From the NCBI RefSeq assembly GCF_001425055.1, contig NZ_LMDK01000004.1:1573-65572 (forward strand): a stretch of 64,000 nt of DNA, written 5' to 3'. Numbering within the stretch: the first letter of the stretch is position 1; every line of letters starts with the position of its first letter. The notes beneath the pieces were generated by a model. That model was given only the letters and a program-made list of their open reading frames with translations. It ran no database searches and was not told the origin of the DNA. Source of the DNA: Pelomonas sp. Root1237 (GTDB lineage: Bacteria > Pseudomonadota > Gammaproteobacteria > Burkholderiales > Burkholderiaceae_C). Shown here one piece after another: positions 1 through 64,000 of this stretch. Made by a program: the position numbers and the translations under genes.

Positions 1-500
1 CAGACCGGCGTGCCGCTGATGCGCGCCATGCTGATGGAGCACCCGCAGGACCCGGCCTGCGCGACGCTGGACCGGCAGTACCAGCTCGGCGAGAGCCTGC
101 TGGTGGCGCCGGTGTTCACGAAGGGACGTGGACGCATCTGCTGAGCGGCGAGAAGCGCGAAGGCGGCCGCTGGCATCGCGAGGTGCATGGCTTCCTGTCG
201 ATGCCGCTCTATGCGGCACCGAACAGCGTCATCGCCTGGGGTGCCGAGACCGAGAAGCCGGCCTACGACTACACCCGCGGCACGGTGCTGCGCGTGTTCG
301 AGCTGGATGACGGCGCCAGCGCGGCCTTCACGGTCGTGGGCGCGGACGGCAGCATTGCGGCGCGTGGCACGGTGAGCCGAAAGGGCGGGCAGTACACGGC
401 CCAGGTCACCGAGGGCGCGCTGCGGGACTGGGCGCTGGAGGTGGACGGGCGGCGCAGTGCTGTGCAGGCTGAAGGCGCCTCGCTGAGCTGGACGGCCTGA
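1..500 (+). pseudogene. GH31 alpha-glycosidase (alpha-xylosidase-like), 3' part, frameshifted
   Basis: The window opens inside a gene whose first frame reads QTGVPLMRAMLMEHPQ and then LGESLLVAPVFT, the end of a GH31 catalytic barrel. That frame stops at 142-144. From about 120 the family match continues in another frame: GTWTHLLSGEK, then WHREVHGFLSMPLYAAPNSV, then a beta-sandwich domain ending at the TGA at 498-500. In intact relatives about ten residues (the stretch ending in YLPxG) lie between APVF and GTWT, so some bases are missing as well as the frame being lost. It is either a real deletion or an assembly error. GH31 enzymes remove alpha-linked xylose or glucose from oligosaccharides. 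The neighbouring GH9 remnant makes genuine decay more likely. The 5' end is outside the window. Confidence 0.75.
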
Positions 501-519
501 CCGGTTTCTGGCCCTCGAG

Positions 520-545
520 CCGGTGGACGCTCAGGCGTCCACCGG
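520..545 (+). terminator. Hairpin after the GH31 gene
   Basis: A perfect 11-bp inverted repeat (CCGGTGGACGC, loop TCAG, GCGTCCACCGG) starts 20 bases after the GH31 stop codon. Only a weak T-rich stretch follows, so termination efficiency is uncertain. Confidence 0.6.
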
Positions 546-689
546 TTCATTGCTTGATGGAGTGACGATGGCTGTGCGTCGTGTTCGAGACCTGCTGCTG
601 ATCGCCCGCACGCCTTCACGCGTCTACGCCAAAGGCGTGACACTGAACGTCAACGGCGCTGCCGACTGCATCAACTGGATCGTCTCACC

Positions 690-1067
690 ATGAGTCCCCA
701 TCTCCGCTGCTTCGTCGCGACCGGCCTGCTGGCCAGCGGCCTTGCGCGGGCCTGGGGCGATGTCAAGGGCTTGGCATGGGTAACCCTAGCCCAGCACCGC
801 ATGCGCCTGAGTCAAAATGACAGCGTTGTCGTTCAAACCCGTGTGATGGAGCTTGCTGATGAACTGGTTGCCCGCTGGCGGGGCTCGGCCTACCGCGTGG
901 GCATGCAGGCCAAGGACTATGTCTGGGGCAGCAATGCCGTGCAGCCGGCGCGGTCCTATCCGGACCATTTCTGCAGCTATGCCAGCAACGAGGTCGCCAT
1001 CAACTGGAATGCGCCGCTGGTCTACGTGTCGGCGGCGCTGCAGGCGCTGACGCCGCGGGCCCGATAA
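690..1067 (+). pseudogene. Collapsed GH9 cellulase remnant
   Basis: The 125-codon frame joins two non-adjacent pieces of a GH9 endoglucanase. One piece runs from WGDVKGLAWVTLA to YRVGMQAKDYVWGSNAV. The other begins at SYPDHFCSYASNEVAINWN and ends VYVSAALQAL. In intact GH9 proteins roughly a hundred residues, including the conserved His-containing region, separate WGSN from the C-terminal NEVAINWN motif that carries the acid Glu. Here they are fused in frame. The N-terminal catalytic Asp region is also absent, so hydrolysis of cellulose is not expected. A 41-codon open frame at 568-693 overlaps the start but is not recognisable; it may be further debris. Confidence 0.7.
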
Positions 1068-1088
1068 GGCAGGCCGGGAGAGCAGAGG

Positions 1089-2624
1089 ATGCACCACCGC
1101 AGATGGTTGGCGACGCTGCTGCTGGGCCTGCTGGGCTGGAGCCCCTTGGCCTGGTCTGCGTCATGGGTGCTGGCCGAGAGCCCGCATTTCCGCATGCTTG
1201 CCCAGACGTCCAAGCGCACGGCCGAGGGCAGGCTGCAGGATCTCGAACGCCTGCACGAGGCCATGTTGCTCACCCTTGGCGCCAGCCAGGGCCTGGCGCG
1301 CCCGCCCTTTCCCATCGTGCTCAGCGACGACCCCGACCTCATTGCCCGGGTCCAGCCCTATCTGCGCAACCGTCGCCTGGCGGGGCTGTTCGTTTCGGGC
1401 AGCGATGGCGCCCAGGCTTTCGCGGTCAACCATCTCTGGTCGAAGGACTTCACCGGCCAGGTGCTCTTCCACGAGTACGCGCACCGCGTGATGGCTCAGT
1501 ACGCCCGCATGGCCTATCCCGTGTGGTATGTCGAGGGCTACGCCGAGTACTTCGGCGCGACGCGCATCGCCCCGGACTCGATCGAGATCGGCGCGTTCAA
1601 TCCCTCGGCCGCGATCCTGGCCCAGCGCCCCTGGCTGCAGCCGGCCAGGCTGCTCAAGCCGAGCTTCCAGTCCACCGGGGACAAGGACATTGACGACAGC
1701 TTCTTCGGCGTCTTCTACGCGCAGTCCTGGCTGCTGACCCACTACGTGCTGTCCAAGACCGAGCGCGTCCAGCGCTTCAACGAGTACTTCCGCCGTGTCG
1801 CGGCCGGGGAGGACGCGCTGACGGCGCTGGAGCCCGCCACAGGCATAGCGCCCAGCCGCCTGAACAGTGAGCTGCGCAGGCATCTGGACAACCTGTATGT
1901 GGCGCAGATCCCGGGTGGCGCGCCAGCCGCGGTGCGCACTACAGAGCTGCCCACCGAGCAGGCCGAGGCCGAATTCGACGGCATGGTCATCGCCTCGCGT
2001 CCTGAAGCCGAACATGGCAAGGCCGTCCTGGCCCGCCTGCAGGCGAGCGTGAAGAAGGCCGGCGGCGACCGTGCGCCCGATGTCATGCGCTGGGCGCTGG
2101 CGCATGCCGAGATCCGCTATGGCGAGGCGGACAAGGCCTTGCAGATCCTTGCTCCGTGGGCCCAGCAGGAAGCACCGCCCTTTGAAGCCAACCGCCTGCT
2201 CGGCTGGGCCTGGCAGGCTGTGGCCGCACAGGCGAACGGCGCCGAACGCACCCAGGCACTGGAACAGGCGCGCGCCTGGCTGATGGCAGCCTACAAACAG
2301 CGCCGCAACGATGCACCCACGCTGTATCAGCTGGCCCGCGTGCTCGGCGTCAAGGGCGTGAGCCCCAGCATGACCAACGCGGCAGACGCCGCCAGCGTGC
2401 TGGAGCCCCAGGTTGGCGACTACGTCTACCTCGCCGTCTGGGCGCATCTCGAATCCGGCAACCGCGACAAGGCCCTGCGCGGCCTGCAGTCGCTGGCCAG
2501 CAACCCGCACGGCGGCGAGGGCACCGACAGGGCCCGGGCCGCGCTCCAAGCCCTGCAATCCAATCAAGAGGCGTCTGACGTCCTCGCCTTGCTGAACGGC
2601 ACCAAGAAGCCCACCCCACCATGA
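1089..2624 (+). CDS. Secreted gluzincin-like metallopeptidase with a helical C-terminal half
   Basis: 511 residues. A signal peptide (MHHRRWLATLLLGLLG, cleavage near SAS, residues 22-24) predicts export. Residues 128-132 are HEYAH, an HExxH zinc site, and a Glu in VEGYAEYF about 17 residues later fits the third ligand, as in the peptidase-MA-like group. The C-terminal half is Ala/Leu-rich helical sequence resembling tetratricopeptide repeats. Substrate unknown. The start is preceded by GAGAGCAGAGG. The 3' end overlaps the next gene by four bases, so it is probably cotranscribed with the permease. The metallopeptidase label rests on the motif alone. Confidence 0.7.
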   Translation: MHHRRWLATLLLGLLGWSPLAWSASWVLAESPHFRMLAQTSKRTAEGRLQDLERLHEAMLLTLGASQGLARPPFPIVLSDDPDLIARVQPYLRNRRLAGLFVSGSDGAQAFAVNHLWSKDFTGQVLFHEYAHRVMAQYARMAYPVWYVEGYAEYFGATRIAPDSIEIGAFNPSAAILAQRPWLQPARLLKPSFQSTGDKDIDDSFFGVFYAQSWLLTHYVLSKTERVQRFNEYFRRVAAGEDALTALEPATGIAPSRLNSELRRHLDNLYVAQIPGGAPAAVRTTELPTEQAEAEFDGMVIASRPEAEHGKAVLARLQASVKKAGGDRAPDVMRWALAHAEIRYGEADKALQILAPWAQQEAPPFEANRLLGWAWQAVAAQANGAERTQALEQARAWLMAAYKQRRNDAPTLYQLARVLGVKGVSPSMTNAADAASVLEPQVGDYVYLAVWAHLESGNRDKALRGLQSLASNPHGGEGTDRARAALQALQSNQEASDVLALLNGTKKPTPP

Positions 2625-3934
2625 CTCAATCCATTCGCCACCCATTGACCTGGGTGCCCTCGCTCTACCTCGCCATGGGCCTGCCCAATGTGATGGTGGG
2701 GGTCGTCGCAGCCATCATCTACAAGAACCTCGGCATCTCCAACGAGGACATCGCGCTCTATACCTCGCAGATGTACCTGCCCTGGGTGCTCAAGCCGCTG
2801 TGGGCGCCCCTGCTGGAGGCTTACCGCAGCAAGCGCTTCTGGGTCATCAGCATGGAGTTCACGATGGCGGCGGCCCTGGGCCTGGTGGCGCTGTGTCTGC
2901 CGATGGAAGGCTTCTTCAAGCTCTCACTGGCCTTCTTCTGGATCGTCGGCTTCGCATCGGCCACGCAGGACACCTGCGCCGACGGCGTCTTCATGACGAC
3001 CGTCTCCAAGACCGACCAGGCGCGCTACTCGGGCCTGCAGGGCATGTGCTGGAACATGGGCGCCGTTGTCGCCTCGGGCCTGTTCGTGTCGCTGACGGGC
3101 TATCTGCACAACCACATGGCCATGAGCTGGGTGCAATGCTGGGTCATCGTCGTGCTGATCGCCGCAGCGTCCATGGCCCTCTTCGGCCTGTGGCATGTGC
3201 GCGTGCTGCCGCCGGGCGCGCCGTCCACGCTGCACGGCCAAGGCCTGAGCGGCGGCCTGACCGCCACGGCCGAAGCCTGGGTCACCCTCTTTCAGAAGCC
3301 GCAGATCTGGATGATGCTGGCCGTCATCTTCTTCTACCGCTTCGGTGAAGGCTTCATCGAGAAGTTCGGCCCGCTCTTCCTGCTCGACAGCATCGCTGCC
3401 GGCGGCCTGGGGCTGGACAACGAGTCGCTGGGCCACATCAACGGCACGGTCGGCACGCTGTCCTTCATCGCCGGGGCCTTCCTGGGCGGCTTCTTCGTCG
3501 CCAAGCGCACGCTGCCGCGCAGCTTCTTCACGCTGGCCCTGGTGCTCAACATCCCGCACCTGACCTATTTCTACCTGGCCCAGTCGATGCCGACGGACAC
3601 GACCACCATCGCGGCCATCGTCTGCATCGAGAAGTTCGGCTTCGGCATGGGCTCGGTCGGCCACATGCTCTACATGATGCAGCAGATCGCCCCGGGGCCC
3701 TTCCGCATGGCGCACTACGCGATGGCCACCGGCGTGATGGCGCTGACCAAGTGGGGCACCGGCAGCGTCAGCGGCCTGCTGTGGAACTACGTCAATCACC
3801 AGTACGTGAGCTTCTTCGGCTGGGTGCTGATCTTCTCCATCCCGCCCGTGGTGCTGGCCTGGCTGGCGCCCTTCCCGCATGACCACGAGGAGGCGGGCGA
3901 GTTCGGCGAACCCGCCGCCGTGGCCGGCCACTGA
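2621..3934 (+). CDS. MFS permease, AmpG-like
   Basis: 437 residues with about twelve hydrophobic segments and no signal peptide, so an inner-membrane transporter. The opening (PLTWVPSLYLAMGLPNVMVG) and the early WVLKPLWAPLLE resemble the AmpG/PAT branch of the major facilitator superfamily, which imports cell-wall muropeptides or oligosaccharides. Its start overlaps the upstream metallopeptidase gene by ATGA and its stop overlaps the downstream deacetylase gene, giving a three-gene unit that suggests handling of a cell-wall-derived saccharide. The real substrate cannot be read from the sequence. Confidence 0.75.
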   Translation: MTQSIRHPLTWVPSLYLAMGLPNVMVGVVAAIIYKNLGISNEDIALYTSQMYLPWVLKPLWAPLLEAYRSKRFWVISMEFTMAAALGLVALCLPMEGFFKLSLAFFWIVGFASATQDTCADGVFMTTVSKTDQARYSGLQGMCWNMGAVVASGLFVSLTGYLHNHMAMSWVQCWVIVVLIAAASMALFGLWHVRVLPPGAPSTLHGQGLSGGLTATAEAWVTLFQKPQIWMMLAVIFFYRFGEGFIEKFGPLFLLDSIAAGGLGLDNESLGHINGTVGTLSFIAGAFLGGFFVAKRTLPRSFFTLALVLNIPHLTYFYLAQSMPTDTTTIAAIVCIEKFGFGMGSVGHMLYMMQQIAPGPFRMAHYAMATGVMALTKWGTGSVSGLLWNYVNHQYVSFFGWVLIFSIPPVVLAWLAPFPHDHEEAGEFGEPAAVAGH

Positions 3935-4680
3935 TGAGCCTGCTGCTGGCCATGGCCCTGGCCGCCGCCACGTCCGGCCAGCCCGCCCAGCCCGCTCAGC
4001 CCGCCTGTGCGGCCGATGCGCTGGGCACGTCGCGCACATTGACGTTCAAGCGCGAGGGCGCGGCCTGGGGCAAGGCGCAACATGCGGCGCTGCCAGGGCT
4101 GGCGCCGAAGGAGGTCGTGCTGACCTTCGACGACGGCCCGCGGCCCGAGTCCACACCGCTGGTGCTAAAGGCCCTGGCCGACCAGTGCGTGAAGGCCAGC
4201 TTCTTCATGAACGGCGAGCCCATGCGCGCCCACGCCGCCCTGGCCCGCCAGGTGCGCGACGCCGGCCACAGCGTCGGCATGCATGGTTTCCAGCATCTGG
4301 CATTCGGTCAGCTGCCCGCACCGGCGCAGATCGCCGACCTGGATGCCATGGTGGCTGCCTACCGTGAGGTGCTGGGCAGCGAGCCGGCGGCCTATCGATT
4401 CCCCTTCCTGGCGGAATCGCCCGTGCTGATGGCCACGCTGCGCGAGCGCGACATCACCGTCATGTCCGTCGACGCCGGTGCCGAGGACTGGCTGCCCGAC
4501 CAGACGCCGCAGATGCTGACTGACAAGCTGCTGGGCCAGCTGGCCAAGAGCGGTGGCGGCATCGTGCTGCTGCACGATGTGCAGGACCAGACGGCGCGGG
4601 CGTTGCCCTTTTTGCTGCAGTCGTTGAAGGCCACCGGCTATCGCGTCGTGCACTTGCGCTGGGACGACCTGCCGCGCTGA
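3934..4680 (+). CDS. Secreted polysaccharide deacetylase (NodB/CE4)
   Basis: 248 residues with a short signal peptide. The CE4 motifs are present in order: TFDDG at residues 64-68, HGFQH at 117-121 (metal-binding His pair), RFPF, DWLP and LLHD near the end. This family removes N-acetyl groups from chitin oligomers, peptidoglycan or similar polymers with a divalent metal. The ATG shares its A with the preceding TGA stop. With the AmpG-like permease it suggests processing of amino-sugar oligosaccharides; which polymer is unknown. Confidence 0.85.
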   Translation: MSLLLAMALAAATSGQPAQPAQPACAADALGTSRTLTFKREGAAWGKAQHAALPGLAPKEVVLTFDDGPRPESTPLVLKALADQCVKASFFMNGEPMRAHAALARQVRDAGHSVGMHGFQHLAFGQLPAPAQIADLDAMVAAYREVLGSEPAAYRFPFLAESPVLMATLRERDITVMSVDAGAEDWLPDQTPQMLTDKLLGQLAKSGGGIVLLHDVQDQTARALPFLLQSLKATGYRVVHLRWDDLPR

Positions 4681-4701
4681 TCGCCCTCCAAAAGGAATCC
4701 C

Positions 4702-5862
4702 ATGTCTCGCCTGCTGGCCCGATTGCTTCTTCTTCTGGCCACCGGGGGGCTGGCGTGCGCCCACGCTGCCGACTTCGTCGCCCCACCCGGCCCGTACGCG
4801 GTCGGCAGCACCAACATGGCGGTCGCCACCAGCGCCGCTGGCGACCGGCCGCTGGTGGACTATCTCAACGGCAAGGTCGACGGCTCGCGCAGCCTGTACG
4901 TCGATGAACTGCTGAGCCGCCGCGAAGCCGCACAGCTGCTCAAGGTCACCGTACCGGCCAACGAACCCGGCGCGGGGGCGCTGGCCGGGCAGCAGCTGCC
5001 ACTGCTGCTCTACGTCCTGTATCCCACCCGCGCCGACAACGCCCGGCCGAACTACGCCTTCCCCTACAAGGACACCGGCGACAACGTCTTCCCGCACATG
5101 CAGGCGCCGGGCGAGCGGCCGATTTTTGCGGACTCGGCGGCCAGATACCCGCTCATCGTCTACTCGGGCGGCTACAACACCCACGGTCTCTGGCACCTGG
5201 CCCATCTCAAGCAGCTGGCCTCGCACGGCTACATCGTCGTCGACATCTTCCATGGCGATGGCCGCGTCAGCGGCTATGCCGAACCCGTGGCCCTGCGCCG
5301 GGTGGCCTTCAAGGCGGCGCTTGACCATGTGCTCAGCCACCCGGACTTTGCCGGCGCGGTGGACACGGCCCGCATCGGCGCCTCGGGCGCCAGCGCGGGC
5401 GGCCAGACGGTGCTGGCGATGCTCGGCGGCGCCGACCCGGCCGTGCCGGGGCAGTCCTTCCGTGACGCCCGCCTCAAGGCCGGCTTCGGCCTTGTGCCCT
5501 TCCTCGGCGCCAGCTTCGGCATCTGGCCCTTCCAGACCCATGCCTGGTCCTTCGGCCGCGACTTCAGCGGCCTTGCCCAGGTCAAGACGCCGTTCTTCGC
5601 CGTCTATGCCGAGAAGGACGGTTCGGTCTCGCCCGACAGCGTCAAGGCCGGCGTGCGCCGCCTGGGCGGCCCGGCCTGGGCCGTCGAAATGCCGGGTGAG
5701 GGCCACCTCCTCAGCGGGCCTGCCGAACAGGAAGCCACCGCCTGGGAGCTGCTGTTCTTTGACGCCTATCTGCGGGACAACGCGGCGGCCCGGGCGCGCC
5801 TCGCCGATGTCAAGCCTCTAGCCGGCGGGCGCGGTACCGTCAACTACAGCAAACCGCGCTGA
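4702..5862 (+). CDS. Secreted alpha/beta hydrolase (dienelactone hydrolase/lipase-like)
   Basis: 386 residues with a signal peptide (MSRLLARLLLLLATGGLACA). The nucleophile elbow is GASGASAGGQ (G-x-S-x-G), the oxyanion region is YSGGYNTHGLWH, and a late GEGHLL supplies the likely catalytic His. This fits secreted PET-hydrolase/dienelactone-hydrolase-like esterases; substrate unknown. A ribosome site AAAGGAAT lies about 5 bases before the ATG. It follows the deacetylase gene by 21 bases and probably ends that operon, since a promoter-like sequence begins about 70 bases later. Confidence 0.75.
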   Translation: MSRLLARLLLLLATGGLACAHAADFVAPPGPYAVGSTNMAVATSAAGDRPLVDYLNGKVDGSRSLYVDELLSRREAAQLLKVTVPANEPGAGALAGQQLPLLLYVLYPTRADNARPNYAFPYKDTGDNVFPHMQAPGERPIFADSAARYPLIVYSGGYNTHGLWHLAHLKQLASHGYIVVDIFHGDGRVSGYAEPVALRRVAFKAALDHVLSHPDFAGAVDTARIGASGASAGGQTVLAMLGGADPAVPGQSFRDARLKAGFGLVPFLGASFGIWPFQTHAWSFGRDFSGLAQVKTPFFAVYAEKDGSVSPDSVKAGVRRLGGPAWAVEMPGEGHLLSGPAEQEATAWELLFFDAYLRDNAAARARLADVKPLAGGRGTVNYSKPR

Positions 5863-5934
5863 CGCCGCCGCGCCGCCCCTCCCCACCGCTTCAAGCTGCG
5901 GGTTTGTCCGTGGGGTCGCAGCCAAGATAAATGC

Positions 5935-5963
5935 TTGACGTTTGAACTATCGATTCCTAAAGT
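5935..5963 (+). promoter_or_regulatory. Sigma-70-type promoter for the aromatic-CoA operon
   Basis: TTGACG (5935-5940), a 17-base spacer and TAAAGT (5958-5963) match sigma-70 elements. The sequence around it is AT-rich, unlike its surroundings. It lies 21 bases before the ATG of the monooxygenase gene, whose ribosome site is AGAAGGGG. The operon-encoded MarR repressor would be expected to bind here, but I see no clear palindrome. Confidence 0.6.
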
Positions 5964-5984
5964 GCTACGCAGAAGGGGCATCCC

Positions 5985-8311
5985 ATGCGTATCACCTGTG
6001 TCGGCGGCGGGCCCGCCGGCCTGTATTTCGCGCTGTTGATGAAGAAGGCCGACCCGGCCCACCAGGTCAGGGTGCTGGAGCGCAACCGCGCGGGCGACAC
6101 CTTCGGCTGGGGCGTCGTGCTGTCCGACCAGACCGTCGAAGCGCTTCGCGAGGCCGACGCCGAGACCGCTGAGCAGATCAGCGAGGCCTTCAACCACTGG
6201 GACGACATCGCCGTCCACTTCCGCGGCCGCAGCATCGTCTCCAGCGGCCACGGCTTCTGCGGCATCGGCCGCAAGAAGCTGCTGAATATCCTGCAGGCGC
6301 GCTGTGAGGCGCTGGGCGTGGAGCTGGTCTACGAGACCGACGTGCTGGATGACGTCGACATCGACGCCGATCTCATCATTGCCGCCGACGGCCTGAACAG
6401 CCGCATCCGCCAGAAGTACGCTGCCACCTACCAGCCCGACGTCGACCTGCGTGCCTGCCGCTTCGTGTGGCTGGGCACCACCAAGCTCTTCGACGCCTTC
6501 ACCTTCGACTTCCAGCAGACCGAATGGGGCTGGTTCCAGGCGCACGCCTACCGTTTCGACGCCACGCACTCGACCTTCATCGTCGAGGCGCCCGAAGACG
6601 TCTGGCGCGCCGCGGGCTTGGAGGACATGAGCAAGGAAGACGGCATTGCCTTCTGCGAGAAGCTCTTCGCCAAGGTGCTGGATGGCCACCCGTTGATCTC
6701 CAATGCCAGCCACCTGCGCGGCTCGGCGTCGTGGATCCGCTTCCCGCGTGTCGTCTGCAAGACCTGGGTGCATCACAACGGGCGCGCACCGGTTGTGCTG
6801 ATGGGCGATGCGGCCCACACGGCGCACTTCTCCATCGGCTCGGGCACCAAGCTCGCGCTGGAGGATGCGATCGACCTGGCGCGCGACATCCAGGCGCATG
6901 GCGATCTGCAAAAGGCACTCGACGCTTACGAAGCCACGCGCAGCATCGAGGTCTTGCGCATCCAGAACGCGGCGCGCAACTCGACCGAGTGGTTCGAGAA
7001 CGTCGAGCGCCATGCGCGGCTGGCGCCCGAGCAATTCGCCTATTCGCTGCTGACCCGCTCGCAGCGCATCTCGCACGAGAACCTGCGCCTGCGCGATGCG
7101 CGCTATGTCGGCGAGTTCGAGCGCTGGCTGGCGGCGCAGAGCGGTGTCGATGCTCAGGTGCCGCCGATGTTCACGCCCTTCAAGCTGCGCGGCGTCACGC
7201 TGAAGAACCGCGTCGTCGTGTCGCCGATGGCGCAGTACAGCTGTGAGGACGGCATCCCCGGCGACTATCACCTGGCCCACCTCGGCGCCCGGGCGCTGGG
7301 CGGGGCAGGACTGGTTTTCGCCGAAATGACCTGCGTGTCGCCCGACGCGCGCATCACGCCGGGCTGCCCGGGCCTGTGGAACGACGGCCAGGGCGCCGCG
7401 TGGCAGCGCATCGTCGAGCATGTGCACACCCACAGCAGCGCCAGGATCGCCATGCAGCTCGGCCACGCCGGCCCCAAGGGCTCGACATGCGTGCCCTGGG
7501 AGGGTGAAGACCAGCCGCTGCCCGACGGCAACTGGCCGCTGATCTCGGCCTCGCCGCAGCAATACCTGGATGGCATCAGCCAGGTCGCGCGGGCGATGAC
7601 GCGCGCCGACATGGACCGCGTGCGCGAGGACTTCGTCAACGCCGCTCGCCGCGCCGCCGATGCCGGCTTCGACTGGCTGGAGCTGCACTGCGCCCACGGC
7701 TATCTGCTGTCCGCCTTCATCTCGCCGCTGACCAACCACCGCGACGACGACTACGGCGGCTCGCTGGAGAACCGGCTGCGCTATCCGCTCGAAGTCTTCA
7801 CGGCGCTGCGCGAGGTCTGGCCGCTGGACCGGCCCATGTCCGTGCGCATTTCGGCTCACGACTGGGTGCCGGGCGGCACGACGCCCGAGGACGCAGTCGC
7901 CCTCGCTGCCGCATTCAAGGAAGCGGGCGCCGATCTCATCGACGTGTCGTCCGGCCAGGTCAGCAAGGCGCAAAAGCCCGTTTACGGCCGCATGTTCCAG
8001 ACGCCGTTCGCCGAGAGCATCCGCAACCGCGTCGGCATCGCGACCATGGCTGTCGGCGCCATCTCCGAGGCTGACCACGTCAACAGCATCATCGCGTCGG
8101 GGCGCGCCGACCTCTGCGCCATTGCGCGGCCCCACTTGGCCAACCCGGCCTGGACGCTGACCGAGGCCGCGCGCATCGGCTACCGCGGTCCCGTCGGGCT
8201 GGAATGGCCCAAACAGTACCTGTCCGGCAAGAGCCAGCTGGAGCGCGAGTTCGAGCGCCAGCGCGCCGGCAATGTGGCCGCGGTCGAGCAGGCGAACAAG
8301 GCGTTGGGCGT

Positions 8312-8315
<4 letters not shown>
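5985..8315 (+). CDS. abmA: Bifunctional 2-aminobenzoyl-CoA monooxygenase/reductase (salicylyl-CoA 5-hydroxylase-type)
   Basis: 776 residues with two flavin domains. The N-terminal half (about 1-380) is a class A FAD monooxygenase: [16 protein letters not shown] at the start and [14 protein letters not shown] near residue 270. The C-terminal part (about 394-776) is an old-yellow-enzyme barrel ([20 protein letters not shown]). This fusion is the architecture of 2-aminobenzoyl-CoA monooxygenase/reductase, which hydroxylates and then reduces the ring of anthraniloyl-CoA, and of proteins labelled bifunctional salicylyl-CoA 5-hydroxylase/oxidoreductase. Neighbouring CoA ligase, beta-oxidation-like enzymes and RidA favour the aminobenzoate role. 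First gene of the operon; overlaps the next by ATGA. Confidence 0.85.
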
Positions 8316-9045
<730 letters not shown>

Positions 9046-9046
<1 letters not shown>

Positions 9047-9531
9047 TGTCGGCCACGGAGTCCGATCTCGAAACCCGGCTCTCGGAAGACGACCACCAGG
9101 CCCTCAGGCTGTGGCTGCGCCTGCTGTCCTGCACGACCCGCGTGGAGGACCAGATCCGCCAGCGCCTGCGCAGCGACTTCGGCACCACGCTGCCGCGCTT
9201 CGACCTGCTCGCACAGCTGGAGCGCCACCCCGATGGCCTGACGATGCGCGAGCTGTCCAAGCGGCTGATGGTGACGGGCGGCAACGTGACCGGCATCACC
9301 GACCAGCTCGAAGCTGAAGGCCTGGTGCTGCGCGAGACGCGCGCCGACGACCGCCGCAGCTTCATCGTCAAGCTCACGCCGCAGGGCCGCCGCCAGTTCA
9401 AGCGCATGGCCGCCACGCACGAGGGCTGGATCGTCGAGCTGTTCGCCGGCTGGACGCCAGCGCAGAAAACCCAGATCCATGACTTGCTCGCGCAACTGAA
9501 AACGCATCTGGCGCAGAAGGACAACGCATGA
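9046..9531 (+). CDS. MarR-family transcriptional regulator
   Basis: 161 residues, a winged-helix MarR protein: [20 protein letters not shown] is the recognition region and [16 protein letters not shown] the wing. It is embedded in the operon between the dehydrogenase and hydratase genes, overlapping both, which fits a repressor relieved by an aryl-CoA intermediate, as is common for MarR proteins in aromatic-CoA operons. The target is presumably the promoter at 5935-5963. Ligand and binding site are inferred. Confidence 0.88.
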
Positions 9532-10367
9532 CTCCGTACCTGACTTCAGGCAACCAGCAAAGCCTGGCCGGCTACACGCCCGAACACTTTGTCTGGCAGC
9601 AGCAAGGCGCCGTCGGTGTCATCACGCTGAATCGGCCCGAGCGCAAGAACCCGCTGACCTTCGAATCCTATGCCGAGCTGCGCGACCTGTTCCGCCGGCT
9701 CAGCTATGTCGACGACGTGAAAGCCATCGTCATCCAGGGCGCCGGTGGCAACTTCTGCTCCGGCGGCGACGTGCACGAGATCATCGGCCCGTTGACCGGC
9801 ATGAGCATGCCCGACCTGCTGGCCTTCACGCGCATGACGGGCGATCTGGTGAAGGCCATGCGCGCCTGCCCGCAACCCATCGTCACGGCCATTGACGGCG
9901 TCTGCGCCGGTGCCGGCGCCATCATGGCGATGGCGTCCGACCTGCGCGTGGGCACCGCGCGCAGCAAGACGGCCTTCCTGTTCACCCGTGTGGGCCTGGC
10001 CGGCTGCGACATGGGTGCCTGCGCCATGCTGCCGCGCATCGTCGGCCAGGGGCGGGCGTCGGATTTGCTCTACAGCGGCCGCAGCCTGGGTGGCGAAGAG
10101 GCCCTGTCCTGGGGTTTCCTGAACCGCTTGGTCGCGCCCGAGCAACTGTTGAATGAAGCGACGACCTGGGCTGGCGAGATTGCCGCCGGCCCGAGCTTCG
10201 GCCACGCCATGACCAAGCGCATGCTGCATCAAGAGTGGGCCATGGGCGTGGACGAGGCCATCGAATCCGAGGCCCAGGCCCAGGCCATCTGCATGATGAC
10301 CAAGGACTTCCACCGCGCATTTGAAGCGTTTGTTGCGAAGCAGAAGCCCGTGTTCCAGGGAGACTGA
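9528..10367 (+). CDS. Enoyl-CoA hydratase/isomerase family protein
   Basis: 279 residues of the crotonase fold. [19 protein letters not shown] near residue 28 and [15 protein letters not shown] near 72 form the CoA-binding oxyanion hole. Then come [20 protein letters not shown] and a Gly-rich region with [15 protein letters not shown]. Likely role: hydration or ring-opening hydrolysis of the alicyclic CoA intermediate produced by the monooxygenase/reductase. Overlaps marR by ATGA; the next gene begins one base after its stop. Confidence 0.85.
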
Positions 10368-10368
10368 G

Positions 10369-11508
10369 ATGGACCATCTCGACTGGCCCTTCTTCGACGC
10401 CAAGCACCGCGAGCTGGCGAGCGCGCTCGATGCGTGGTGCGGCGAGCATCTTCAGCACGTCGACCATGACGGCGACATCGACGCGCAATGCCGCACCCTG
10501 GCCGCCCAGCTCGGCAAGGCGGGCTGGCTGAACCATGCCGTGGCAGGTGAAGGCCGGGCCATCGACACCCGCGCCATCTGCCTGATCCGCGAGACGCTGG
10601 CCAAGCACGACGGCCTGGCTGATTTCGCCTTTGCGATGCAGGGCCTGGGTTCGGGTGCGATCTCGTTGCAGGGCACGCCGGCTCAACGTGAAAGGTATTT
10701 GCCGCGGGTTGCTCGTGGGGAGGCGTTGTCGGCATTCGCACTGTCCGAGCCCGAAGCCGGGTCCGACGTCGCGGCCATGCAGTGCAGCGCAACCGAAGAC
10801 GGCGACAGCTATCTGCTGAATGGCGAGAAGACCTGGATCTCCAACGGCGGCATCGCGGATTTCTACGTGCTGTTCGCGCGCACCGGCGAAGCACCTGGTT
10901 CGCGCGGCCTCTCGGCCTTCATCGTCGATGCAAACCTGCCGGGCTTTGAGATTGCCGAGCGCATCGACGTCATCGCACCGCACCCTCTGGCGCGTCTGCG
11001 CTTCACGAACTGCCGCGTGGCGAAGAGCCAGATGCTCGGCGCGCCGGGCGAGGGCTTCAAGCTGGCCATGCGCACGTTGGACGTCTTCCGTACCTCGGTC
11101 GCCGCCGCCGCGCTGGGCTTTGCGCGCCGCGCGCTGCAGGAAGGTTTGAAGCAGGCCAAGGAACGCCCAATGTTTGGTGCCCGCCTGGCCGACCTGCCGC
11201 TGACCCAAGCCAAGCTCGCCGACATGGCCTGCACCGTGGATTCGTCCGCGCTCATGGTCTACCGCGCCGCCTGGCTGCGCGACCAGGGCAAGACCATCAC
11301 CAAGGAAGCTGCCATGGCCAAGCTGATGGCGACCGAAGGCGCCCAGCAGGTCATCGACGCGGCCGTGCAGCTCTTCGGCGGCCGCGGCGTGCGCCGGGGC
11401 GAGATCGTCGAATCCCTCTACCGGGAAATCCGTGCGCTGCGCATCTACGAGGGTGCGAGCGAAGTGCAGCAGCTGATCATCGGTCGCGAACTGCTCAAGC
11501 AAGCCTGA
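10369..11508 (+). CDS. Acyl-CoA dehydrogenase
   Basis: 379 residues. [15 protein letters not shown] and [19 protein letters not shown] mark the FAD/CoA-binding beta domain. The C-terminal [18 protein letters not shown] is the usual end of the family and carries the catalytic-base region. I start at 10369 (MDHLDWPFF) because CCAGGGAGACTG provides a ribosome site; an in-frame start further upstream lies within the hydratase gene. Likely role: alpha,beta-dehydrogenation of the (amino)cyclohexanecarbonyl-CoA-type intermediate. Confidence 0.88.
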
Positions 11509-11515
11509 GGACGTC

Positions 11516-13114
11516 ATGCACCCATCGGCCCATCTGGATACCTTCGCAAGAGACCACCTCCCGCCGCAGGACCAGTGGCCGGAGCTGGTGTTCGACCTGC
11601 CCGAGCTGCAGTTCGGCCCCAAGCTGAACGCGGCGACCGAGCTGCTGGACCGCTGGGTCGAGCAGGGCCAGGGCGACTGCTCTTGCGTGCAGGGCGCCGG
11701 TGTGCGCTGGACCTATGCCGAACTGCAGGCCGAAGCCAACCGCATCGCCAACGTGCTGGTCAACGAACTCGGCGTCGTGCCCGGCAACCGGGTGCTGCTG
11801 CGCGGCGCCAACACGCCGCAGCTCGCAGCCTGCTGGTTCGCCGTCATCAAGGCCGGTGCGATTGCCGTTGCGACGATGCCGCTGTTGCGCGCGGTTGAGC
11901 TGGGCAAGGTCATCGCCAAGGCCGAGGTCACGCATGCACTGTGCGACGCCGCGCTGGCCGACGAGCTGGCGGCAGCGCAGTTGCAGAACCCGCTGCTGCG
12001 CGGCATCTGCCATTTCCGCAGCGCAGAGCCCGATGGCCTCGAAGCGCGCGCCGCGCGCCAGCCGGCCTGGTTCACGAATGTCGACACCGCCAGCGACGAC
12101 TGCGCGTTGATCGCATTCACATCTGGCACGACGGGCCAGCCCAAGGGCACGATGCACTTCCATCGCGACGTCATCGCGATCTGTCGGTGCTGGCCGGTGC
12201 ATTGCCTGCGCGCCCAGGCCAACGACGTCTTCATCGGCAGCCCGCCGCTGGCCTTCACCTTCGGCCTGGGCGGCCTGCTGCTGTTCCCGATGAGCGTGGG
12301 GGCATCTGCGGTGCTGCTGGAGAAGCCCGCGCCCGAGCTGCTGCTCGCGGCGATTGCGCAGCACCGCGCGACGGTCTGTTTCACTGCGCCGACTTCCTAC
12401 CGCGCGATGGCGCCGGTGGTGGCGCAGCACGACCTCTCGTCCCTGCGCAAATGCGTCAGCGCGGGCGAGGCCTTGCCCGCCGCGACGCGCGCGCTGTGGA
12501 AGCAGGCAACGGGCATCGAGCTGCTCGACGGCATCGGCGCGACGGAGCTGCTGCACATCTTCATCTCCCATACCGAAGAGACGGCCAAGCCCGGCGCCAC
12601 CGGCAAGCCCGTGCCTGGCTACCAGGCCTGCATCCTCGACGATGGTGGCCAGCCCCTGCCGGCGGGCAAGGTCGGCCATCTCGCCGTCAAGGGCCCGACG
12701 GGCTGCCGCTATCTCGCCGACGAGCGCCAGCACCAGTATGTGCAGGACGGCTGGAACCTGACCGGTGATTCTTACCTGATCGACGCCGATGGCTACTACG
12801 TCTACCAGGCCCGCACCGACGACATGATCATCTCGGGTGGCTACAACATCGCCGGCCCCGAGGTCGAGGCCGCGCTGCTGAGCCACCCCGCCGTGGCCGA
12901 ATGCGCCGTCATCGGCGTGCCGGACGAAGAGCGTGGCCAGTTGGTGAAGGCCTTTGTCGTGCTGCGCGCGGGCCATGCCGGTGACGTGAAAGCGCTGCAG
13001 GAGCATGTGAAGGCCACCATCGCGCCCTACAAATACCCGCGCGCCATCGAGTTCCGCGAGAACCTGCCGCGCACCGAGACGGGCAAACTGCAGCGCTTCA
13101 AGCTCAAAGCCTGA
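11516..13114 (+). CDS. abmG: Aromatic acid-CoA ligase (2-aminobenzoate/benzoate-CoA ligase family)
   Basis: 532 residues of the ANL adenylate-forming superfamily: P-loop TSGTTGQPKGTMHFHRD near residue 205, LLDGIGATELLHIF (A5), YQARTDDMIISGGYNI (A8 hinge) and a C-terminal PRTETGKLQRFKL with the catalytic Lys. It resembles the benzoate/2-aminobenzoate-CoA ligase branch and would start the pathway by ATP-dependent thioesterification. The start sits 7 bases after the previous stop, next to a GAGGACG ribosome site. Symbol by analogy with Azoarcus evansii; exact substrate unproven. Confidence 0.82.
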   Translation: MHPSAHLDTFARDHLPPQDQWPELVFDLPELQFGPKLNAATELLDRWVEQGQGDCSCVQGAGVRWTYAELQAEANRIANVLVNELGVVPGNRVLLRGANTPQLAACWFAVIKAGAIAVATMPLLRAVELGKVIAKAEVTHALCDAALADELAAAQLQNPLLRGICHFRSAEPDGLEARAARQPAWFTNVDTASDDCALIAFTSGTTGQPKGTMHFHRDVIAICRCWPVHCLRAQANDVFIGSPPLAFTFGLGGLLLFPMSVGASAVLLEKPAPELLLAAIAQHRATVCFTAPTSYRAMAPVVAQHDLSSLRKCVSAGEALPAATRALWKQATGIELLDGIGATELLHIFISHTEETAKPGATGKPVPGYQACILDDGGQPLPAGKVGHLAVKGPTGCRYLADERQHQYVQDGWNLTGDSYLIDADGYYVYQARTDDMIISGGYNIAGPEVEAALLSHPAVAECAVIGVPDEERGQLVKAFVVLRAGHAGDVKALQEHVKATIAPYKYPRAIEFRENLPRTETGKLQRFKLKA

Positions 13115-13144
13115 CCGCCCCTTTTTCTCATGGAGACCCTGCGC

Positions 13145-14311
13145 ATGAAGAAGACTTTTGCCGCCATCACCCTCGGCCTTGCCTTGCTCCCCACGGCCCA
13201 GGCCGCCGACAAGCTCAAGGTCGGCTTCCTGAGCACATTGTCCGGCCCCGGTGCTGGCCTGGGCGTGGATATCCGCGATGGCTTCGCGCTCGGCCTCAAG
13301 CACAGCGGCGGCAAGTTCGGCGGCCTGCCTGTCGAGATGGTCACGGCCGACGACCAGCAGAACCCCGAGGTCGCCAAGCAGAGCGCCGAGCGCCTGATCA
13401 AGCGCGACAAGGTCGACTTCATGACCGGCATCGTCTTCTCCAACGTGATGCTGGCCGTCGGGCCGTCGGTGTTCGACGCCAAGATCCCCTACATCAGCGC
13501 CAACGCCGGTCCGTCGCAGTACGCCGGCGAGCAATGCAACCCTTACTTCTTCAACGTTGCCTGGCAGAACGACAACCTGCACGAGGCCGTGGGCAAGACT
13601 GTGACGGAGAAGGGCTTCAAGAAGCTCGTGCTGTTGGCGCCCAACTACCCGGCGGGCAAGGACGCGATGACGGGCTTCAAGCGCTACTACAAGGGCGCCG
13701 TCGTCGAGGAGATCTACACCAAGCTCGGCCAGTTGGACTACGCAGCAGAACTGGCGCAGGCGCGCGCCGCCAAGCCGGATGCGATGTACATCTTCCTGCC
13801 CGGCGGCATGGGCATCAACTTCATCAAGCAGTTCGTCGGTGCGGGCCTGTCCAAGGACGTGACGTTGTTCGGGCCTGGGTTCTCGGCCGACGAGGACGTC
13901 ATCAAGGCGGTGGGTGAGCCGATGCTGGGCATGTTCAACAGCTCGCATTGGGCGCATGACATGGACAACGTGGCGAACAAGAAGTTCGTTGCCGATTTCC
14001 TGAAGGACTACGGAAGGCTGCCGTCGCTGTATGCGAGCCAGGGGTATGACGCGGCGTTGTTGATGAATGCGGCGGTGAGGGATGTGAAGGGGAAGGTCGA
14101 GGACAAGCCGGCGCTATTGAAGGCGCTCAAGGCGGCGAAGTTTGAGTCGGTGCGGGGGACGTTCAAGTTCAATCGGAATCAGTACCCGATTCAGGATTAC
14201 TACTTGCGGGTGATCACGAAGGATGGGCAGGGAAGGGTGACGAACCGGACGATGGGGAAGATCTTCACGCAGCATGAGGATGCGTATGCGTCGGCTTGCA
14301 AGATGAACTGA
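13145..14311 (+). CDS. Periplasmic aromatic/branched-chain-type ABC substrate-binding protein
   Basis: 388 residues. MKKTFAAITLGLALLPTAQA is a Sec signal peptide, so 13145 is chosen over the in-frame ATG 15 bases upstream; GGAGA sits 8 bases before it. The mature protein begins KLKVGFLSTLSGPGAGLGVD, typical of the Leu/Ile/Val-binding (type I periplasmic fold) family, whose members in such operons bind benzoate-like acids. The last ~130 codons switch to G- and T-ending codons, unlike the C-ending codons earlier. A 516-bp inverted-repeat element separates it from the permease genes. Confidence 0.88.
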   Translation: MKKTFAAITLGLALLPTAQAADKLKVGFLSTLSGPGAGLGVDIRDGFALGLKHSGGKFGGLPVEMVTADDQQNPEVAKQSAERLIKRDKVDFMTGIVFSNVMLAVGPSVFDAKIPYISANAGPSQYAGEQCNPYFFNVAWQNDNLHEAVGKTVTEKGFKKLVLLAPNYPAGKDAMTGFKRYYKGAVVEEIYTKLGQLDYAAELAQARAAKPDAMYIFLPGGMGINFIKQFVGAGLSKDVTLFGPGFSADEDVIKAVGEPMLGMFNSSHWAHDMDNVANKKFVADFLKDYGRLPSLYASQGYDAALLMNAAVRDVKGKVEDKPALLKALKAAKFESVRGTFKFNRNQYPIQDYYLRVITKDGQGRVTNRTMGKIFTQHEDAYASACKMN

Positions 14312-14360
14312 ATGTCGGTTGGTTGCTTGTGCGAGGAACCTTCATGACCCGGTGCAGTGA

Positions 14361-14876
14361 GCCGGGAGTCCGCCCCGGCAGGGCGGGTAACTTTTCTCTG
14401 ACGCGCCAGAGAAAAGTCACCAAAAGAGGAGCGCTCAATGCAATCCGCACTCGAGTGGCGGCATGCGCTCGCAAGCTCGGAGTGGGCCGTGCCTCCAAGC
14501 GACCCGCTGCGCTCTCGCTGCTGTCCCTATGACGAGCACCATGCATCGCCCCTTCACGCCGGTTAACGCCGGCTGCACGCCGGGCTCATCAGGAAATACC
14601 AACCAGCCGCGTCGCCCGAGCGACGCTGTATTGGGCTGTTTTGATGAGCACGGCGTGCAGCCGCGCGTCGAACGGGCTGCTGGTGCGATGGATGTTGCTC
14701 GTGACAAGTCAGACGCGAGAGCGCAGCGGTTCGCTTCTTGCCGAGATGCTGCTGGCTGTTTTCGCGCGCCGCTCTTCGCGGCGTCGCGCTGGTGTGCGGT
14801 TCAGCGCCTCTTCTTTGGTGACTTTCTTCTGGCGCCGCAGAAGAAAGTTACCCGGCCGCCGGGACGGACTCCCGGC
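14361..14876. repeat. Non-coding element A with long terminal inverted repeats
   Basis: The left arm (14361-14433) and right arm (14804-14876) are ~73-bp near-complementary copies: both outer ends read GCCGGGAGTCCG going inwards, followed by a GTAACTTT segment and GTCACCAAA. Each arm also folds on itself: ACTTTTCTCTG/CAGAGAAAAGT on the left and ACTTTCTTCTG/CAGAAGAAAGT on the right. The core holds further palindromes, such as GCCGGCTGCACGCCG near 14568 with its complement near 14646. Open frames here have no coding character. It occupies most of the 609-base gap between the binding-protein and permease genes. Element B (61956-62532) has the same end design. Confidence 0.85.
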
Positions 14877-14920
14877 ACCGTACTGGCCAACAACCAGAAG
14901 TAGCGAGCGCCACGCCCACC

Positions 14921-15841
14921 ATGGACTGGATCCTCATTACCGAGCAAGCCCTCAACGGCCTTCAATTCGGCCTGATGCTCTTCCTGCTCGCCGCAGGATT
15001 GACCCTCGTGTTCGGCATCATGGACATGATCAATCTGGCCCATGGCTCGCTCTACATGGTCGGCGCCTACCTCGCCGCCGCCACGGCCGCCGCGACCGGT
15101 TCATTCGCACTCGCAGTGATCGCCGCCATCGCCGGCACCGCCATCCTGGGCATGGCCCTCGAAGTCACGCTGCTCCGGCGCCTGTACGCAAGAGACCACC
15201 TCAGCCAGGTCCTCGCCACCTTCGCCCTCATCCTGATGCTCAACGAAGGCGTCCGCATCCTCTGGGGCGACCAGCCGCTGATGCTGAACACGCCCGCTGC
15301 GTTGTCAGGTCCTGTCGAACTGCTACCCGGCCTGTTCTACCCGGCCTACCGCCTGCTCATCATCGGTGTCGGCCTCGCCGTCGCGCTGCTGATGTGGGCG
15401 CTCGTCACCCGCACCCGCGCGGGCATGTGGGTGCGAGCCGGCGCATCCAACCGCCAGATGGCCACCGCCATGGGCATCGACATCCGCAAGCTGTTCACCG
15501 CCGTGTTCGGCCTCGGCGCGGCGCTGTGTGCGCTGGCCGGTGCGCTGCTCGGCCCGCTGCTCGCCGTGCAGGTTGGCATGGGCGAGAGCATCCTCATCCT
15601 GGCCTTTGTCGTCATCGTCGTCGGCGGTATCGGCTCGGTACGCGGCGCGCTCGTCGGCTCGCTGCTGGTCGGCCTCGTCGACACCGCCAGCCGCACGCTG
15701 CTGCCGGCCGCGCTGCGCCAGCTCGCCTCGCCCGAGGTCGCGTCCAACCTCGGCCCGGCGCTGGCATCCATCCTCATCTATGTGCTGATGGCTGCCATCC
15801 TGTTCTGGAAGCCTCGCGGCCTCTTCCCATCCCATGGCTGA
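14921..15841 (+). CDS. livH: Branched-chain-type ABC permease (LivH)
   Basis: 306 residues, about eight hydrophobic segments, beginning WILITEQALNGLQFGLMLF and containing GLTLVFGIMDMINLAHGSLY, the hallmark of the LivH permease family. It pairs with LivM to form the inner-membrane channel that imports the aromatic acid. No strong ribosome site precedes the ATG, and the inverted-repeat element ends 44 bases upstream, so expression relative to the binding protein may be reduced. Its 3' end overlaps livM by 8 bases. Confidence 0.9.
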   Translation: MDWILITEQALNGLQFGLMLFLLAAGLTLVFGIMDMINLAHGSLYMVGAYLAAATAAATGSFALAVIAAIAGTAILGMALEVTLLRRLYARDHLSQVLATFALILMLNEGVRILWGDQPLMLNTPAALSGPVELLPGLFYPAYRLLIIGVGLAVALLMWALVTRTRAGMWVRAGASNRQMATAMGIDIRKLFTAVFGLGAALCALAGALLGPLLAVQVGMGESILILAFVVIVVGGIGSVRGALVGSLLVGLVDTASRTLLPAALRQLASPEVASNLGPALASILIYVLMAAILFWKPRGLFPSHG

Positions 15842-16784
15842 AGCTCGCGCACTCCACCACCGTGGCCTTGGCCGTTGGATCTGGCTGCTGTTGGCCCTGC
15901 TCGCAGCACTGCCGCCGCTGCTGCAGGCCATGGGACTGGAGTTCTACACGGTCGTCGCGACGCGCATCCTCATCTTCGCCATCGCCGCGTCCAGCCTCAA
16001 CCTCATCCTCGGCTTTGGTGGCCTGGTGAGCTTCGGCCACGCGGCCTACATCGGCCTGGGCGCCTACACGGTCGGCGTGCTGATGGATGCGGGCATTACC
16101 TCAGCCTGGGTCGCATGGCCGGCCGCGATGGTGGTCAGCGCAATCGCTGCGGCCCTCATCGGCGCCATCAGCCTGCGCACCCGCGGCGTCTACTTCATCA
16201 TGATCACGCTGGCGTTTGCGCAGATGTTCTATTACCTGGCCGTGTCGCTGAAGGCCTATGGCGGCGACGACGGCCTGTCGCTGGCGCAGCGCTCGGTGCT
16301 CGGCTTCGGCCTGGACCTGAAGGACGATGCGAGCTTCTACTGGGTGGCGCTCGCACTCTTCGCCATCGTCATGGCCGGCCTGCAGCGGCTCGTGAACTCG
16401 CCCTTCGGCTGGCTGCTGCAGGGCGCGCGCGAGAACGAGGTGCGCGTCGCCGCCGCGGGTGGCCGCGTATTCGCGCTGCGCTGGCAGGCCTTTGTGCTCG
16501 CGGGAGCCGTCGCGGGCCTGGCGGGCGCCATGCTGGCCAACCTCAACGGCCTGGTGTCGCCGCATCTGATGCACTGGTCGCAGTCCGGCCAGCTGATGGT
16601 CATGGTCATCATCGGTGGTGCGGGCGCGCTGTGGGGCGGGCCACTGGGCGCGCTGGCGCTGCTGCTGCTGGAAGAGCTGCTGTCGGGCTACACGCTGCAT
16701 TGGCAGCTCGGCCTGGGCGCGTTGCTGCTGCTCGTCGTGCTGTATGCGCCGCGTGGCCTTGCAGGGGTTTGGCGCCGTGCTTGA
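15834..16784 (+). CDS. livM: Branched-chain-type ABC permease (LivM)
   Basis: 316 residues with many hydrophobic segments. AASSLNLILGFGGLVSFGHA and FIMITLAFAQMFYYLAVS are LivM-family signatures. It completes the permease pair. The GTG start of livG lies in its last codons. Confidence 0.9.
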   Translation: MAEARALHHRGLGRWIWLLLALLAALPPLLQAMGLEFYTVVATRILIFAIAASSLNLILGFGGLVSFGHAAYIGLGAYTVGVLMDAGITSAWVAWPAAMVVSAIAAALIGAISLRTRGVYFIMITLAFAQMFYYLAVSLKAYGGDDGLSLAQRSVLGFGLDLKDDASFYWVALALFAIVMAGLQRLVNSPFGWLLQGARENEVRVAAAGGRVFALRWQAFVLAGAVAGLAGAMLANLNGLVSPHLMHWSQSGQLMVMVIIGGAGALWGGPLGALALLLLEELLSGYTLHWQLGLGALLLLVVLYAPRGLAGVWRRA

Positions 16785-17529
16785 AGTCAAACAACTCGTG
16801 AAGCGCTTCGGCGCGCTGGCGGCGACCGATGGCGCGAGCTTCGAGGTGCGGGCGGGCGAACTGCATGCACTGATCGGCCCCAACGGTGCCGGCAAGACGA
16901 CGCTGATCCACCAGATCTCCGGCGCCCTCGCGCCCGACGCGGGCCAGATCGTCTTCGATGGTCGGGACGTCACGCGGCAAGGCATGGCCCGTCGCGTACA
17001 AGCCGGCCTGGTGCGCAGCTTCCAGATCACCAGTCTGTTTAAGCCCTGCTCGGTGCGCGACAACCTCGTGCTCGCCGTGCTGGCGCGGCGCGAGGGCGCG
17101 CCGTCGTGGTGGCGCACCGCGCGCGCCGACGCGGCCGCGCATGCAGAAGCCGACGCGCTGCTGGCACGGGTGGGGCTGACGGCTCAGGCCGGCCGCACCG
17201 CCGGCGAGCTTGCGCATGGCGAGCAACGCCAGCTTGAAGTCGGCCTTGCGCTGGCTGCCAAGCCGCGCCTGCTGCTGCTGGACGAGCCGCTGGCTGGCAT
17301 GGGTCCGGACGAGTCCACCCGTATGGTCGAGCTGCTGCAGGCACTCAAGCGCGAAGGCCTGACGCTGCTGCTGGTCGAACACGACATGGACGCCGTCTTC
17401 CGCCTCGCTGACCGCATCTCGACGCTGGTGGCCGGGCGCGTCATCGCCAGCGGCACGCCGGCCGAGATTCGCGAGCATGCCGAGGTGAAGCGCGCCTACC
17501 TTGGCGACGAGCTGGAGGCGGCCGTATGA
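16777..17529 (+). CDS. livG: ABC ATP-binding protein (LivG)
   Basis: 250 residues from a GTG at 16777 (MLEVKQLVKRFGALAATDG), overlapping the end of livM by 8 bases. In-frame ATGs further upstream lie within livM and would add non-family sequence. Walker A is GPNGAGKTT, the signature LAHGEQRQLEVGLALA (LSGGE varied to LAHGE, as in LivG proteins), and Walker B LLLLDEPLAGM. It drives uptake with LivF. Confidence 0.9.
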   Translation: MLEVKQLVKRFGALAATDGASFEVRAGELHALIGPNGAGKTTLIHQISGALAPDAGQIVFDGRDVTRQGMARRVQAGLVRSFQITSLFKPCSVRDNLVLAVLARREGAPSWWRTARADAAAHAEADALLARVGLTAQAGRTAGELAHGEQRQLEVGLALAAKPRLLLLDEPLAGMGPDESTRMVELLQALKREGLTLLLVEHDMDAVFRLADRISTLVAGRVIASGTPAEIREHAEVKRAYLGDELEAAV

Positions 17530-18236
17530 CGGCCTTGCTCGAGATCAAGGACCTGCAAGCCGGCTACGGTGCCAGCCAGGTGCTGTTTGGCCTGGACCTG
17601 ACCATGCAAGCCGGCGAGGTGGCCACGCTGCTGGGCCGCAATGGCATGGGCAAGAGCACGCTGCTGCGCTGCCTGTGCGGCTGGATGGCGCCCAGCGCCG
17701 GCCGCATCCGCTTCTGCGGCCAGGACGTCACCGGCTGGCCGGCCGACCGCATCGCGCGGCTGGGGCTGGCGCTGGTGCCGGAGGGGCGGCAGGTGTTTCC
17801 CAACCTCAGCGTGCACGAGCATCTGCGCGCCTTCGCGGCCAACCGCAGCGACGCGTCCGAGCCGTGGACGGTCGAGCGCGTCTACGGCCTCTTCCCGCGC
17901 CTGGCCGAGCGCGCCGGCCACATGGGCCAGCAGCTGTCGGGTGGCGAGCAGCAGATGCTGGCCATCGGCCGCGCCCTGGTCACCAACCCGCGCCTGCTGG
18001 TGCTGGACGAGGCGACCGAAGGCCTGGCCCCACTCGTGCGCGAGGAGATCTGGCGCTGCCTGGACCTTCTGCGCGCAGCGGGCCAGACCATCCTGGTTGT
18101 CGACAAGTACGTGCAGCGGTTGATCCGCCTGGCCGACCACCACACCGTCGTTGAGCGTGGCCGCGTCGCCTGGGCCGGCCCATCGGCGGCGCTCGCAGCC
18201 GACCCGGCGCTGTGGCAGAAGCACGTGGGAGTCTGA
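17526..18236 (+). CDS. livF: ABC ATP-binding protein (LivF)
   Basis: 236 residues. Walker A is GRNGMGKST, the signature LSGGEQQMLAIGRAL and Walker B LLVLDEATEGLAP, the last being typical of LivF. Overlaps livG by ATGA. The next gene starts three bases after its stop. Confidence 0.9.
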   Translation: MTALLEIKDLQAGYGASQVLFGLDLTMQAGEVATLLGRNGMGKSTLLRCLCGWMAPSAGRIRFCGQDVTGWPADRIARLGLALVPEGRQVFPNLSVHEHLRAFAANRSDASEPWTVERVYGLFPRLAERAGHMGQQLSGGEQQMLAIGRALVTNPRLLVLDEATEGLAPLVREEIWRCLDLLRAAGQTILVVDKYVQRLIRLADHHTVVERGRVAWAGPSAALAADPALWQKHVGV

Positions 18237-18238
18237 CG

Positions 18239-18673
18239 ATGAGCTTTGCTTTCCAACGTGAACAACTCGTGCGTTTCGGCCACTGCGACCCGGCCGGCAT
18301 CGTCTTCTACCCGCGCTATTTCGAGATGCTCAACGAGCTGATCGAGGACTGGTTTGCTCGCGACCTCGGCCTGCCCTTCGATGTGCTGATCGGCCAGCGC
18401 CAGGTCGGCATGCCAACGGCCCAACTCGATACGCGCTTCCTGCGCGTCAGCCGCCATGGCGACCGCCTCGTGCAAACCATCCGCATCGAACGCCTGGGCG
18501 GCGGCTCGATGACGCTGCGCATCGCCTTCGACGGCGCCGACGGCACGCGCGTCGAGTTCACGCAGGTGCTGGTCTGTACTTCGCTCGCCACCCACAAGCC
18601 CCAAGCCTTTCCGGCCGATCTGCGTGCCGCGCTGGAGCGCTCGCTCGCCGCACAACAGGAGACAAACACATGA
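18239..18673 (+). CDS. Hotdog-fold acyl-CoA thioesterase (4-hydroxybenzoyl-CoA thioesterase-like)
   Basis: 144 residues from the ATG at 18239. RFGHCDPAGIVFYPRYFEM carries the catalytic Asp (residue 17) of the 4HBT family. The probable role is housekeeping hydrolysis of stalled or excess aryl-CoA esters to free CoA. It overlaps the RidA gene by ATGA, so it is part of the operon. Confidence 0.85.
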   Translation: MSFAFQREQLVRFGHCDPAGIVFYPRYFEMLNELIEDWFARDLGLPFDVLIGQRQVGMPTAQLDTRFLRVSRHGDRLVQTIRIERLGGGSMTLRIAFDGADGTRVEFTQVLVCTSLATHKPQAFPADLRAALERSLAAQQETNT

Positions 18674-19095
18674 GCAACCACAAGCAAATCCTGCAGCCCG
18701 CCGGCTGGACCCAGCCGCGCGGCTATGCGAATGGCGTCGCGGCCAGCGGCCGCCAGGTCTTTGTCGCCGGCCAGATCGGCTGGAACGAGCGCTGCGAGTT
18801 CGACAGCGACGACTTCATCGCCCAGGTGCGCCAGACCCTGCTCAACATCCGCGCCGTGCTGGCCGAGGCGCAAGCACAGCCCGAGCACATCGTGCGCATG
18901 ACCTGGTACCTCATCGACAAGCGCGAATACATCGCCCGCGGCCGCGAGGTGGGCCAGGCCTACCGCGACGTGCTGGGCCGCGACTACGGCATCGCGATGA
19001 GCGCCGTGCAGGTGTCGGCGCTGATGGAGGACCGGGCGAAGGTGGAAATCGAGGTGACGGCGATGGTGCCGGAGGCTGCGGGCCAGGGCGCTTGA
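18670..19095 (+). CDS. RidA/YjgF-family enamine/imine deaminase
   Basis: 141 residues of the RidA fold: GRQVFVAGQIGWNE and AEAQAQPEHIVRMTWYLIDK. RidA proteins hydrolyse reactive enamines/imines to ketones with release of ammonia. Being last in an operon for a 2-amino-substituted ring-derived CoA ester, it may deaminate the 2-amino-5-oxo-cyclohexenyl intermediate. That link is inference, but it would explain the gene's presence. Its stop codon lies in the first fic operator half-site. Confidence 0.82.
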   Translation: MSNHKQILQPAGWTQPRGYANGVAASGRQVFVAGQIGWNERCEFDSDDFIAQVRQTLLNIRAVLAEAQAQPEHIVRMTWYLIDKREYIARGREVGQAYRDVLGRDYGIAMSAVQVSALMEDRAKVEIEVTAMVPEAAGQGA

Positions 19096-19153
19096 GCCGC
19101 AATTCTGGTAATTCGGCTCACAATTTGAGCCGATAGTGCTAAATTGCGGCTCA
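19093..19153 (+). promoter_or_regulatory. Two tandem 28-bp operators before fic
   Basis: TGAGCCG (19093) pairs with CGGCTCA (ending 19120), and TGAGCCG (19126) pairs with CGGCTCA (ending 19153). The two inverted repeats have identical 28-bp length, 33 bp apart, about three DNA turns. The last half-site touches the A of the fic ATG and the first includes the RidA stop. The geometry suggests dimer binding on one DNA face, plausibly by the C-terminal winged helix of the Fic protein itself. Confidence 0.7.
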
Positions 19154-20340
19154 TGACCGCGAGAGCACGCCCCTGGAACTGGCTTCGCGCCGACTGGCCG
19201 GACTTCGTTTACGACAATGCGGTCGTCAGCGCCGACCTGGCCCAGGCCTACCGTTTGCATGGCGTCATGGAAGGCAAGGCTGCAGCCATCGGCTTCACCG
19301 GTACCAGCGACGTCGCGCTCGACTCGATGGCCGACGAGGTGCTGACCACGGCGGCCATTGAAGGGGAGCGGCTGTCTCTGGACGCCGTCAGGTCGTCGGT
19401 CATGCGCCGCATGGGCTTGAAGGCGCCGGGGCCCATCGACCGTGCCGTGGACGGCCTGGTCGCCGTCGTTCACGACGCGACCACCGCATCCGGCACGCCG
19501 CTCGATGAAGACCGGCTCTGCCGGTGGCAATCGGCGCTGTTCCCGGGCGGCACTTCAGGTGTTCAACGCATCGCCGTGGGCCGCTATCGGGATCACGAAG
19601 ACCCGATGCAGATCATCAGCGGCCTGCCCGGCCGCGAGGTCGTCCACTACGAGGCGCCGCCATCGGCCGATGTGCCGCGGCACATGACGCGCTTCATCAA
19701 CTGGTTCAACGACACCGCGCCCGGCGGCGCTTCCTCGGCGGCACGCCTGGACGGCCTTGCGCGTGCCGCTATCGCCCACCTTTGGTTTGAAAGCATCCAC
19801 CCGTTCGAGGACGGCAACGGCCGCATCGGCCGCGCCCTCGTCGACATGGCCGTGGCCCAGCACCTCAGCACGCCGGTCAGGCTGTTCAGCCTGTCGCGGC
19901 AACTGCTGGAGCGCCGCTCCGATTACTACGACCAACTGAATCTCTGCCAGCGTGGCGGCATGGACGTGACGAGCTGGGTCCAATGGTTCGCGCAGCAGTG
20001 TGCTGCCGCCTACTCGGCGGCCAGCGCCACGATGGACGCCGCCCTCGTGAAGCGCCGGTTTGCGGAGCACCACGGCATCGCCGGGCTGCCTGAACGCCAG
20101 CGCAAGGTGCTGCAGTGGCTGCTCGACGACGGTGACGGCGGTTTCGTGGGCGGGCTCAACGCCGAGAAGTACATGAAGATGACCGGTGCATCCAAGGCGA
20201 CGGCGACACGGGATCTGGCGGAGATGGTCAAGCGCGGGCAACTGTGGACCACGGGCGCTGGCAAGGCCTTGCGGTATCACGTTAACGTGCCGGGCTGGAC
20301 GCACGGTGGCGCGATCGGTGAGAGTTTGGGCACGCGGTAG
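19153..20340 (+). CDS. Fic-domain AMPylase with N-terminal inhibitory motif and C-terminal winged helix
   Basis: 395 residues. The N-terminal domain (WNWLRADWPDFVYDN) matches DUF4172. TAAIEG near residue 70 is the (S/T)xxxE(G/N) inhibitory motif of class II Fic proteins. The catalytic motif IHPFEDGNGRIGR is complete, so AMP transfer to a protein hydroxyl is expected when inhibition is released. The C-terminal region (RQRKVLQWLL through the SKATATRDLAEMVKRGQL helix) is a winged HTH that could bind its own promoter. I use the ATG at 19153; a TTG nine bases earlier is possible. There is no visible ribosome site, suggesting weak or leaderless translation. Confidence 0.88.
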   Translation: MTARARPWNWLRADWPDFVYDNAVVSADLAQAYRLHGVMEGKAAAIGFTGTSDVALDSMADEVLTTAAIEGERLSLDAVRSSVMRRMGLKAPGPIDRAVDGLVAVVHDATTASGTPLDEDRLCRWQSALFPGGTSGVQRIAVGRYRDHEDPMQIISGLPGREVVHYEAPPSADVPRHMTRFINWFNDTAPGGASSAARLDGLARAAIAHLWFESIHPFEDGNGRIGRALVDMAVAQHLSTPVRLFSLSRQLLERRSDYYDQLNLCQRGGMDVTSWVQWFAQQCAAAYSAASATMDAALVKRRFAEHHGIAGLPERQRKVLQWLLDDGDGGFVGGLNAEKYMKMTGASKATATRDLAEMVKRGQLWTTGAGKALRYHVNVPGWTHGGAIGESLGTR

Positions 20341-20351
20341 TGGGGGAGCTC

Positions 20352-20398
20352 CGGCACCTCGTGCCGCGCCGGCAGGTGAGCATGAGGTCGCACCTCAT
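20352..20398. terminator. Convergent hairpins between fic and the HEPN-like gene
   Basis: Two small perfect stems lie in the 70-base convergent gap: CGGCAC-CTC-GTGCCG (20352-20366) and ATGAGGT-CGC-ACCTCAT (20382-20398). Neither has a good T-run, so intrinsic termination is only possible, not shown. Confidence 0.4.
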
Positions 20399-20410
20399 TG
20401 GCAGGCGCAA

Positions 20411-21103
20411 TTAACTGCCTGGCTTCCTGCTTCTTTGCAGAGCAACACCAGTGAGCTGCGATACATCGAATGGCGCCGATTCCATCGCGCCAAGACACTC
20501 CAAGATAATTCGCGCGCAGTCTCTTTTTACGCGCACAAAGATCTGCTGGAGATCTTCATAGCCGATGTGCAACCTTTGTTCGCTCGGAAAGAGGTCTTGC
20601 GTGACAGTCAGCTTTCCGAAATCGTCAGCGTGCAGAAACGCCTTCTTGTGAAGAATCGCGTTGCGCAAGATTCGAAGATCGCCCATCACGTCTGACTGAA
20701 CCATATTCAGCTTTACCTGCATCGAATCCGCTAGTCGCTGGCGTATCTCCAGCTCCCAATATGCATAGATGAAGATGACTATGGAGCGCGCGTGTTGTTG
20801 CTCGTTTGAGCCACCAGGAGCGTTCGCCGCCATGTAGTCATTAGCTCTCGTGATGCGGTCCAAGATTACGTCGGGTTGCGAGGGGTCTTCGTACGAAGTC
20901 CAAACGACAACCTTTTGGGCAGCTTCGTTAAAACCAGTCTTCGTCGGCCGAAGGATGCGGTGAACCTGACGCTCAACCTTTGTGTGGTGACCTGCGTAGC
21001 CAGCGAGAGCATCCATGTACGCGCCGCATTGCGCGTTGACGAAATCAATGAACTCCTGGGCAATAGCCGCCGCCTCTTCATTTGGCTGAATCGCTTTGGT
21101 CAC
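20411..21103 (-). CDS. HEPN-like protein of unknown function
   Basis: 230 residues, not assigned to a named family with certainty. LRILRNAILHKKAFLH contains RN-x3-H, the R-x4-6-H motif of HEPN ribonuclease/helper proteins, following a helical region (YWELEIRQRLADS), which is a HEPN-like arrangement. Base composition is visibly less GC-rich than its neighbours and codons are less biased, suggesting acquisition. It starts at a GTG 8 bases after the agaR stop on the same strand (ribosome site TTAGGA), so it would be cotranscribed with agaR although its role looks unrelated to sugars. Alternative: an uncharacterised conserved protein. Confidence 0.5.
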   Translation of the reverse strand: MTKAIQPNEEAAAIAQEFIDFVNAQCGAYMDALAGYAGHHTKVERQVHRILRPTKTGFNEAAQKVVVWTSYEDPSQPDVILDRITRANDYMAANAPGGSNEQQHARSIVIFIYAYWELEIRQRLADSMQVKLNMVQSDVMGDLRILRNAILHKKAFLHADDFGKLTVTQDLFPSEQRLHIGYEDLQQIFVRVKRDCARIILECLGAMESAPFDVSQLTGVALQRSRKPGS

Positions 21104-21111
21104 ACGCAGTC

Positions 21112-21918
21112 CTAAGCCAACACCACCTCAATCCCCCGCCCCCTCAACTGATCCACGATCGCCTGATCCGCCCCGGTGTCCGTGATCAGCATGTCCAGCT
21201 GTTCCACCGGGGCGATGACCGACAGGTTGCGCTTCATCAGCTTGGACGCGTCCGCCACGGCCACGACCTGGCGGCTGATCTTCATCATCTGGGCGTTCAA
21301 CTGCGCTTCCAACAGATGGGGCGTCATCAGGCCGATGTCGGGGTCGAGGCTGTCGACGCCGAGGAAGAGGCGGTCGGCATACAGGCCCTGCAACGCGGCC
21401 ACGGCCTGGGGGCCGGACAGCGAGAAGGAGTTGGGCCGCAACTGGCCGCCCGGCATGATGAGGTTGACGTGCGGCACCGTGGCCAGCAGCGCCGCGATGT
21501 TCAGCGCGTTGGTGATGACGTTCAGCGACGTCAGTCGCAGACCGCGAATCTGCTTGGCAATCTCTTCGGTCGTGGAGCCCGAGTCGAGCAGGATGGTTTC
21601 GCCGTCGCGGATCATCTTGGCCGCCTCGGTGGCGATGCGCACCTTCTGCTCGTGGCGCAGCTTCTGCTTCACGCCGATGGGCACTTCCTCGGTGTCGCGT
21701 TGGGCCAGTGCACCGCCGTGGGTGCGCAGCACAGCGCCGGTGGAGGCCAGCGAGTTCAGGTCGCTGCGGATGGTGACGACGGAGGTGCCGAAGCGCTCGG
21801 CCAGTTCGTCCACCGTGACGCGGCCCTGCGTCTGCACCAACTCGCGGATCAGCCGGCGCCGCTCGTCGATGAGCAGCGGGCTTTCGGTTTTCGCGGGCAG
21901 TGAGAGGGAGGCTGGCAT
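21112..21918 (-). CDS. agaR: DeoR-family regulator of galactosamine use (AgaR)
   Basis: 268 residues. RRLIRELVQTQGRVTVDELA and TSVVTIRSDLNSLASTGAVL form the DeoR N-terminal winged HTH; the C-terminal sensor contains DGETILLDSGSTTEEIAKQI, the phosphosugar pocket of the family. It closes the agaP/Z/S/K operon, 44 bases after agaK, and probably responds to a sugar phosphate and binds the CGAAA-rich repeats at 26358-26547. AgaR is assigned from context; a GlcNAc- or galactitol-type DeoR regulator is the alternative. Confidence 0.8.
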   Translation of the reverse strand: MPASLSLPAKTESPLLIDERRRLIRELVQTQGRVTVDELAERFGTSVVTIRSDLNSLASTGAVLRTHGGALAQRDTEEVPIGVKQKLRHEQKVRIATEAAKMIRDGETILLDSGSTTEEIAKQIRGLRLTSLNVITNALNIAALLATVPHVNLIMPGGQLRPNSFSLSGPQAVAALQGLYADRLFLGVDSLDPDIGLMTPHLLEAQLNAQMMKISRQVVAVADASKLMKRNLSVIAPVEQLDMLITDTGADQAIVDQLRGRGIEVVLA

Positions 21919-21962
21919 GCAGGGCTGAAGGGCGGGGCCGACTTTCGAATGATATCGACGGC

Positions 21963-22919
21963 TTAAGCGTCCAACCGCGCCAGCGCTTCGGCCGACAACG
22001 GCCGCCCGGCCAGGCGCGCTGCGTACAGCGCCGCGCCCAGTTCAGGTCCAAAGCGCGGTGTCTTCAGCACCGACCCCGGCAGGCGCCGCGCCAGCGCCGC
22101 CTGCAGCGGCCCCAGCACTAGCTCCCCGGCCGCAAACACGCCGCCGGAATAGGACACGGGCACGGCCTGGATGCCACAGACCCCGGCAATGCCGAGGTTG
22201 CGCGCCACGCCGGCGGCGAGGGCCGCCAGTTCGTCGCCGGCGCGCACCAGCAACTGGCGGGCCTGCACGTCGCCCGCGTTGGCGGCGGCCGTGGCCAGGC
22301 GGGCGACCTGGGCCAGCTCGCTGCGCGCGGCGCTGCCGTTGATCTCGCCGCAGAGGTCGAGGTCATGCTTGAGCTCAAAGTGCTCGCGCACCAGGCCGAG
22401 CAGCGGGCCGGGCTCGGCGCGGCAGTCGGCCATGCGCGAAAACAGGGCCAGGGTCTCGCGCGCCAGCCAGTGGGCCGAGCCTTCGTCGCCAAAGACTTCG
22501 CCCCAGCCGCCGCAGCGCGCGCCGCGGCCCATCCATTCGCCATAGGCGATGGAGCCGGTGCCGGCAACGAGGCTGATGCCGTCGGCGCCGGCCAGCGACC
22601 CGGCCCAGCTGCAGATCATGTCGTTGCCGACGCGGCTGTGTGGCACCACGCCGGTGAGCAGTGCGTCGAAGGTGCCGAGCAGCTCACTGTCCTCGCCATG
22701 CGCGGGCAGGCCGGCGAAGGTGTAGCTGACGTCGCTGGCCGCCACGCCGGCCTGGCGCAGCGCGGCCTGCACGCCGTCGCACAGCAGCGCGCGCAGTGCG
22801 TCGAAGCCGATCTCGATGTAGTAGCTCGTCGTCGACTCGTGGCGCGCGAGCAGGCGGCCGATCTCGTCCACGAGGACGAAGGCGGTCTTCGTGCCGCCAC
22901 CGTCGATGCCGAGGAACAT
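21963..22919 (-). CDS. agaK: BadF-type (N-acetyl)galactosamine kinase (AgaK)
   Basis: 318 residues of the BadF/BadG N-acetylhexosamine kinase family: MFLGIDGGGTKTAFVLVDE (phosphate 1 loop), GISLVAGTGSIAYGE and the FGDEGSAHWL segment. It would phosphorylate GalNAc or GalN at C6 with ATP in the cytoplasm. I start at 22919, where TAAGGA sits 8 bases upstream; an ATG nine bases earlier abuts that site. It lies between agaS and agaR. Substrate inferred from agaS/agaZ. Confidence 0.78.
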   Translation of the reverse strand: MFLGIDGGGTKTAFVLVDEIGRLLARHESTTSYYIEIGFDALRALLCDGVQAALRQAGVAASDVSYTFAGLPAHGEDSELLGTFDALLTGVVPHSRVGNDMICSWAGSLAGADGISLVAGTGSIAYGEWMGRGARCGGWGEVFGDEGSAHWLARETLALFSRMADCRAEPGPLLGLVREHFELKHDLDLCGEINGSAARSELAQVARLATAAANAGDVQARQLLVRAGDELAALAAGVARNLGIAGVCGIQAVPVSYSGGVFAAGELVLGPLQAALARRLPGSVLKTPRFGPELGAALYAARLAGRPLSAEALARLDA

Positions 22920-22933
22920 GGAAGTCATCCTTA

Positions 22934-24103
22934 CTACTGCTGTGTCACGGGATGGATGGTGACACCGCTGACGACGCGGGTCACGGTGCCCGAGGCGCTG
23001 GGGTTGTCGGGCGTGATGCCGAGCTGCAGCGAGGCGAGCAGGGCCAGGCATTGCGCGAACACCAGTGCCACGGGTGCCAGCGCCAGGTCGGGGGCGGACG
23101 CAGGCAGGGCGAGGTGGACGTCGTCGGCATGCGTAGTTTCGGCACCGTTCAGCGCAGACGTACGCAGGGCCAGCACGCGAGCCGGGCCCTGCTGGCGCAG
23201 CTCGCGCAGCAGGTCGAGGTCGTACTGGCGCGTGTAGGGGTCGTTGGACAGGATGATGACGACCAGCGTCTTGTCGTTGAGGATGGTCTTGGGCCCGTGG
23301 CGAAAGCCCAGTGTCGAGTCAGCCATGGCGACGAGCTTGCCGTCGGTCAGCTCCAGCATCTTCAGCGCGGCCTCGCGGGCCAGGCCCAGCAGCGTGTTGC
23401 TGCCGAGGAAGACGATGCGCTCGAAGGACTGTTCGGCCAGTGCATAGAGGCGGTCGATCTCGCCCTCGGCCAAGGTCTGCGCGGCGCGGGCCAGGTCGGC
23501 CACCGGTGCGAGCGGCAAGTCGAAAGCCCAGGCCGCGGCCAACAGCATGCCGCTGAAGCTGGACGTCATCGCAAAGGCGCGGTCGTTGGTCTCGTCGGGC
23601 AGCAGCAGCACTCGCGCATGGGACTGGCCAGCCATGCGTTGGTTCAGCGTGCCGTCCGCCGCGCAGGTGATGACGAGGTGGTGGCAGGTCTTGATGAAGC
23701 GGTCGGCCAGCTCCACGGCGGCCAGGCTTTCGGGGCTGTTGCCGGAGCGGGCGAAGGACACCAGCAGCGTCGGCACCTCGGGCTGCAGGCATTGTTCGGG
23801 GCTGGAGACGATGTCGGTCGTTGCCACGGCTTCGACGCGGATGCCGGGGCGCTGGCCGAGGTGACGCAACAGGGCGGGCGCGATGCATTGGCCGATGAAG
23901 GACGAGCTGCCGGCGCCGGTCAGCACGATGCGCAGCTGGGGCAGGGCGAGCAGGGGCGCCAGGAAGGCGTCGAGGGCGGGGCGCTCGGCTTGCAGTTGGG
24001 CGTAAACGGTCTGCCAGACGGCGGGCTGATGAGCGATCTCACGGGCCGTGTGCGTGGCGCCGCGGTGGTCGAGGTCGGTGGGGTCGAGGTGAAGCAATGT
24101 CAT
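22934..24103 (-). CDS. agaS: AgaS-type galactosamine-6-phosphate deaminase/isomerase (SIS protein)
   Basis: 389 residues with two SIS domains. RIVLTGAGSSSFIGQ and LVSFARSGNSPESLAAVE bind the phosphosugar in the first; IVFLGSNTLLGLAREAALKM and DSTLGFRHGPKTIL mark the second. This length and order match AgaS, which converts galactosamine-6-phosphate to tagatose-6-phosphate plus ammonia. It lies 14 bases before agaK and 4 bases after agaZ in the operon. A GlmS-like SIS protein for glucosamine-6-phosphate is the main alternative. Confidence 0.82.
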   Translation of the reverse strand: MTLLHLDPTDLDHRGATHTAREIAHQPAVWQTVYAQLQAERPALDAFLAPLLALPQLRIVLTGAGSSSFIGQCIAPALLRHLGQRPGIRVEAVATTDIVSSPEQCLQPEVPTLLVSFARSGNSPESLAAVELADRFIKTCHHLVITCAADGTLNQRMAGQSHARVLLLPDETNDRAFAMTSSFSGMLLAAAWAFDLPLAPVADLARAAQTLAEGEIDRLYALAEQSFERIVFLGSNTLLGLAREAALKMLELTDGKLVAMADSTLGFRHGPKTILNDKTLVVIILSNDPYTRQYDLDLLRELRQQGPARVLALRTSALNGAETTHADDVHLALPASAPDLALAPVALVFAQCLALLASLQLGITPDNPSASGTVTRVVSGVTIHPVTQQ

Positions 24104-24107
24104 GGGA

Positions 24108-25391
24108 TCAGGCGGCGCAGGCGTGCAGATAGGGGCGCAGGGCTTGGACAGTGCCGTCGCGCAGCAGGGAATCGGTGCCGGTGGTGATGCGGCCGTCGCG
24201 CACCGCCTCGTACTGGCGCGGCAGGTACTGGCTCAGCAGCGTCAGCGGCGGCGGCGCGGCGTCCAGGCGGGCCAGCATGGTCCGGCAGGCCTCGCGCACG
24301 GCGGGGTGGGCCCAGTAGTAGCGGATGCGGTCGCTTAAGGAATATGCCAGGTCGACATTCAGCCGCGTCGGGTCTTGGTAGTAACCGCGCCAATGCTCGG
24401 GCTCGGCGCGCATGACGCCCAGCACGGTGTCGACCAGGCCTTCGCCCTTGCCGACCCATTCGCGCTCGACCGCGGCCAGCGCCCACAGCGTCTCGCGCAG
24501 CGCGAAGGTCACGCCGGGGCCGACCTTCAGGATGGCGAAGTGGTCGCGGGCCAGTTGGGCCAGGTGCTCGGGGGTCTGGTAGTCGGTCGAATGGGCTTCG
24601 AAAACCATGCCGGGCTGGCTTTCGATGAAGGCGCTCAAGGACCGCGCTTTCTCGGGCCGGTAGTCGATGACCTTGTGGTGGTCGAACTCCACGCCGGGCT
24701 GCACGACCATGGCGACGACACGCTCCCAGGCCAGGTCCAGCCCCGCGCGGGCGAAGGCGTCGCGGTGCAGTTCCAGCGTGGAGGCGGCGGCCTCGGGCGA
24801 CGTCACCGCCAGCTCGCCCAGGTCTTCATGCGCGCCGCCGGGCACGGGCACTTCGGTGCCGATGACGTACACCGGCGGGTCGCCACGGTCGGGCGCGTCG
24901 CGCCACGCCTGCTCGGCTGCGCGGCACAGGCGCACGGCACGGGCGGCGATCTCGGGTTCGGGCAGCGGCACCGGGTCGCCGGCGCAGGACATCGAGCAAT
25001 CCAGGTGAATCTTGCGAAAGCCCGCACTCACATATTGCGCCACCATGATCTCGGCCTTGGCCATCGCCACTTCGGCGGGCAGCTTGCGCCAGGCGTTGGG
25101 ACCGAGGTGGTCGCCGCCGAGCAGCAACAGCTCGGGCGCTAGGCCTTCGGCTTCGGCCAGGCCCTGCACATAGCGGCGGAAGTCCAGCGGCGTCATGCCG
25201 GTGTAGCCGCCGTCCTGGTTGACCTGGTTGGACGTCGCCTCGATGAGGGCAGGCCGGCCGTGCGCAGCACATTCGCGCAGCGTGGCGGCGATGACGACGG
25301 GGTGCGCGGAACAGACCGAGGGAATGCCAATGGCGACATCACCGTTGGCTGCCTGCTTGTGGCGGCGCACGAGGTCGAGCATGAGCTTCAT
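24108..25391 (-). CDS. agaZ: Tagatose-bisphosphate aldolase accessory-type protein (AgaZ/GatZ/KbaZ family)
   Basis: 427 residues from an ATG overlapping the permease stop (ATGA); an in-frame extension further upstream would run into the permease gene. GIPSVCSAHPVVIAATL, LLLGGDHLGPNAW and HLDCSMSCAGDP are characteristic of the GatZ/KbaZ/AgaZ barrel. The family is described as the non-catalytic subunit of class II tagatose-1,6-bisphosphate aldolase; no catalytic AgaY/GatY partner is seen here, so it may act with one encoded elsewhere or have another tagatose-phosphate role. Confidence 0.85.
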   Translation of the reverse strand: MKLMLDLVRRHKQAANGDVAIGIPSVCSAHPVVIAATLRECAAHGRPALIEATSNQVNQDGGYTGMTPLDFRRYVQGLAEAEGLAPELLLLGGDHLGPNAWRKLPAEVAMAKAEIMVAQYVSAGFRKIHLDCSMSCAGDPVPLPEPEIAARAVRLCRAAEQAWRDAPDRGDPPVYVIGTEVPVPGGAHEDLGELAVTSPEAAASTLELHRDAFARAGLDLAWERVVAMVVQPGVEFDHHKVIDYRPEKARSLSAFIESQPGMVFEAHSTDYQTPEHLAQLARDHFAILKVGPGVTFALRETLWALAAVEREWVGKGEGLVDTVLGVMRAEPEHWRGYYQDPTRLNVDLAYSLSDRIRYYWAHPAVREACRTMLARLDAAPPPLTLLSQYLPRQYEAVRDGRITTGTDSLLRDGTVQALRPYLHACAA

Positions 25392-26302
25392 GCGGCGTCT
25401 CCTTGAACGGGTTGGGAAGAGGAAGAAGAGGAGGGCGTTTCGGGTTGCAGCGCCAGCAGCAGCGCAGCCAGCAGGGCCAGGGCGACGCCGGCGAGCTTGC
25501 TGCCGCTCGGCGCGGCCCCGCTGAGGGCCATGGACAGCACCGCCGTCAGCAACGGTGCGCCGGCATTGACCATGGGCGACACGACCATGGCCTTGCCGTA
25601 GCGGAAGGCGTAGACCAGGGCCAGCGCGCCGATGGCGTTCAGCACCTGGATGACGGCGGCAAGGCCCGGGCCCTGCCAGCCCCAGCTGATGGGCTGGGAG
25701 AAGTCGGTCATCCACAGCGACACCGGCACGCAGGCCAGGGCGCCGACGGCCATGTAGAAGAAGATGCTTTCGGCGCTGGTGCCGGCGTTGGCCAGCTTGA
25801 TGAAGTAGGCCTGCAGGCCCCAGGCGACGAGCACGGCCAGGGCCAAAACAAACCACAGGCCCATCGGCTGACCCGTCTGGCCAAGTTGCAGGTCGAACAA
25901 AGGCAGGGAGCACAGCGCCAGCACGATGCCGGCCACGCCCAGCTTGCCGGTGCGCTCGCCCAGCAGGCCGAAGGACAGCGCGATGGTGATCGCCGGCGAC
26001 AGCGACACGATCGGGAAGATCAGATAGGCCGGGCCCGACTGCACCGCGCGGAACAGCAGCATCTGGCCACCGGCACCCAGCAGCCCGACGGCCAGGCCGA
26101 GCACGACGGAACGGCGGTCACGGTCGATGCGCCAGCCGGTGCGGGCCAGCACGATGACCGCCGGCGGGATCATGGTCAGTGCCCACACGGCATAGATCAA
26201 GGTGTCCGGAAAACCATGCTCGGCCGGCAGGCCGGTGAAGGCGCCCCAGACGCCCCAGAGCAGGGTCGAGATCAGTGCGTACGTGAGCCAGTTGCTCTGC
26301 AT
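25388..26302 (-). CDS. Inner-membrane sugar permease (DMT/GRP-like)
   Basis: 304 residues with about ten hydrophobic segments, starting WLTYALISTLLWGVWGAFTG and including AVQSGPAYLIFPIVSLSPAI. The tandem five-helix layout fits the drug/metabolite superfamily, including glucose/ribose-porter-like sugar uptake proteins. First gene of the aga operon, so a (N-acetyl)galactosamine or disaccharide importer is likely; exact substrate unproven. I choose 26302 because longer reading adds charged, non-membrane sequence; the ribosome site is weak. Confidence 0.75.
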   Translation of the reverse strand: MQSNWLTYALISTLLWGVWGAFTGLPAEHGFPDTLIYAVWALTMIPPAVIVLARTGWRIDRDRRSVVLGLAVGLLGAGGQMLLFRAVQSGPAYLIFPIVSLSPAITIALSFGLLGERTGKLGVAGIVLALCSLPLFDLQLGQTGQPMGLWFVLALAVLVAWGLQAYFIKLANAGTSAESIFFYMAVGALACVPVSLWMTDFSQPISWGWQGPGLAAVIQVLNAIGALALVYAFRYGKAMVVSPMVNAGAPLLTAVLSMALSGAAPSGSKLAGVALALLAALLLALQPETPSSSSSSQPVQGDAA

Positions 26303-26357
26303 CGGAAGTCTTTCGTGGATCTGGGAGTGCCGTTTGGAACTTTCGAGTGAAAGCATA

Positions 26358-26547
26358 AACGAACGAAAACGAAAACACAACGACGAAAACGCCTTCGTAT
26401 GCCGAATTCCGGAGGCGAGGGGCAAATCCCTATATAGCTCGCGCCGCTCCCTCTATGTCAGCGAGGTGGAAGCCTTTCGTGGCATGATTCATCGAAAGCA
26501 TTCGGCATCGGTGAAAACTCTATACGAAATCAAACGAAAGAATTCGT
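26358..26547. promoter_or_regulatory. CGAAA-rich AgaR-type boxes in the divergent aga promoter
   Basis: The 385-base gap between the permease and TonB-receptor genes is the lowest-GC stretch nearby and carries CGAAA/TTTCG words in three clusters: 26358-26391 (AACGAACGAAAACG repeated), a palindrome CTTTCG...CGAAAG at 26474-26498, and ACGAAATCAAACGAAAG at 26524-26540. On the other strand the first reads TTTTCGTTTTCGTTCG, close to the repeated TTTCNTTT pattern of DeoR/AgaR sites. A TATATAG near 26431 could be a -10 element. Likely AgaR control of both divergent operons. Confidence 0.6.
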
Positions 26548-26687
26548 AGACTTGCGTCAAGCCGGTTCGAGGGGCATCCAAGGAGCCGGCACACCGCACC
26601 GGGGGAGAGCTGCCCCGGCATCCAAAGCAGATGACATCGCGCTGCCCCGACGGCAGCCCCGACACACAAGATCAAAGGAACTGTTCG

Positions 26688-29519
26688 ATGAGTCCTCGCC
26701 TGCAACCCCGTTGTTTCGCGCTGCACCCGCTGACGCTGGCTGGCCTGATGGCCTTGACCGCCTTCGGTGCCGTCGCCCCGGCCTGGGCCCAGGAGGCCGC
26801 CAAAGCCGAGACCGACAACACGCTGGACCGCGTCGAAGTGACCGGCACCCGTGCCAGCCTGCAGAAGTCCCTTGCGCTCAAGCGCAACGCCGCCGGCGTG
26901 CAGGACAGCATCAGCGCGACCGAGCTGGGCCGGTTCCCCGACAACAACGTGGCCGACTCGCTGAGCCACATCACCGGCGTGTCCATCTCGCGCACGGCGG
27001 GTGGCGAAGGTCAGAAGGTCAGCATCCGCGGCCTCGGCCCCGAGTACACGATCACGACTTTCAACAGCCGCCTGCTCGGCACCGACAGCGCCGGCCGCTA
27101 CTTCGCCTACGACGTGCTGCCGGCCGACGTCATCAGCGGCGCCGACGTCGTCAAGTCCGCGCAGGCTTCCCTCGTCGAAGGTGCCATTGGCGGCCTGGTG
27201 AACCTGCGCTCGGCCAGCCCCTTCGACCAGAAGGGTCAGCGCGGCCTGCTGCGCGTGGAGGCCGACCGCAACCAGATGAGCAGCCTGAACGGCACCAAGC
27301 TGTCGGGCACCTACAGCAACACCTTCGGCGACCAGGTGGGCGTGTTGCTCGGTGTGGTGTATGCGAAGCGCGATGTGCGCACCGACACGGCCGGCAATGA
27401 TGGCGGCTGGTCGCGCAACCCGGCGCCGAACAAGCCGGAGCTTTTCTGGCCCTGGGGCAACACCTGGGGTGGCGCCATCGACCCTAACGGCAACGGGCAG
27501 CTGGACCCCGACGAGGAAGGCCTGATCGGTCCGGGCCAGTTCCGCTTCGGCACCATCATGGAGAAGAAGGAGCGCATGGCGCTCTCCGGCAAGGTCGAGT
27601 GGCGGCCCAGCAGCGACGTGAAGGTCGTCGTCGACGGCTTCAAGACGCGGCTGGACTCGCCGCAGGTCGGCTACCAGCTGTCCTTCTATCCGCTGTACGC
27701 GCCGGGCCGCTGGTCCAACATGAAGATCACCAACGGCGTGGTGACCGACTTCACGCTGGCCAACCCCGACCCGGAGATGGCGCTCAACCCCGAGCTGCTG
27801 AACAAGACCGAGTACCGCGTGGTGGACACCGCGATGTACGGTGCCAACGCGGAATGGAAGATCTCGCCCACGCTGAAAGCGACGGGTGACATCTACAAGT
27901 CCACCTCCAAGCGCCACTCCGGCGGCAACGACAGCTATGTCGTGCTGCGCATGAACCAGCCCAATGTCACGCGCATCCAGCTGACGGGGGCGGCTGTGCC
28001 CGATGTGAAGACCACTTTCACCGACGGCCGCGACCTGCAGACCGGCCTGGCGCAAGGCCTGTTCAAGGCCAGTGACTTCAACACCCACTACTTCAGCCTG
28101 GCCGGCGACAACATCGATGACAAGATCGATGGCGCCACCGGCAATCTCGAGTGGAAGCTGGACCGCTTCTACATCGACCAGCTGAAGTTCGGCCTCAGCC
28201 AGACCAACCGCAAGAAGTCGCGCGACCTCATCAACAACGCCTTCAACGCGGGCGACGGCCACTACTCGGGCGCCAACGCCATCAACGTCGGCGCGCTGGG
28301 CGGCAATGTCATCAACCAGACGTTGAGCCCGTCCGGCTTCATGGACGGCGTCAGCGGCAACTTCCCGCGCAGTTTCCTGGGCTTCGATATCAACAACTAC
28401 CTGCAGGCGCTGCAGGCCTACGACGGCAAGCCCCGCCCGGGCGGCGGCACCTACGACTTCAGCAAGGCAGCACCGGCCTGGAACCCGCTGGAGAGCTACC
28501 GAGTGACGGAGAAGACGACGACGGCCTTCATGCAGGCCGATCTGTCGGGCGACGGCTGGAACGCCGACGTCGGCGTGCGCTTCGTGAAGACCAAGACGAC
28601 CTCCCAGGCCTGGGACGCCAAGATTGTCGACATCATCGAGAACGGTGCGTTCAACTACACGGCCGTCTACGCGCCACCTTCCGTTCTGCAGCAGGAGTCG
28701 AGCTACAACTTCGCGCTGCCGTCGGTCAACTTCACCTGGCTGATCACCAACGATCTGCAACTGCGCCTGGGCGCAGCCAAGACCATGGCCCGCCCGTCGG
28801 TGGACAAGCTGGCGCCGACGAGCACGACGCAGAGCATCTCCTGGGGCGACTTCACGCAGGTGTTCGGCGGCAACGCCAACCTCAAGCCCTACAGCGCCCG
28901 CCAGGCCGATGTGTCGCTGGAGTGGTACTACGCCAAGGACTCGGCCCTGAACTTCGCCGTCTACCAGAAGAACATCAAGAACCAGATCACCAGCGAGTAC
29001 CTGACGGGGCAGAACATCGGCGCGCCGGGCGGCCGGCTGTTCAATGTCAGCCGCCCCATCAATGGCGACAAGGCCACCGCGCGCGGTTTCGAGATCGGCC
29101 TGCAACACCTGTTCGACAACGGCTTCGGCGTGCGAGCGCAGTACACGCGCAACAAGTCGCGCAGCTGGGTGGGCGGCGAGGAGCGTGCGCTGGAAGGCAT
29201 CGCGCCGGCCACGTCGTCGCTCGGCCTGCTGTACGAGAAGGGCCCGTGGAGCATGAGCGCCACGGCCGACCACACCGACGCCTTCGTCACCGCCACCAAC
29301 GTGCTGGGCGCCGGCTTCAACGAGCGCGCCAAGGCCGTGACCTGGGCGACGGCCCAGATCGCCTACGAGGTCAACAAGTGGCTGCGCCTGAGCATCGAAG
29401 GCAACAACCTGACCGACGCGACGCAGGAGTACACGCTGGGCAACGACAGCGTCAAGCTGCCGCAGGGCTACTACCGTTATGGCCGTTCGTTCACCGTCGG
29501 CGCTTCGATCAAGTTCTGA
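26688..29519 (+). CDS. TonB-dependent receptor for galactosamine oligosaccharides (predicted)
   Basis: 943 residues. Signal peptide ending in AWAQ, TonB-box-like VEVTGTRASLQKSL, plug domain (SISATELGRFPDNNVADSLS, VSIRGLGPEYT) and a C-terminal beta strand ending FTVGASIKF with terminal Phe: a complete outer-membrane receptor of the type linked to polysaccharide use. Start 26688 has AAAGGAAC at a good distance; an in-frame ATG further upstream is not followed by a signal peptide. Head of the plus-strand operon. Ligand inferred from neighbours. Confidence 0.88.
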   Translation: MSPRLQPRCFALHPLTLAGLMALTAFGAVAPAWAQEAAKAETDNTLDRVEVTGTRASLQKSLALKRNAAGVQDSISATELGRFPDNNVADSLSHITGVSISRTAGGEGQKVSIRGLGPEYTITTFNSRLLGTDSAGRYFAYDVLPADVISGADVVKSAQASLVEGAIGGLVNLRSASPFDQKGQRGLLRVEADRNQMSSLNGTKLSGTYSNTFGDQVGVLLGVVYAKRDVRTDTAGNDGGWSRNPAPNKPELFWPWGNTWGGAIDPNGNGQLDPDEEGLIGPGQFRFGTIMEKKERMALSGKVEWRPSSDVKVVVDGFKTRLDSPQVGYQLSFYPLYAPGRWSNMKITNGVVTDFTLANPDPEMALNPELLNKTEYRVVDTAMYGANAEWKISPTLKATGDIYKSTSKRHSGGNDSYVVLRMNQPNVTRIQLTGAAVPDVKTTFTDGRDLQTGLAQGLFKASDFNTHYFSLAGDNIDDKIDGATGNLEWKLDRFYIDQLKFGLSQTNRKKSRDLINNAFNAGDGHYSGANAINVGALGGNVINQTLSPSGFMDGVSGNFPRSFLGFDINNYLQALQAYDGKPRPGGGTYDFSKAAPAWNPLESYRVTEKTTTAFMQADLSGDGWNADVGVRFVKTKTTSQAWDAKIVDIIENGAFNYTAVYAPPSVLQQESSYNFALPSVNFTWLITNDLQLRLGAAKTMARPSVDKLAPTSTTQSISWGDFTQVFGGNANLKPYSARQADVSLEWYYAKDSALNFAVYQKNIKNQITSEYLTGQNIGAPGGRLFNVSRPINGDKATARGFEIGLQHLFDNGFGVRAQYTRNKSRSWVGGEERALEGIAPATSSLGLLYEKGPWSMSATADHTDAFVTATNVLGAGFNERAKAVTWATAQIAYEVNKWLRLSIEGNNLTDATQEYTLGNDSVKLPQGYYRYGRSFTVGASIKF

Positions 29520-30613
29520 TGAAAGATCTCCTCCGTGTTGCCGCCCTGCTTGCCGGGGCGGCCTTTTTATCCGCACAGGCTGCAGATGGGGCCAGCTACA
29601 CGATGGCCGACTACAGCCGTGTCGTGAAGATCGACACCCACCTGCATCTGCACAACCCCGCGCCGACCTTCATGGCGGCGGCCAAGCGCCAGAACTTCAA
29701 GGTGCTGACGATCAACGTCGACTACCCCGACTTCCCGCCGCTGGACGACCAACAGCGCGTGGCGATCGAGTTGCAGAAGCAATTTCCCAAGGACGTGGCC
29801 TGGGCGGCCAGCTTCTCGGTGGACGGCTCGGATCAGCCCGCCTGGCTGCCCGCCACGCGCCAGCGCATCGCGGCGGCCATGAAGGCCGGCGCCGTCGGTG
29901 TGAAGGTGTGGAAGAACATCGGCATGGGCCTGAAGGGCGCCGACGACAAGCTCGTCATGATCGACGACGCCCGCTTCGCGCCGCTGTTCGACGACTTCGC
30001 CAAACAAGGCATCCCGCTGCTCGGCCACCAGGGTGAGCCCCACAACTGCTGGCTGCCGCTGCACCAGATGACGGTCAACAATGACCGCGAATACTTCAAG
30101 GCCCACCCGCAATACCACATGGCCCTGCATCCCGAGATGCCCAGCTGGGAAGCGCAGATGGCCGCGCGCGACCGCATGGTGGCGGCGCACCCGGGCCTGA
30201 ACTTCATCGGCGTTCACCTCGCCTCGCTGGAGCGCAGCGTGGATGAGCTGGCCGCCTTCCTGGACCGCTTCCCCAACGCCAAGGTCGACGTTGCCGCGCG
30301 CATCGGTCAGCTGCAATACCAGAGCCAGAAGGACCGCGAGCGCGTGCGCCGCTTCTTCATCAAATACCAGGACCGCGTCATGTACGGCAGCGACATGTCG
30401 CAGGCGCCCGACCAGGACGGCACCGCGCTGGCCAAGGAAGCCGAAGGCGTGTGGCGCATGCACTGGCGCTACTTCAACACGGCGGATAGCTTCAAGGTGG
30501 CTGACCTCGACAAGCCGGTGAAGGGGCTGGCGCTGCCGCGTGAGGTCGTCGACAAGCTTTACCACCTGAACGCCGAGCGGACATTCCCCGGCGCCTGGGG
30601 CGGCAAGCGATGA
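29519..30613 (+). CDS. Periplasmic amidohydrolase (PF04909-type)
   Basis: 364 residues with a signal peptide (MKDLLRVAALLAGAAFLSAQA). IDTHLHLHNP gives the H-x-H metal pair, LLGHQGEPHN and FIGVHLAS further His ligands, and VMYGSDMSQAP the conserved Asp of the amidohydrolase-2 barrel. Its ATG shares its A with the receptor stop and its end overlaps the GH36 gene, so it is firmly in the operon. No AgaA/NagA deacetylase is seen in the cluster; this protein might remove N-acetyl groups or open another amide before uptake. That function is a guess. Confidence 0.75.
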   Translation: MKDLLRVAALLAGAAFLSAQAADGASYTMADYSRVVKIDTHLHLHNPAPTFMAAAKRQNFKVLTINVDYPDFPPLDDQQRVAIELQKQFPKDVAWAASFSVDGSDQPAWLPATRQRIAAAMKAGAVGVKVWKNIGMGLKGADDKLVMIDDARFAPLFDDFAKQGIPLLGHQGEPHNCWLPLHQMTVNNDREYFKAHPQYHMALHPEMPSWEAQMAARDRMVAAHPGLNFIGVHLASLERSVDELAAFLDRFPNAKVDVAARIGQLQYQSQKDRERVRRFFIKYQDRVMYGSDMSQAPDQDGTALAKEAEGVWRMHWRYFNTADSFKVADLDKPVKGLALPREVVDKLYHLNAERTFPGAWGGKR

Positions 30614-33294
30614 CGGCACGCCGGGCCTTCCTGCAATGGCTGGGCGCCGCGCCGCTGGCCACACAGTTGCCGCTCGCTCAGGCTGAGGGCAAGGGTCATG
30701 TGCGCGTGCAGGACGGCGCGCTGTCGCTGCAGTTCGATGAGCAGATGCGCTGTCGCGTCGTCAGCTTGCTGGGCAAGCAGCCCGCCGCGCTGACCGGCTT
30801 CGACGCGAGTGAGCATCTCGTCGTGAAGGGCAGGGCGCTGAGCCGCTTCGCGCTGCAGAAGGCTGATCCGGCCAAGGCCACCACGCCGTTCGGCGCCGGC
30901 CAGACGCTACGCCTCGTCGGCCGCTCGGTGGAGGGCATCGAGAAGCGTGTCACCGTGACGCTGCTAGACGAGCATCCCGGCGTCGCGCTGCTGGACGTCG
31001 ACTACACGAACACAGGTGACAAGCCCGTCACCGTCGACGCCTGGGTCAACGCTGCCCACCGCCTGGCCGCCGCGCCGCGCCATGCGGGTGGGTACTGGAC
31101 CTACTCCGGCGCCAGCCACGCCGACCGCCGCGACTGGGTGCAGCCTGTCAAGCGCGGCTTCGAGCAGCGCAACTTCATGGGCATGAATGCGTCGGACTAC
31201 GGCGGCGGCACGCCCGTCGTCGATGTCTGGCGACGCGATGTCGGCCTGGCCGTTGGCCACCTGGCCCTTCAACCGCAGCTCGTCGCGCTGCCCGTGAAGG
31301 CCAGCGGCGACCAGGTCGACATTTCTCTGCGCGGCGACGCACCGCAGACGTTGGCGCCCGGCGCCACGCTCACCACGCCGCCCAGCTTCATCGCCGTGCA
31401 CCGCGGCGACTTCTTCGTGCCGCTGGACCGCTACCGCCGCCTGATGTCCGCGCAGGGCCTGGCAGCACCCCAGCCGCCGCAGAGCGCCTACGAGGCGCAG
31501 TGGTGTGCCTGGGGCTATGAGCGCGACTTCTCGCTCGACTATGTGCGCGCCACCCTGCCCAAGGTGCAGGAGCTGGGCTTCAAGTGGGCGGTGCTGGACG
31601 ATGGCTGGCAGGTGAAGACCGGCGACTGGACACCCGACCTGGCCAAGTTCCCCAAGGGCGAGGCCGACATGAAGGCGCTCGTCGCCGACATCCACGCCCG
31701 CGGCATGAAGGCGCGCCTGTGGATTGCGCCGCTGGCCGTGGCGCCTGGCAGCGACGAGTTGCACGACCACACCGACCTGCTGCTGCTGGACAAGGACGGC
31801 GCGGTGCAGAACGTGACGTGGTGGAACAGCTTCTACCTCTGCCCGGCCTACGAGAAGACGCAGGCCCGCCTGGCCGCCACGGTGAAGAAGATCATCGGCG
31901 ACTGGGGTTTCGATGGCCTCAAGGTCGACGGTCAACACCTCAACGGCGTGGCGCCTTGCTTCAACCCCGCGCACAGGCATGGGCGGCCGGAAGACGCGGT
32001 CGAGAAGCTCGCCGACTTCTACAAGGTCATGCACGACTCGGCCCACGCGGCCAACCCGGAAGCGGTGGTGGAGGTCTGCCCCTGCGGCACCGGCTATGCC
32101 TTCCACAACATGCCCTTCATGGACCAGGCGCCGGCGTCCGACCCGCTGTCGAGTTGGCAAGTGCGCCACAAGGGCAAGACGCTGAAGGCGCTGATGGGCC
32201 CCTGGGCCGCCTACGCGGGCGACCACGTGGAGCTGAGTACGGGCGGGCATGACTTCGCATCCAGCGTCGGCATCGGTGCCGTCGTCGCCAGCAAATTCAC
32301 TTGGCCGGTGGACCCCAAGCCCAAGGACTCCTTCCTGCTGACGCCCGAGCGCGAGCAGCATTGGCGCCAGTGGGTCGATCTCTACAACCGCCAGCGCCTG
32401 GCCGAGGGCCGCTACCGTGGCGAGCTGTACGACCTGGGCTTCGACCAGCCCGAGACGCATGTTGTGGAGCAGGGCGGGGCGCTGCATTACGCGTTCTATG
32501 CGGAGCGCTGGGACGGCCCGGTCACGCTGCGTGGCTTGGCACATGGCCGCTGGAAGTTGCGCGATTCGCTGACGGGCAAGGAGCTTGGCGTGGTGAGCGC
32601 AGACAAGCCCACGCTACCCGTTCGCTTCACGCACAGCCTGCTGATCGAAGCGCGACCTGAAACGCCAGACTCGCTGCCTATCGCCTTCGCCGCCAAGGTA
32701 TCTCAAGTGGGTGCCGACGGCTTCCCGCTCGCCTCGCAATGGGCCGACGCGCCCGCTACCTTCTTCCGCCACGACTGGCAGGGCAAGGCGCTCGCCGGCC
32801 CGCAGTCCACCCGTGTGCAGTTGCTGCGCGGTGCGAATGAGCTCTACCTGCGCTTCATCTGCAAGTTCGACACGCTGAACACCTTTGAGCGTGCGGCATC
32901 CGCCACGGACATCTGGCCGCTGTGGGAGCGCGACGTCGTCGAAGTCTTCCTGCAGGCGCCGGACCGCGCAGGGCTGAAGAGCTATCGCGAGGTCGAGGTG
33001 TCACCCAACGGCCTGCTGCTGGAGATCGCCGTCGAGGCCTCGGGCAAGAAGCGCATCGTCGGCGAGAGCCGCGCCAAGGCGCACATCGACGCCAAGCACA
33101 AGGTGTGGACGGCCGAGCTGGCCGTGCCAATGCAGAGTGCAGACGGCGCCGACGACGGCTGGCGGCTCAATCTGTTCCGCGTCGAAGGCCAGGGTAGGGG
33201 TCGTGTCTACTCCAGCTGGAGCCCGACGCGCACGCCCGAGCCCGACTTCCACCTTCCCGCCGCCTTCGGCCGCCTGATGACCCGCACCGTATGA
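30610..33294 (+). CDS. GH36-type alpha-galactosidase/alpha-GalNAcase with C-terminal CBM9/DOMON-like domain
   Basis: 894 residues. The N-terminus (TARRAFLQWLG) looks like a Tat signal. A beta-sandwich region is followed by the barrel: KWAVLDDGWQ, RLWIAPLAVAP, then GFDGLKVDGQHLNG with the nucleophile Asp, and CPCGTGYAFHNM to APASDPLSSW with the acid/base Asp. From about residue 700, WPLWERDVVEVFLQAPD and YREVEVSPNGLLLEI form a CBM9/DOMON-like module, an uncommon partner for this family. It would release alpha-linked Gal or GalNAc from oligomers. Overlaps both neighbours by ATGA. Confidence 0.82.
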   Translation: MTARRAFLQWLGAAPLATQLPLAQAEGKGHVRVQDGALSLQFDEQMRCRVVSLLGKQPAALTGFDASEHLVVKGRALSRFALQKADPAKATTPFGAGQTLRLVGRSVEGIEKRVTVTLLDEHPGVALLDVDYTNTGDKPVTVDAWVNAAHRLAAAPRHAGGYWTYSGASHADRRDWVQPVKRGFEQRNFMGMNASDYGGGTPVVDVWRRDVGLAVGHLALQPQLVALPVKASGDQVDISLRGDAPQTLAPGATLTTPPSFIAVHRGDFFVPLDRYRRLMSAQGLAAPQPPQSAYEAQWCAWGYERDFSLDYVRATLPKVQELGFKWAVLDDGWQVKTGDWTPDLAKFPKGEADMKALVADIHARGMKARLWIAPLAVAPGSDELHDHTDLLLLDKDGAVQNVTWWNSFYLCPAYEKTQARLAATVKKIIGDWGFDGLKVDGQHLNGVAPCFNPAHRHGRPEDAVEKLADFYKVMHDSAHAANPEAVVEVCPCGTGYAFHNMPFMDQAPASDPLSSWQVRHKGKTLKALMGPWAAYAGDHVELSTGGHDFASSVGIGAVVASKFTWPVDPKPKDSFLLTPEREQHWRQWVDLYNRQRLAEGRYRGELYDLGFDQPETHVVEQGGALHYAFYAERWDGPVTLRGLAHGRWKLRDSLTGKELGVVSADKPTLPVRFTHSLLIEARPETPDSLPIAFAAKVSQVGADGFPLASQWADAPATFFRHDWQGKALAGPQSTRVQLLRGANELYLRFICKFDTLNTFERAASATDIWPLWERDVVEVFLQAPDRAGLKSYREVEVSPNGLLLEIAVEASGKKRIVGESRAKAHIDAKHKVWTAELAVPMQSADGADDGWRLNLFRVEGQGRGRVYSSWSPTRTPEPDFHLPAAFGRLMTRTV

Positions 33295-35195
33295 AGCATC
33301 GCCTCGCCCCGATCACCCTCGCCCTGACCCTGCTCCTTGCCACCGCCCATGCGCAGCAGCAACCCCTGGCCCCCACCGGCCGCTGGGCCCATCAGGGCGT
33401 CGGCAGCGCGCCGACGCCACCGATGGGCTGGTCGAGCTGGAATGCCTTCCACATGGACCTCACGGAGCAGAGGGTGCTCGACTCGGCCCAGGTCATCGTC
33501 GACACCGGGCTGGCCGCGGCGGGTTACAGCAACATCAACATCGACGACGGCTGGTGGCGGCAGCGCCGCGCGAGCGACGGCCGCATGCAGGTGCGCACGA
33601 ATCTGTTCCCGAGCGCGGGCACCGGCGGCGCGGCCGGCACGTCGCTGCGCCCGTTCACCGACAAGATCCACGCGATGGGGCTGAAGGCCGGCCTGTACTC
33701 CGACATCGGCCGCAACGCCTGCTCGCAGGCCTACAACACCGACAGCCCCAACCTGCCCGAAGGCAGCCAGGTTGAGCGGGAGGTGGGGCTGATGAACAAC
33801 GTCGAGCGCGACATCGCGCTCTACTTCGGCGACTGGAACTTCGACTTCATCAAGGTGGACGGCTGCGGCCTGTCGTCGTACGGCAAGGACCGCCCCCCGG
33901 TCATGTCGGGCCGCTTCCGCGAGTTCGGACCGACGGTCGTCGAGGGCAATGCCAACCAGTCCGACATGGACGGCGCCCGCGCCCTGTACGGCCGCGTCAC
34001 GCAGGCGTTGCGCAGCGTGCGGCCGCATGGCGACTATGTGCTGTCGGTCTGCCTCTGGGGCGCCGCCAATGTCCGCAGCTGGGGCGCCGAGGCGGGCACG
34101 ATGTGGCGCACGAGCCGCGACATCGCGCCCAGCTTCTCGCAGATGCTGCACAACTTCGACACCGTCGCTACGCGCGAGTTCTACGCCGGCCCGGGCCGCT
34201 GGAATGACCCCGACATGCTGGAGATCGGCAACGGCGACTTCGACGGCAATCACCTGCTCGAAGCCCGTACCCACATGGGCTTGTGGGCCATCGCTGCCGC
34301 GCCGCTGATGATCGGCACCGACCTGTCGAAAGCCTCGCCCGCCCTCATCGACGTGCTGAAGGCACCCGAGGTCGTCGCCATCAACCAGGACCCAGCCGGC
34401 CATCAGGGCGTGCTCGCCTATGCCGACAGTGACCGGCAGATCCTCGTCAAGAGCTTGGCCGATGGACGCAAGGCCGTGCTGCTGTTCAACCGCACGGGTG
34501 CTGCCGCCAAATTCACGCTGACCGCCGAACACCTGAAGATGGACGCGACAGCACCCGTCGCGCTGCGCGACGCCTGGGCTCGCGCCGATGCGGGCACGTT
34601 CACGGACAAGCGCGAGTTCGAGCTGAAGCCGCGCGAGGCGCTGCTGTTCACCGCCACCGGCAAGCACCTGCTGCCGCGCGGCTACTTCGTCTCCGAGCGC
34701 CCCGGCAACGTCTACGTGGCGCGCGACGGCATCCGCGCGCTGGAGCAGGATCCCATCGGCTACCGTGCGCTGGCGTCCTGGTCCACCACCGACAACGGCG
34801 GCACCCGCCCGGCCTACGCCGGCTGGGGCGCGCCGCGTGCCGACTCGACGCCCTATGACCAGGCACTCAGCGTGCAGCGCCAGGCCTTCCGCCATGGCGT
34901 CGGCGTGCTGGCCGATTCGCGGCTGCAGGTGCAGGTGCCCGCCGGCTCGCAACGCTTCGTTGCCCGCGTCGGCGTGGACGACTCGACGCGCGGCAAGACC
35001 GCTGCGGTCAGCTTCGAAGTCTGGGGTGATGGCCGCCGCCTCGCGGCCACCACGCCCACCAAGTTCAACCAACCGGCGCGCGAACTCAGCGCCGACCTGC
35101 GAGGCGTGAAGCTGATCGAGCTGATCGCGCGCCAACACGGGGCCGACACCACGGGCCCTGTCGTCGTGACCTGGGGCGACGCTCGCATCGAGTAG
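33291..35195 (+). CDS. GH27-type alpha-galactosidase/alpha-GalNAcase with NPCBM domain
   Basis: 634 residues with a signal peptide. GWSSWNAFHMD opens the GH27 barrel; DFIKVDGCGLSSYG carries the nucleophile Asp and GPGRWNDPDMLEIGNG the acid/base Asp. The segment normally reading C-E-W-G next to the sugar 2-position is C-L-W-G (Leu codon at 34053-34055). A Greek-key domain follows, then a C-terminal NPCBM module (ALASWSTTDNGG to VVTWGDARIE). Secreted or periplasmic hydrolysis of alpha-linked Gal or its 2-amino derivative is likely. Overlaps the GH36 gene by ATGA. Confidence 0.85.
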   Translation: MKHRLAPITLALTLLLATAHAQQQPLAPTGRWAHQGVGSAPTPPMGWSSWNAFHMDLTEQRVLDSAQVIVDTGLAAAGYSNINIDDGWWRQRRASDGRMQVRTNLFPSAGTGGAAGTSLRPFTDKIHAMGLKAGLYSDIGRNACSQAYNTDSPNLPEGSQVEREVGLMNNVERDIALYFGDWNFDFIKVDGCGLSSYGKDRPPVMSGRFREFGPTVVEGNANQSDMDGARALYGRVTQALRSVRPHGDYVLSVCLWGAANVRSWGAEAGTMWRTSRDIAPSFSQMLHNFDTVATREFYAGPGRWNDPDMLEIGNGDFDGNHLLEARTHMGLWAIAAAPLMIGTDLSKASPALIDVLKAPEVVAINQDPAGHQGVLAYADSDRQILVKSLADGRKAVLLFNRTGAAAKFTLTAEHLKMDATAPVALRDAWARADAGTFTDKREFELKPREALLFTATGKHLLPRGYFVSERPGNVYVARDGIRALEQDPIGYRALASWSTTDNGGTRPAYAGWGAPRADSTPYDQALSVQRQAFRHGVGVLADSRLQVQVPAGSQRFVARVGVDDSTRGKTAAVSFEVWGDGRRLAATTPTKFNQPARELSADLRGVKLIELIARQHGADTTGPVVVTWGDARIE

Positions 35196-35227
35196 CCGCC
35201 CAGCACGCCTTCTCTCCATCGCTATTT

Positions 35228-35248
35228 GGCACCGGTCGCGCCGGTGCC
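35228..35248 (+). terminator. Hairpin after the GH27 gene
   Basis: A perfect stem GGCACCGG-TCGCG-CCGGTGCC lies 33 bases after the GH27 stop. There is no T-run, so it may only attenuate or protect the upstream mRNA. Confidence 0.5.
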
Positions 35249-35318
35249 CTGGCCGCGCTCGCGCTGACGTGGCCCTGCCCCTCCCGTTCAGCGCTCAGTC
35301 GTTCATGAGGAGAACCCG

Positions 35319-37250
35319 ATGCACTCCATGCGTCCCTGCCCCTTGCCCCGCGCTCGTGCGGGGCTGAAGCTCGCCTTCCCGCTCGCCCTGATCGCCGCCT
35401 GGCCTGTTGCCGCGACCGCGACGCCCCTGGTGTCCAACCCCCTGGGTGCCTGCCTGGAAGCCAAGGTCGACACCTGGGACATCCGTCTGGCGACCTGCAA
35501 CGCCAGCGCCGCGCAGGACTTCAGCCTCACGCCGGTCAGCACGGGCAGCAGCATCTACACCCTCAAGAACGCGCAGGCCAATCTGTGCGTCTCCGCCACC
35601 GGCACCAGCTCCGGCTCGTTCGTGGAGCTGAACACCTGCCAGCCCACACAGACGGGCCAGCGCTTCTCGGTGGTGGCACTGGCGGGCGGCTCGACGGCCC
35701 AGCTCAAGCTGGCGGCCAACAACCTGTGCCTGACCGCGCCGACTCAACTGGCCCAGGTAGGCTTCTCGGTCGCGACCTGCAACACCGGCAATGCCAACCA
35801 GGCCTGGCGGCTCGCTGCGCCCACCCCGGCGCCTACGCCCGCACCGACTCCCGCACCCACCCCTGCGCCCACGCCGGCACCGACTCCCGCGCCTACCCCT
35901 GCACCGACACCTGCTCCCACGCCGGCACCCGCACCCGTCGAAACCAGCTTCACCGTCAGCACCGCCGAGATCGCCAATCCCGAGCGGGGCATGTACACCT
36001 GGGCCGCCGACAACCTGCTGCTGTGGACGCAGGCCGATGCCGACGCGCAGTTCCAGGCCGGCTACCGCGTTGTGTACGCCGCCGTGCGCCTGGACGCCTA
36101 TGCCAACACCACGCTGCCGGCCAGCCTGCTCACGCAGCTCACCAATGGATTCGCGATCGCGCGCCGTGCCGGCCTGAAGCTGGTGCCGCGCTTCCTCTAC
36201 AACTACCCGGCCAACGAGACCGAATACCAGAACGTGAAGGACGCGCCGCTGACGCGTGTGCTCGGCCACATCGACCAGCTCAAGCCGGTGCTGACGGCCA
36301 ATGCCGATGTCATCGCCTATCTGCAGGCCGGCTTCGTCGGCGCCTGGGGCGAGTGGCACACCTCGTCCAACAACCTCACCGCCGCCAGCCCGCGCACGCA
36401 GATCCGCGATGCGCTGCTGAATGCGCTGCCGACCGACCGCTTCCTGCAGCTGCGCTATCCGCCGTATCTGATGCAGTGGGCCTCGCAGGTGCCGAGCTGG
36501 CGCGACGGGTCGGCGGCCTCGCGCATCGGCGTGCACAACGACTGCTTCCTGGCCTCGGCCACCGACGTCGGCACCTACAGCGAGGACGCCGCAACGCGCC
36601 AGAACGAGCGTAACTACACCGCCTCGCTGTCACGCGTGGCCCCCTTCGGTGCGGAAACCTGCAACCCTGCCGACGAGGAAGGCGCGGTGCCGCGCAGCAG
36701 TTGCACCGACATCCTGGCCGAGGGCAAGCAGTTCGGCCTGACCTATCTGAACAACGACTACTACCGCGACCTCTTCCACACCAAGTGGGAGCAGCAGGGC
36801 TGCATGGCGGAGGTCAAGCGCAGCATGGGCTACCGCTTCGAACTCTCTACCCTGCGCCACAGCGCGGCCGTGACGGCCGGACAGTCGGGGGACCTGCTGC
36901 TGACGGTTCGCAACAGCGGCTGGGCGCGCGCCTTCAACCCGCGGGCGCTGCATCTGCTGCTCAAGCACAAGACGACGAGCGCCGTCGTCCGCATCGCGCT
37001 GACGGCCGTCGACCCGAGAGGCTGGCTGCCCAACAGCACCAGCACCGTGTCGGCGGGCTTCACCGTGCCGGCGGGAACGCCGACGGGCGCCTACGACGTG
37101 CTGCTTGCCCTGCCAGACGGCTCCGCATCGCTCAGTGCCGACGTGCGCTATAGCGTGCGCCCTGCCAATGCGGACAACACCGCCAAGGCCCAGGCCTGGG
37201 ATGCGGCGCTGGGCGCCTTCCGTGCCGGCACGACGCTGACCGTCCGTTGA
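35319..37250 (+). CDS. Secreted ricin-lectin/DUF4874-DUF4832 protein, putative polygalactosaminidase
   Basis: 643 residues. A signal region is followed by a ricin-type beta-trefoil (about 35-170; [28 protein letters not shown]). A Thr-Pro-Ala-Pro linker (about 168-207) precedes a DUF4874-like barrel ([25 protein letters not shown] with candidate Glu residues) and a C-terminal DUF4832-like beta domain. AGGAGA sits 7 bases before the ATG. The lectin could hold galactose-containing polymer while the barrel cleaves it. Hydrolase activity is inferred from fold and from two downstream spherulin-4 proteins, not shown by a known catalytic motif. Confidence 0.65.
35821..35938 (+). repeat. Thr-Pro-Ala-Pro linker repeat
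   Basis: About twenty degenerate ACN-CCN-GCN-CCN units encode a flexible PTPA linker between the lectin and barrel domains. The repeat is at protein level with varied third bases, so it reflects selection for a linker rather than a DNA tandem array. Confidence 0.85.
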
Positions 37251-37273
37251 ACAACCTTCTCCAGGAGAAACGA

Positions 37274-38146
37274 ATGTCCAGTTTCCATATCAAGCTCGCC
37301 GCCGCGAGCCTGCTGACCCTAGGCGCCACGCTGGCCTGCGCCGCTCCGACCGGCTTCGGCATGGTGGCCTACTGGGGTGAAACCGCCAGCACCTATGGCG
37401 GCCAGATCCCCAGCGGGGCCTATGTCGTCATCAACCCCAATAGCGGCGCCACCGGCCTGAGCGGCAGCCAGGTCACCAACTGGAAGGCCGTCATCGCCAA
37501 CATCCGCGCCCAGGGCGGCAAGGTGCTGGGCTATGTGGCCACCGGCTACGACTACAACACCGCCGACGAACTGGCCCGCTACAACGCGATCAACGCCAAC
37601 CTGACCGCCTACAAGACGACGCTGGGCGGCGTGGATGGCTTCTTCTTCGACGAGGCCGCCTTCGACGACGCGGCGCTGACCGACACGCAGAAGTGCAATG
37701 GCACGCCGCCGAAGTTCAGCGCCGTGCGCGCCAAGATGGCGGCCACCGGCACCAGCGGCACAGTGGTGTGGAACGCCGGCTGGCCGGGCGCCAGCAGTTG
37801 CTTCGTCAACGCGGCCAGCTATGGCGAGCACCTCGTCATCTACGAGGCCAAGTACAGCGACTACGTGGCCGCGGCGAGCTGGCTCAACGGCGGCGTGCAG
37901 AGCCTCGCCGCATCGCTGGGCGTGAAGACCTGGCTGCTGGTGCACTCGGCCACCCAGGCCGAGATGCGCTTGACGCTCAAGGGCAGCGCGGCCAACTACG
38001 TCTACGCCACCAGCATGACCTACAACCCCAGCCTGCCCTGGGGCGGCCCGATCTGGAACTACACGCCGACCTACTGGGGCAACGAGGCGCTGAGCGGCTC
38101 GGAGCGTTGGTGCCTGAACAGCCTGAAGACCGGCGGCAGCTGCTGA
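37274..38146 (+). CDS. Secreted spherulin-4 (GH135/Sph3-like) glycosidase 1
   Basis: 290 residues from the ATG at 37274 (GGAGAA six bases upstream); a signal peptide ends near ACAAP. GFGMVAYWGE, AYVVINPNSGATG, GKVLGYVATGY and GVDGFFFDEAAFDDA are the sequence blocks of the spherulation-4 family, whose fungal member Sph3 (GH135) is an endo-alpha-1,4-N-acetylgalactosaminidase acting on galactosaminogalactan. The paired acidic residues in FFDEAAFDD are candidate catalytic groups. It lies 23 bases after the lectin gene and 14 before its paralogue. Confidence 0.78.
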   Translation: MSSFHIKLAAASLLTLGATLACAAPTGFGMVAYWGETASTYGGQIPSGAYVVINPNSGATGLSGSQVTNWKAVIANIRAQGGKVLGYVATGYDYNTADELARYNAINANLTAYKTTLGGVDGFFFDEAAFDDAALTDTQKCNGTPPKFSAVRAKMAATGTSGTVVWNAGWPGASSCFVNAASYGEHLVIYEAKYSDYVAAASWLNGGVQSLAASLGVKTWLLVHSATQAEMRLTLKGSAANYVYATSMTYNPSLPWGGPIWNYTPTYWGNEALSGSERWCLNSLKTGGSC

Positions 38147-38160
38147 GGAAAGGAAGGAAT

Positions 38161-39021
38161 ATGAAGCGTTTGAAAACCCTCATCGCTGCATTAGCCCTTG
38201 CAAGCGCGGCGCCCTTCGCGTCGGCCATCGAGATCATCGTGCCGGCGTACTTCTATCCGTCCTGGATGCCGTCGCTGAACGAGTGGCACCAGCTCACCTG
38301 GGCCGCCCAGCAGGGTGCGCAGGTCACGGCCATCATGAACCCGGGCAACGGGCCGGGCCTGGCCTCCAACAGCGACTACGTGGCCTCGGTCAACGAGTTC
38401 CGCGCCGCGGGTGGCAAGGTGATCGGCTATGTCTACACCTGCTATGGCGTCAACCACTGCACCTCGGAAGTGCCGCCGACACGCTCGACGGGCGAGGTGC
38501 TGGCGGACGCGCAGAAGTATGCGAACTGGTATGGCGTGGACGGCGTCTTCCTCGACGAAATGGCGACGCTGCCGGGCGCGCTGCCGTTCTATCAGACCGT
38601 CAGCAACAGCCTGCGCGCGGCGCATCCGGGCTGGGAGATCGTCGGCAACCCGGGCGTGACGCCAACTGCAGGCTACACGGCGCTGGCGAACACGCTGATG
38701 AGCTTTGAAGGCTCGTACAGCGACTTCATCAACGGTTCCTTCCTGAGCGGGCTGACGAACGCCGCGTCGACCGGTGCCATCGTCCACAGCGTGGCAACGG
38801 AGGCCCAGATGCTGCAAGTGATGGGCCTGGCCAGGCAGCATGGGCTGGGGGCGATCTACGTCACCGATGGGACGATGGCGAGCGGCAATCCGTATCTGCA
38901 TCTGCCGAGCTATTGGACGGCGGAGGTGGCGGCCGCGGCGGTGCCGGAGCCGGCGCAGGCCGGGATGCTGATGGCCGGGCTGGCCTTGATGGCCGGCATC
39001 GTGCGTCGGCGCCGTCGCTGA
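38161..39021 (+). CDS. Spherulin-4 (GH135-like) glycosidase 2 with PEP-CTERM tail
   Basis: 286 residues: signal peptide (ALALASAAPFASA), spherulin-4 blocks IIVPAYFYPSW, AIMNPGNGPG, GKVIGYVYTCYG and GVDGVFLDEMA, then VPEPAQAGMLMAGLALMAGI and terminal Arg residues, a PEP-CTERM sorting signal processed by an exosortase. It is a divergent paralogue of the upstream gene (GGAAGGAAT ribosome site). Unlike its partner it is probably routed to the cell surface or matrix. Last gene of the plus-strand operon. Confidence 0.8.
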   Translation: MKRLKTLIAALALASAAPFASAIEIIVPAYFYPSWMPSLNEWHQLTWAAQQGAQVTAIMNPGNGPGLASNSDYVASVNEFRAAGGKVIGYVYTCYGVNHCTSEVPPTRSTGEVLADAQKYANWYGVDGVFLDEMATLPGALPFYQTVSNSLRAAHPGWEIVGNPGVTPTAGYTALANTLMSFEGSYSDFINGSFLSGLTNAASTGAIVHSVATEAQMLQVMGLARQHGLGAIYVTDGTMASGNPYLHLPSYWTAEVAAAAVPEPAQAGMLMAGLALMAGIVRRRRR

Positions 39022-39029
39022 AGAGAAAA

Positions 39030-39059
39030 AGGGCGAGGCGCCTTTCGACGCCTCGCCCT
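39030..39059. terminator. Intrinsic terminator between the GH135-like gene and EF-G
   Basis: An 11-bp stem AGGGCGAGGCG/CGCCTCGCCCT with an 8-base loop lies between convergent stops. On the minus strand it is followed by TTTTTCTCTT, so it is a strong rho-independent terminator for the EF-G gene; it also lies just after the plus-strand operon and could serve both. Confidence 0.85.
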
Positions 39060-39063
39060 CTGC

Positions 39064-41079
39064 TTAGGCGGCCAAGGCCGCGATGCTCTTCGGCGCCTCG
39101 GCGTAGTGGCCCAACTGCATCGTGAACTGCGCGCGACCTGAGCTGATCGCGCGCAGATGCCCGATGTAGCCGAACATCTGCTCCAGCGGCACCTCGGCGC
39201 TGAGCACGACGGCGTTGCCACGTGCATCCTGGCCATGCACATGGCCACGCCGGCGCAGCAGGTCGCCGATGACGTCGCCGAGATAGTCGGCCGGCGTGAT
39301 GACCTCGACGGCCATCACCGGCTCCAGCACCACGGGCGAAGCCTTCATCACCGCCTCGCGCAGCGCCGCCGCCGCCGCCAGCTCGAAGGCCAGCGCCGAC
39401 GAGTCGCGCACGTGGTGGCTGCCGTCTACCAGCGTCGCCTCGAAGTCCACCAGCGGATAGCCCGCGAACGGGCCAGACTGTGCGGCGCGGCGGATGCCAG
39501 CCTCCACCGCCGGGATGAACTCGCGCGGGATCGCGCCGCCCACCACCGTGTTCTCGAAGCGGATGCCCGTGCCCCGCGGCAGCGGCGCCACGCGCAGCGT
39601 CAGCTCGGCGAACTGGCCGGGGCCGCCGCTTTGCTTGCGGTGCAGATGGCGCACCTCGGCCGTGCCCGCGATGGTCTCGCGATAGGCGACCTGGGGTCGG
39701 CCGACCTGCACCTCGACGCCAAAGCGCGCACGCAGCTTCTCGATGGACACCTCGAGCTGAAGCTCACCCATGCCGGACAACAGCGTCTGGCCCGAATCCG
39801 GGTCCTGGCGCAGTCGCAGTGACGGGTCTTCGCGGACAAGCATGCCCAGGCCCTTCGAGAGGGCCGCAGCATCGGCCTGCTTGCGTGGCTCGATGGCGAC
39901 GTCGATGACCGCCTCGGGCACAACGATGCTTTCCAGCACCGCGGCGTCCTTGCGCTCAGCCAGCGTGTGGCCGGTCAGCACCTCCTTCAGACCGACGACG
40001 CCCGCGATATCGCCCGCGACGAGTTCGTCGCGCTCGACGCGCTGGTCCGCATGGATCTCGTACAGGCGCGACACGCGCTCGGCCTTGCCGGTGCTGGCGT
40101 TGAACACCGTATCGCCGCGCTTGAGCTTGCCGCTGTAGACGCGCACGAACACCATCGCGCCGTGGTCATCGGCGGTCAGCTTGAAAGCGAGAGCAGACAG
40201 TGGACCTTCGGCCGCCGCAGCGGCTGGCCCTTCGCCAGGGCTGGGCAGGTAGGCGACGACGGCGTCCAGCAGCGGCTCGACACCACGGTTGCGGAAGGCC
40301 GAGCCGGCCAGCACGGGTACGAAAGCGCCCGCGATCGTGCCGCGGCGCAGGGCCGCACGCACATCGTCCAAAGGCAACTCGTCGCCGCGCAGCCAGGCAT
40401 CCAGCAACGCGTCGCCCTGTTCGGCAGCGGCTTCCAGCAGGCGCGCACGCGCGGCCTCGGCGGCGCTTTGCAGCTCCGGCGGGATGGCTTGGACACGCGG
40501 CGGTGCCGAGGCGTCGTCGCGGTCCCAGACCAGGGCCTGCATCGTCAGCAGATCGACCACGCCACGGAAGTCGCCTTCCGCGCCGATGGGCAGCTGCAGC
40601 GGCAGTGCGCGCACGCCCAGGCGTTCCTGCAGGGATGCGACGACGCGCAGGAAGTCCGCGCCGACGCGGTCCAGCTTGTTGATGAAGGCCAGGCGCGGCA
40701 CGCGGTACTCGTCCGCGAGGCGCCAGTTGGTCTCGGTCTGCGGTTCGACGCCGGCCACGCCGTCGAAGACGACGACGGCGCCGTCCAGCACGCGCAGGGA
40801 GCGGCGCACCTCGATGTTGAAGTCGATGTGCCCGGGCGTGTCGATCAGGTTGATCTGCGTGCCCTGCCAGTGCACGGTGGTAGCCGCGCTGTGGATGGTG
40901 ATGCCGCGTGCGCGTTCCTGGGGGTCGAAGTCCATCGTCGTGTTGCCGTCGTTGACGTCGCCGATGCGATGGTTTTCGCCCGTGTAGAACAGGATGCGTT
41001 CGGTGGTCGTGGTCTTGCCAGCGTCGACGTGGGCGATGACGCCGATGTTGCGCAGGTTGCGGAAGTTATTCGAGTTCAT
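39064..41079 (-). CDS. fusA: Elongation factor G, second (divergent) type
   Basis: 671 residues, shorter than typical EF-G (~700). GTP motifs: [16 protein letters not shown] (G1), [12 protein letters not shown] (G2), [10 protein letters not shown] (G3), [10 protein letters not shown] (G4). Domains II-V follow, ending [20 protein letters not shown]. It catalyses ribosomal translocation or recycling. It stands alone, without rpsL/rpsG/tuf, as expected of a secondary EF-G rather than the str-operon copy. A leader with peptide and terminator hairpin lies upstream. Start has GGAA 6 bases away. Confidence 0.9.
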
Positions 41080-41134
41080 GGTGATTCCAGATGCGGTGAC
41101 TGTTGCCAGCCCCCGGTGGAACCACCTGGCAGGG

Positions 41135-41242
41135 CTAGCGCAAAGGCAGGACGCCGAAGCGCACGAGCGACGAGCAGGACTCAGCCGCGCTCCGGCGCTC
41201 GGGAATCGTGGCGATCAACTTGTCGAAGGTGCGGGTGCGCAT
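41135..41242 (-). CDS. Small ORF between the attenuator and EF-G (35 aa)
   Basis: The minus strand reads [20 protein letters not shown] and ends VRFGVLPLR, 35 codons, between the terminator hairpin and the EF-G start 56 bases beyond its stop. Basic and not recognised. It may be a translated part of the leader or chance. Evidence is position only. Confidence 0.35.
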
Positions 41243-41259
41243 GGTTGAACTCAGATCAG

Positions 41260-41297
41260 AAAAACAAAACCCCGGAGGGACGAACCTGCCGGGGTTT
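41260..41297 (-). terminator. Attenuator-like terminator in the EF-G leader
   Basis: On the minus strand, AAACCCCGG (41297-41289) pairs with CCGGGGTTT (41275-41267), followed by TTTTGTTTTT: a textbook rho-independent terminator placed upstream, not downstream, of EF-G. A second hairpin CGGAAGGC/GCCTTCCG lies just before it at 41306-41326. With the leader peptide at 41346-41387 this is the layout of a translation-controlled attenuator. Confidence 0.7.
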
Positions 41298-41345
41298 GGA
41301 TTGACCGGAAGGCTTGGCGCCTTCCGAACACGGTCGAAGGGGCGC

Positions 41346-41387
41346 TCAGGTGTCGAGGCGGGCTTGGATCGTGTGGTTGAACTTCAT
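41346..41387 (-). CDS. Putative leader peptide MKFNHTIQARLDT
   Basis: A 13-codon open frame on the minus strand ends 20 bases before the first leader hairpin. Its ribosome site is weak (no purine-rich stretch). Translating ribosomes here could change which hairpins form in the EF-G leader. The order peptide, hairpin, terminator, small ORF, EF-G is what is seen; regulation is inference. Confidence 0.45.
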   Translation of the reverse strand: MKFNHTIQARLDT

Positions 41388-41923
41388 GATGGGTGGATTG
41401 TGTTGCAGCCCGCGAGGCCTTGGTGCTTGTGGGGAGATGTGGCGGTGCGGCGGTGGACTTCTCAGCTGCAGCGGCACGGCTGCCGCAGGCTGTGTTCACG
41501 TCCATGTGCTCCGAGGCTGAACAGGCGTGGCGCTGGATGGGACGCTCGTCCATACGCGGTGGCCTAAGGAGGCGGGGCGGCTTTCGCAGCATGCGGTGTT
41601 GGACGTCGGCGCCCTGCACGGATAGAAGCTCGCTCGAGTACAAGCTCGAGGCCCCACTGTTCCTGACCTCAGATCAATCTTGCCGGCCACCCCATCGGAT
41701 GCCGAAATCAGATCCCGCTGTGATGCGAAAGATTGACAGTGAAGTCCGCATATAAGCAGGCATTAGGATTACGCAGCTCGGGCTCGAACGCCAAGAGCCC
41801 AGCAGACCGTGCTCGAGATCGAATGCAACGTCCGATCTGCGTCGATGGGTGCCGGCGCGACGTGTCGATCTGTACTTATGGCATGCATGCGCGAACATGA
41901 GAGACCGGGATGGCCGAGTGCGG
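41388..41923. other. Intergenic region between the EF-G leader and araC
   Basis: 536 bases without a convincing gene on either strand. GC falls towards 41700-41760 (AAAGATTGACAGTG, CGCATATAAGCAGG). The promoter for the EF-G leader should be on the minus strand here but no well-spaced -35/-10 pair is clear. A small inverted repeat (CTCGAGTACAAGCTCGAG) lies at about 41632-41649. Confidence 0.5.
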
Positions 41924-42820
41924 CTACAACGAGACATCGAACTGACGGCGGAATTCGCCTGGCGTGCAGCCTTCGATGCTGCGAAAGAACTTGATGAAGT
42001 TGGTCGCCTCGTCGAAGCCAAGCCGCTGCGCGATGGCGGAAATCGGCATCTTCGTGTGCACGAGCAGGCGCTTGGCTTCCAGCGCAAGGCGCGAGGCGAT
42101 CAAGGCCTTCGCGCCGACGCCAGCCACCGCACTGCAGATGCGAGTGAGCGTCTTCTCGGAACATCCCATGGCATTTGCGTAGCGCGAAACGTGACGCCAT
42201 TGATGCACGTTCTCGTCCAGAAGCCGTTTGAATAGACGGAAGCGCTCCGGCGCGTCGGACGCCGTTCCGGCGGATCGCTGTTGCTCGGCATGAAAGATGT
42301 GCAGCCGCGTCACCAGCGTTGTCAGTTCACTCTGGAGCAGCCAGTTCAGCAGCGGTTGCCGGGCGTCGAGCGCGCACTCCTCCTTCAGGCGCGCGAGCGT
42401 GTCGGCCAAAAACCGACCCGTCGACCGGTCGAGGCTCAGATTGCCAGGAAGCCCATCGACCAGTTCAGGCATCTGAAGGCGCTCCTCGCCTTGCGAAGCC
42501 TGCAAAAGCTCGGGTCGGAACAGCAGGAGGTTCGCATCCCAACGGCTTCCCGGCCCGAAGCGGTGAACCTGCCCGGGCCGAATGGTCAGCAGCGAACCGC
42601 CGCCACACTCGATGTGGCTGAAGTCCACCACGGCGCGGCATATTCCACGTCTGACGTGCACGAACATGTGAAAGTCGTAGCGGTGGTAGCGCTGCAGGTG
42701 GGCTCGGGACACCCTCCGTCTCAGGTCCGACATCGAGAAGACCTCGAGATCCAGCGCCCTCTCGGCCGAGGGCTGATATCGGACCTGCTCGACATCGATG
42801 GGTCTAGTTCCGCGCGGCAT
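41924..42820 (-). CDS. AraC-family transcriptional regulator
   Basis: 298 residues. The N-terminal part is cupin-like (SLLTIRPGQVHRFGPG). The C-terminal double HTH reads YANAMGCSEKTLTRICSAV and ISAIAQRLGFDEATNFIKFF, ending GCTPGEFRRQFD. It is divergent from the SnoaL-like gene with 143 bases between, so it may control it. Codon use is less GC-biased than in most neighbours. Effector unknown. Confidence 0.85.
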   Translation of the reverse strand: MPRGTRPIDVEQVRYQPSAERALDLEVFSMSDLRRRVSRAHLQRYHRYDFHMFVHVRRGICRAVVDFSHIECGGGSLLTIRPGQVHRFGPGSRWDANLLLFRPELLQASQGEERLQMPELVDGLPGNLSLDRSTGRFLADTLARLKEECALDARQPLLNWLLQSELTTLVTRLHIFHAEQQRSAGTASDAPERFRLFKRLLDENVHQWRHVSRYANAMGCSEKTLTRICSAVAGVGAKALIASRLALEAKRLLVHTKMPISAIAQRLGFDEATNFIKFFRSIEGCTPGEFRRQFDVSL

Positions 42821-42963
42821 CGATCCATTGTCCGATATTCACCATTTCGGCAACCGACTTTGATCGTGTCGAACACGCCGGCAACTCGAACAATACGAGA
42901 CCGCGGGCACGGGGCGGCCACCATGCTCCGGCTCCCATCCTGATAGACAGTCCGAGGCGACCG

Positions 42964-43389
42964 ATGCAAACCACAAACCGACAGTTCATGGCTCGCTTCG
43001 TGGAGTTCATCAACACCGCGGACCCGCGGCTCGCCACAGAATTGGTTTCCCCTGACGCCGTGTTTCAGGTTCCGGGGCGCGCCGAACCCGTGCACGGGCC
43101 ACAAGGCTACCTGGAGATCATCGGGATGATGCGCGGCGGATTCCCCGATATCCAGTGGACTCTTGAGGAAACCGTCGTCGAAGGTAACGTGATCGCGGCG
43201 CGATTCACGATGCGCGGGACGCAGCGCGGAGCCTTCTTCGGCGTGCCTCCCACCGGCAAGACGATTGCCGTGCAAGCGCTGAACATCTACCGGCTTTCGA
43301 CCGGGAAGATCGTCTCCGAAGTGGGGCAGCCGGACCTGCTCGGACTGATGCAGCAGATCGGCGGGTTGCCGGTTCCTGAGAGCCTGTGA
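42964..43389 (+). CDS. SnoaL-like (NTF2-fold) protein
   Basis: 141 residues: FMARFVEFINTADPRLATEL, GPQGYLEIIGMMRGGFPDIQ and FGVPPTGKTIAVQALNIYR match the SnoaL-like polyketide-cyclase/ester-cyclase family of small NTF2-fold proteins. Often co-regulated by a neighbouring AraC protein; enzymatic function here unknown. Confidence 0.75.
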   Translation: MQTTNRQFMARFVEFINTADPRLATELVSPDAVFQVPGRAEPVHGPQGYLEIIGMMRGGFPDIQWTLEETVVEGNVIAARFTMRGTQRGAFFGVPPTGKTIAVQALNIYRLSTGKIVSEVGQPDLLGLMQQIGGLPVPESL

Positions 43390-43772
43390 GTGCCGTTTGC
43401 ATCGACCTCCGGTACAGGCAGTAGTGCGCCGCCGTCGCTCTACAAGTTCGATCGCACGAACTGGCCGCTGCTCATCTCTTCCGAGGCTGGCCGGCATCCT
43501 GGTGGCATCTGCGGCGTCTCGGTCTATGGCTCAGGCGCGACTACGAAGGTCGCCTTCCGTGTGTCCGGCACGTGAGGAGGCGTGGGCTGGGTGCAGATGG
43601 TGATGCGCTCGGCCACAGCCGGCGCCACGTGTCAGGAAGTTGGCAGATCGATTACAACTTCACCGACCATCTACGGCCGCGTGTTCATATCTCGGCCGAG
43701 GGCGTGACTACAACTACTGAGTCTTGCCGCGACAACATTGCGAAAAGACATATTTCATCCAAGAGGAAACGA
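43390..43772. other. Intergenic region before the lipoprotein gene
   Basis: 383 bases. A short open frame from 43390 (MPFASTSGTGSSAPP, 61 codons) has no ribosome site or recognisable domain and is not called. The last 60 bases are AT-richer and hold GAGGAAA before the 43773 ATG; TTGCCG at 43724-43729 with GACATA 17 bases on is a weak promoter candidate. Confidence 0.4.
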
Positions 43773-45029
43773 ATGCCGTTGGCACTGAACACCGTGTCCC
43801 ATGCCCGTCGCGTTGCGATCGCCTTCCTGAGTGCGGGGGTCGCAGCTTGCGGCGGCGGAGGCGGCTCGCCGACAACCGCACCTGCACCCGCACCTGCACC
43901 TGCACCTGCTCCTGCTCCTGCTCCTGCACCTGCACCTGCACCTGCACCTGCACCTGCTCCTTCGATCACTACAGCCCTCGGCAAGCCCGGCCGGCTCCTC
44001 GTGGGCCTCGGCGCGGCCAGTCCTATCGCGGACATGAAGGCCCAGCAGATCGCTCCGGACATCATCGATACCTATCTCGTGGCGGTTACGGGTTTCAACT
44101 CTGGCGGCGGCGGTAACGCATGGCCTCAATGGCAATACAACTATCCGGACGGTGGCGTCATAACGGTCTTCTCCAACGACGTCGCGGCCATGGGCGCCGT
44201 GCCGATGTTCACCCTGTTCCAGATGCCTTCCCTGCGGGGTGGCGATGTCACCGTCATCAACGACGCGCCGTTCATGGCCGCCTACTGGGCGCAAGTCAAG
44301 TTGATGTACCAGAAGATCGCCGAGACCGGCCGCCCCACCCTGGTCAACCTCGAGCCTGACTTCTGGGGCTTCGCAGAGGGCAGTGCACCCGGCGGCGACC
44401 CGGCGAAGTTGCCGGCGCGCGTGAGCACGGTGCCGGAATGCGCCAGCCTACCGAATACGGCCGTTGGCGTTGTCGGTTGCCTGTTGAAGCTCGGGCGGAC
44501 GTATGCGCCCAAGGCGAGGATGGGCTTCCCCCCGTCGATGTGGTACGGGAACCCAGACGCCACCGGCAGCTTCATGGCAAAACTCGGTGCAGACAAGGCC
44601 GACTTCATCGTGGCGCAAACGAGCGATCGCGACGCAGGTTGCTTTGAAGTCCCGACACCCGTGGACGAGTGCGCGGGTCGCGGCACCGGCCCGTTCTACT
44701 TGGATGAGAACAACGTCACCACGCCGAATTTCAACCAAAGCCTCGACCAGTGGAAGACGCTACGAAGCCACCTGGGCAACCTGCCGATCCTGTTCTGGCA
44801 GACCCCCATGGGCGTGCCCTCGACGACCCCCGGCGGAACGCCGAAGCACTATCGGGACAACCACGTCCAGTACATGCTGACGCATCCAACGCAGTACACG
44901 GGCAACGGTGTATTCGCGCTCGTCTTCAGTCCCGGGGGCGCCACGTCGGCGGACATCACGAACGACGGCGGCCAGTTCGCGCGCCTGTTCAAGGCCTACC
45001 TGGCGAACCCGGCTCCATTTCCCCCCTGA
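43773..45029 (+). CDS. Secreted lipoprotein, putative glycosidase of unknown family
   Basis: 418 residues from the ATG at 43773 (AGAGGAAACG upstream). The signal peptide ends SAGVAACGGGGGSP, a lipobox-like Cys, so outer-membrane or surface lipoprotein. An Ala-Pro linker (about residues 36-63) precedes a ~350-residue domain with LEPDFWGFAEG, MGFPPSMWYGN, PFYLDENNVTTPN and ILFWQTPMGVP; recurring acidic/aromatic clusters look like a TIM-barrel glycoside hydrolase but I cannot name the family. It stands alone and its codon use is less extreme than the PUL genes. Confidence 0.6.
   Translation: MPLALNTVSHARRVAIAFLSAGVAACGGGGGSPTTAPAPAPAPAPAPAPAPAPAPAPAPAPAPSITTALGKPGRLLVGLGAASPIADMKAQQIAPDIIDTYLVAVTGFNSGGGGNAWPQWQYNYPDGGVITVFSNDVAAMGAVPMFTLFQMPSLRGGDVTVINDAPFMAAYWAQVKLMYQKIAETGRPTLVNLEPDFWGFAEGSAPGGDPAKLPARVSTVPECASLPNTAVGVVGCLLKLGRTYAPKARMGFPPSMWYGNPDATGSFMAKLGADKADFIVAQTSDRDAGCFEVPTPVDECAGRGTGPFYLDENNVTTPNFNQSLDQWKTLRSHLGNLPILFWQTPMGVPSTTPGGTPKHYRDNHVQYMLTHPTQYTGNGVFALVFSPGGATSADITNDGGQFARLFKAYLANPAPFPP
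43877..43961 (+). repeat. GCACCT hexamer tandem repeat (Ala-Pro linker)
   Basis: About fourteen near-identical GCACCT/GCTCCT hexamers encode (Ala-Pro)n directly after the lipobox. The units are almost identical at DNA level, so slippage and length variation between strains are plausible. Confidence 0.85.
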
Positions 45030-45517
45030 GCTCAACGGGAGAACAAGGAACTGCGATTCTGAGCCGGTCGTTACGCCACCCGCTTCGTGATGATGAGTAC
45101 GGGGGCCGGCACGAGCCGTGGTTCGCTCAAGCTTGCCGAGCCGCGGCCAACAGCAGAAGCAATGTTCCGCCGCTGTGGTGGCCGTGCAGCATGGAGCGGC
45201 AAATGGAGGCCTTCTCAATCTCAAGATTGGGACGGCGGCGGAGTGGCTCCATTTTGAAACGGCGCCGATATGGCCCGTCGCCCGTTCCTATGCGTGGCGC
45301 CCCAACACTGGATGGCTGCGGCGGGTCGGCCACCACTTGGACGGCGTCTAGCATTGTCTTCACCTTGGACAATTCCTCGCCTTGCCTCGACTTCGGGTGG
45401 CGCCACGATGGTATGCGAGCGGCGTCGCATCGGCCCGGTAGACCTCCTGTTGGCGGTCGTCACCGAAGGTCAGCAACTGGCCGAAAGCCGTCAGCCCCGC
45501 CAAGCTAGCTGCACCCC
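45030..45517. other. Intergenic region between the lipoprotein and halogenase genes
   Basis: 488 bases between convergent genes. Overlapping open frames exist on both strands but none has a ribosome site, family motif or codon bias, and the sequence looks degraded. No clear terminator or repeat seen. Confidence 0.5.
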
Positions 45518-47062
45518 TCAAGCCCGCAGCGGCGTGGCCGCCAACTGCGCCGTCGTCGCGTTGCGATAGGGCGCGCAGAGCTGCTCGACGTAGGCCTGGT
45601 GCTGCGGCAGCCCGGCCACGGTGCGCGAGACCTTGAGGTGGATGTCGCCGAGGAAGGTGGCCAGCTCCTGCTTGCCCATCAGGTCGGCCACCGGGTGGTA
45701 GCGCTCGGGCGTGATGCCCTGGCCCATCATGACCTGGACCCAGGAGTTCTCGGCGAACAGCTCGTCGCTGGGGCGGAAGACGCGGCCGGTCTCGCGGAAG
45801 AGGTCGATGCGGTGGCGCAGCGTGGCGGGCAGGTCCATCTCGCGCACATGCTTCCAGAGCTTGGAGTCGGTGCGCTCGTTGACGGTGTAGTGCAGCACGA
45901 TGAAGTCACGGATGTGCTCCAGCTCGCGCTTGGACTGCAGGTTGAACTCGTCGACGTCAGACTGCTGGATGCCGCCTTGCGGGAAGGTTTGCATCAGGCG
46001 GATAGCGGCGCGCTGGATGAGGTGGATGCTGGTGGACTCCAGCGGCTCGACGAAGCCGCTGGCCAGGCCCACGGCGATGCAGTTGCGATGCCAGACCTTG
46101 TCGCGCTGGCCGGGCAGGAACTTGATGACGCGCGGCTGGATCAGCAGCTCGCCCTCGACGTTCTTCTTCAGCACTTCGGGCGCGTCGGCGTCGCTGAGCT
46201 CCTTGCTGCTGTAGACCAGGCCGTTGCCGACGCGGTTCTGCAGCGGGATGCGCCATTGCCAGCCGAAGGGGTGGCAGATGGAGCGGGTGTAGGGCCAGGC
46301 CTCGCGCACCGAGGCGGTCTGCACGGCCACGGCGCGGTCGCAGGGCAGCCAGTAGGACCAGTCCTCGTAGCCCACACCCAGGGCTTCGCCGATCAGCATG
46401 GAGCGAAAGCCCGTGCAGTCGATGAAGAGGTCACCGTCGATGCGCGTGCCGTCCTGCATCTGCAGGGCAGTGATGTCGCCATCTTTGCCCTGCGGGCCGT
46501 CCATCAGCACGGCGCCGATCTTGCCCTCGATGCGCTGCACGCCGTAGCCCTCGCTCATCGCGCGCAGGTACTTGGCGTAGCGGCCGGCGTCCATGTGGTA
46601 CGCGTAGTTCAGCCCATTGCGCGGCAGGTGGGCGAAGCGGTTGGCGTAGGCGGCGACCGTCTCGGGGTTGTAGTCGGTGTAGGTCTTGGACAGGCCTTCC
46701 GCCCGGCCCTTGAGCCAGAAGTGCTGGAAGCCGGCGCTCCAATGGTCGTTGCCTGTCGAGCCGAAGGAGTGGAAGTAGTCTTGGCCGATGTCCTTCCAGC
46801 CCTCGAAGGCGATGCCGAGCTTGAAGGTCGCATTCGTCGCGGCCATGAACTCGGCCTCGTTGATGCCGAGCAGGTTGTGATAGGTGTGCAGCGCGGGAAT
46901 GGTGGCCTCGCCGACGCCGACGGTGCCGATCTCCTCGGACTCGACCAGCTTGATGTCGAGCCGCTTGCCAAGCAGCTTGCCCATCAGGGCGGCCATCATC
47001 CAGCCGGCGGTGCCGCCGCCGGCGATGACGACGCGGTTGAATTCCTTCATGGTGGTGTTCAT
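45518..47062 (-). CDS. Flavin-dependent tryptophan halogenase-like protein 1
   Basis: 514 residues from an ATG overlapping the cupin-gene stop (ATGA); in-frame extension upstream lies inside the cupin gene. FAD loop VVIAGGGTAGWMMAAL, GVGEATIP, the catalytic-Lys segment NATFKLGIAFEGW, and FGWQWRIPLQ, the W-x-W-x-I-P block of flavin halogenases. It would use FADH2, O2 and halide via hypohalous acid. Like relatives placed beside TonB receptors, its true substrate is unknown. Last gene of the TonB-receptor operon. Confidence 0.82.
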   Translation of the reverse strand: MNTTMKEFNRVVIAGGGTAGWMMAALMGKLLGKRLDIKLVESEEIGTVGVGEATIPALHTYHNLLGINEAEFMAATNATFKLGIAFEGWKDIGQDYFHSFGSTGNDHWSAGFQHFWLKGRAEGLSKTYTDYNPETVAAYANRFAHLPRNGLNYAYHMDAGRYAKYLRAMSEGYGVQRIEGKIGAVLMDGPQGKDGDITALQMQDGTRIDGDLFIDCTGFRSMLIGEALGVGYEDWSYWLPCDRAVAVQTASVREAWPYTRSICHPFGWQWRIPLQNRVGNGLVYSSKELSDADAPEVLKKNVEGELLIQPRVIKFLPGQRDKVWHRNCIAVGLASGFVEPLESTSIHLIQRAAIRLMQTFPQGGIQQSDVDEFNLQSKRELEHIRDFIVLHYTVNERTDSKLWKHVREMDLPATLRHRIDLFRETGRVFRPSDELFAENSWVQVMMGQGITPERYHPVADLMGKQELATFLGDIHLKVSRTVAGLPQHQAYVEQLCAPYRNATTAQLAATPLRA

Positions 47063-48066
47063 CGTTTCAACTGGGTCAGGAGTTGCGCGCGGGCCTGGCG
47101 CGAAAGGGTGTCGTCGATGGGGCCGAGCAGGCCGCGAGCGGCCTCGGGGATGTGGGCCCAGGTGTTGGCGTCGGCGTCGAAGACGAAATGCTGGAAGTGG
47201 CGCTGCCAGATGCGACGCTCCTTCTCGGGCAGGTCGCGCAGCGTCATCAGCGCCAGGTGCAGGGTGGACAGCGGCGAGTCGACGTAGTCGGGCGTCTGGC
47301 GCCACCACGCGTTGATGAGCAGGTTGACCGGCGCCAGCCCTTCGATGTGGTGGAACCACATGCTGGGGATGAAGATGGCGTCGCCGGGTTCGAGCTCGGC
47401 CACCTCGCCGGCGTCGAGCGCACGGGCGAAGCGCGGGAAGCGCTCGAGGTCGGGCTTCTCGAAGTCGACCAGGCTGACGGGCTGGCCGGCGGGCGTCGGA
47501 TCCAGCGGGCCCATGTAGAGGTTGCCAATCTGCTCGGGCGGGAAGACCGTGAAGCGGCGCCGGCCGGCGGCGACGATGGCGAGGTTGTCCGGCAGGTCGT
47601 AGTGGGCGGCGATGCGGGTGCGGTTGCCCAGCCACAGGCTGACCAGGGCGTCGCGGTTGCCCAAGCCCAGCACGTTGGCATCGAGGAAGCTAGGCAGCAC
47701 GGCCTCCACGGTCGTCGAGCCGACATAGAGGGCGGGTGGCTCGGGCGTTGCAGCCAGGCCGAGCAGGCCGGTCAGCACCTGGTCCAGCGTCGCGGCGTAG
47801 CGGCTGAAGTTGAAGCTGGTCAGCGTCTCGTCGGCATAGAAGACGCGGCCACGGGCCTCGGGCGCCAGCTGGAAAAGGCCGATGCGCACGCCGTTGTAGA
47901 AGCCCATCAGATAGCGGGCCAGGGCCTCGTCGGACTGACGTGCGGCCTGAACGACGGGCCAGTGCGCGAAGCCACCACGCACGACATAGGGCCGGTCGCC
48001 GGTCAGCAGTTCGGCGGGCAGGTTGTTCGGGTCGAAAGGCCCCGTCCAGGCCGGTACTGCTTGCAT
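47059..48066 (-). CDS. JmjC/cupin-8-like oxygenase
   Basis: 335 residues. TRIAAHYDLPDNLAIV supplies H-x-D and MWFHHIEGLAPVNLLIN the distal His of an Fe(II)/2-oxoglutarate JmjC-like (Cupin_8) site; YVVRGGFAHWPVV is the usual N-terminal block. It probably hydroxylates a protein or small molecule. It sits between SapC and halogenase genes, overlapping the latter, two bases from the former. Confidence 0.8.
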   Translation of the reverse strand: MQAVPAWTGPFDPNNLPAELLTGDRPYVVRGGFAHWPVVQAARQSDEALARYLMGFYNGVRIGLFQLAPEARGRVFYADETLTSFNFSRYAATLDQVLTGLLGLAATPEPPALYVGSTTVEAVLPSFLDANVLGLGNRDALVSLWLGNRTRIAAHYDLPDNLAIVAAGRRRFTVFPPEQIGNLYMGPLDPTPAGQPVSLVDFEKPDLERFPRFARALDAGEVAELEPGDAIFIPSMWFHHIEGLAPVNLLINAWWRQTPDYVDSPLSTLHLALMTLRDLPEKERRIWQRHFQHFVFDADANTWAHIPEAARGLLGPIDDTLSRQARAQLLTQLKR

Positions 48067-48068
48067 GA

Positions 48069-48788
48069 TCAGAGCTTGCTTTGTCGCTCGACAAGGTCTT
48101 GCAACTGCTGCAGCGACGCGATCTGCATGTAGATGGGCAGCAGATGGCCCTCGCGGGCCAGGGCTTCCAGCGCGTCGCCCGGCAGGGCGGCCAGGCGCTC
48201 CTCGTGGATGGTGAAGAGGCCCGACAGCCGGCCCGGCTCGCCGCTCGTCGATTCGATGTCGATGACGAAGGGCTCCAGCAACTGGTGGCGGGTCAGCGCC
48301 TCGATGAAGACGGGCAGGTGCTGGGCCTGGGCGTGCAGGTGCTCCATCAGCTGCACGACATGGTCGAGGTAGTCGCTGAAGCCGCCGTGCGGCATGAAGA
48401 TGGCGGCGCCGACCTCGCCATCCTCGGGCCGCACGATGCGCGGGCTGTCCATGTCGATGTGCAACTGCAGGCTGTCGTCTGGAGCGCGGCCGATCATGAA
48501 GGGATCGCGCTGCAGGGCCATGGGTACGACGGGGGCATCCCAGCCCGTGTCGGTCAGGAAGAGGTTCTGGCCTTCCTCCAGGCCGAACAGGGCGACGGGC
48601 TGGAAACCGGTCCCGGCTGCGGCGCCTTCAACCAGCTGGAAGACGATGGGGAAATGAGCCTGCAACTGGCGGAACTCGGCGGGCAGGGCCAAGGCCGACT
48701 GGCGCGCATCGCCCAGGGCGGCGGAGCGCTCGGCGTGGACGCGCAGATGGCGGTGGGTGACGTTGTCGAGCAGGGTGGGGCGGGTCAT
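48069..48788 (-). CDS. SapC family protein
   Basis: 239 residues. ALALPAEFRQLQAHFPIVF, ALFGLEEGQNLFL and WDAPVVPMALQRDPFMIG are SapC-family blocks. SapC proteins recur next to TonB receptors and flavin halogenases in polysaccharide-degrading proteobacteria; biochemical function is not established. Overlaps the second halogenase gene (ATGA). Confidence 0.82.
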   Translation of the reverse strand: MTRPTLLDNVTHRHLRVHAERSAALGDARQSALALPAEFRQLQAHFPIVFQLVEGAAAGTGFQPVALFGLEEGQNLFLTDTGWDAPVVPMALQRDPFMIGRAPDDSLQLHIDMDSPRIVRPEDGEVGAAIFMPHGGFSDYLDHVVQLMEHLHAQAQHLPVFIEALTRHQLLEPFVIDIESTSGEPGRLSGLFTIHEERLAALPGDALEALAREGHLLPIYMQIASLQQLQDLVERQSKL

Positions 48789-50317
48789 GTCTCGGTCTTG
48801 TGAATATGGTCGAGCAGGCTGCGGTGGCCGGGCAGGCCGGGCACGAAGCGGCGGGCCTGGCGGGCGGCTTCGTCGAAGCAGGCCTGGGCTGCCTGGAGTT
48901 TGGCGGCGGGCAGGCTTTCAGCGTCAGGGCGGAAACCCATGCCGTAGAGCACGTACTGGTAACTGGCCGAGGGGAAGACCTCGTCGATGCGGCCAAAGTC
49001 ATGCCGCGCTGGTGCACGCATCTGCCACTGCGGCAGCAGCTCGCGCAGGCGCTCGGGCCAGGTGGCCGGGTCGCGATGGGCGCGCCAGTAGTCGCTGTCG
49101 TCGCGTTGGCTGAGCGCGTAATGCAGCTTCAGAAAGTCGATGACGCGGGCCCAGCGGTAGCTGAAGTCGTCGTTGAAGCGGCGCGCGACGGCTTCCATGG
49201 AAGCGCGCGTCATCGGCAGCTCGTCGCACAGCCGCTGGGCGGACAGCTCGACGAGTGCGAGGGCCGAGGCCTCCAGCGGCTCGATGAAGCCCGAGGCCAG
49301 GCCGATGGCGACGCAGTTGCGCACCCAGAACTGTTCGCGGTAGCCCGGGTCGAAGCGGATGGAGCGTGGCGTGGGCCGCTCGGCCGGCGCACCGGTGGCG
49401 TCGAGATAGGCGGTCAGCGCCGCATGGGCCTCGTCGTCGCTGGCATGGTCCCGCGAGTAGACGCAGCCGACGCCGCGGCGCGAGGGCAGGCCGATGTCCC
49501 AGATCCAGCCCTTGGCCCAGGCGGTGGCGACAGTGACCGAGGCCAGCGGCGCGTCGGGTGTGGCGTAGGGCACCTGCACTGGCAGCGCCGCGTCATTGAA
49601 GAGCGCCTCGCGCTCGCTCTTCAATGGCACGCCGAAATGCTGTCCTATCAAGCGCGACGTGAGGCCGGAGCAGTCGATGAAGAGGTCAGCTTTGATTTCG
49701 CCGTGCTCGCGGGTCCGCAGCGCGGCAATGTCGCCGTTCTCAAACGAGAGGACGGCCTCAACATGGTCGATGACGTGGTGCACACCGAGCTTGGCAACGG
49801 CGTGCTCGCGCAGCATCTGGCCGAACAGGCCGGCATCGAAGTGATAGGCATAGTTGGCGACGGCCGCGAAGTCGGGCGTCTGCACCTGCTTGGGCGCGCG
49901 GCCGGCTTCGCAGACCTGCACCGAGGGGCTGACGACATCGGCAAAGGGGCGTTGGCCCTGAGTGGCCAGCCAGGGCTGCACCAAGTCGACGTCGCCATAG
50001 CCGACGGGCAGCATGAAGGGGTGGTAGTAGCGGTCACCGTCCGAGCCGGCGCCGCCGCGGGCCCAGCCGTCAAAGCGCGAGCCTTGCTTGAACGAGACCT
50101 GGCAGCGGCGGATGAATTCAGGCTCTGACAGGCCGATACGGCGCAGCGTGTCGCGCATGGACGGCCAGGTGCCCTCGCCGACGCCGATGGTCGGCACGTC
50201 AGTGGATTCGATCAGCGTGATCCTCAAATCGGGGTGCTCGGCCGCCAGCAGACCAGCGACCAGCCAGCCGGCCGAGCCGCCACCCAGCACCACCACCTCA
50301 CGCAGCCTGTCGTTCAA
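48785..50317 (-). CDS. Flavin-dependent tryptophan halogenase-like protein 2
   Basis: 510 residues. VVVLGGGSAGWLVAGLLA (FAD), GVGEGTWP, CQVSFKQGSRFDGW with the catalytic Lys, and GWIWDIGLPSRRG, where the usual W-x-W-x-I-P has Gly in place of Pro. It shares the GLASGFIEPLE block with the first halogenase and is a diverged paralogue. First gene after the TonB receptor; a terminator hairpin lies immediately upstream of its start, so it may be expressed at a lower level than the receptor. Confidence 0.8.
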   Translation of the reverse strand: MNDRLREVVVLGGGSAGWLVAGLLAAEHPDLRITLIESTDVPTIGVGEGTWPSMRDTLRRIGLSEPEFIRRCQVSFKQGSRFDGWARGGAGSDGDRYYHPFMLPVGYGDVDLVQPWLATQGQRPFADVVSPSVQVCEAGRAPKQVQTPDFAAVANYAYHFDAGLFGQMLREHAVAKLGVHHVIDHVEAVLSFENGDIAALRTREHGEIKADLFIDCSGLTSRLIGQHFGVPLKSEREALFNDAALPVQVPYATPDAPLASVTVATAWAKGWIWDIGLPSRRGVGCVYSRDHASDDEAHAALTAYLDATGAPAERPTPRSIRFDPGYREQFWVRNCVAIGLASGFIEPLEASALALVELSAQRLCDELPMTRASMEAVARRFNDDFSYRWARVIDFLKLHYALSQRDDSDYWRAHRDPATWPERLRELLPQWQMRAPARHDFGRIDEVFPSASYQYVLYGMGFRPDAESLPAAKLQAAQACFDEAARQARRFVPGLPGHRSLLDHIHKTET

Positions 50318-50335
50318 GATCTGGTCCCCAGAAGT

Positions 50336-50357
50336 AAAAAGGGCCGCTCGCGCGGCC
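50336..50357 (-). terminator. Terminator between the TonB receptor and halogenase 2
   Basis: On the minus strand GGCCGC-GCGA-GCGGCC is followed by CTTTTTACTT. It ends 19 bases before the halogenase ATG, so it can cut receptor transcripts off from the four downstream genes. Confidence 0.65.
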
Positions 50358-50469
50358 TCGCCAAGCGGCGAACAAGGACGGTGCCCCAGAGCGCGAGCAC
50401 CGCCGAACCAGACTTTGCCTCACAAGAAAGGAAGGGAGAGTCCCGACTTTCCTTGACCCCTGGCAGGGC

Positions 50470-50491
50470 GGGCCGGGGGAAGCCCCGGCCC
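50470..50491. terminator. Strong hairpin at the TonB-receptor 3' end
   Basis: GGGCCGGGG-GAAG-CCCCGGCCC, a 9-bp all-GC stem with GNRA-like loop 13 bases after the receptor stop, no T-run; likely mRNA stabiliser or rho-assisted terminator. Confidence 0.5.
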
Positions 50492-50503
50492 TGAGGCGGT
50501 TTC

Positions 50504-53500
50504 TTAGAACTTGTAGCGTGCGCCGATCATGAAGCGACGGCCCAACTGCGTGACGGCACCCATCTGGTTCTCGTTGCGCATGTGCGTGCGGGTGTACTCG
50601 TCGGTCAGGTTGATGGCTTCGAACTGGAAGCGCAGATGGGAGTTGAAGTTGTAGCCCAGGCTCAGGTCGAACTGACCGTAGGGCTCGACAAACAGCGGCT
50701 GGGCGCCTTCCGCTCCGGGGAAGTTGGCAGCCAGGAACTTGCCACGCCAGTTGTAGGCCAGGCGGGTCGTGAAGGTCTCGTTCTCGAAGAAACCCACCAG
50801 GTTGCCGGAGTCGCCCATGCCGACCAGCACGTCGGTCTGCGCACCCCGCTTGTTGACGTCGTAGCTGAGGTCGGATTTCACCTTGGTGAAGTTGGCCGAC
50901 ACGCCGAAGCCGCTGTTGCCGAAGATGTGCTGGGCGTTCAGCTCGATCCCGTTGATTTTGCTCCTGCGCTGGTTGTTGACGAAGGTGCCGAGCCTGAAGA
51001 TCAGCAGCGGGTCGTTGGGCTGGGCGGTGATGGTGCCGAGCGACGTGCCAGGCGCACCGGGGCTGACGCCGGGAGCGGTTGGGAAGTTCGCAAAGATGTA
51101 CTTGCGGATGCACTCCGAATCCGCGCCGCAGCCACCGGCCGTCTGGGCCTGGTTGTACATCGCGCTTCCGACCGGTGTGTGCAGATTGAACAGGTTCTCC
51201 CTGGTTTCGTCCGCTTGGTTGTAGTCCTTGAGGGACTTGCGGAAGTAGCTCGCCGCGACGTAGCTGCTCTTGGCGTAGTAGTGCTCGGCGGAGAAGTCGA
51301 TATTGCTCGACTTCAGCGGCCTCAGGTTGGGATTGCCCACAGAACCTACACCACCATCGACGCGCGCCAGGGGATCCAGTCGCTGACCGCCTTGGATGGC
51401 GTTCCAGGCCGGGCGGCCGATGGTCTGGCCGTAGCTGACGCGCAGCTTGGTATCGGACGTCACGTCGGCGCTGAGGTCGATGGACGGCAGGAAGTAGTCG
51501 TACTTGCCGCTGCGCTCCGCGGAGCGCGTACCACTGAAGCTGATGGGGATTTCGTTGTTGGCAACCCAGGCTACCGACACCGGGATCTTCTCTGTGGACG
51601 GCGAGCTGACCTTGGTGCGCTCGTAGCGAGCACCGAGGGCGGCCTCCATCGGCACACCCCAATCCCAGGCCAGGTTGTACTGGCCGAAGACGGCTTGCGA
51701 CTTTTCCGTCGTGCGGAAATCATCGCTCCAGTCGAACGAGGCCTTCAGCAGGGCGTCCGAGCCCAGCGACTTGATGGCCGCGGCGCGCAGGTCTTCGAAG
51801 TTGAAATAGAAGAACTGATTGAACAGGCGCGAGTCGTTGGAGCCCGGGATGCGGCTGAAGTACTTGCTGATGGAGTCGGCATGCCAGATGTCGTCCGGCA
51901 TGGCGGCGGGGCCGCCCGCGGCGCCGCCGCCCCAGGTGTCGCGCTGCACGTTGGCGAAGGCCGAGCGGTTCTTGACGTTGGTCAGCGACAGGCCGAAGTC
52001 CAGGCTGCTGTCGTCGTTGATCTTCCAGTTGCCCTTGGTCTGCAACTGGTCAATCTGGTTCTTTTGGTAGCTGTTGCCGAACACCGAGCCTTGTAGTTCC
52101 TGCTTGGTCGGGTCCAGCGTCGCGCCGGCGATGCCCAGCACCGGGAACTTGTTGCTGAAGTCGACGAAGGTGTCGCCGCGGTTCAGCGACGCGGTGGCCA
52201 GCGTCACCGCGGTGCCGAGCGGATCATTGGCGCCCGAGGTGGCGGTGGAGTGATGGGCGTCGATGTCGAAGCTCAGCGCGTCGGTGGCCTTCCACTTCAG
52301 GTTCAGGCCGATCTGCTGGTTCTTGTTCTTGGTCTGGATGCGCGAGGCACCCATGGCCAGGTCGGAGTTGGCCATGTGCTCGCCGTAGATGACGGGCGAG
52401 GAGGGCGAACCGGTCTGGAATTCGCCGAATTGACCCCCGTAGTTGAACCAGGCGGAGATGTCGTTGCGGCGCTGGCGGAACTTCTGCTCCGACATGACGA
52501 AGTCCAGCGTGCCGACCAGATCCTTGGTGGGCTTGAACTGCATGACGAGCTGGCCGTTCAGGCGCTCGCGGTGCACGCCGGTGAACGAGTAGTTCAGGTT
52601 CTGCGGCACGCTGTAGATGGAGCCGATGGCCGGACGGTTCTTGATTTCCGTCGACGTCTTGGGCAGGCCGCCCCAGACGGCGTTGGAGCCGCTCCAGTCG
52701 TTGTCCTGGATACCGTCGAAAGTCTTCCAGCCGCTGCTGACGTTGGCCTGCGAGTAGCCGGAATCGCGCACCTGGTAGGTGCCCATCAGCGCGATGCCGA
52801 AGGTGCCGTCGTTGGTTTGCGTGCTGTAGATGCCGCTCAGTTCAGGCGTGGCGTTCTTGCCCTGCTCCTCGCCAGGCAGGCGGCGGGCGGATTGGTCGCT
52901 CACCAGCTTCACGCCGACCTGGGCGACGGTTTCCTTGATGTCGAAGGGACGGGGCGTGCGGACATTGATGGTCGCACCCATGCCGCCGGTCGGGCTGCTG
53001 GCGCGGCTGGTCTTGTAGACCTCCAGGGCCGCGACGCCATCCGAAGCGAGATTGGAGAAGTCGAACGAGCGGGAGCTGGGCGCGCTGCCATCGACGCTGG
53101 CACCAGGCATCTGGCGGCCATTGAGCAATACAAGGTTGAAGTCCGGGCCCATGCCGCGCACGGTGATGCGGGTGCCTTCGCCGTTGGCGCGGTCGATGGA
53201 CACGCCGCTGATGCGGCTCAGCGATTCAGCCAGGTTGGTATCGGGGAACTTGCCGATGTCTTCGGCAACGATGCCGTCAACCAGTCCGGACGACGAGCGC
53301 TTCAGGTTGACCGAGGTCTCCAGCGACTTGCGGATGCCGGTGACGATGACCGTTTCCAGCTGCGTGGTGCTGGCCAGCGCCTGCGGCACCGAGGTGGACG
53401 GTGTGGGGCCGGCATTGGGATTGGCAGGGCCCTGGCCGGGGCCGCCTTGGGCCAGCGCGGCGCCGGCGAACAGCAGGCCGCTTGCGGCAGCGAGGTTTGT

Positions 53501-53530
53501 GAGGCGAAGGGCAGGGCGTAGCTGTCTCAT
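50504..53530 (-). CDS. TonB-dependent receptor, polysaccharide type
   Basis: 1008 residues. Signal peptide to ALAQ, a Gly/Pro-rich spacer, TonB-box-like LETVIVTGIRKSLETSV, plug (IVAEDIGKFPDTNLAESLS, ITVRGMGPDFNLVLLNGRQM) and a barrel ending RRFMIGARYKF. Outer-membrane uptake of an oligosaccharide, probably beta-glucan or chitin derived given the GH16/GH18 neighbours. Two LacI-type operators lie 52 and 78 bases upstream. Confidence 0.88.
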   Translation of the reverse strand: MRQLRPALRLTNLAAASGLLFAGAALAQGGPGQGPANPNAGPTPSTSVPQALASTTQLETVIVTGIRKSLETSVNLKRSSSGLVDGIVAEDIGKFPDTNLAESLSRISGVSIDRANGEGTRITVRGMGPDFNLVLLNGRQMPGASVDGSAPSSRSFDFSNLASDGVAALEVYKTSRASSPTGGMGATINVRTPRPFDIKETVAQVGVKLVSDQSARRLPGEEQGKNATPELSGIYSTQTNDGTFGIALMGTYQVRDSGYSQANVSSGWKTFDGIQDNDWSGSNAVWGGLPKTSTEIKNRPAIGSIYSVPQNLNYSFTGVHRERLNGQLVMQFKPTKDLVGTLDFVMSEQKFRQRRNDISAWFNYGGQFGEFQTGSPSSPVIYGEHMANSDLAMGASRIQTKNKNQQIGLNLKWKATDALSFDIDAHHSTATSGANDPLGTAVTLATASLNRGDTFVDFSNKFPVLGIAGATLDPTKQELQGSVFGNSYQKNQIDQLQTKGNWKINDDSSLDFGLSLTNVKNRSAFANVQRDTWGGGAAGGPAAMPDDIWHADSISKYFSRIPGSNDSRLFNQFFYFNFEDLRAAAIKSLGSDALLKASFDWSDDFRTTEKSQAVFGQYNLAWDWGVPMEAALGARYERTKVSSPSTEKIPVSVAWVANNEIPISFSGTRSAERSGKYDYFLPSIDLSADVTSDTKLRVSYGQTIGRPAWNAIQGGQRLDPLARVDGGVGSVGNPNLRPLKSSNIDFSAEHYYAKSSYVAASYFRKSLKDYNQADETRENLFNLHTPVGSAMYNQAQTAGGCGADSECIRKYIFANFPTAPGVSPGAPGTSLGTITAQPNDPLLIFRLGTFVNNQRRSKINGIELNAQHIFGNSGFGVSANFTKVKSDLSYDVNKRGAQTDVLVGMGDSGNLVGFFENETFTTRLAYNWRGKFLAANFPGAEGAQPLFVEPYGQFDLSLGYNFNSHLRFQFEAINLTDEYTRTHMRNENQMGAVTQLGRRFMIGARYKF

Positions 53531-53581
53531 TCACTTGTCTCCAGTAGTTGTGGTCTTGTCGAGTGATGCTCGATGACGAGC

Positions 53582-53621
53582 TGAAAGCGCTTTCAAGAAT
53601 ACGCGAATGGCAGCGCTTTCA
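53582..53621. promoter_or_regulatory. LacI-type operator pair before the TonB receptor
   Basis: TGAAAGCGCTTTCA (53582-53595) is a perfect 14-bp palindrome with central CG, the LacI-family design. A degenerate copy TGGCAGCGCTTTCA follows at 53608-53621, 26 bp centre to centre. Both lie just upstream of the receptor ATG (53530, minus strand), at promoter distance. Confidence 0.82.
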
Positions 53622-53788
53622 ACCTAGGCAACACCCTCGGTCTGCTGCTTCGCGACAACGCAGGACGGGAGGTTGGCGGGGCTATCCCGCGCTGGCCCGA
53701 TGTGACCGCTCCCATGGGAGGCGGTGTGAAAATTGGGCGGGCGCTAAGGGTAGTTCTGGGTTGAAACGCAGCGAGCTGGTGAAAGCAA

Positions 53789-53802
53789 TGAAAGCGCTTT
53801 CA
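53789..53802. promoter_or_regulatory. Third LacI-type operator in the same gap
   Basis: Another perfect TGAAAGCGCTTTCA, about 207 bp from the first. It is not next to a start codon; distance suits DNA looping by a tetrameric or bridged repressor. Confidence 0.75.
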
Positions 53803-53984
53803 AATAATGATGCGTCTCGCCTCGAGGATCGGCCACATGGTTTACCCGAGCTGAACAACAGTCAGCCCCTCGCCCGGTCGCGCCACGCTGAAAGCGGGCG
53901 CGCCCAAGCGGGGACCGCGCTGCGACTGAGCCGCAGCGCTTCGGCAGGCACATTACGTCCACTGGACGTGATGTGTCCGGCCTC

Positions 53985-54085
53985 AGCCCCCGAGGGGACG
54001 GCGATGCTTGCCGGATTGACCGGCAAGCACCTCGCCTCACGCGGGCCGGCTCGGGAGCGGCCTAGCGCTCGGCCCGCAAATGCCG
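53985..54085. repeat. Intergenic hairpin repeat, copy 1
   Basis: About 100 bp that recur at 56811-56909 in the same orientation. It contains a long stem GGCGATGCTTGCCGG / CCGGCAAGC..CTCGCC (54000-54036) and a second stem GCGGGCCG/CGGCCCGC. It ends 7 bases from the lacI stop codon, that is, beyond the 3' end of that gene. Confidence 0.8.
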
Positions 54086-54091
54086 ATGCAG

Positions 54092-55138
54092 CTACCTTTG
54101 CATCCGGCGCGTGCTCTCACGCACGACGAGCTCGGGAGCGGGCAGTTGGGCCCTGGGTTTACCGCCACGCAGCATTTCGAGCATGGCGGTCGCGGCTTCC
54201 ACGCCGATCTCGTAAACCGACTGGCGCACGGTGGTCAGCGGCGGCATGGCGTAGCGCGCCATGATGAGGTCGTCGAAACCAACGAGCGACACGTCGTCGG
54301 GCACGCGCAGGTTGCGCCGGTGCAGGCCCAGGCAGGCGCCGATGGCCATCTGGTCGTTGGACGCGAACAGGGCCGTGAAATGAGCATCGCGCTCCAGCAG
54401 CCGCGTCACCGACAGCATGCCGCCGGCTTCGGTGTAGTCGCTTTGCACGATGAGATCCTGGTCGACGGCGATGCCGGCCGCGGCCAGCGCATCAAAGTAG
54501 CCGTTCTGGCGCTCTACGGCATCGTCGTGCATGAGGTCGCCAGCGATGAAGGCGATCTTGCGATGCCCCTGGTCGATCAGATGCTGGGTGGCCAGGCGCG
54601 CACCCTGGCGGTTGTCGAAGCTGAAGCTGAAGAGCTGGGGCCCGGACAGCTGGCGGCCAACGACGATGACGGGCAGGCTGTCCGACACCTTGGTCAGCTC
54701 GGCGTCCGAAATGCGGCCGGCCAGCACGATGACACCGTCGACACGGCGCGACAGCAGGGTCTCGATGGCCTTGCGCTCATCGTCCTCATGCCAGTTGCCG
54801 GACACGAACAGCGGCACATAGCCGGCGCGTTCCAGCTCACGCTCGATGCCGAGCAGGGCTTCACCGTAGAACGGGCTGGAGATGATCTGCGTGACGACGC
54901 CGACGGAGAGAGTCCGCCCGCCGGCGAGGCCCCGTGCCACCGGGTTGGGCCGAAAGCCCAGCTCCTGGATGGCGGCCTGCACGGCGTCCTTCTTGGCCTG
55001 GCTGACCGCGGCCGTGCCGTTCAGGATGCGCGACACCGTGCTCGGCGACACGCCGGCCATTTCCGCCACCTGCTCCAGCGTGACGACGCCGTCGGGGCGG
55101 CTTGAAGGCGCTTTCTTGGCGGGAGTCTTGGCGTTCAT
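54092..55138 (-). CDS. LacI-family regulator of glycan genes
   Basis: 348 residues. Its HTH reads VTLEQVAEMAGVSPSTVSRI with hinge helix GRTLSVGVVTQ downstream; the sensor contains GVIVLAGRISDAEL and IAFIAGDLMHDDAVERQNGY. It sits between the TonB-receptor operon and GH16 and is the obvious candidate to bind the TGAAAGCGCTTTCA sites at 53582, 53789, 56695 and 60630. Probably released by a sugar or oligosaccharide. Monocistronic, with hairpins on both sides. Confidence 0.88.
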   Translation of the reverse strand: MNAKTPAKKAPSSRPDGVVTLEQVAEMAGVSPSTVSRILNGTAAVSQAKKDAVQAAIQELGFRPNPVARGLAGGRTLSVGVVTQIISSPFYGEALLGIERELERAGYVPLFVSGNWHEDDERKAIETLLSRRVDGVIVLAGRISDAELTKVSDSLPVIVVGRQLSGPQLFSFSFDNRQGARLATQHLIDQGHRKIAFIAGDLMHDDAVERQNGYFDALAAAGIAVDQDLIVQSDYTEAGGMLSVTRLLERDAHFTALFASNDQMAIGACLGLHRRNLRVPDDVSLVGFDDLIMARYAMPPLTTVRQSVYEIGVEAATAMLEMLRGGKPRAQLPAPELVVRESTRRMQR

Positions 55139-55179
55139 CGGCGGTGGCGAAGGGAAGCCATGAGTGTAGGTGCCATGAA

Positions 55180-55203
55180 AAAGGGCCGCTGCTGCGGCCC
55201 TTT
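55180..55203. terminator. Intrinsic terminator after GH16
   Basis: AAAGGGCCGC-TGCT-GCGGCCCTTT, a perfect 10-bp stem; on the minus strand followed by a T-run. It ends the GH16 transcript (stop at 55229) and lies 42 bases upstream of the lacI start. Confidence 0.88.
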
Positions 55204-55228
55204 GGCGTGCCTTGGTGCGAAACGCGGA

Positions 55229-56644
55229 TCAGAGTTTGGTGAACCTGATCCAGTTCAGATTCCATCCGCCCTGCTGCGCGAACACGCCGACGTTGTAGGT
55301 GCCGGCATTGATGTTCACCGTGTGCGAGATGGTCGTCCAGTTTTGCCAGCCGCCGGTGTTGGGCACGCCCAGCTGGCCGAGCTGGATGCTGCCCGCGTTC
55401 AGGTCCAGCGACAGCGTGCCGCCGGCAGCGCTCGCCACGCGGTACTCGACGCGGTAGCTGCCGCTGGTGGGGAAGGTCACGCTGTTGTAGGCCATCCAGT
55501 CATTGGTATCGATCCAGCCCACGTTCTGGCCGCCCTCCGAGCAGGCTTCCAGCTGGACGCCGGCCTGCGCGCTGAAGGCCTCGGCTTCGATCTGGCGCGA
55601 CCAGGCCGGGGCGGCCTTGGAGACGATGACGGAGGTGGCCCGGTCGTTGAAGCCTTGGTCCACCAGGCAGCCGGTGTCGCCGGCCCGGGTCACGCTGGCA
55701 CCGGTGAAGTTGTCCCCGTCGAACAGCTGCACCTGGTAGCCGGCGTTCACGCGCAGCGACGACAGGTCGTTGTCCCTCACGCCGCGAGCCTGCAGCTGCG
55801 CCAGCGTGTAGTTGCCTTCAGGCAGGGCCGCCGAATAGCCGCCGTAATTGCAGTCCTGGTAGACCGTGGCCACGCCGCCGGCGGCAGGCGCGTAGACACG
55901 CACATAGTCCACAACCATCTTGGCGGGGAGCGCGGCGGTGTTGACGTTGAAGCCCGGCCAGTTGCCGCCGATGGCGAAGTTCAGCAGCAGGAAGAAGTCC
56001 TTCTGGAATTCGTCGGTGCCATTGACGCTGCCCGCGATGTTGGCTTCGTGGTACTTGGTGCCGTCGACATACCAGCGGATGGCGTTGGTGTCCCACTCCA
56101 CGGCATAGACATGCCAGTCGCTCACGGTGGTGGCGATGTTGCCGCCGTACTGGGCGTACTGGCCGTTGTTGTCCTGCCAATGGATGGTGCCGTAGACCTT
56201 CTGCTCGTCGTTGACGTGTTCCATCACGTCGATCTCCCCGGAGGCCGGCCAGCCGACCTGCGGCAGGTTGGCGCCCAGCATCCAGAACGCCGGCCAGGCG
56301 CCGAGGAAAGCGGGCAGCTTCATGCGCGCTTCGAGGCGGCCGAACTTGAAGGTTTTGAGCCCCTGCGTCTTCATGCGCGCCGAGGTGTAGGCCATGCCGC
56401 CGAAGTTCTCGCGCTTGGCCGTGATGACCAGGGCGTTGTTCTCGATGGTGGCGTTCTCGCGCCGGTAGTACTGAAGCTCGTTGTTGCCCCAGCCGCCGGC
56501 GCCGGTCTCGAAGACCCAGTTCGGGCCGATGCTGCCGTTGAACTCGTCGCTCCAGACGAGCTGCCACTGGGCATGGGCGAGGCTCGCTGTGGCCATCAGC
56601 AACCCGGCCAAGGCGGGCCGGATGAGGGATCGAAGCAGATTCAT
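55229..56644 (-). CDS. Secreted GH16 beta-glucanase with beta/gamma-crystallin and CBM6 domains
   Basis: 471 residues from the ATG at 56644 (GGAGA six bases upstream), preferred over a longer frame because MNLLRSLIRPALAGLLMA is a signal peptide. GH16 domain about 26-255 with WPASGEIDVMEHV, the E-x-D-x-x-E catalytic motif of laminarinases. Then a beta/gamma-crystallin-like domain (VYQDCNYGGYSAALPEGNYT, FDGDNFTGASVT) and a C-terminal CBM6-like domain (IEAEAFSAQAGVQLE to WIRFTKL). Likely endo-beta-1,3-glucan cleavage. An operator lies 51 bases upstream. Confidence 0.87.
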   Translation of the reverse strand: MNLLRSLIRPALAGLLMATASLAHAQWQLVWSDEFNGSIGPNWVFETGAGGWGNNELQYYRRENATIENNALVITAKRENFGGMAYTSARMKTQGLKTFKFGRLEARMKLPAFLGAWPAFWMLGANLPQVGWPASGEIDVMEHVNDEQKVYGTIHWQDNNGQYAQYGGNIATTVSDWHVYAVEWDTNAIRWYVDGTKYHEANIAGSVNGTDEFQKDFFLLLNFAIGGNWPGFNVNTAALPAKMVVDYVRVYAPAAGGVATVYQDCNYGGYSAALPEGNYTLAQLQARGVRDNDLSSLRVNAGYQVQLFDGDNFTGASVTRAGDTGCLVDQGFNDRATSVIVSKAAPAWSRQIEAEAFSAQAGVQLEACSEGGQNVGWIDTNDWMAYNSVTFPTSGSYRVEYRVASAAGGTLSLDLNAGSIQLGQLGVPNTGGWQNWTTISHTVNINAGTYNVGVFAQQGGWNLNWIRFTKL

Positions 56645-56694
56645 TGAATGTCTCCAACAAGTGGTTGTGGTGCCCGTCGCCTGTATCGGCAACT

Positions 56695-56708
56695 TGAAAG
56701 CGCTTTCA
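56695..56708. promoter_or_regulatory. LacI-type operator before GH16
   Basis: A perfect TGAAAGCGCTTTCA palindrome, extended to CTTGAAAGCGCTTTCAAG, 51 bases upstream of the GH16 start, the same distance as at the TonB-receptor gene. Confidence 0.82.
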
Positions 56709-56810
56709 AGCGTAAGCGGACGGATGCCTGGGCGGCAACACCTGGCGTGTGCCTGAACTCAGGGACGGGGAGACCCGAAGCCCCTCGTCCAAGGAAATAC
56801 CTTGGCCGGT

Positions 56811-56909
56811 CCCCCGAGGGGACGGCGATGCTTGCGGCATCGAGCCGCAAGCACATCGCCTAAGGCGGGCCGGCTAGGGAGCGGCCCGGCGCTCGGCCCG
56901 CGAACGCCG
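56811..56909. repeat. Intergenic hairpin repeat, copy 2
   Basis: Direct copy of 53985-54085. The stem at 56824-56860 reads GGCGATGCTTGCGGC-ATCGA-GCCGCAAGC..ATCGCC: the three inner base pairs differ from copy 1 (GGC/GCC versus CGG/CCG) yet still pair, so structure rather than sequence is conserved. It ends 12 bases from the chitinase stop, beyond its 3' end. Confidence 0.8.
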
Positions 56910-56920
56910 GGTTCGGAACG

Positions 56921-58513
56921 TCAGGGCAGAGCGTTCAGCGCGTTGCGCACGCCGTTGGAGAAGGACTGCCCATCCTTCTTGTCCCAGTTGATGGACCAGG
57001 TCATGACGCCCTTCAAGGTCGGGTAGGCCACCGGCGGCTTGATGGCGCCGCACTGGGTCAGCCGCGTCAGGCAGTTCAGCGCCGCCGTGATGGTGGCGAG
57101 GCTGGCCTGGCCACTGTTGGCCGACGACGGGCCCGACGGCAGGCCGAAGGCGACCTGGTCGGGCGGGATGCCGCGGAAGACATACGGCCCGCTGCCGTTG
57201 TTGGTCGTGAAGCCCTCGATCAGCATGCGGCTGGCGGCCACCAGCATGTCGGTGCTGCCCTCGGCGAGTCCCTGCGTCGCATAGGGCGTGTAGACGGCGC
57301 CGTTGTTGTAGTACTGGACATGCAGCACCGAGAGTTCGTCGCGCAGGCCGTCGATGATGGGCAGGTAGGCGCCCCAGATGCCGCTGTTGGCGACATAGCC
57401 GCCCTGCACATACGGGTGCTCCGGTGCCATCGACAGATAGAAGCTGCTGCCGATGCGGGCCTTCAGCTGCTTTACGGCGGTGACGAGGTTGGTGATGACC
57501 GGCGCGCCCGACGTGACGCCGGCGCCACTTTCCAGGTCGATGTCGATGCCGTCAAAGCCGTATTTGCGCAGGATGGCCTCGACACTGTTGACGAAGTTGG
57601 TCACTTGGGTGGCGTTGGTCAGCGTGACCGTGCCGTTCTGGCCGCCGAAGGACAGCACGACCTTCTTGCCCTTGGCGCGCGCTGCGGCGATGTCGGCGAT
57701 GAAGCGCGCTTCGCCGCCGGAGCCCGAGTCGAGGTTGAAGGTGATGCTGCCGTTGCCGCCGTCATCGGCAAAGGCCACGACGATGACGTCATAGGCCGCC
57801 GGCACATCGCTGATCGGGAAGGTGGCCCCCGACGGGTTGGTGAAGTTGTGCCAGTAGCCGATGAGCTGGTGCTTGCCGGGTGGCGGTGCGGGCGTGGGCG
57901 AAGGTGCCGGTGTGGGCGCTGGGGTCGGCGCAGGCGTGGGAGCCGGTGTTGGAGCGGGAGTAGGCGCCGGGGCCGGTGCGGGTGTTGGCGCAGGTGAGGG
58001 CGCCGGTGTGCCGCTGACGATGGTCCAGGGCTGGCCGGAGCCGGCCGGGCCGTTGTGCGTGGATGGGTTGTCGCCCTGGGTCCACCAGTTGGCCTTGTAG
58101 TTCACGCCCTGATAGGACACGACGGCGCCGGCCGAATAGGCGGTGCTGGCGCTCCAGGTACCGGCCGGCGTGGGGGCGGGAGCCGGCGTGGGAGCCGGTG
58201 TCGGCGCAGGTGTTGGGGCTGGGGTGGGCGCGGGCGTTGGCGCCGGTGTGGGCGCAGGGGCCGGGCCCGACGCCGGGCCGATGTCCGTCCACAGCGAGGT
58301 GTTGGTCGGGTTCCAGCCGGTGGAGGCGTAATCGGTCTGGTTGACGGTGGCCTTGTAGATGCGGCCGTTGTAGGTCACGACCGTGCCGGCCGTGTAGTAG
58401 ACGTCGGCATGCCAGGCCGGGTAGGTCTGGGCAAAGGCGGGGTTGCTCAGCAGCAGGGCACCAGCGAGCAGCCAGGGCGTGGCCGCGCGCGGCAAAGGTG
58501 GGCGCGAGATCAT
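56921..58513 (-). CDS. Secreted GH18 chitinase 1 with two CBM5/12 domains
   Basis: 530 residues from the ATG at 58513 (GGAGA six bases upstream) with a signal peptide ending AFAQ. Two chitin-binding CBM5/12 modules ([40 protein letters not shown]) are joined by PTPA-type linkers to a GH18 barrel. [14 protein letters not shown] supplies the D-x-x-D-x-D-x-E motif. Chitin hydrolysis expected. Downstream of chitinase 2 in one operon, 77 bases apart, with a hairpin between. Confidence 0.87.
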
Positions 58514-58540
58514 GGAAAGTCTCCGAAGGGGATGGAAAAG

Positions 58541-58569
58541 GCCGCCGCCCGGCAGACCGGTGCGGCGGC
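58541..58569 (-). terminator. Hairpin between the chitinase genes
   Basis: Minus strand GCCGCCGC/GCGGCGGC with a 13-base loop followed by CTTTTCC, 22 bases after the chitinase 2 stop. It could partly terminate before chitinase 1. Confidence 0.55.
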
Positions 58570-58590
58570 GATTCAGCTCAGCGGAGCTGC

Positions 58591-60333
58591 TTACTTCCAG
58601 GGCGCGTTCTGCAGCGCCGGGTCGTCGACGAGGTTGAGCAGGCCGGCGGCCTTCTTGCCGATGGAGCCGGGCGAGGCCAGCGGCGCGCTGCCGCAGCTGC
58701 CGCTTGCCGTCTTCAGCGCCTGCCACAGCATGGCGCCGTCACGCGGGTTCTTGTTGGCCAGCGTGCTGGTCGTCACCGCGTTCAGATAGCGCTCCACCGA
58801 ATAGGCCTGGTTGATGTTGACGCCATAGCTGTTCTGCAGGATGACGGAGCCCGTGCACTGCGCGTCGGCGTTGTTCACCACCAGATTCGCGCCGCTCCAG
58901 CCTTCCGGCGACGTCTCGAAGCCGATGGACACGATGGTGCTGGCCGGGAAGAGCTGGCGGTACTGCTTCCAGGCGGTCACGCCGTCGAAGTGCTCGAAGC
59001 GCGCGTCGTACGTCATGATGTTGACGATGTTGAACGCCGTCTTCAGCGCCGGGTAGGCGTTGACGAGCAGGCGCTCGCCGCCGGCCTTGCCGCCCCAATA
59101 GCTGGTGCCCACGCCGTTGCACTGCGGGTCGCTGCCTGTGGAAGCGGTGCAGTCCGAGCCGGACGACCAGGCGGCCACCGTCAGGATGCGCCCGCCGCCG
59201 GCCAAATCCACGGCCTTGCGCATGGCCTTCACGGCGCCGGCGTAAGCGTCCGTCGTGATGCCGTCGACCTCGTAGTCGACGTCCAGCCCGTCGAAGCCGA
59301 CGTCCTTCATCAGGTTGGACAGGGCCGTGATGGTCGGGCCGCTGCCCGCATGGCCTTCAGCCGACAAGGTGCCCCAGCTGTTGTAGGTGGCGCCACCCAC
59401 GGCCAGGATGACCTTGATGTTGCGGGCGTGCAGCACGTCGATGGCGGCTTTGATGTCCGACGGCCGGCCGTTGAAGTTGATGCCGGTGCCCGACCAGTTG
59501 TTGGTCGCCATGCCGCCCCACGAGAAGTTGGGCTGGGCAAAGGCCGCCACCACGTGGGTGTAGCTGGCCGGAATGCGCGCGAAGTTACTGGCCGCGAAAA
59601 CCTGGTTCATCGTCATGCCAGTGGCATCGAACCAGTTGTCGCTCCAGCTCGGGTAGTAGACGGTGTAGGCGCGGCCGTTCTGGGTGGCGGACTTGGCGTT
59701 CGGGTCGCTCAGGCCGGGCGCCGGGGCAGGCGAGGGGGCCGGGCTGGGCGAGGGACTCGGCGACGGGCTCGGGCTGGGCGCGGGGCCGGTCGTGCACGCG
59801 CCTTGCGAGGTCCAGGGCTGGCCGCTGCCGACCGGGCCGTTGTTGGTGGCGGGGTCGTTGCCCTGGGTCCACCAGTTGGCCTTGTAGTTGGTCGTGCCCT
59901 TGCTGGCGATGGCGCCACCGTTGTAGGCCGTGGTGCTGGACCACACAGGCGCGCAGGTGCCGGTGGGTGCCGGCGCGGGGCTGGGGGCGGGTGACGGGGC
60001 CGGCGTGGGAGCGGGCGTCGGCGCAGGGGTCGGGGCGGGCGTGGGCGCAGGCGACGGCGCCGGGCCGGAGGCGGGGCCGAGGTCCGTCCACAGCGAGGCG
60101 TTGGTCGGGTTCCAGCCGGTGGATGAATAGTCGGTCTGGTTGACGAGGGCGCGGTAGTTGTGGCCCTGATAGGTCACGACGGTGCCGGCCGTGTAGTAGA
60201 CGTCGGGCGCCCAGGCGGGATAGGTCTGGGCCAGGGCGCTGGTGGCGCTGGCGCCGAGTGCGAAGGCGGTGGCGGTGATGGCGGCAAGGCGACGCAGTTG
60301 CTGCATCGGGATGCCGGTAGAGGGCTGCTTCAT
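58591..60333 (-). CDS. Secreted GH18 chitinase 2 with two CBM5/12 domains
   Basis: 580 residues; AGGA nine bases before the ATG and a signal peptide ending ALAQ. Two CBM5/12 modules ([40 protein letters not shown]) and PAPTP/PSPSP linkers lead to a GH18 barrel with GFDGLDVDYEVDGI (D-x-x-D-x-D-x-E complete). Its first CBM is nearly identical to that of chitinase 1 while the catalytic domains differ, so the two are old paralogues with homogenised or shuffled binding modules. Confidence 0.87.
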   Translation of the reverse strand: MKQPSTGIPMQQLRRLAAITATAFALGASATSALAQTYPAWAPDVYYTAGTVVTYQGHNYRALVNQTDYSSTGWNPTNASLWTDLGPASGPAPSPAPTPAPTPAPTPAPTPAPSPAPSPAPAPTGTCAPVWSSTTAYNGGAIASKGTTNYKANWWTQGNDPATNNGPVGSGQPWTSQGACTTGPAPSPSPSPSPSPSPAPSPAPAPGLSDPNAKSATQNGRAYTVYYPSWSDNWFDATGMTMNQVFAASNFARIPASYTHVVAAFAQPNFSWGGMATNNWSGTGINFNGRPSDIKAAIDVLHARNIKVILAVGGATYNSWGTLSAEGHAGSGPTITALSNLMKDVGFDGLDVDYEVDGITTDAYAGAVKAMRKAVDLAGGGRILTVAAWSSGSDCTASTGSDPQCNGVGTSYWGGKAGGERLLVNAYPALKTAFNIVNIMTYDARFEHFDGVTAWKQYRQLFPASTIVSIGFETSPEGWSGANLVVNNADAQCTGSVILQNSYGVNINQAYSVERYLNAVTTSTLANKNPRDGAMLWQALKTASGSCGSAPLASPGSIGKKAAGLLNLVDDPALQNAPWK

Positions 60334-60438
60334 GAGAGACGTTCCTGTTGTGCCAAGGTCTCGTTGAAAAGGAGAGTCCCAACGGGGCTCTCCGGCGGCT
60401 GGCCTGCCTCTCCGTGCAGGCTCTTTGGAGCTGGTTCT

Positions 60439-60457
60439 AACTGGTATGCATCCAGTT
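60439..60457. promoter_or_regulatory. Palindromic operator candidate before the chitinases
   Basis: AACTGG-TATGCAT-CCAGTT is a near-perfect palindrome ~105 bases upstream of chitinase 2. It differs from the LacI sites and resembles operators of GntR-type amino-sugar regulators; that identification is tentative. No such regulator gene is in the window. Confidence 0.5.
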
Positions 60458-60629
60458 TGCGACTGCTACCACCTCTTAAATACCACTTTGCCACCAGTGA
60501 TTTCGGCGTCACCGGTGGAAACCCGGGGTTCGGGTGACAAAACGTTGCTGTCGCGGGTTGGGCGCCTTCGTCTGAAGTTGCCCTAGGGTTTGTGCTGCTG
60601 GGGCGTCGCACCCGCTAGAAGCACAATCT

Positions 60630-60643
60630 TGAAAGCGCTTTCA
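60630..60643. promoter_or_regulatory. LacI-type operator at the sugar-ABC start codon
   Basis: A perfect TGAAAGCGCTTTCA ends 4 bases before the ATG of the binding-protein gene, where a ribosome site would be expected and none is seen. Bound repressor would block initiation, and any transcript starting at the operator would be almost leaderless. Confidence 0.8.
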
Positions 60644-60647
60644 AACC

Positions 60648-61916
60648 ATGTCCGACTCCCATTCCTTCCCCCGTCGCCACCTGCTCGCGGCCGCCCTTGG
60701 CGGCGCTGCCGGCCTGAGCCACGCCAAGGAGCAGTCGCCACTGACCGTGGCCGCATTCCCACTGGTCGACGTCATCGCCAAGGATGTGCTCAAGGGCTGG
60801 AACCAGCGTCACCCCGAGATCCGCACCGAGGTCATCAGCCGCCAGTACGACGACCACCACACGGCGATGACGACAGCGCTATCGACCTCCGGCCACTTGC
60901 CCGACGTCATCGCGCTGGAGACGAGCTACCTCGGTCGCTTCTCGCTGGGCACGGGGCTGGAGGATTTGTCGGCGCCGGCCTTTGGCGCCGAGCGCTTCAA
61001 GGACCGCTTCGTGTCCTTCGCCATTGAGACGGCGCGCAACCGCGAGGGCGCCATCGTCGCCCTGCCCACCGACATCGGCCCCGGCTCGCTGTTCTATCGC
61101 GCCGACCTGCTGGCCCAGGCCGGCCTGAAGGAAGCCGACCTGACGCAGTCCTGGGAGGCCTACGTCGACGCCGGCATGCAGCTCAAGGCCAAGACCGGCG
61201 CCTACCTGATCGGCGACGTGCGCCTGCTCAAGGACATCATCGTGCGCGGCGGCACGCCGCCGGGCGAGGGCCAGTTCTTCGACAACCAGGGCCGCGCGCA
61301 GATCACGTCGCCGCGCTTCGTGCGAGCCTTCGAGCTGGCGCAGAAGGTGCGCCGGCAGAAGCTGGACGCGCGCGTCGAGGTCTGGTTCAACGATTGGGCC
61401 GAGATGCTCAAGCGCGGCCGCCTGGCCACCGAGCTGTCGGGCGGCTGGATGGCCGGCCAGATGGCCAACTGGGTGGCACCGCAGACGGCCGGCAAATGGC
61501 GCATCGCGCAACTGCCCGAGAACACCTACTGCTCCTACGGCGGCACCTACTACGCCATCCCGCGCCGCTCGGCGCCCGAGCGCAAGCAGCTCGCCTGGCA
61601 ACTGATCCAGGAGCTGACGCTGGACCGCCAGCGCCAGCTCGAGGCCTTCAAGTCGCAAGACGCCTTCCCGGCCCTGCTGGATGCGCAGCAGGACGCCTTC
61701 TTCGACCAGCCGGTACCCTTCCTGGGCGGCCAGCACGCACGCCTGCTGTGGCGCGACGCCGCGCGGCGCATCCCCGTCGTCAAGATGCACAAGCAGCACA
61801 AGTTCGCCGACGAGGTCATCAACGCCGAGCTCGACAACGTGCTCGAGTACGGCAAGCCCATCCACCAGGCATTGGAGGATGCTCAGGCGCTGTTGGTGCA
61901 CAGGGCGAATCGGTGA
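60648..61916 (+). CDS. Sugar ABC transporter substrate-binding protein
   Basis: 422 residues of the family 1 (MalE/UgpB-like) binding proteins: LTVAAFPLVDVIAKDVLKGW, ALETSYLGRFSLGTGLEDLS, ATELSGGWMAGQMANW. The N-terminus FPRRHLLAAALGGAAG looks like a twin-arginine or long Sec signal. No ribosome site precedes the ATG; the operator occupies that position. Likely binds a glycan released by the adjoining GH16/GH18 enzymes, given shared operators. A 577-bp element separates it from the permeases. Confidence 0.85.
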   Translation: MSDSHSFPRRHLLAAALGGAAGLSHAKEQSPLTVAAFPLVDVIAKDVLKGWNQRHPEIRTEVISRQYDDHHTAMTTALSTSGHLPDVIALETSYLGRFSLGTGLEDLSAPAFGAERFKDRFVSFAIETARNREGAIVALPTDIGPGSLFYRADLLAQAGLKEADLTQSWEAYVDAGMQLKAKTGAYLIGDVRLLKDIIVRGGTPPGEGQFFDNQGRAQITSPRFVRAFELAQKVRRQKLDARVEVWFNDWAEMLKRGRLATELSGGWMAGQMANWVAPQTAGKWRIAQLPENTYCSYGGTYYAIPRRSAPERKQLAWQLIQELTLDRQRQLEAFKSQDAFPALLDAQQDAFFDQPVPFLGGQHARLLWRDAARRIPVVKMHKQHKFADEVINAELDNVLEYGKPIHQALEDAQALLVHRANR

Positions 61917-61955
61917 TGGTTGCTCGTTCGAACCGGGGTGTTTTGGCCAAGCCCA

Positions 61956-62532
61956 GCCGGGATTTCGTCCCGGCGGCCGACCTACTTTTTGCGCCGCCAA
62001 AAAGTAGGCAAAAAGCTCTCCCCTGCGAAACCGCCCCTGTCGGGGTCCCCTGCGATGCTCGCGTTCAAACAAAGGGGCGCGAAGTCAGAAGTTGATGCGA
62101 GCTGCGCTCGCGCCTCGGGCTCCTGCGCTTCTCGGCGGTTTAGAAGGGGAGGCCCCGAACAGCCACAACAGCCAAACCCGAAATCGGGCTGCCACTGGGC
62201 TGTTCAATCACACCCCCTTTGAGGCCGCCGAGGAGCGCAGGACTTCAAGCCCGTTCGCGCAGCGAACCTCAAGAACTGACTCGCGACGCTTGTTTGAGCA
62301 GAGCGTAGCGGCGCGAGTTCGGCGCGCGGGCTTGAAGTCCGACGCACTGAGGCAGGACCGAGCACAGCACCTGCGTGCTGTGCGACGCCTGACGAAGGAC
62401 TTGCCGCTTGCAAGCGGCAAGGCACGCAGGGCAGCCCGCTGCGAAGCTAAGGGCCGGGCGGTTCGGGGGCGACTCTTTGCCTTCTTTCTGGTCGCTCAGA
62501 AAGAAGGTCGCCCGCCGGGGCGACGTCCCGGC
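61956..62532. repeat. Non-coding element B with long terminal inverted repeats
   Basis: The left arm (61956-62015) and right arm (62475-62532) are near-complementary: both outer ends read GCCGGGA..TCG going inwards, then a CGGCGG/GGCGAC block and an internal hairpin (CTACTTTTTG/CAAAAAGTAG left; CTTCTTTCTG/CAGAAAGAAG right). The core is full of palindromes: GGACTTCAAGCCCG with its complement at 62327-62340, TTGCCGCTTGCAAGCGGCAA at 62401-62420, and GCACAGCAC-CTGC-GTGCTGTGC at 62362-62383. Open frames inside have no coding character. End design matches element A; the core does not. Confidence 0.85.
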
Positions 62533-62578
62533 ATGGCCATCGGCATCAACCTCCGACAGCTCGCGGAGCGCTGACCTC

Positions 62579-63469
62579 ATGCGCATCCCTGCCTCCTGGA
62601 CGCCCTACCTCCTGGTCAGCCCCTTCCTGATCCTGTTCGCCGTGTTCGGCCTGTTCCCGCTGCTGTTCTCGGCCTGGCTGGCCTTCCAGTCCTGGGAGCC
62701 GACCAGCGGCATCGACTCGATGAAGTTTGTCGGCCTCGACAACTTCATCTTCGCGTTGACCGACGGCTGGTTCTGGAAGGCGCTGCGCAACACGTTGTGG
62801 CTGGCCTTCGCCTCCGGCGCGCCGCAGCATCTTGTGGCGTTGCCGCTGGCCGTCTTCCTGCACCAGGCCTTCGGGCGTTGGCGCGGCCTGTTCTCGGGTG
62901 CCTACTTTCTGCCCTACATCACATCCACGGTCGCCATCGCGATGCTGTTCGGTTCGCTGTTCTCGAACGACTACGGGCTGATCAACCAGGCCCTGCATGC
63001 GCTGTTCGGCATGGAGAACATCAACTGGATGCGCTCCCCCGAGGCCATCAAGCCGGCCATCGCCCTCGTCGTGTTCTGGCGCTATGTCGGCTTCAACCTG
63101 GTGCTGTATCTGGCCGCGCTGCAGACCATCCCGCACGACCTCTACCAGGCCGCCAAGCTCGACGGCGCCAACGCCTGGCAGCAGTTCTGGCGCATCACGC
63201 TGCCCAGCCTCAAGCCCATGATCCTGTTCGGCGTCACCCTGTCCCTGATCGGCGGGCTGCAGCTGTTCGAGGAGCCCTTCATCCTGACCAATGGCAAGGG
63301 CGGTGCCGACCAGCAGGCCATGACGGTGGCCATGTACCTCTACCGCGAGGCCTTCGACTTCAGCGACTTCGGCGGCGCCAGTGCGCTGGCCTGGATCATG
63401 TTCGGCGTCATCGCCGGGCTGACCTGGCTGACCAACAAGGCCTTTGCGGACAGGCGGGTGCAGGCATGA
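62579..63469 (+). CDS. Sugar ABC permease 1 (MalF-like)
   Basis: 296 residues with about six hydrophobic segments, opening WTPYLLVSPFLILFAVFGLF. The EAA-type loop is YQAAKLDGANAWQQFWRITL, which docks the ATPase. The ATG at 62579 has GGAG nine bases upstream; longer reading runs into the repeat element. Overlaps the second permease gene by ATGA. Confidence 0.9.
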   Translation: MRIPASWTPYLLVSPFLILFAVFGLFPLLFSAWLAFQSWEPTSGIDSMKFVGLDNFIFALTDGWFWKALRNTLWLAFASGAPQHLVALPLAVFLHQAFGRWRGLFSGAYFLPYITSTVAIAMLFGSLFSNDYGLINQALHALFGMENINWMRSPEAIKPAIALVVFWRYVGFNLVLYLAALQTIPHDLYQAAKLDGANAWQQFWRITLPSLKPMILFGVTLSLIGGLQLFEEPFILTNGKGGADQQAMTVAMYLYREAFDFSDFGGASALAWIMFGVIAGLTWLTNKAFADRRVQA

Positions 63470-64000
63470 AGAGGGTTCCGAAGTACGCGGCCTACGCGGT
63501 TGTCGGCGCTGGTGCGCTGATCATGCTGGCGCCGTTCTATTTCATGTTCGTGTTCGCGACCCAGTCGCGCACCGACATCTTCAACGTGCCGCCGCCGCTG
63601 TTCTTCAGCACCGAACTGCTCAACAACATCGGCGTGCTCACCACACGGCTGCCGTTCTGGAAGAACGTCGGCTGGAGCCTCTACGTCGGCCTCATGTCCA
63701 CGGCGCTGACCCTGCTGTTCTGCTCGATGGCCGGCTATGCCTTCGCGATGCTGGAGTTCCGTTTCAAGAAGGCTCTGTTCGCCCTCGTCATGGGAACCAT
63801 GATGGTGCCGGCCTTCATGAACATGATCCCGACCTTCATGGTCATGGACACGCTGGGCTGGATCGACACCCACCGCGCGCTCTACCTGCCCGGCGCGGCG
63901 AGCGCCTTCGGCATCTTCCTGATGCGCCAGTTCGCGGCCAGCACGGTGCCGCATGAGCTGATCAACGCCGCGCGCATCGATGGCTGCAGCGAGCTTGGCA
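63466..64000 (+). CDS. Sugar ABC permease 2 (MalG-like), truncated by window end
   Basis: 178 complete codons are visible: MKRVPKYAAYAVVGAGALIM, FFSTELLNNIGVLTTRLPFW, MAGYAFAMLEFRFKKALFAL, and HELINAARIDGCSELG, the EAA loop, at the very end of the window. It pairs with permease 1. The C-terminus and any following ATPase gene are outside. Confidence 0.88.
   Translation, partial: MKRVPKYAAYAVVGAGALIMLAPFYFMFVFATQSRTDIFNVPPPLFFSTELLNNIGVLTTRLPFWKNVGWSLYVGLMSTALTLLFCSMAGYAFAMLEFRFKKALFALVMGTMMVPAFMNMIPTFMVMDTLGWIDTHRALYLPGAASAFGIFLMRQFAASTVPHELINAARIDGCSELG

Follow-up and report, generated by a model that had tools for sequence, protein, structure and literature searches.

A divergent TonB-linked locus of Pelomonas sp. 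Root1237 with a predicted role in the use of cationic α-1,4-linked galactosamine polymers

Pel and galactosaminogalactan (GAG) are cationic polymers of importance in the biofilms that bacteria and moulds form. Which glycan, then, would be consumed by a bacterial locus that sets amino-sugar catabolism back to back with glycosidases named for galactosides and with relatives of hydrolases that attack such polymers? The locus lies in a 64,000-nucleotide stretch of DNA (the window), and a sequence-only reading had assigned it to GAG, or to a Pel-like polymer, with fungal walls as the likely target. We consider it probable, at roughly three chances in four, that this is a TonB-dependent utilization locus for cationic α-1,4-linked GalN/GalNAc polymers of other organisms, be it bacterial Pel, fungal GAG, or both. 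We found no description of a bacterial polysaccharide utilization locus (PUL) for GAG in the open-access literature, which omits most subscription papers.

Results

Layout of the locus and its Aga-type arm

The divergent locus comprises twelve genes at 21112–39021, all intact ORFs. One arm, on the minus strand, holds the Aga-type cytoplasmic genes (AgaR, kinase, AgaS, GatZ, and an EamA permease), and the other, on the plus strand, encodes a TonB receptor, an amidohydrolase, GH36, GH27, a lectin–DUF4874/DUF4832 protein, and two spherulin-4 proteins; this inventory and arrangement, as first described, are confirmed in place, with Pfam matches over cut-off. The receptor (26631–29519, plus strand) is of the TonB-Xanth-Caul type, with barrel and plug over the Pfam cut-off, and stands without the SusC/SusD pair of a Sus-type PUL, no SusD being found among the Pfam-scanned genes.

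Pfam and NCBIfam place AgaR, the kinase, AgaS, and GatZ/AgaZ in the Aga pathway, three of them under the NCBIfam cut-offs and GatZ over. The DeoR-family repressor (21112–21918, minus strand; Pfam DeoR, 159 bits) has AgaR as its nearest NCBIfam model (239 bits, under the cut-off of 260). The BadF/BcrA-type amino-sugar kinase (21963–22928, minus strand; PF01869, BcrAD_BadFG, 125 bits) scores 82 bits against NCBIfam NagK, under the cut-off of 370, and would act as AgaK, on GalN or GalNAc. The AgaS-type SIS protein (22934–24103, minus strand; Pfam SIS, 60 bits; TIGR02815, 471 bits, under the cut-off of 529) is a presumptive GalN-6-P deaminase/isomerase, and the GatZ/KbaZ/AgaZ protein (24108–25391, minus strand; Pfam GatZ_KbaZ-like, 582 bits; TIGR02810, 585 bits, over the cut-off of 569) would serve the tagatose-phosphate step. 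The EamA permease of the DMT superfamily (25388–26302, minus strand; PF00892, 80 bits) is probably the inner-membrane amino-sugar importer. Neither AgaA (GalNAc-6-P deacetylase) nor KbaY (the catalytic aldolase subunit) is found among the twelve genes, and NagA (251 bits) and a single class II aldolase are encoded elsewhere in the host genome. The "complete galactosamine path" of the sequence-only reading thus holds for AgaR, kinase, AgaS, and GatZ and is overstated as to the remaining two.

The divergent promoter region (26303–26630, no strand) contains six CTTTC/GAAAG boxes versus 0.69 expected by base composition. Leyn et al. are said to have given CTTTC as the AgaR consensus in 2012, and the boxes are likely to be AgaR operators serving both operons. 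A ranking of 5-mers over 18 divergent regions of core-bearing loci (see below), from which the Sphingomonadales were excluded, as were stretches upstream of TonB genes adjoining unrelated genes, places CGAAA, ACGAA, and CTTTC at positions 1 to 3 of 504. Counting against this reading, among 12 Sphingomonadales TonB/AgaR regions, 11 lack a CTTTC box and one has a single box; amidohydrolase/GH36 regions from the same order carry one or two in 12/12.

The predicted exo-enzymes and the secreted amidohydrolase

GH36 (30610–33294, plus strand; Pfam Melibiase, 48 bits) bears a twin-arginine signal by inspection and, at its C terminus, a weak CBM9_2 match under cut-off. Against solved structures it scores 243 to 248 bits with 9awt, 9ayu, and 8x1b (E = 2.7e-71 at 244 bits for 9awt and 1.2e-72 for 8x1b) and at most 51 bits with any other; 9awt and 9ayu bear the name galactosaminidase; 8x1b, whose PDB title reads "Alpha-galactosidase," is near-identical to 9awt in the alignment. 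Its nearest solved relative is thus FpGalNase, an α-galactosaminidase, of whose nine named active-site residues eight are retained (W317, D346, D347, W387, K461, D463, C513, and D532), Y464 being replaced by G; numbering was counted by hand, and the alignment gap at K461–D463 was likewise shifted by hand. All 37 copies that cover the site have the CxCG motif. GH36 is therefore probably an exo-α-galactosaminidase of the FpGalNase type.

GH27 (33291–35195, plus strand; Melibiase_2, 121 bits), which also carries an NPCBM domain, has Leu255 and Ala258 at the sites of α-galactosidase Glu203 and Leu206, two residues that bar larger C2 substituents, and so lacks the α-galactosidase signature. These sites were placed via the CEW motif of rice α-galactosidase, whose Glu we take to be Glu203 of the human enzyme. 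Glu is missing from the Glu203 site in 20/20 GH27 copies, and the Leu206 site is variable (A, T, M, E, or S). GH27 may possibly be an exo-α-GalNAcase. The argument for GAG from two α-galactosidases fails because GH36 is nearest to α-galactosaminidases and GH27 has Leu/Ala at Glu203/Leu206. Pel is composed of GalN and GalNAc, and these two sugars, in the absence of galactose, could be enough for both exo-enzymes.

The Amidohydro_2 enzyme (29519–30613, plus strand; Pfam, 52 bits; signal peptide by inspection) displays a metal-site pattern of invariant H41, H43, H170, H233, and D292. A sequence search of the PDB gave no match at E values up to 1. Foldseek places its model in the amidohydrolase superfamily (ACMSD and other decarboxylases, LigJ/LigY, lactonases, and hydantoinases), with query TM scores of 0.31 to 0.51 among the matches listed, a fold that speaks neither for nor against a deacetylase. 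Our guess for the window enzyme is a periplasmic GalNAc deacetylase.

The putative endo-enzymes

The protein at 35319–37250 (plus strand) joins a ricin-B lectin (45 bits) through a Pro/Ala/Thr linker to DUF4874–DUF4832 (132 and 174 bits) and is a candidate Pel/GAG endo-hydrolase. Its AlphaFold model is too poor for use (pLDDT 54), and its PDB search yielded only weak matches, all of them in the linker, the lectin, or further segments of low complexity (best E 0.0012). SIR_1591, a DUF4832 hydrolase to which the window protein is likened by domain family only, is roughly as effective as PelA hydrolase in dispersing aggregates of Pel. DUF4832 has been described as a terminal domain of many glycoside hydrolases, and a rumen cellulosome study lists a DUF4874–DUF4832–dockerin protein; its presence is not proof of Pel.

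Both spherulin-4 proteins exceed the PF12138 cut-off of 30.2 and are regarded as GH135-like on that basis. The one at 37247–38146 (plus strand; 70.7 bits) has Asp135-Glu136 and Glu200, placed by motif only. Its neighbor at 38161–39021 (plus strand; 143.3 bits), with a PEP-CTERM tail, matches Sph3 (5c5g) at E 5e-10 and aligns Asp132-Glu133 and Glu183 with the D-E and E motifs; each has a signal peptide by inspection. We take the Sph3 catalytic residues to be Asp166, Glu167, and Glu222. The Sph3 paper prints Asp196/Glu222, of which only Glu222 fits the sites used here. Sph3 acts specifically on poly-GalNAc, and spherulin-4 may therefore fail to open native Pel alone.

A widespread core and a putative endo-enzyme cassette

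Eight genes (TonB receptor, AgaR, kinase, AgaS, GatZ, EamA, amidohydrolase, and GH36) recur as a core in distant proteobacteria. Across 38 GH36 loci, the window counted, the amidohydrolase, AgaS, and GatZ are each found in 37 and the kinase and EamA in 36, and core genes stand together in 3/3 further loci of a phylum sample. Spherulin4 is found in 12 of 399 sampled order genomes and DUF4832, over cut-off, in five (window genome counted); since the core genes recur together while these two families are rare in the order, the arrangement goes beyond chance. DUF4832 occurs in 9/37 other core-bearing loci versus 4/398 other order genomes (5e-8, phylogeny ignored).

In the window and two other loci, L033 and L042, three endo-type genes lie immediately downstream of GH27, and in a close relative, L040, this cassette is missing at the same site. 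None of GH135, DUF4832, and GH114 was found within ≈10 kb on each side in 26/38 loci and the three phylum-level loci (some stretches reach contig ends), nor was a known endo-galactosaminidase near the Sphingomonadales, Duganella, and 55 to 60% identical Massilia-type loci. Most core copies thus lack nearby endo-enzymes, which argues that the latter are a lineage-specific add-on and that the core itself may serve other α-GalN(Ac) glycans. The G675 contig ends right after GH36 and says nothing on GH27, DUF4832, or spherulin-4 there, so the proposed division of labor is drawn from G606 only. As to spherulin-4 beside Aga genes elsewhere in the order, the Spherulin4 genes of the remaining 11 genomes that have one showed no Aga, GH36, or DUF4832 neighbor within ≈9 kb on each side.

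Links to Pel

In three related genomes a Spherulin4 gene directly follows a pelABCDEFG-like operon (Pfam-checked in one), and a PelA-sized PF03537 ORF occurs in 10/11 other Spherulin4 order genomes versus 46/399 overall (Fisher 1.7e-9, phylogeny ignored). In genome G274, DUF4832 and GH114 genes adjoin pelF and pelG. Spherulin-4 at the ends of pel operons points to Pel at least as much as to fungi, again contrary to the preference for GAG. GH114 is present in two sister loci and in only 3 of the 35 core-bearing genomes; in one study, the bacterial GH114 enzymes attempted were not obtained soluble and well-folded, and FsGH114 was inactive on Pel. Those 35 genomes contain three PF03537 matches only (291–303 bits), and the PelA-sized ORFs of Spherulin4 genomes score 60 to 86 bits. 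The host genome has no PelG, no PF03537 match, and hence no recognizable Pel biosynthesis locus, which makes foraging likelier than biosynthesis.

Discussion

The proposal of α-1,4-GalN(Ac) polymer utilization is upheld, in that families tied to this polymer class in print or in genomes (spherulin-4/GH135, DUF4832, FpGalNase-type GH36, and GH114 in two sister loci) meet the Aga pathway here, and α-1,4-linked galactosamine/N-acetylgalactosamine is a well-supported prediction for the substrate class. The genes present, the conservation of the core, the active-site residues, the repeats of the box, and a host without Pel markers are read from sequence; each activity, location, and step order below is predicted. 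The lectin–DUF4874/DUF4832 hydrolase and two spherulin-4 enzymes would cut the polymer outside or on the cell surface, and oligosaccharides would be imported via the TonB receptor. Periplasmic GH36 would then take terminal α-GalN and GH27 terminal α-GalNAc (or Gal), with the amidohydrolase perhaps deacetylating GalNAc and so enabling GH36. After entry of the amino sugar via EamA, the kinase would form the 6-phosphate, NagA from elsewhere in the genome would deacetylate any GalNAc-6-P, AgaS would yield tagatose-6-P, and GatZ with a general aldolase would finish the path. AgaR on the CTTTC boxes between the operons would repress both.

It is rather unlikely that the locus instead targets α-GalNAc that caps other glycans, be they mucin-like O-glycans or structures of the blood-group-A-like or O-antigen kind, with spherulin-4 and DUF4832 as accessories. 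The many core loci free of endo-enzymes (26/38 and the three phylum-level loci), the cassette missing from L040, and the action of FpGalNase on deacetylated blood-group A fit such a target; the three endo-type genes after GH27 in the window, L033, and L042, from families tied to α-1,4-GalN(Ac) polymers, and GH114 in two sister loci do not. A strictly fungal GAG locus with α-galactosidases for Gal units, as first proposed, seems quite improbable given the galactosaminidase-type GH36, the loss of Glu203 from all 20 GH27 copies, and the occurrence of spherulin-4 and DUF4832 within pel operons of some relatives, even though GH27 could still accept Gal and GH135 of a soil archaeal family was previously interpreted as fungal-wall degradation. 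Two GH18 genes and a GH16 gene in the window had been cited for attack on fungal walls; the genes are real, but they lie 16 to 21 kb from the locus, stand beside a LacI regulator and a TonB receptor of their own, and are separated from it by EF-G and AraC genes, and they were ruled out as members.

Remodeling or dispersal of a Pel-like polymer of the host's own has a very slim chance: pel synthesis genes accompany spherulin-4 and DUF4832 in relatives, but the host lacks PelG and PF03537, the only PF03537 matches of the 35 core-bearing genomes are unlike the PelA-sized ORFs, and the locus has import and a catabolic path. Pel self-processing was rejected on the absence of these markers from the host. 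Least credible of all is ordinary use of α-galactosides (raffinose or galactomannan), for which the family names GH27 and GH36 speak and against which stand the FpGalNase-type GH36, the AgaR/AgaS/GatZ amino-sugar pathway, and spherulin-4; a plant α-galactoside locus was rejected on the GH36 and GH27 residues and the Aga genes.

Beyond the reading as a locus for foreign galactosamine polymers, we suggest tentatively, and with more doubt than confidence, that the eight-gene core is an undescribed system, widespread among proteobacteria, in which galactosamine is stripped off outside the cytoplasm through deacetylation and then cleavage, that its secreted amidohydrolase founds a new carbohydrate N-deacetylase family, and that the Roseateles/Pelomonas lineage gained pel-operon-type hydrolases (spherulin-4, DUF4832), thereby eating others' cationic biofilm polymers.

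The Aga regulons of E. coli and Shewanella share with the locus an AgaR-type repressor, AgaS, and a KbaZ/GatZ-like protein, and that of Shewanella, as reported, likewise a kinase, a permease, and an outer-membrane transporter; the locus differs in lacking AgaA and KbaY among its twelve genes, in its EamA permease, and in its secreted amidohydrolase, FpGalNase-type GH36, and polymer hydrolases. The FpGalNAcDeAc/FpGalNase pair of Flavonifractor plautii resembles the locus in a GH36 with nearly the same active-site set, which here is accompanied by a secreted amidohydrolase (37/38 loci); the differences are that this amidohydrolase has no PDB sequence match at E up to 1 and that the genes belong to a catabolic operon that includes a TonB receptor. 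Loci for Pel biosynthesis, with the hydrolases PelA, SIR_1591, and BCE_5582, have DUF4832 in common with it and, in sampled relatives, spherulin-4, but here the host has no Pel synthesis marker and the putative hydrolases are coupled to catabolism. Sph3 of Aspergillus shares sequence family and catalytic motif with the window proteins, which are bacterial, carry a PEP-CTERM tail in one of two, and are part of a catabolic operon, not of a cluster for GAG synthesis. The mucin GalNAc PUL BT4240-50 of B. theta also ends in amino-sugar phosphorylation, but uses GH109, GH2, and an M60-like peptidase on mucin O-glycans, with a kinase reported to phosphorylate O1.

If the polymer reading is true, the locus provides an enzyme set for dismantling such matrices (two GH135-like enzymes, a DUF4832 hydrolase, GH36 and GH27 exo-enzymes, and perhaps a deacetylase), a selective growth test with which to find consumers of Pel or GAG, and an ecological answer as to who recycles them. 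L040, the close relative whose corresponding site carries no endo-enzyme cassette, is a natural control.

Organization of the locus and its nearest relatives

The locus (21112-39021) consists of twelve intact genes arranged in two divergent operons that share a 328-bp promoter region. The minus-strand operon encodes, outward from this region, an EamA permease, GatZ, AgaS, a BadF-type kinase, and an AgaR-like repressor, and the plus-strand operon encodes a TonB receptor, an Amidohydro_2 protein, GH36, GH27-NPCBM, a ricin-B/DUF4874/DUF4832 protein, and spherulin-4 proteins no. 1 and no. 2. The host genome (6.43 Mb, 22 contigs) harbors PF12138 in these two spherulin-4 genes and in no others. Among 12 locus stretches compared with window 20001-42000, the closest is that of Pelomonas sp. 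Root1217 (89.6% identity across 20 kb). Pelomonas sp. Root405 (L033) is a further named carrier of the locus. A Fic/DUF4172 protein (19144-20340) adjoins the locus.

We place the probability that this locus mediates utilization of an α-1,4-GalN(Ac) polymer at roughly three in four. The sequence-only reading had proposed a galactosaminogalactan (or Pel-like) locus; utilization of an α-1,4-GalN(Ac) polymer is likely, and the preference for galactosaminogalactan over Pel is not established. TonB-type sugar utilization loci are a known kind, and the target polymer and core set appear to be undescribed within the open-access text. We found no description of a Pel or galactosaminogalactan utilization locus in the open-access literature. 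The GH135 genes of a soil archaeal family have been interpreted as serving to degrade fungal walls, and such genes are also reported for bioreactor bins.

A conserved core accompanies GH36

To define the core, we assembled 38 module loci by combining 36 from a GH36 search of genome contigs with the window and the loci of sampled genomes G606 and G675 and then merging two fragments of one bin. As scored by phmmer (E up to 1e-10), the amidohydrolase, AgaS, and GatZ are each present in 37 of the 38, the kinase, EamA permease, and AgaR each in 36, and the TonB receptor in 35; GH27 (20), DUF4832 (10), spherulin-4 (4), and GH114 (2) are found in fewer. TonB and DeoR presence carries less weight because both are large families. 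Loci L036 and L052 are truncated by the edge of the stretch, and L039 (22.7 kb) has the TonB receptor, GH36, GH27, and DUF4832 only. Hosts from the GH36 search include Roseateles/Pelomonas, Massilia, Duganella, Pseudoduganella, Sphingomonas, Novosphingobium, and Sphingopyxis. When 398 genomes sampled across the phylum were searched, the window and three further GH36 loci were recovered, one from the same class and two from other parts of the phylum; all three contain the whole core. A known endo-galactosaminidase family is encoded nearby in 12/38 module loci and in 0/3 of the phylum-sample loci. In Duganella, a ≈500-residue protein with a DUF5123 match below the cut-off immediately follows GH36 (L047:12076-13599, with similar proteins in L048 and L067) and is a candidate enzyme of the Duganella core.

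The divergent region of the window contains six CTTTC/GAAAG boxes, where its base composition predicts 0.69 (Poisson 8e-5). In 18 divergent regions from module loci outside the Sphingomonadales, the top three of 504 5-mers over a first-order Markov background are, in order, CGAAA, ACGAA, and CTTTC, a ranking drawn from related regions that are not independent. We take CTTTC to be the AgaR consensus. The Sphingomonadales TonB/AgaR regions lack a CTTTC/GAAAG box in 11 of 12 cases, and one or two boxes are found in 12/12 of their amidohydrolase/GH36 regions.

GH36, GH27, and the catabolic pathway

The best solved relative of GH36 is 8x1b (248 bits), deposited as "Alpha-galactosidase" and near-identical to 9awt in the printed alignment; 9awt and 9ayu ("A type blood alpha-D-galactosamine galactosaminidase") score 243-244 bits, and all remaining solved structures ≤51 bits. 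Flavonifractor plautii FpGalNase is described as acting on blood-group A together with the deacetylase FpGalNAcDeAc. Residues highlighted in the FpGalNase paper are retained in the window GH36 (W301, D330, D331, W371, K438, D440, C492, and D511), with Y464, replaced by Gly441, the sole change; this mapping was counted by hand along the printed alignment, with 43 added to the chain numbering, and the K-D-Y assignment depends on a gap that HMMER placed between K and D and that we moved by hand onto the KxD pattern. The CxCG motif is found in 37/37 GH36 copies covering the site, the other 2 of 39 sequences ending before it.

For GH27, we presume that the CEW-motif Glu of the rice enzyme corresponds to human Glu203. 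Aligned via this motif, the window GH27 has Leu255 at the Glu203 position and Ala258 at the Leu206 position; across 20 aligned copies, the former is Leu, Ala, or Thr and in none Glu, and the latter is variable (Ala, Thr, Met, Glu, Ser). In α-galactosidase A, Leu206 and Glu203 are described as barring larger C2 substituents. A Glu203 position that is never Glu, along with Leu255/Ala258 in the window, suggests from sequence that GH27 is an α-GalNAcase. GH27 is found in 10/10 module loci with DUF4832 versus 10/28 without (Fisher 5e-4, phylogeny ignored).

By inspection, the amidohydrolase has a signal peptide, and its H41, H43, H170, E173, H233, and D292 are invariant across 19 aligned copies. 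Its AlphaFold model (pLDDT 84.7) returned decarboxylases, LigJ/LigY, lactonases, and hydantoinases among the 50 Foldseek matches listed, with query TM scores of 0.31-0.51. Since its near-constant pairing with the galactosaminidase recalls FpGalNAcDeAc plus FpGalNase, a first guess, at about even odds, is that it may be a GalNAc deacetylase. The host genome also encodes one class II aldolase and one NagA over the cut-off (251 bits), which could function as a GalNAc-6-P deacetylase; E. coli NagA is reported to deacetylate GalNAc-6-P, and a tagatose-6-P kinase role has been proposed for AgaZ. That the operon lacks AgaA would fit GalN as the main product, an argument made weak by the NagA in the genome.

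Pel, galactosaminogalactan, and the add-on cassette

Spherulin-4 no. 2 matches Aspergillus Sph3 (GH135) with an E value of 5e-10. Disruption of Pel aggregates by the DUF4832 protein SIR_1591 of Streptococcus intermedius is described as comparable to that by PelA hydrolase, and pel clusters of streptococci and clostridia are described as containing DUF4832 genes; DUF4832 is also noted as the end domain of many other glycoside hydrolases, and a rumen cellulosomal protein combines it with DUF4874. Among 399 genomes of the order, 12 have Spherulin4, five have DUF4832 over the cut-off, and 46 have PF03537; in 10 of the 11 other Spherulin4 genomes, the PF03537 match lies in an open frame of 919-1004 residues, approximately the size of PelA. 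In three sampled genomes, G204 (L018:8878-10074), G377 (L024), and G171 (L023), Spherulin4 immediately follows a seven-gene run of pelABCDEFG sizes, with two Spherulin4 copies in one genome; in this setting Spherulin4 is apparently a GH135-type Pel-operon hydrolase. Pfam analysis of five G204 proteins identified a GH114-plus-deacetylase protein of the PelA type (deacetylase match slightly below the cut-off), a PelB barrel, a PelF-type glycosyltransferase, PelG, and Spherulin4. DUF4832 and GH114 adjoin pelF and pelG in G274 (L121:3752-12405), pelG has a GH114 gene nearby in G384 (L123), and the four genomes of the order, besides the host, with DUF4832 over the cut-off all have PF03537.

Two sister loci harbor GH114. 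In G675 the gene (296 bits) is flanked by those for the TonB receptor and the amidohydrolase, and in G606 it (303 bits) is convergent with GH36. GH27, DUF4832, and spherulin-4 were not found in 30.7 kb around the G606 locus, the only one of the two in which content beyond GH36 could be judged, as the G675 contig ends right after that gene. Fungal Ega3 (GH114) favors deacetylated stretches and Sph3 acetylated ones, and FsGH114 showed no activity on Pel. One suggestion, from a single locus, is a division of labor between a GalN-cutting locus without GH27 and GalNAc-cutting loci with it.

The DUF4832/spherulin-4 cassette is an add-on. From our own gene calls, DUF4832 and both spherulin-4 genes lie between GH27 and EF-G in the window and Root1217 (L042), DUF4832 and one spherulin-4 gene occupy this site in L060, and in L040 the GH27 to EF-G gap is 138 bp, stop codons included. 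The EF-G gene (39064-41079) lies at the locus edge, and the cassette between it and GH27 is present or absent among relatives. Beyond EF-G, a 485-residue protein (43572-45029) that begins like a lipoprotein and contains a Pro/Ala linker has no Pfam match. A separate set at 45521-60333, comprising two tryptophan-halogenase-like proteins, Cupin_8, a TonB receptor, LacI, GH16-CBM6, and two GH18-CBM5/12 proteins, is likely a β-glucan/chitin locus.
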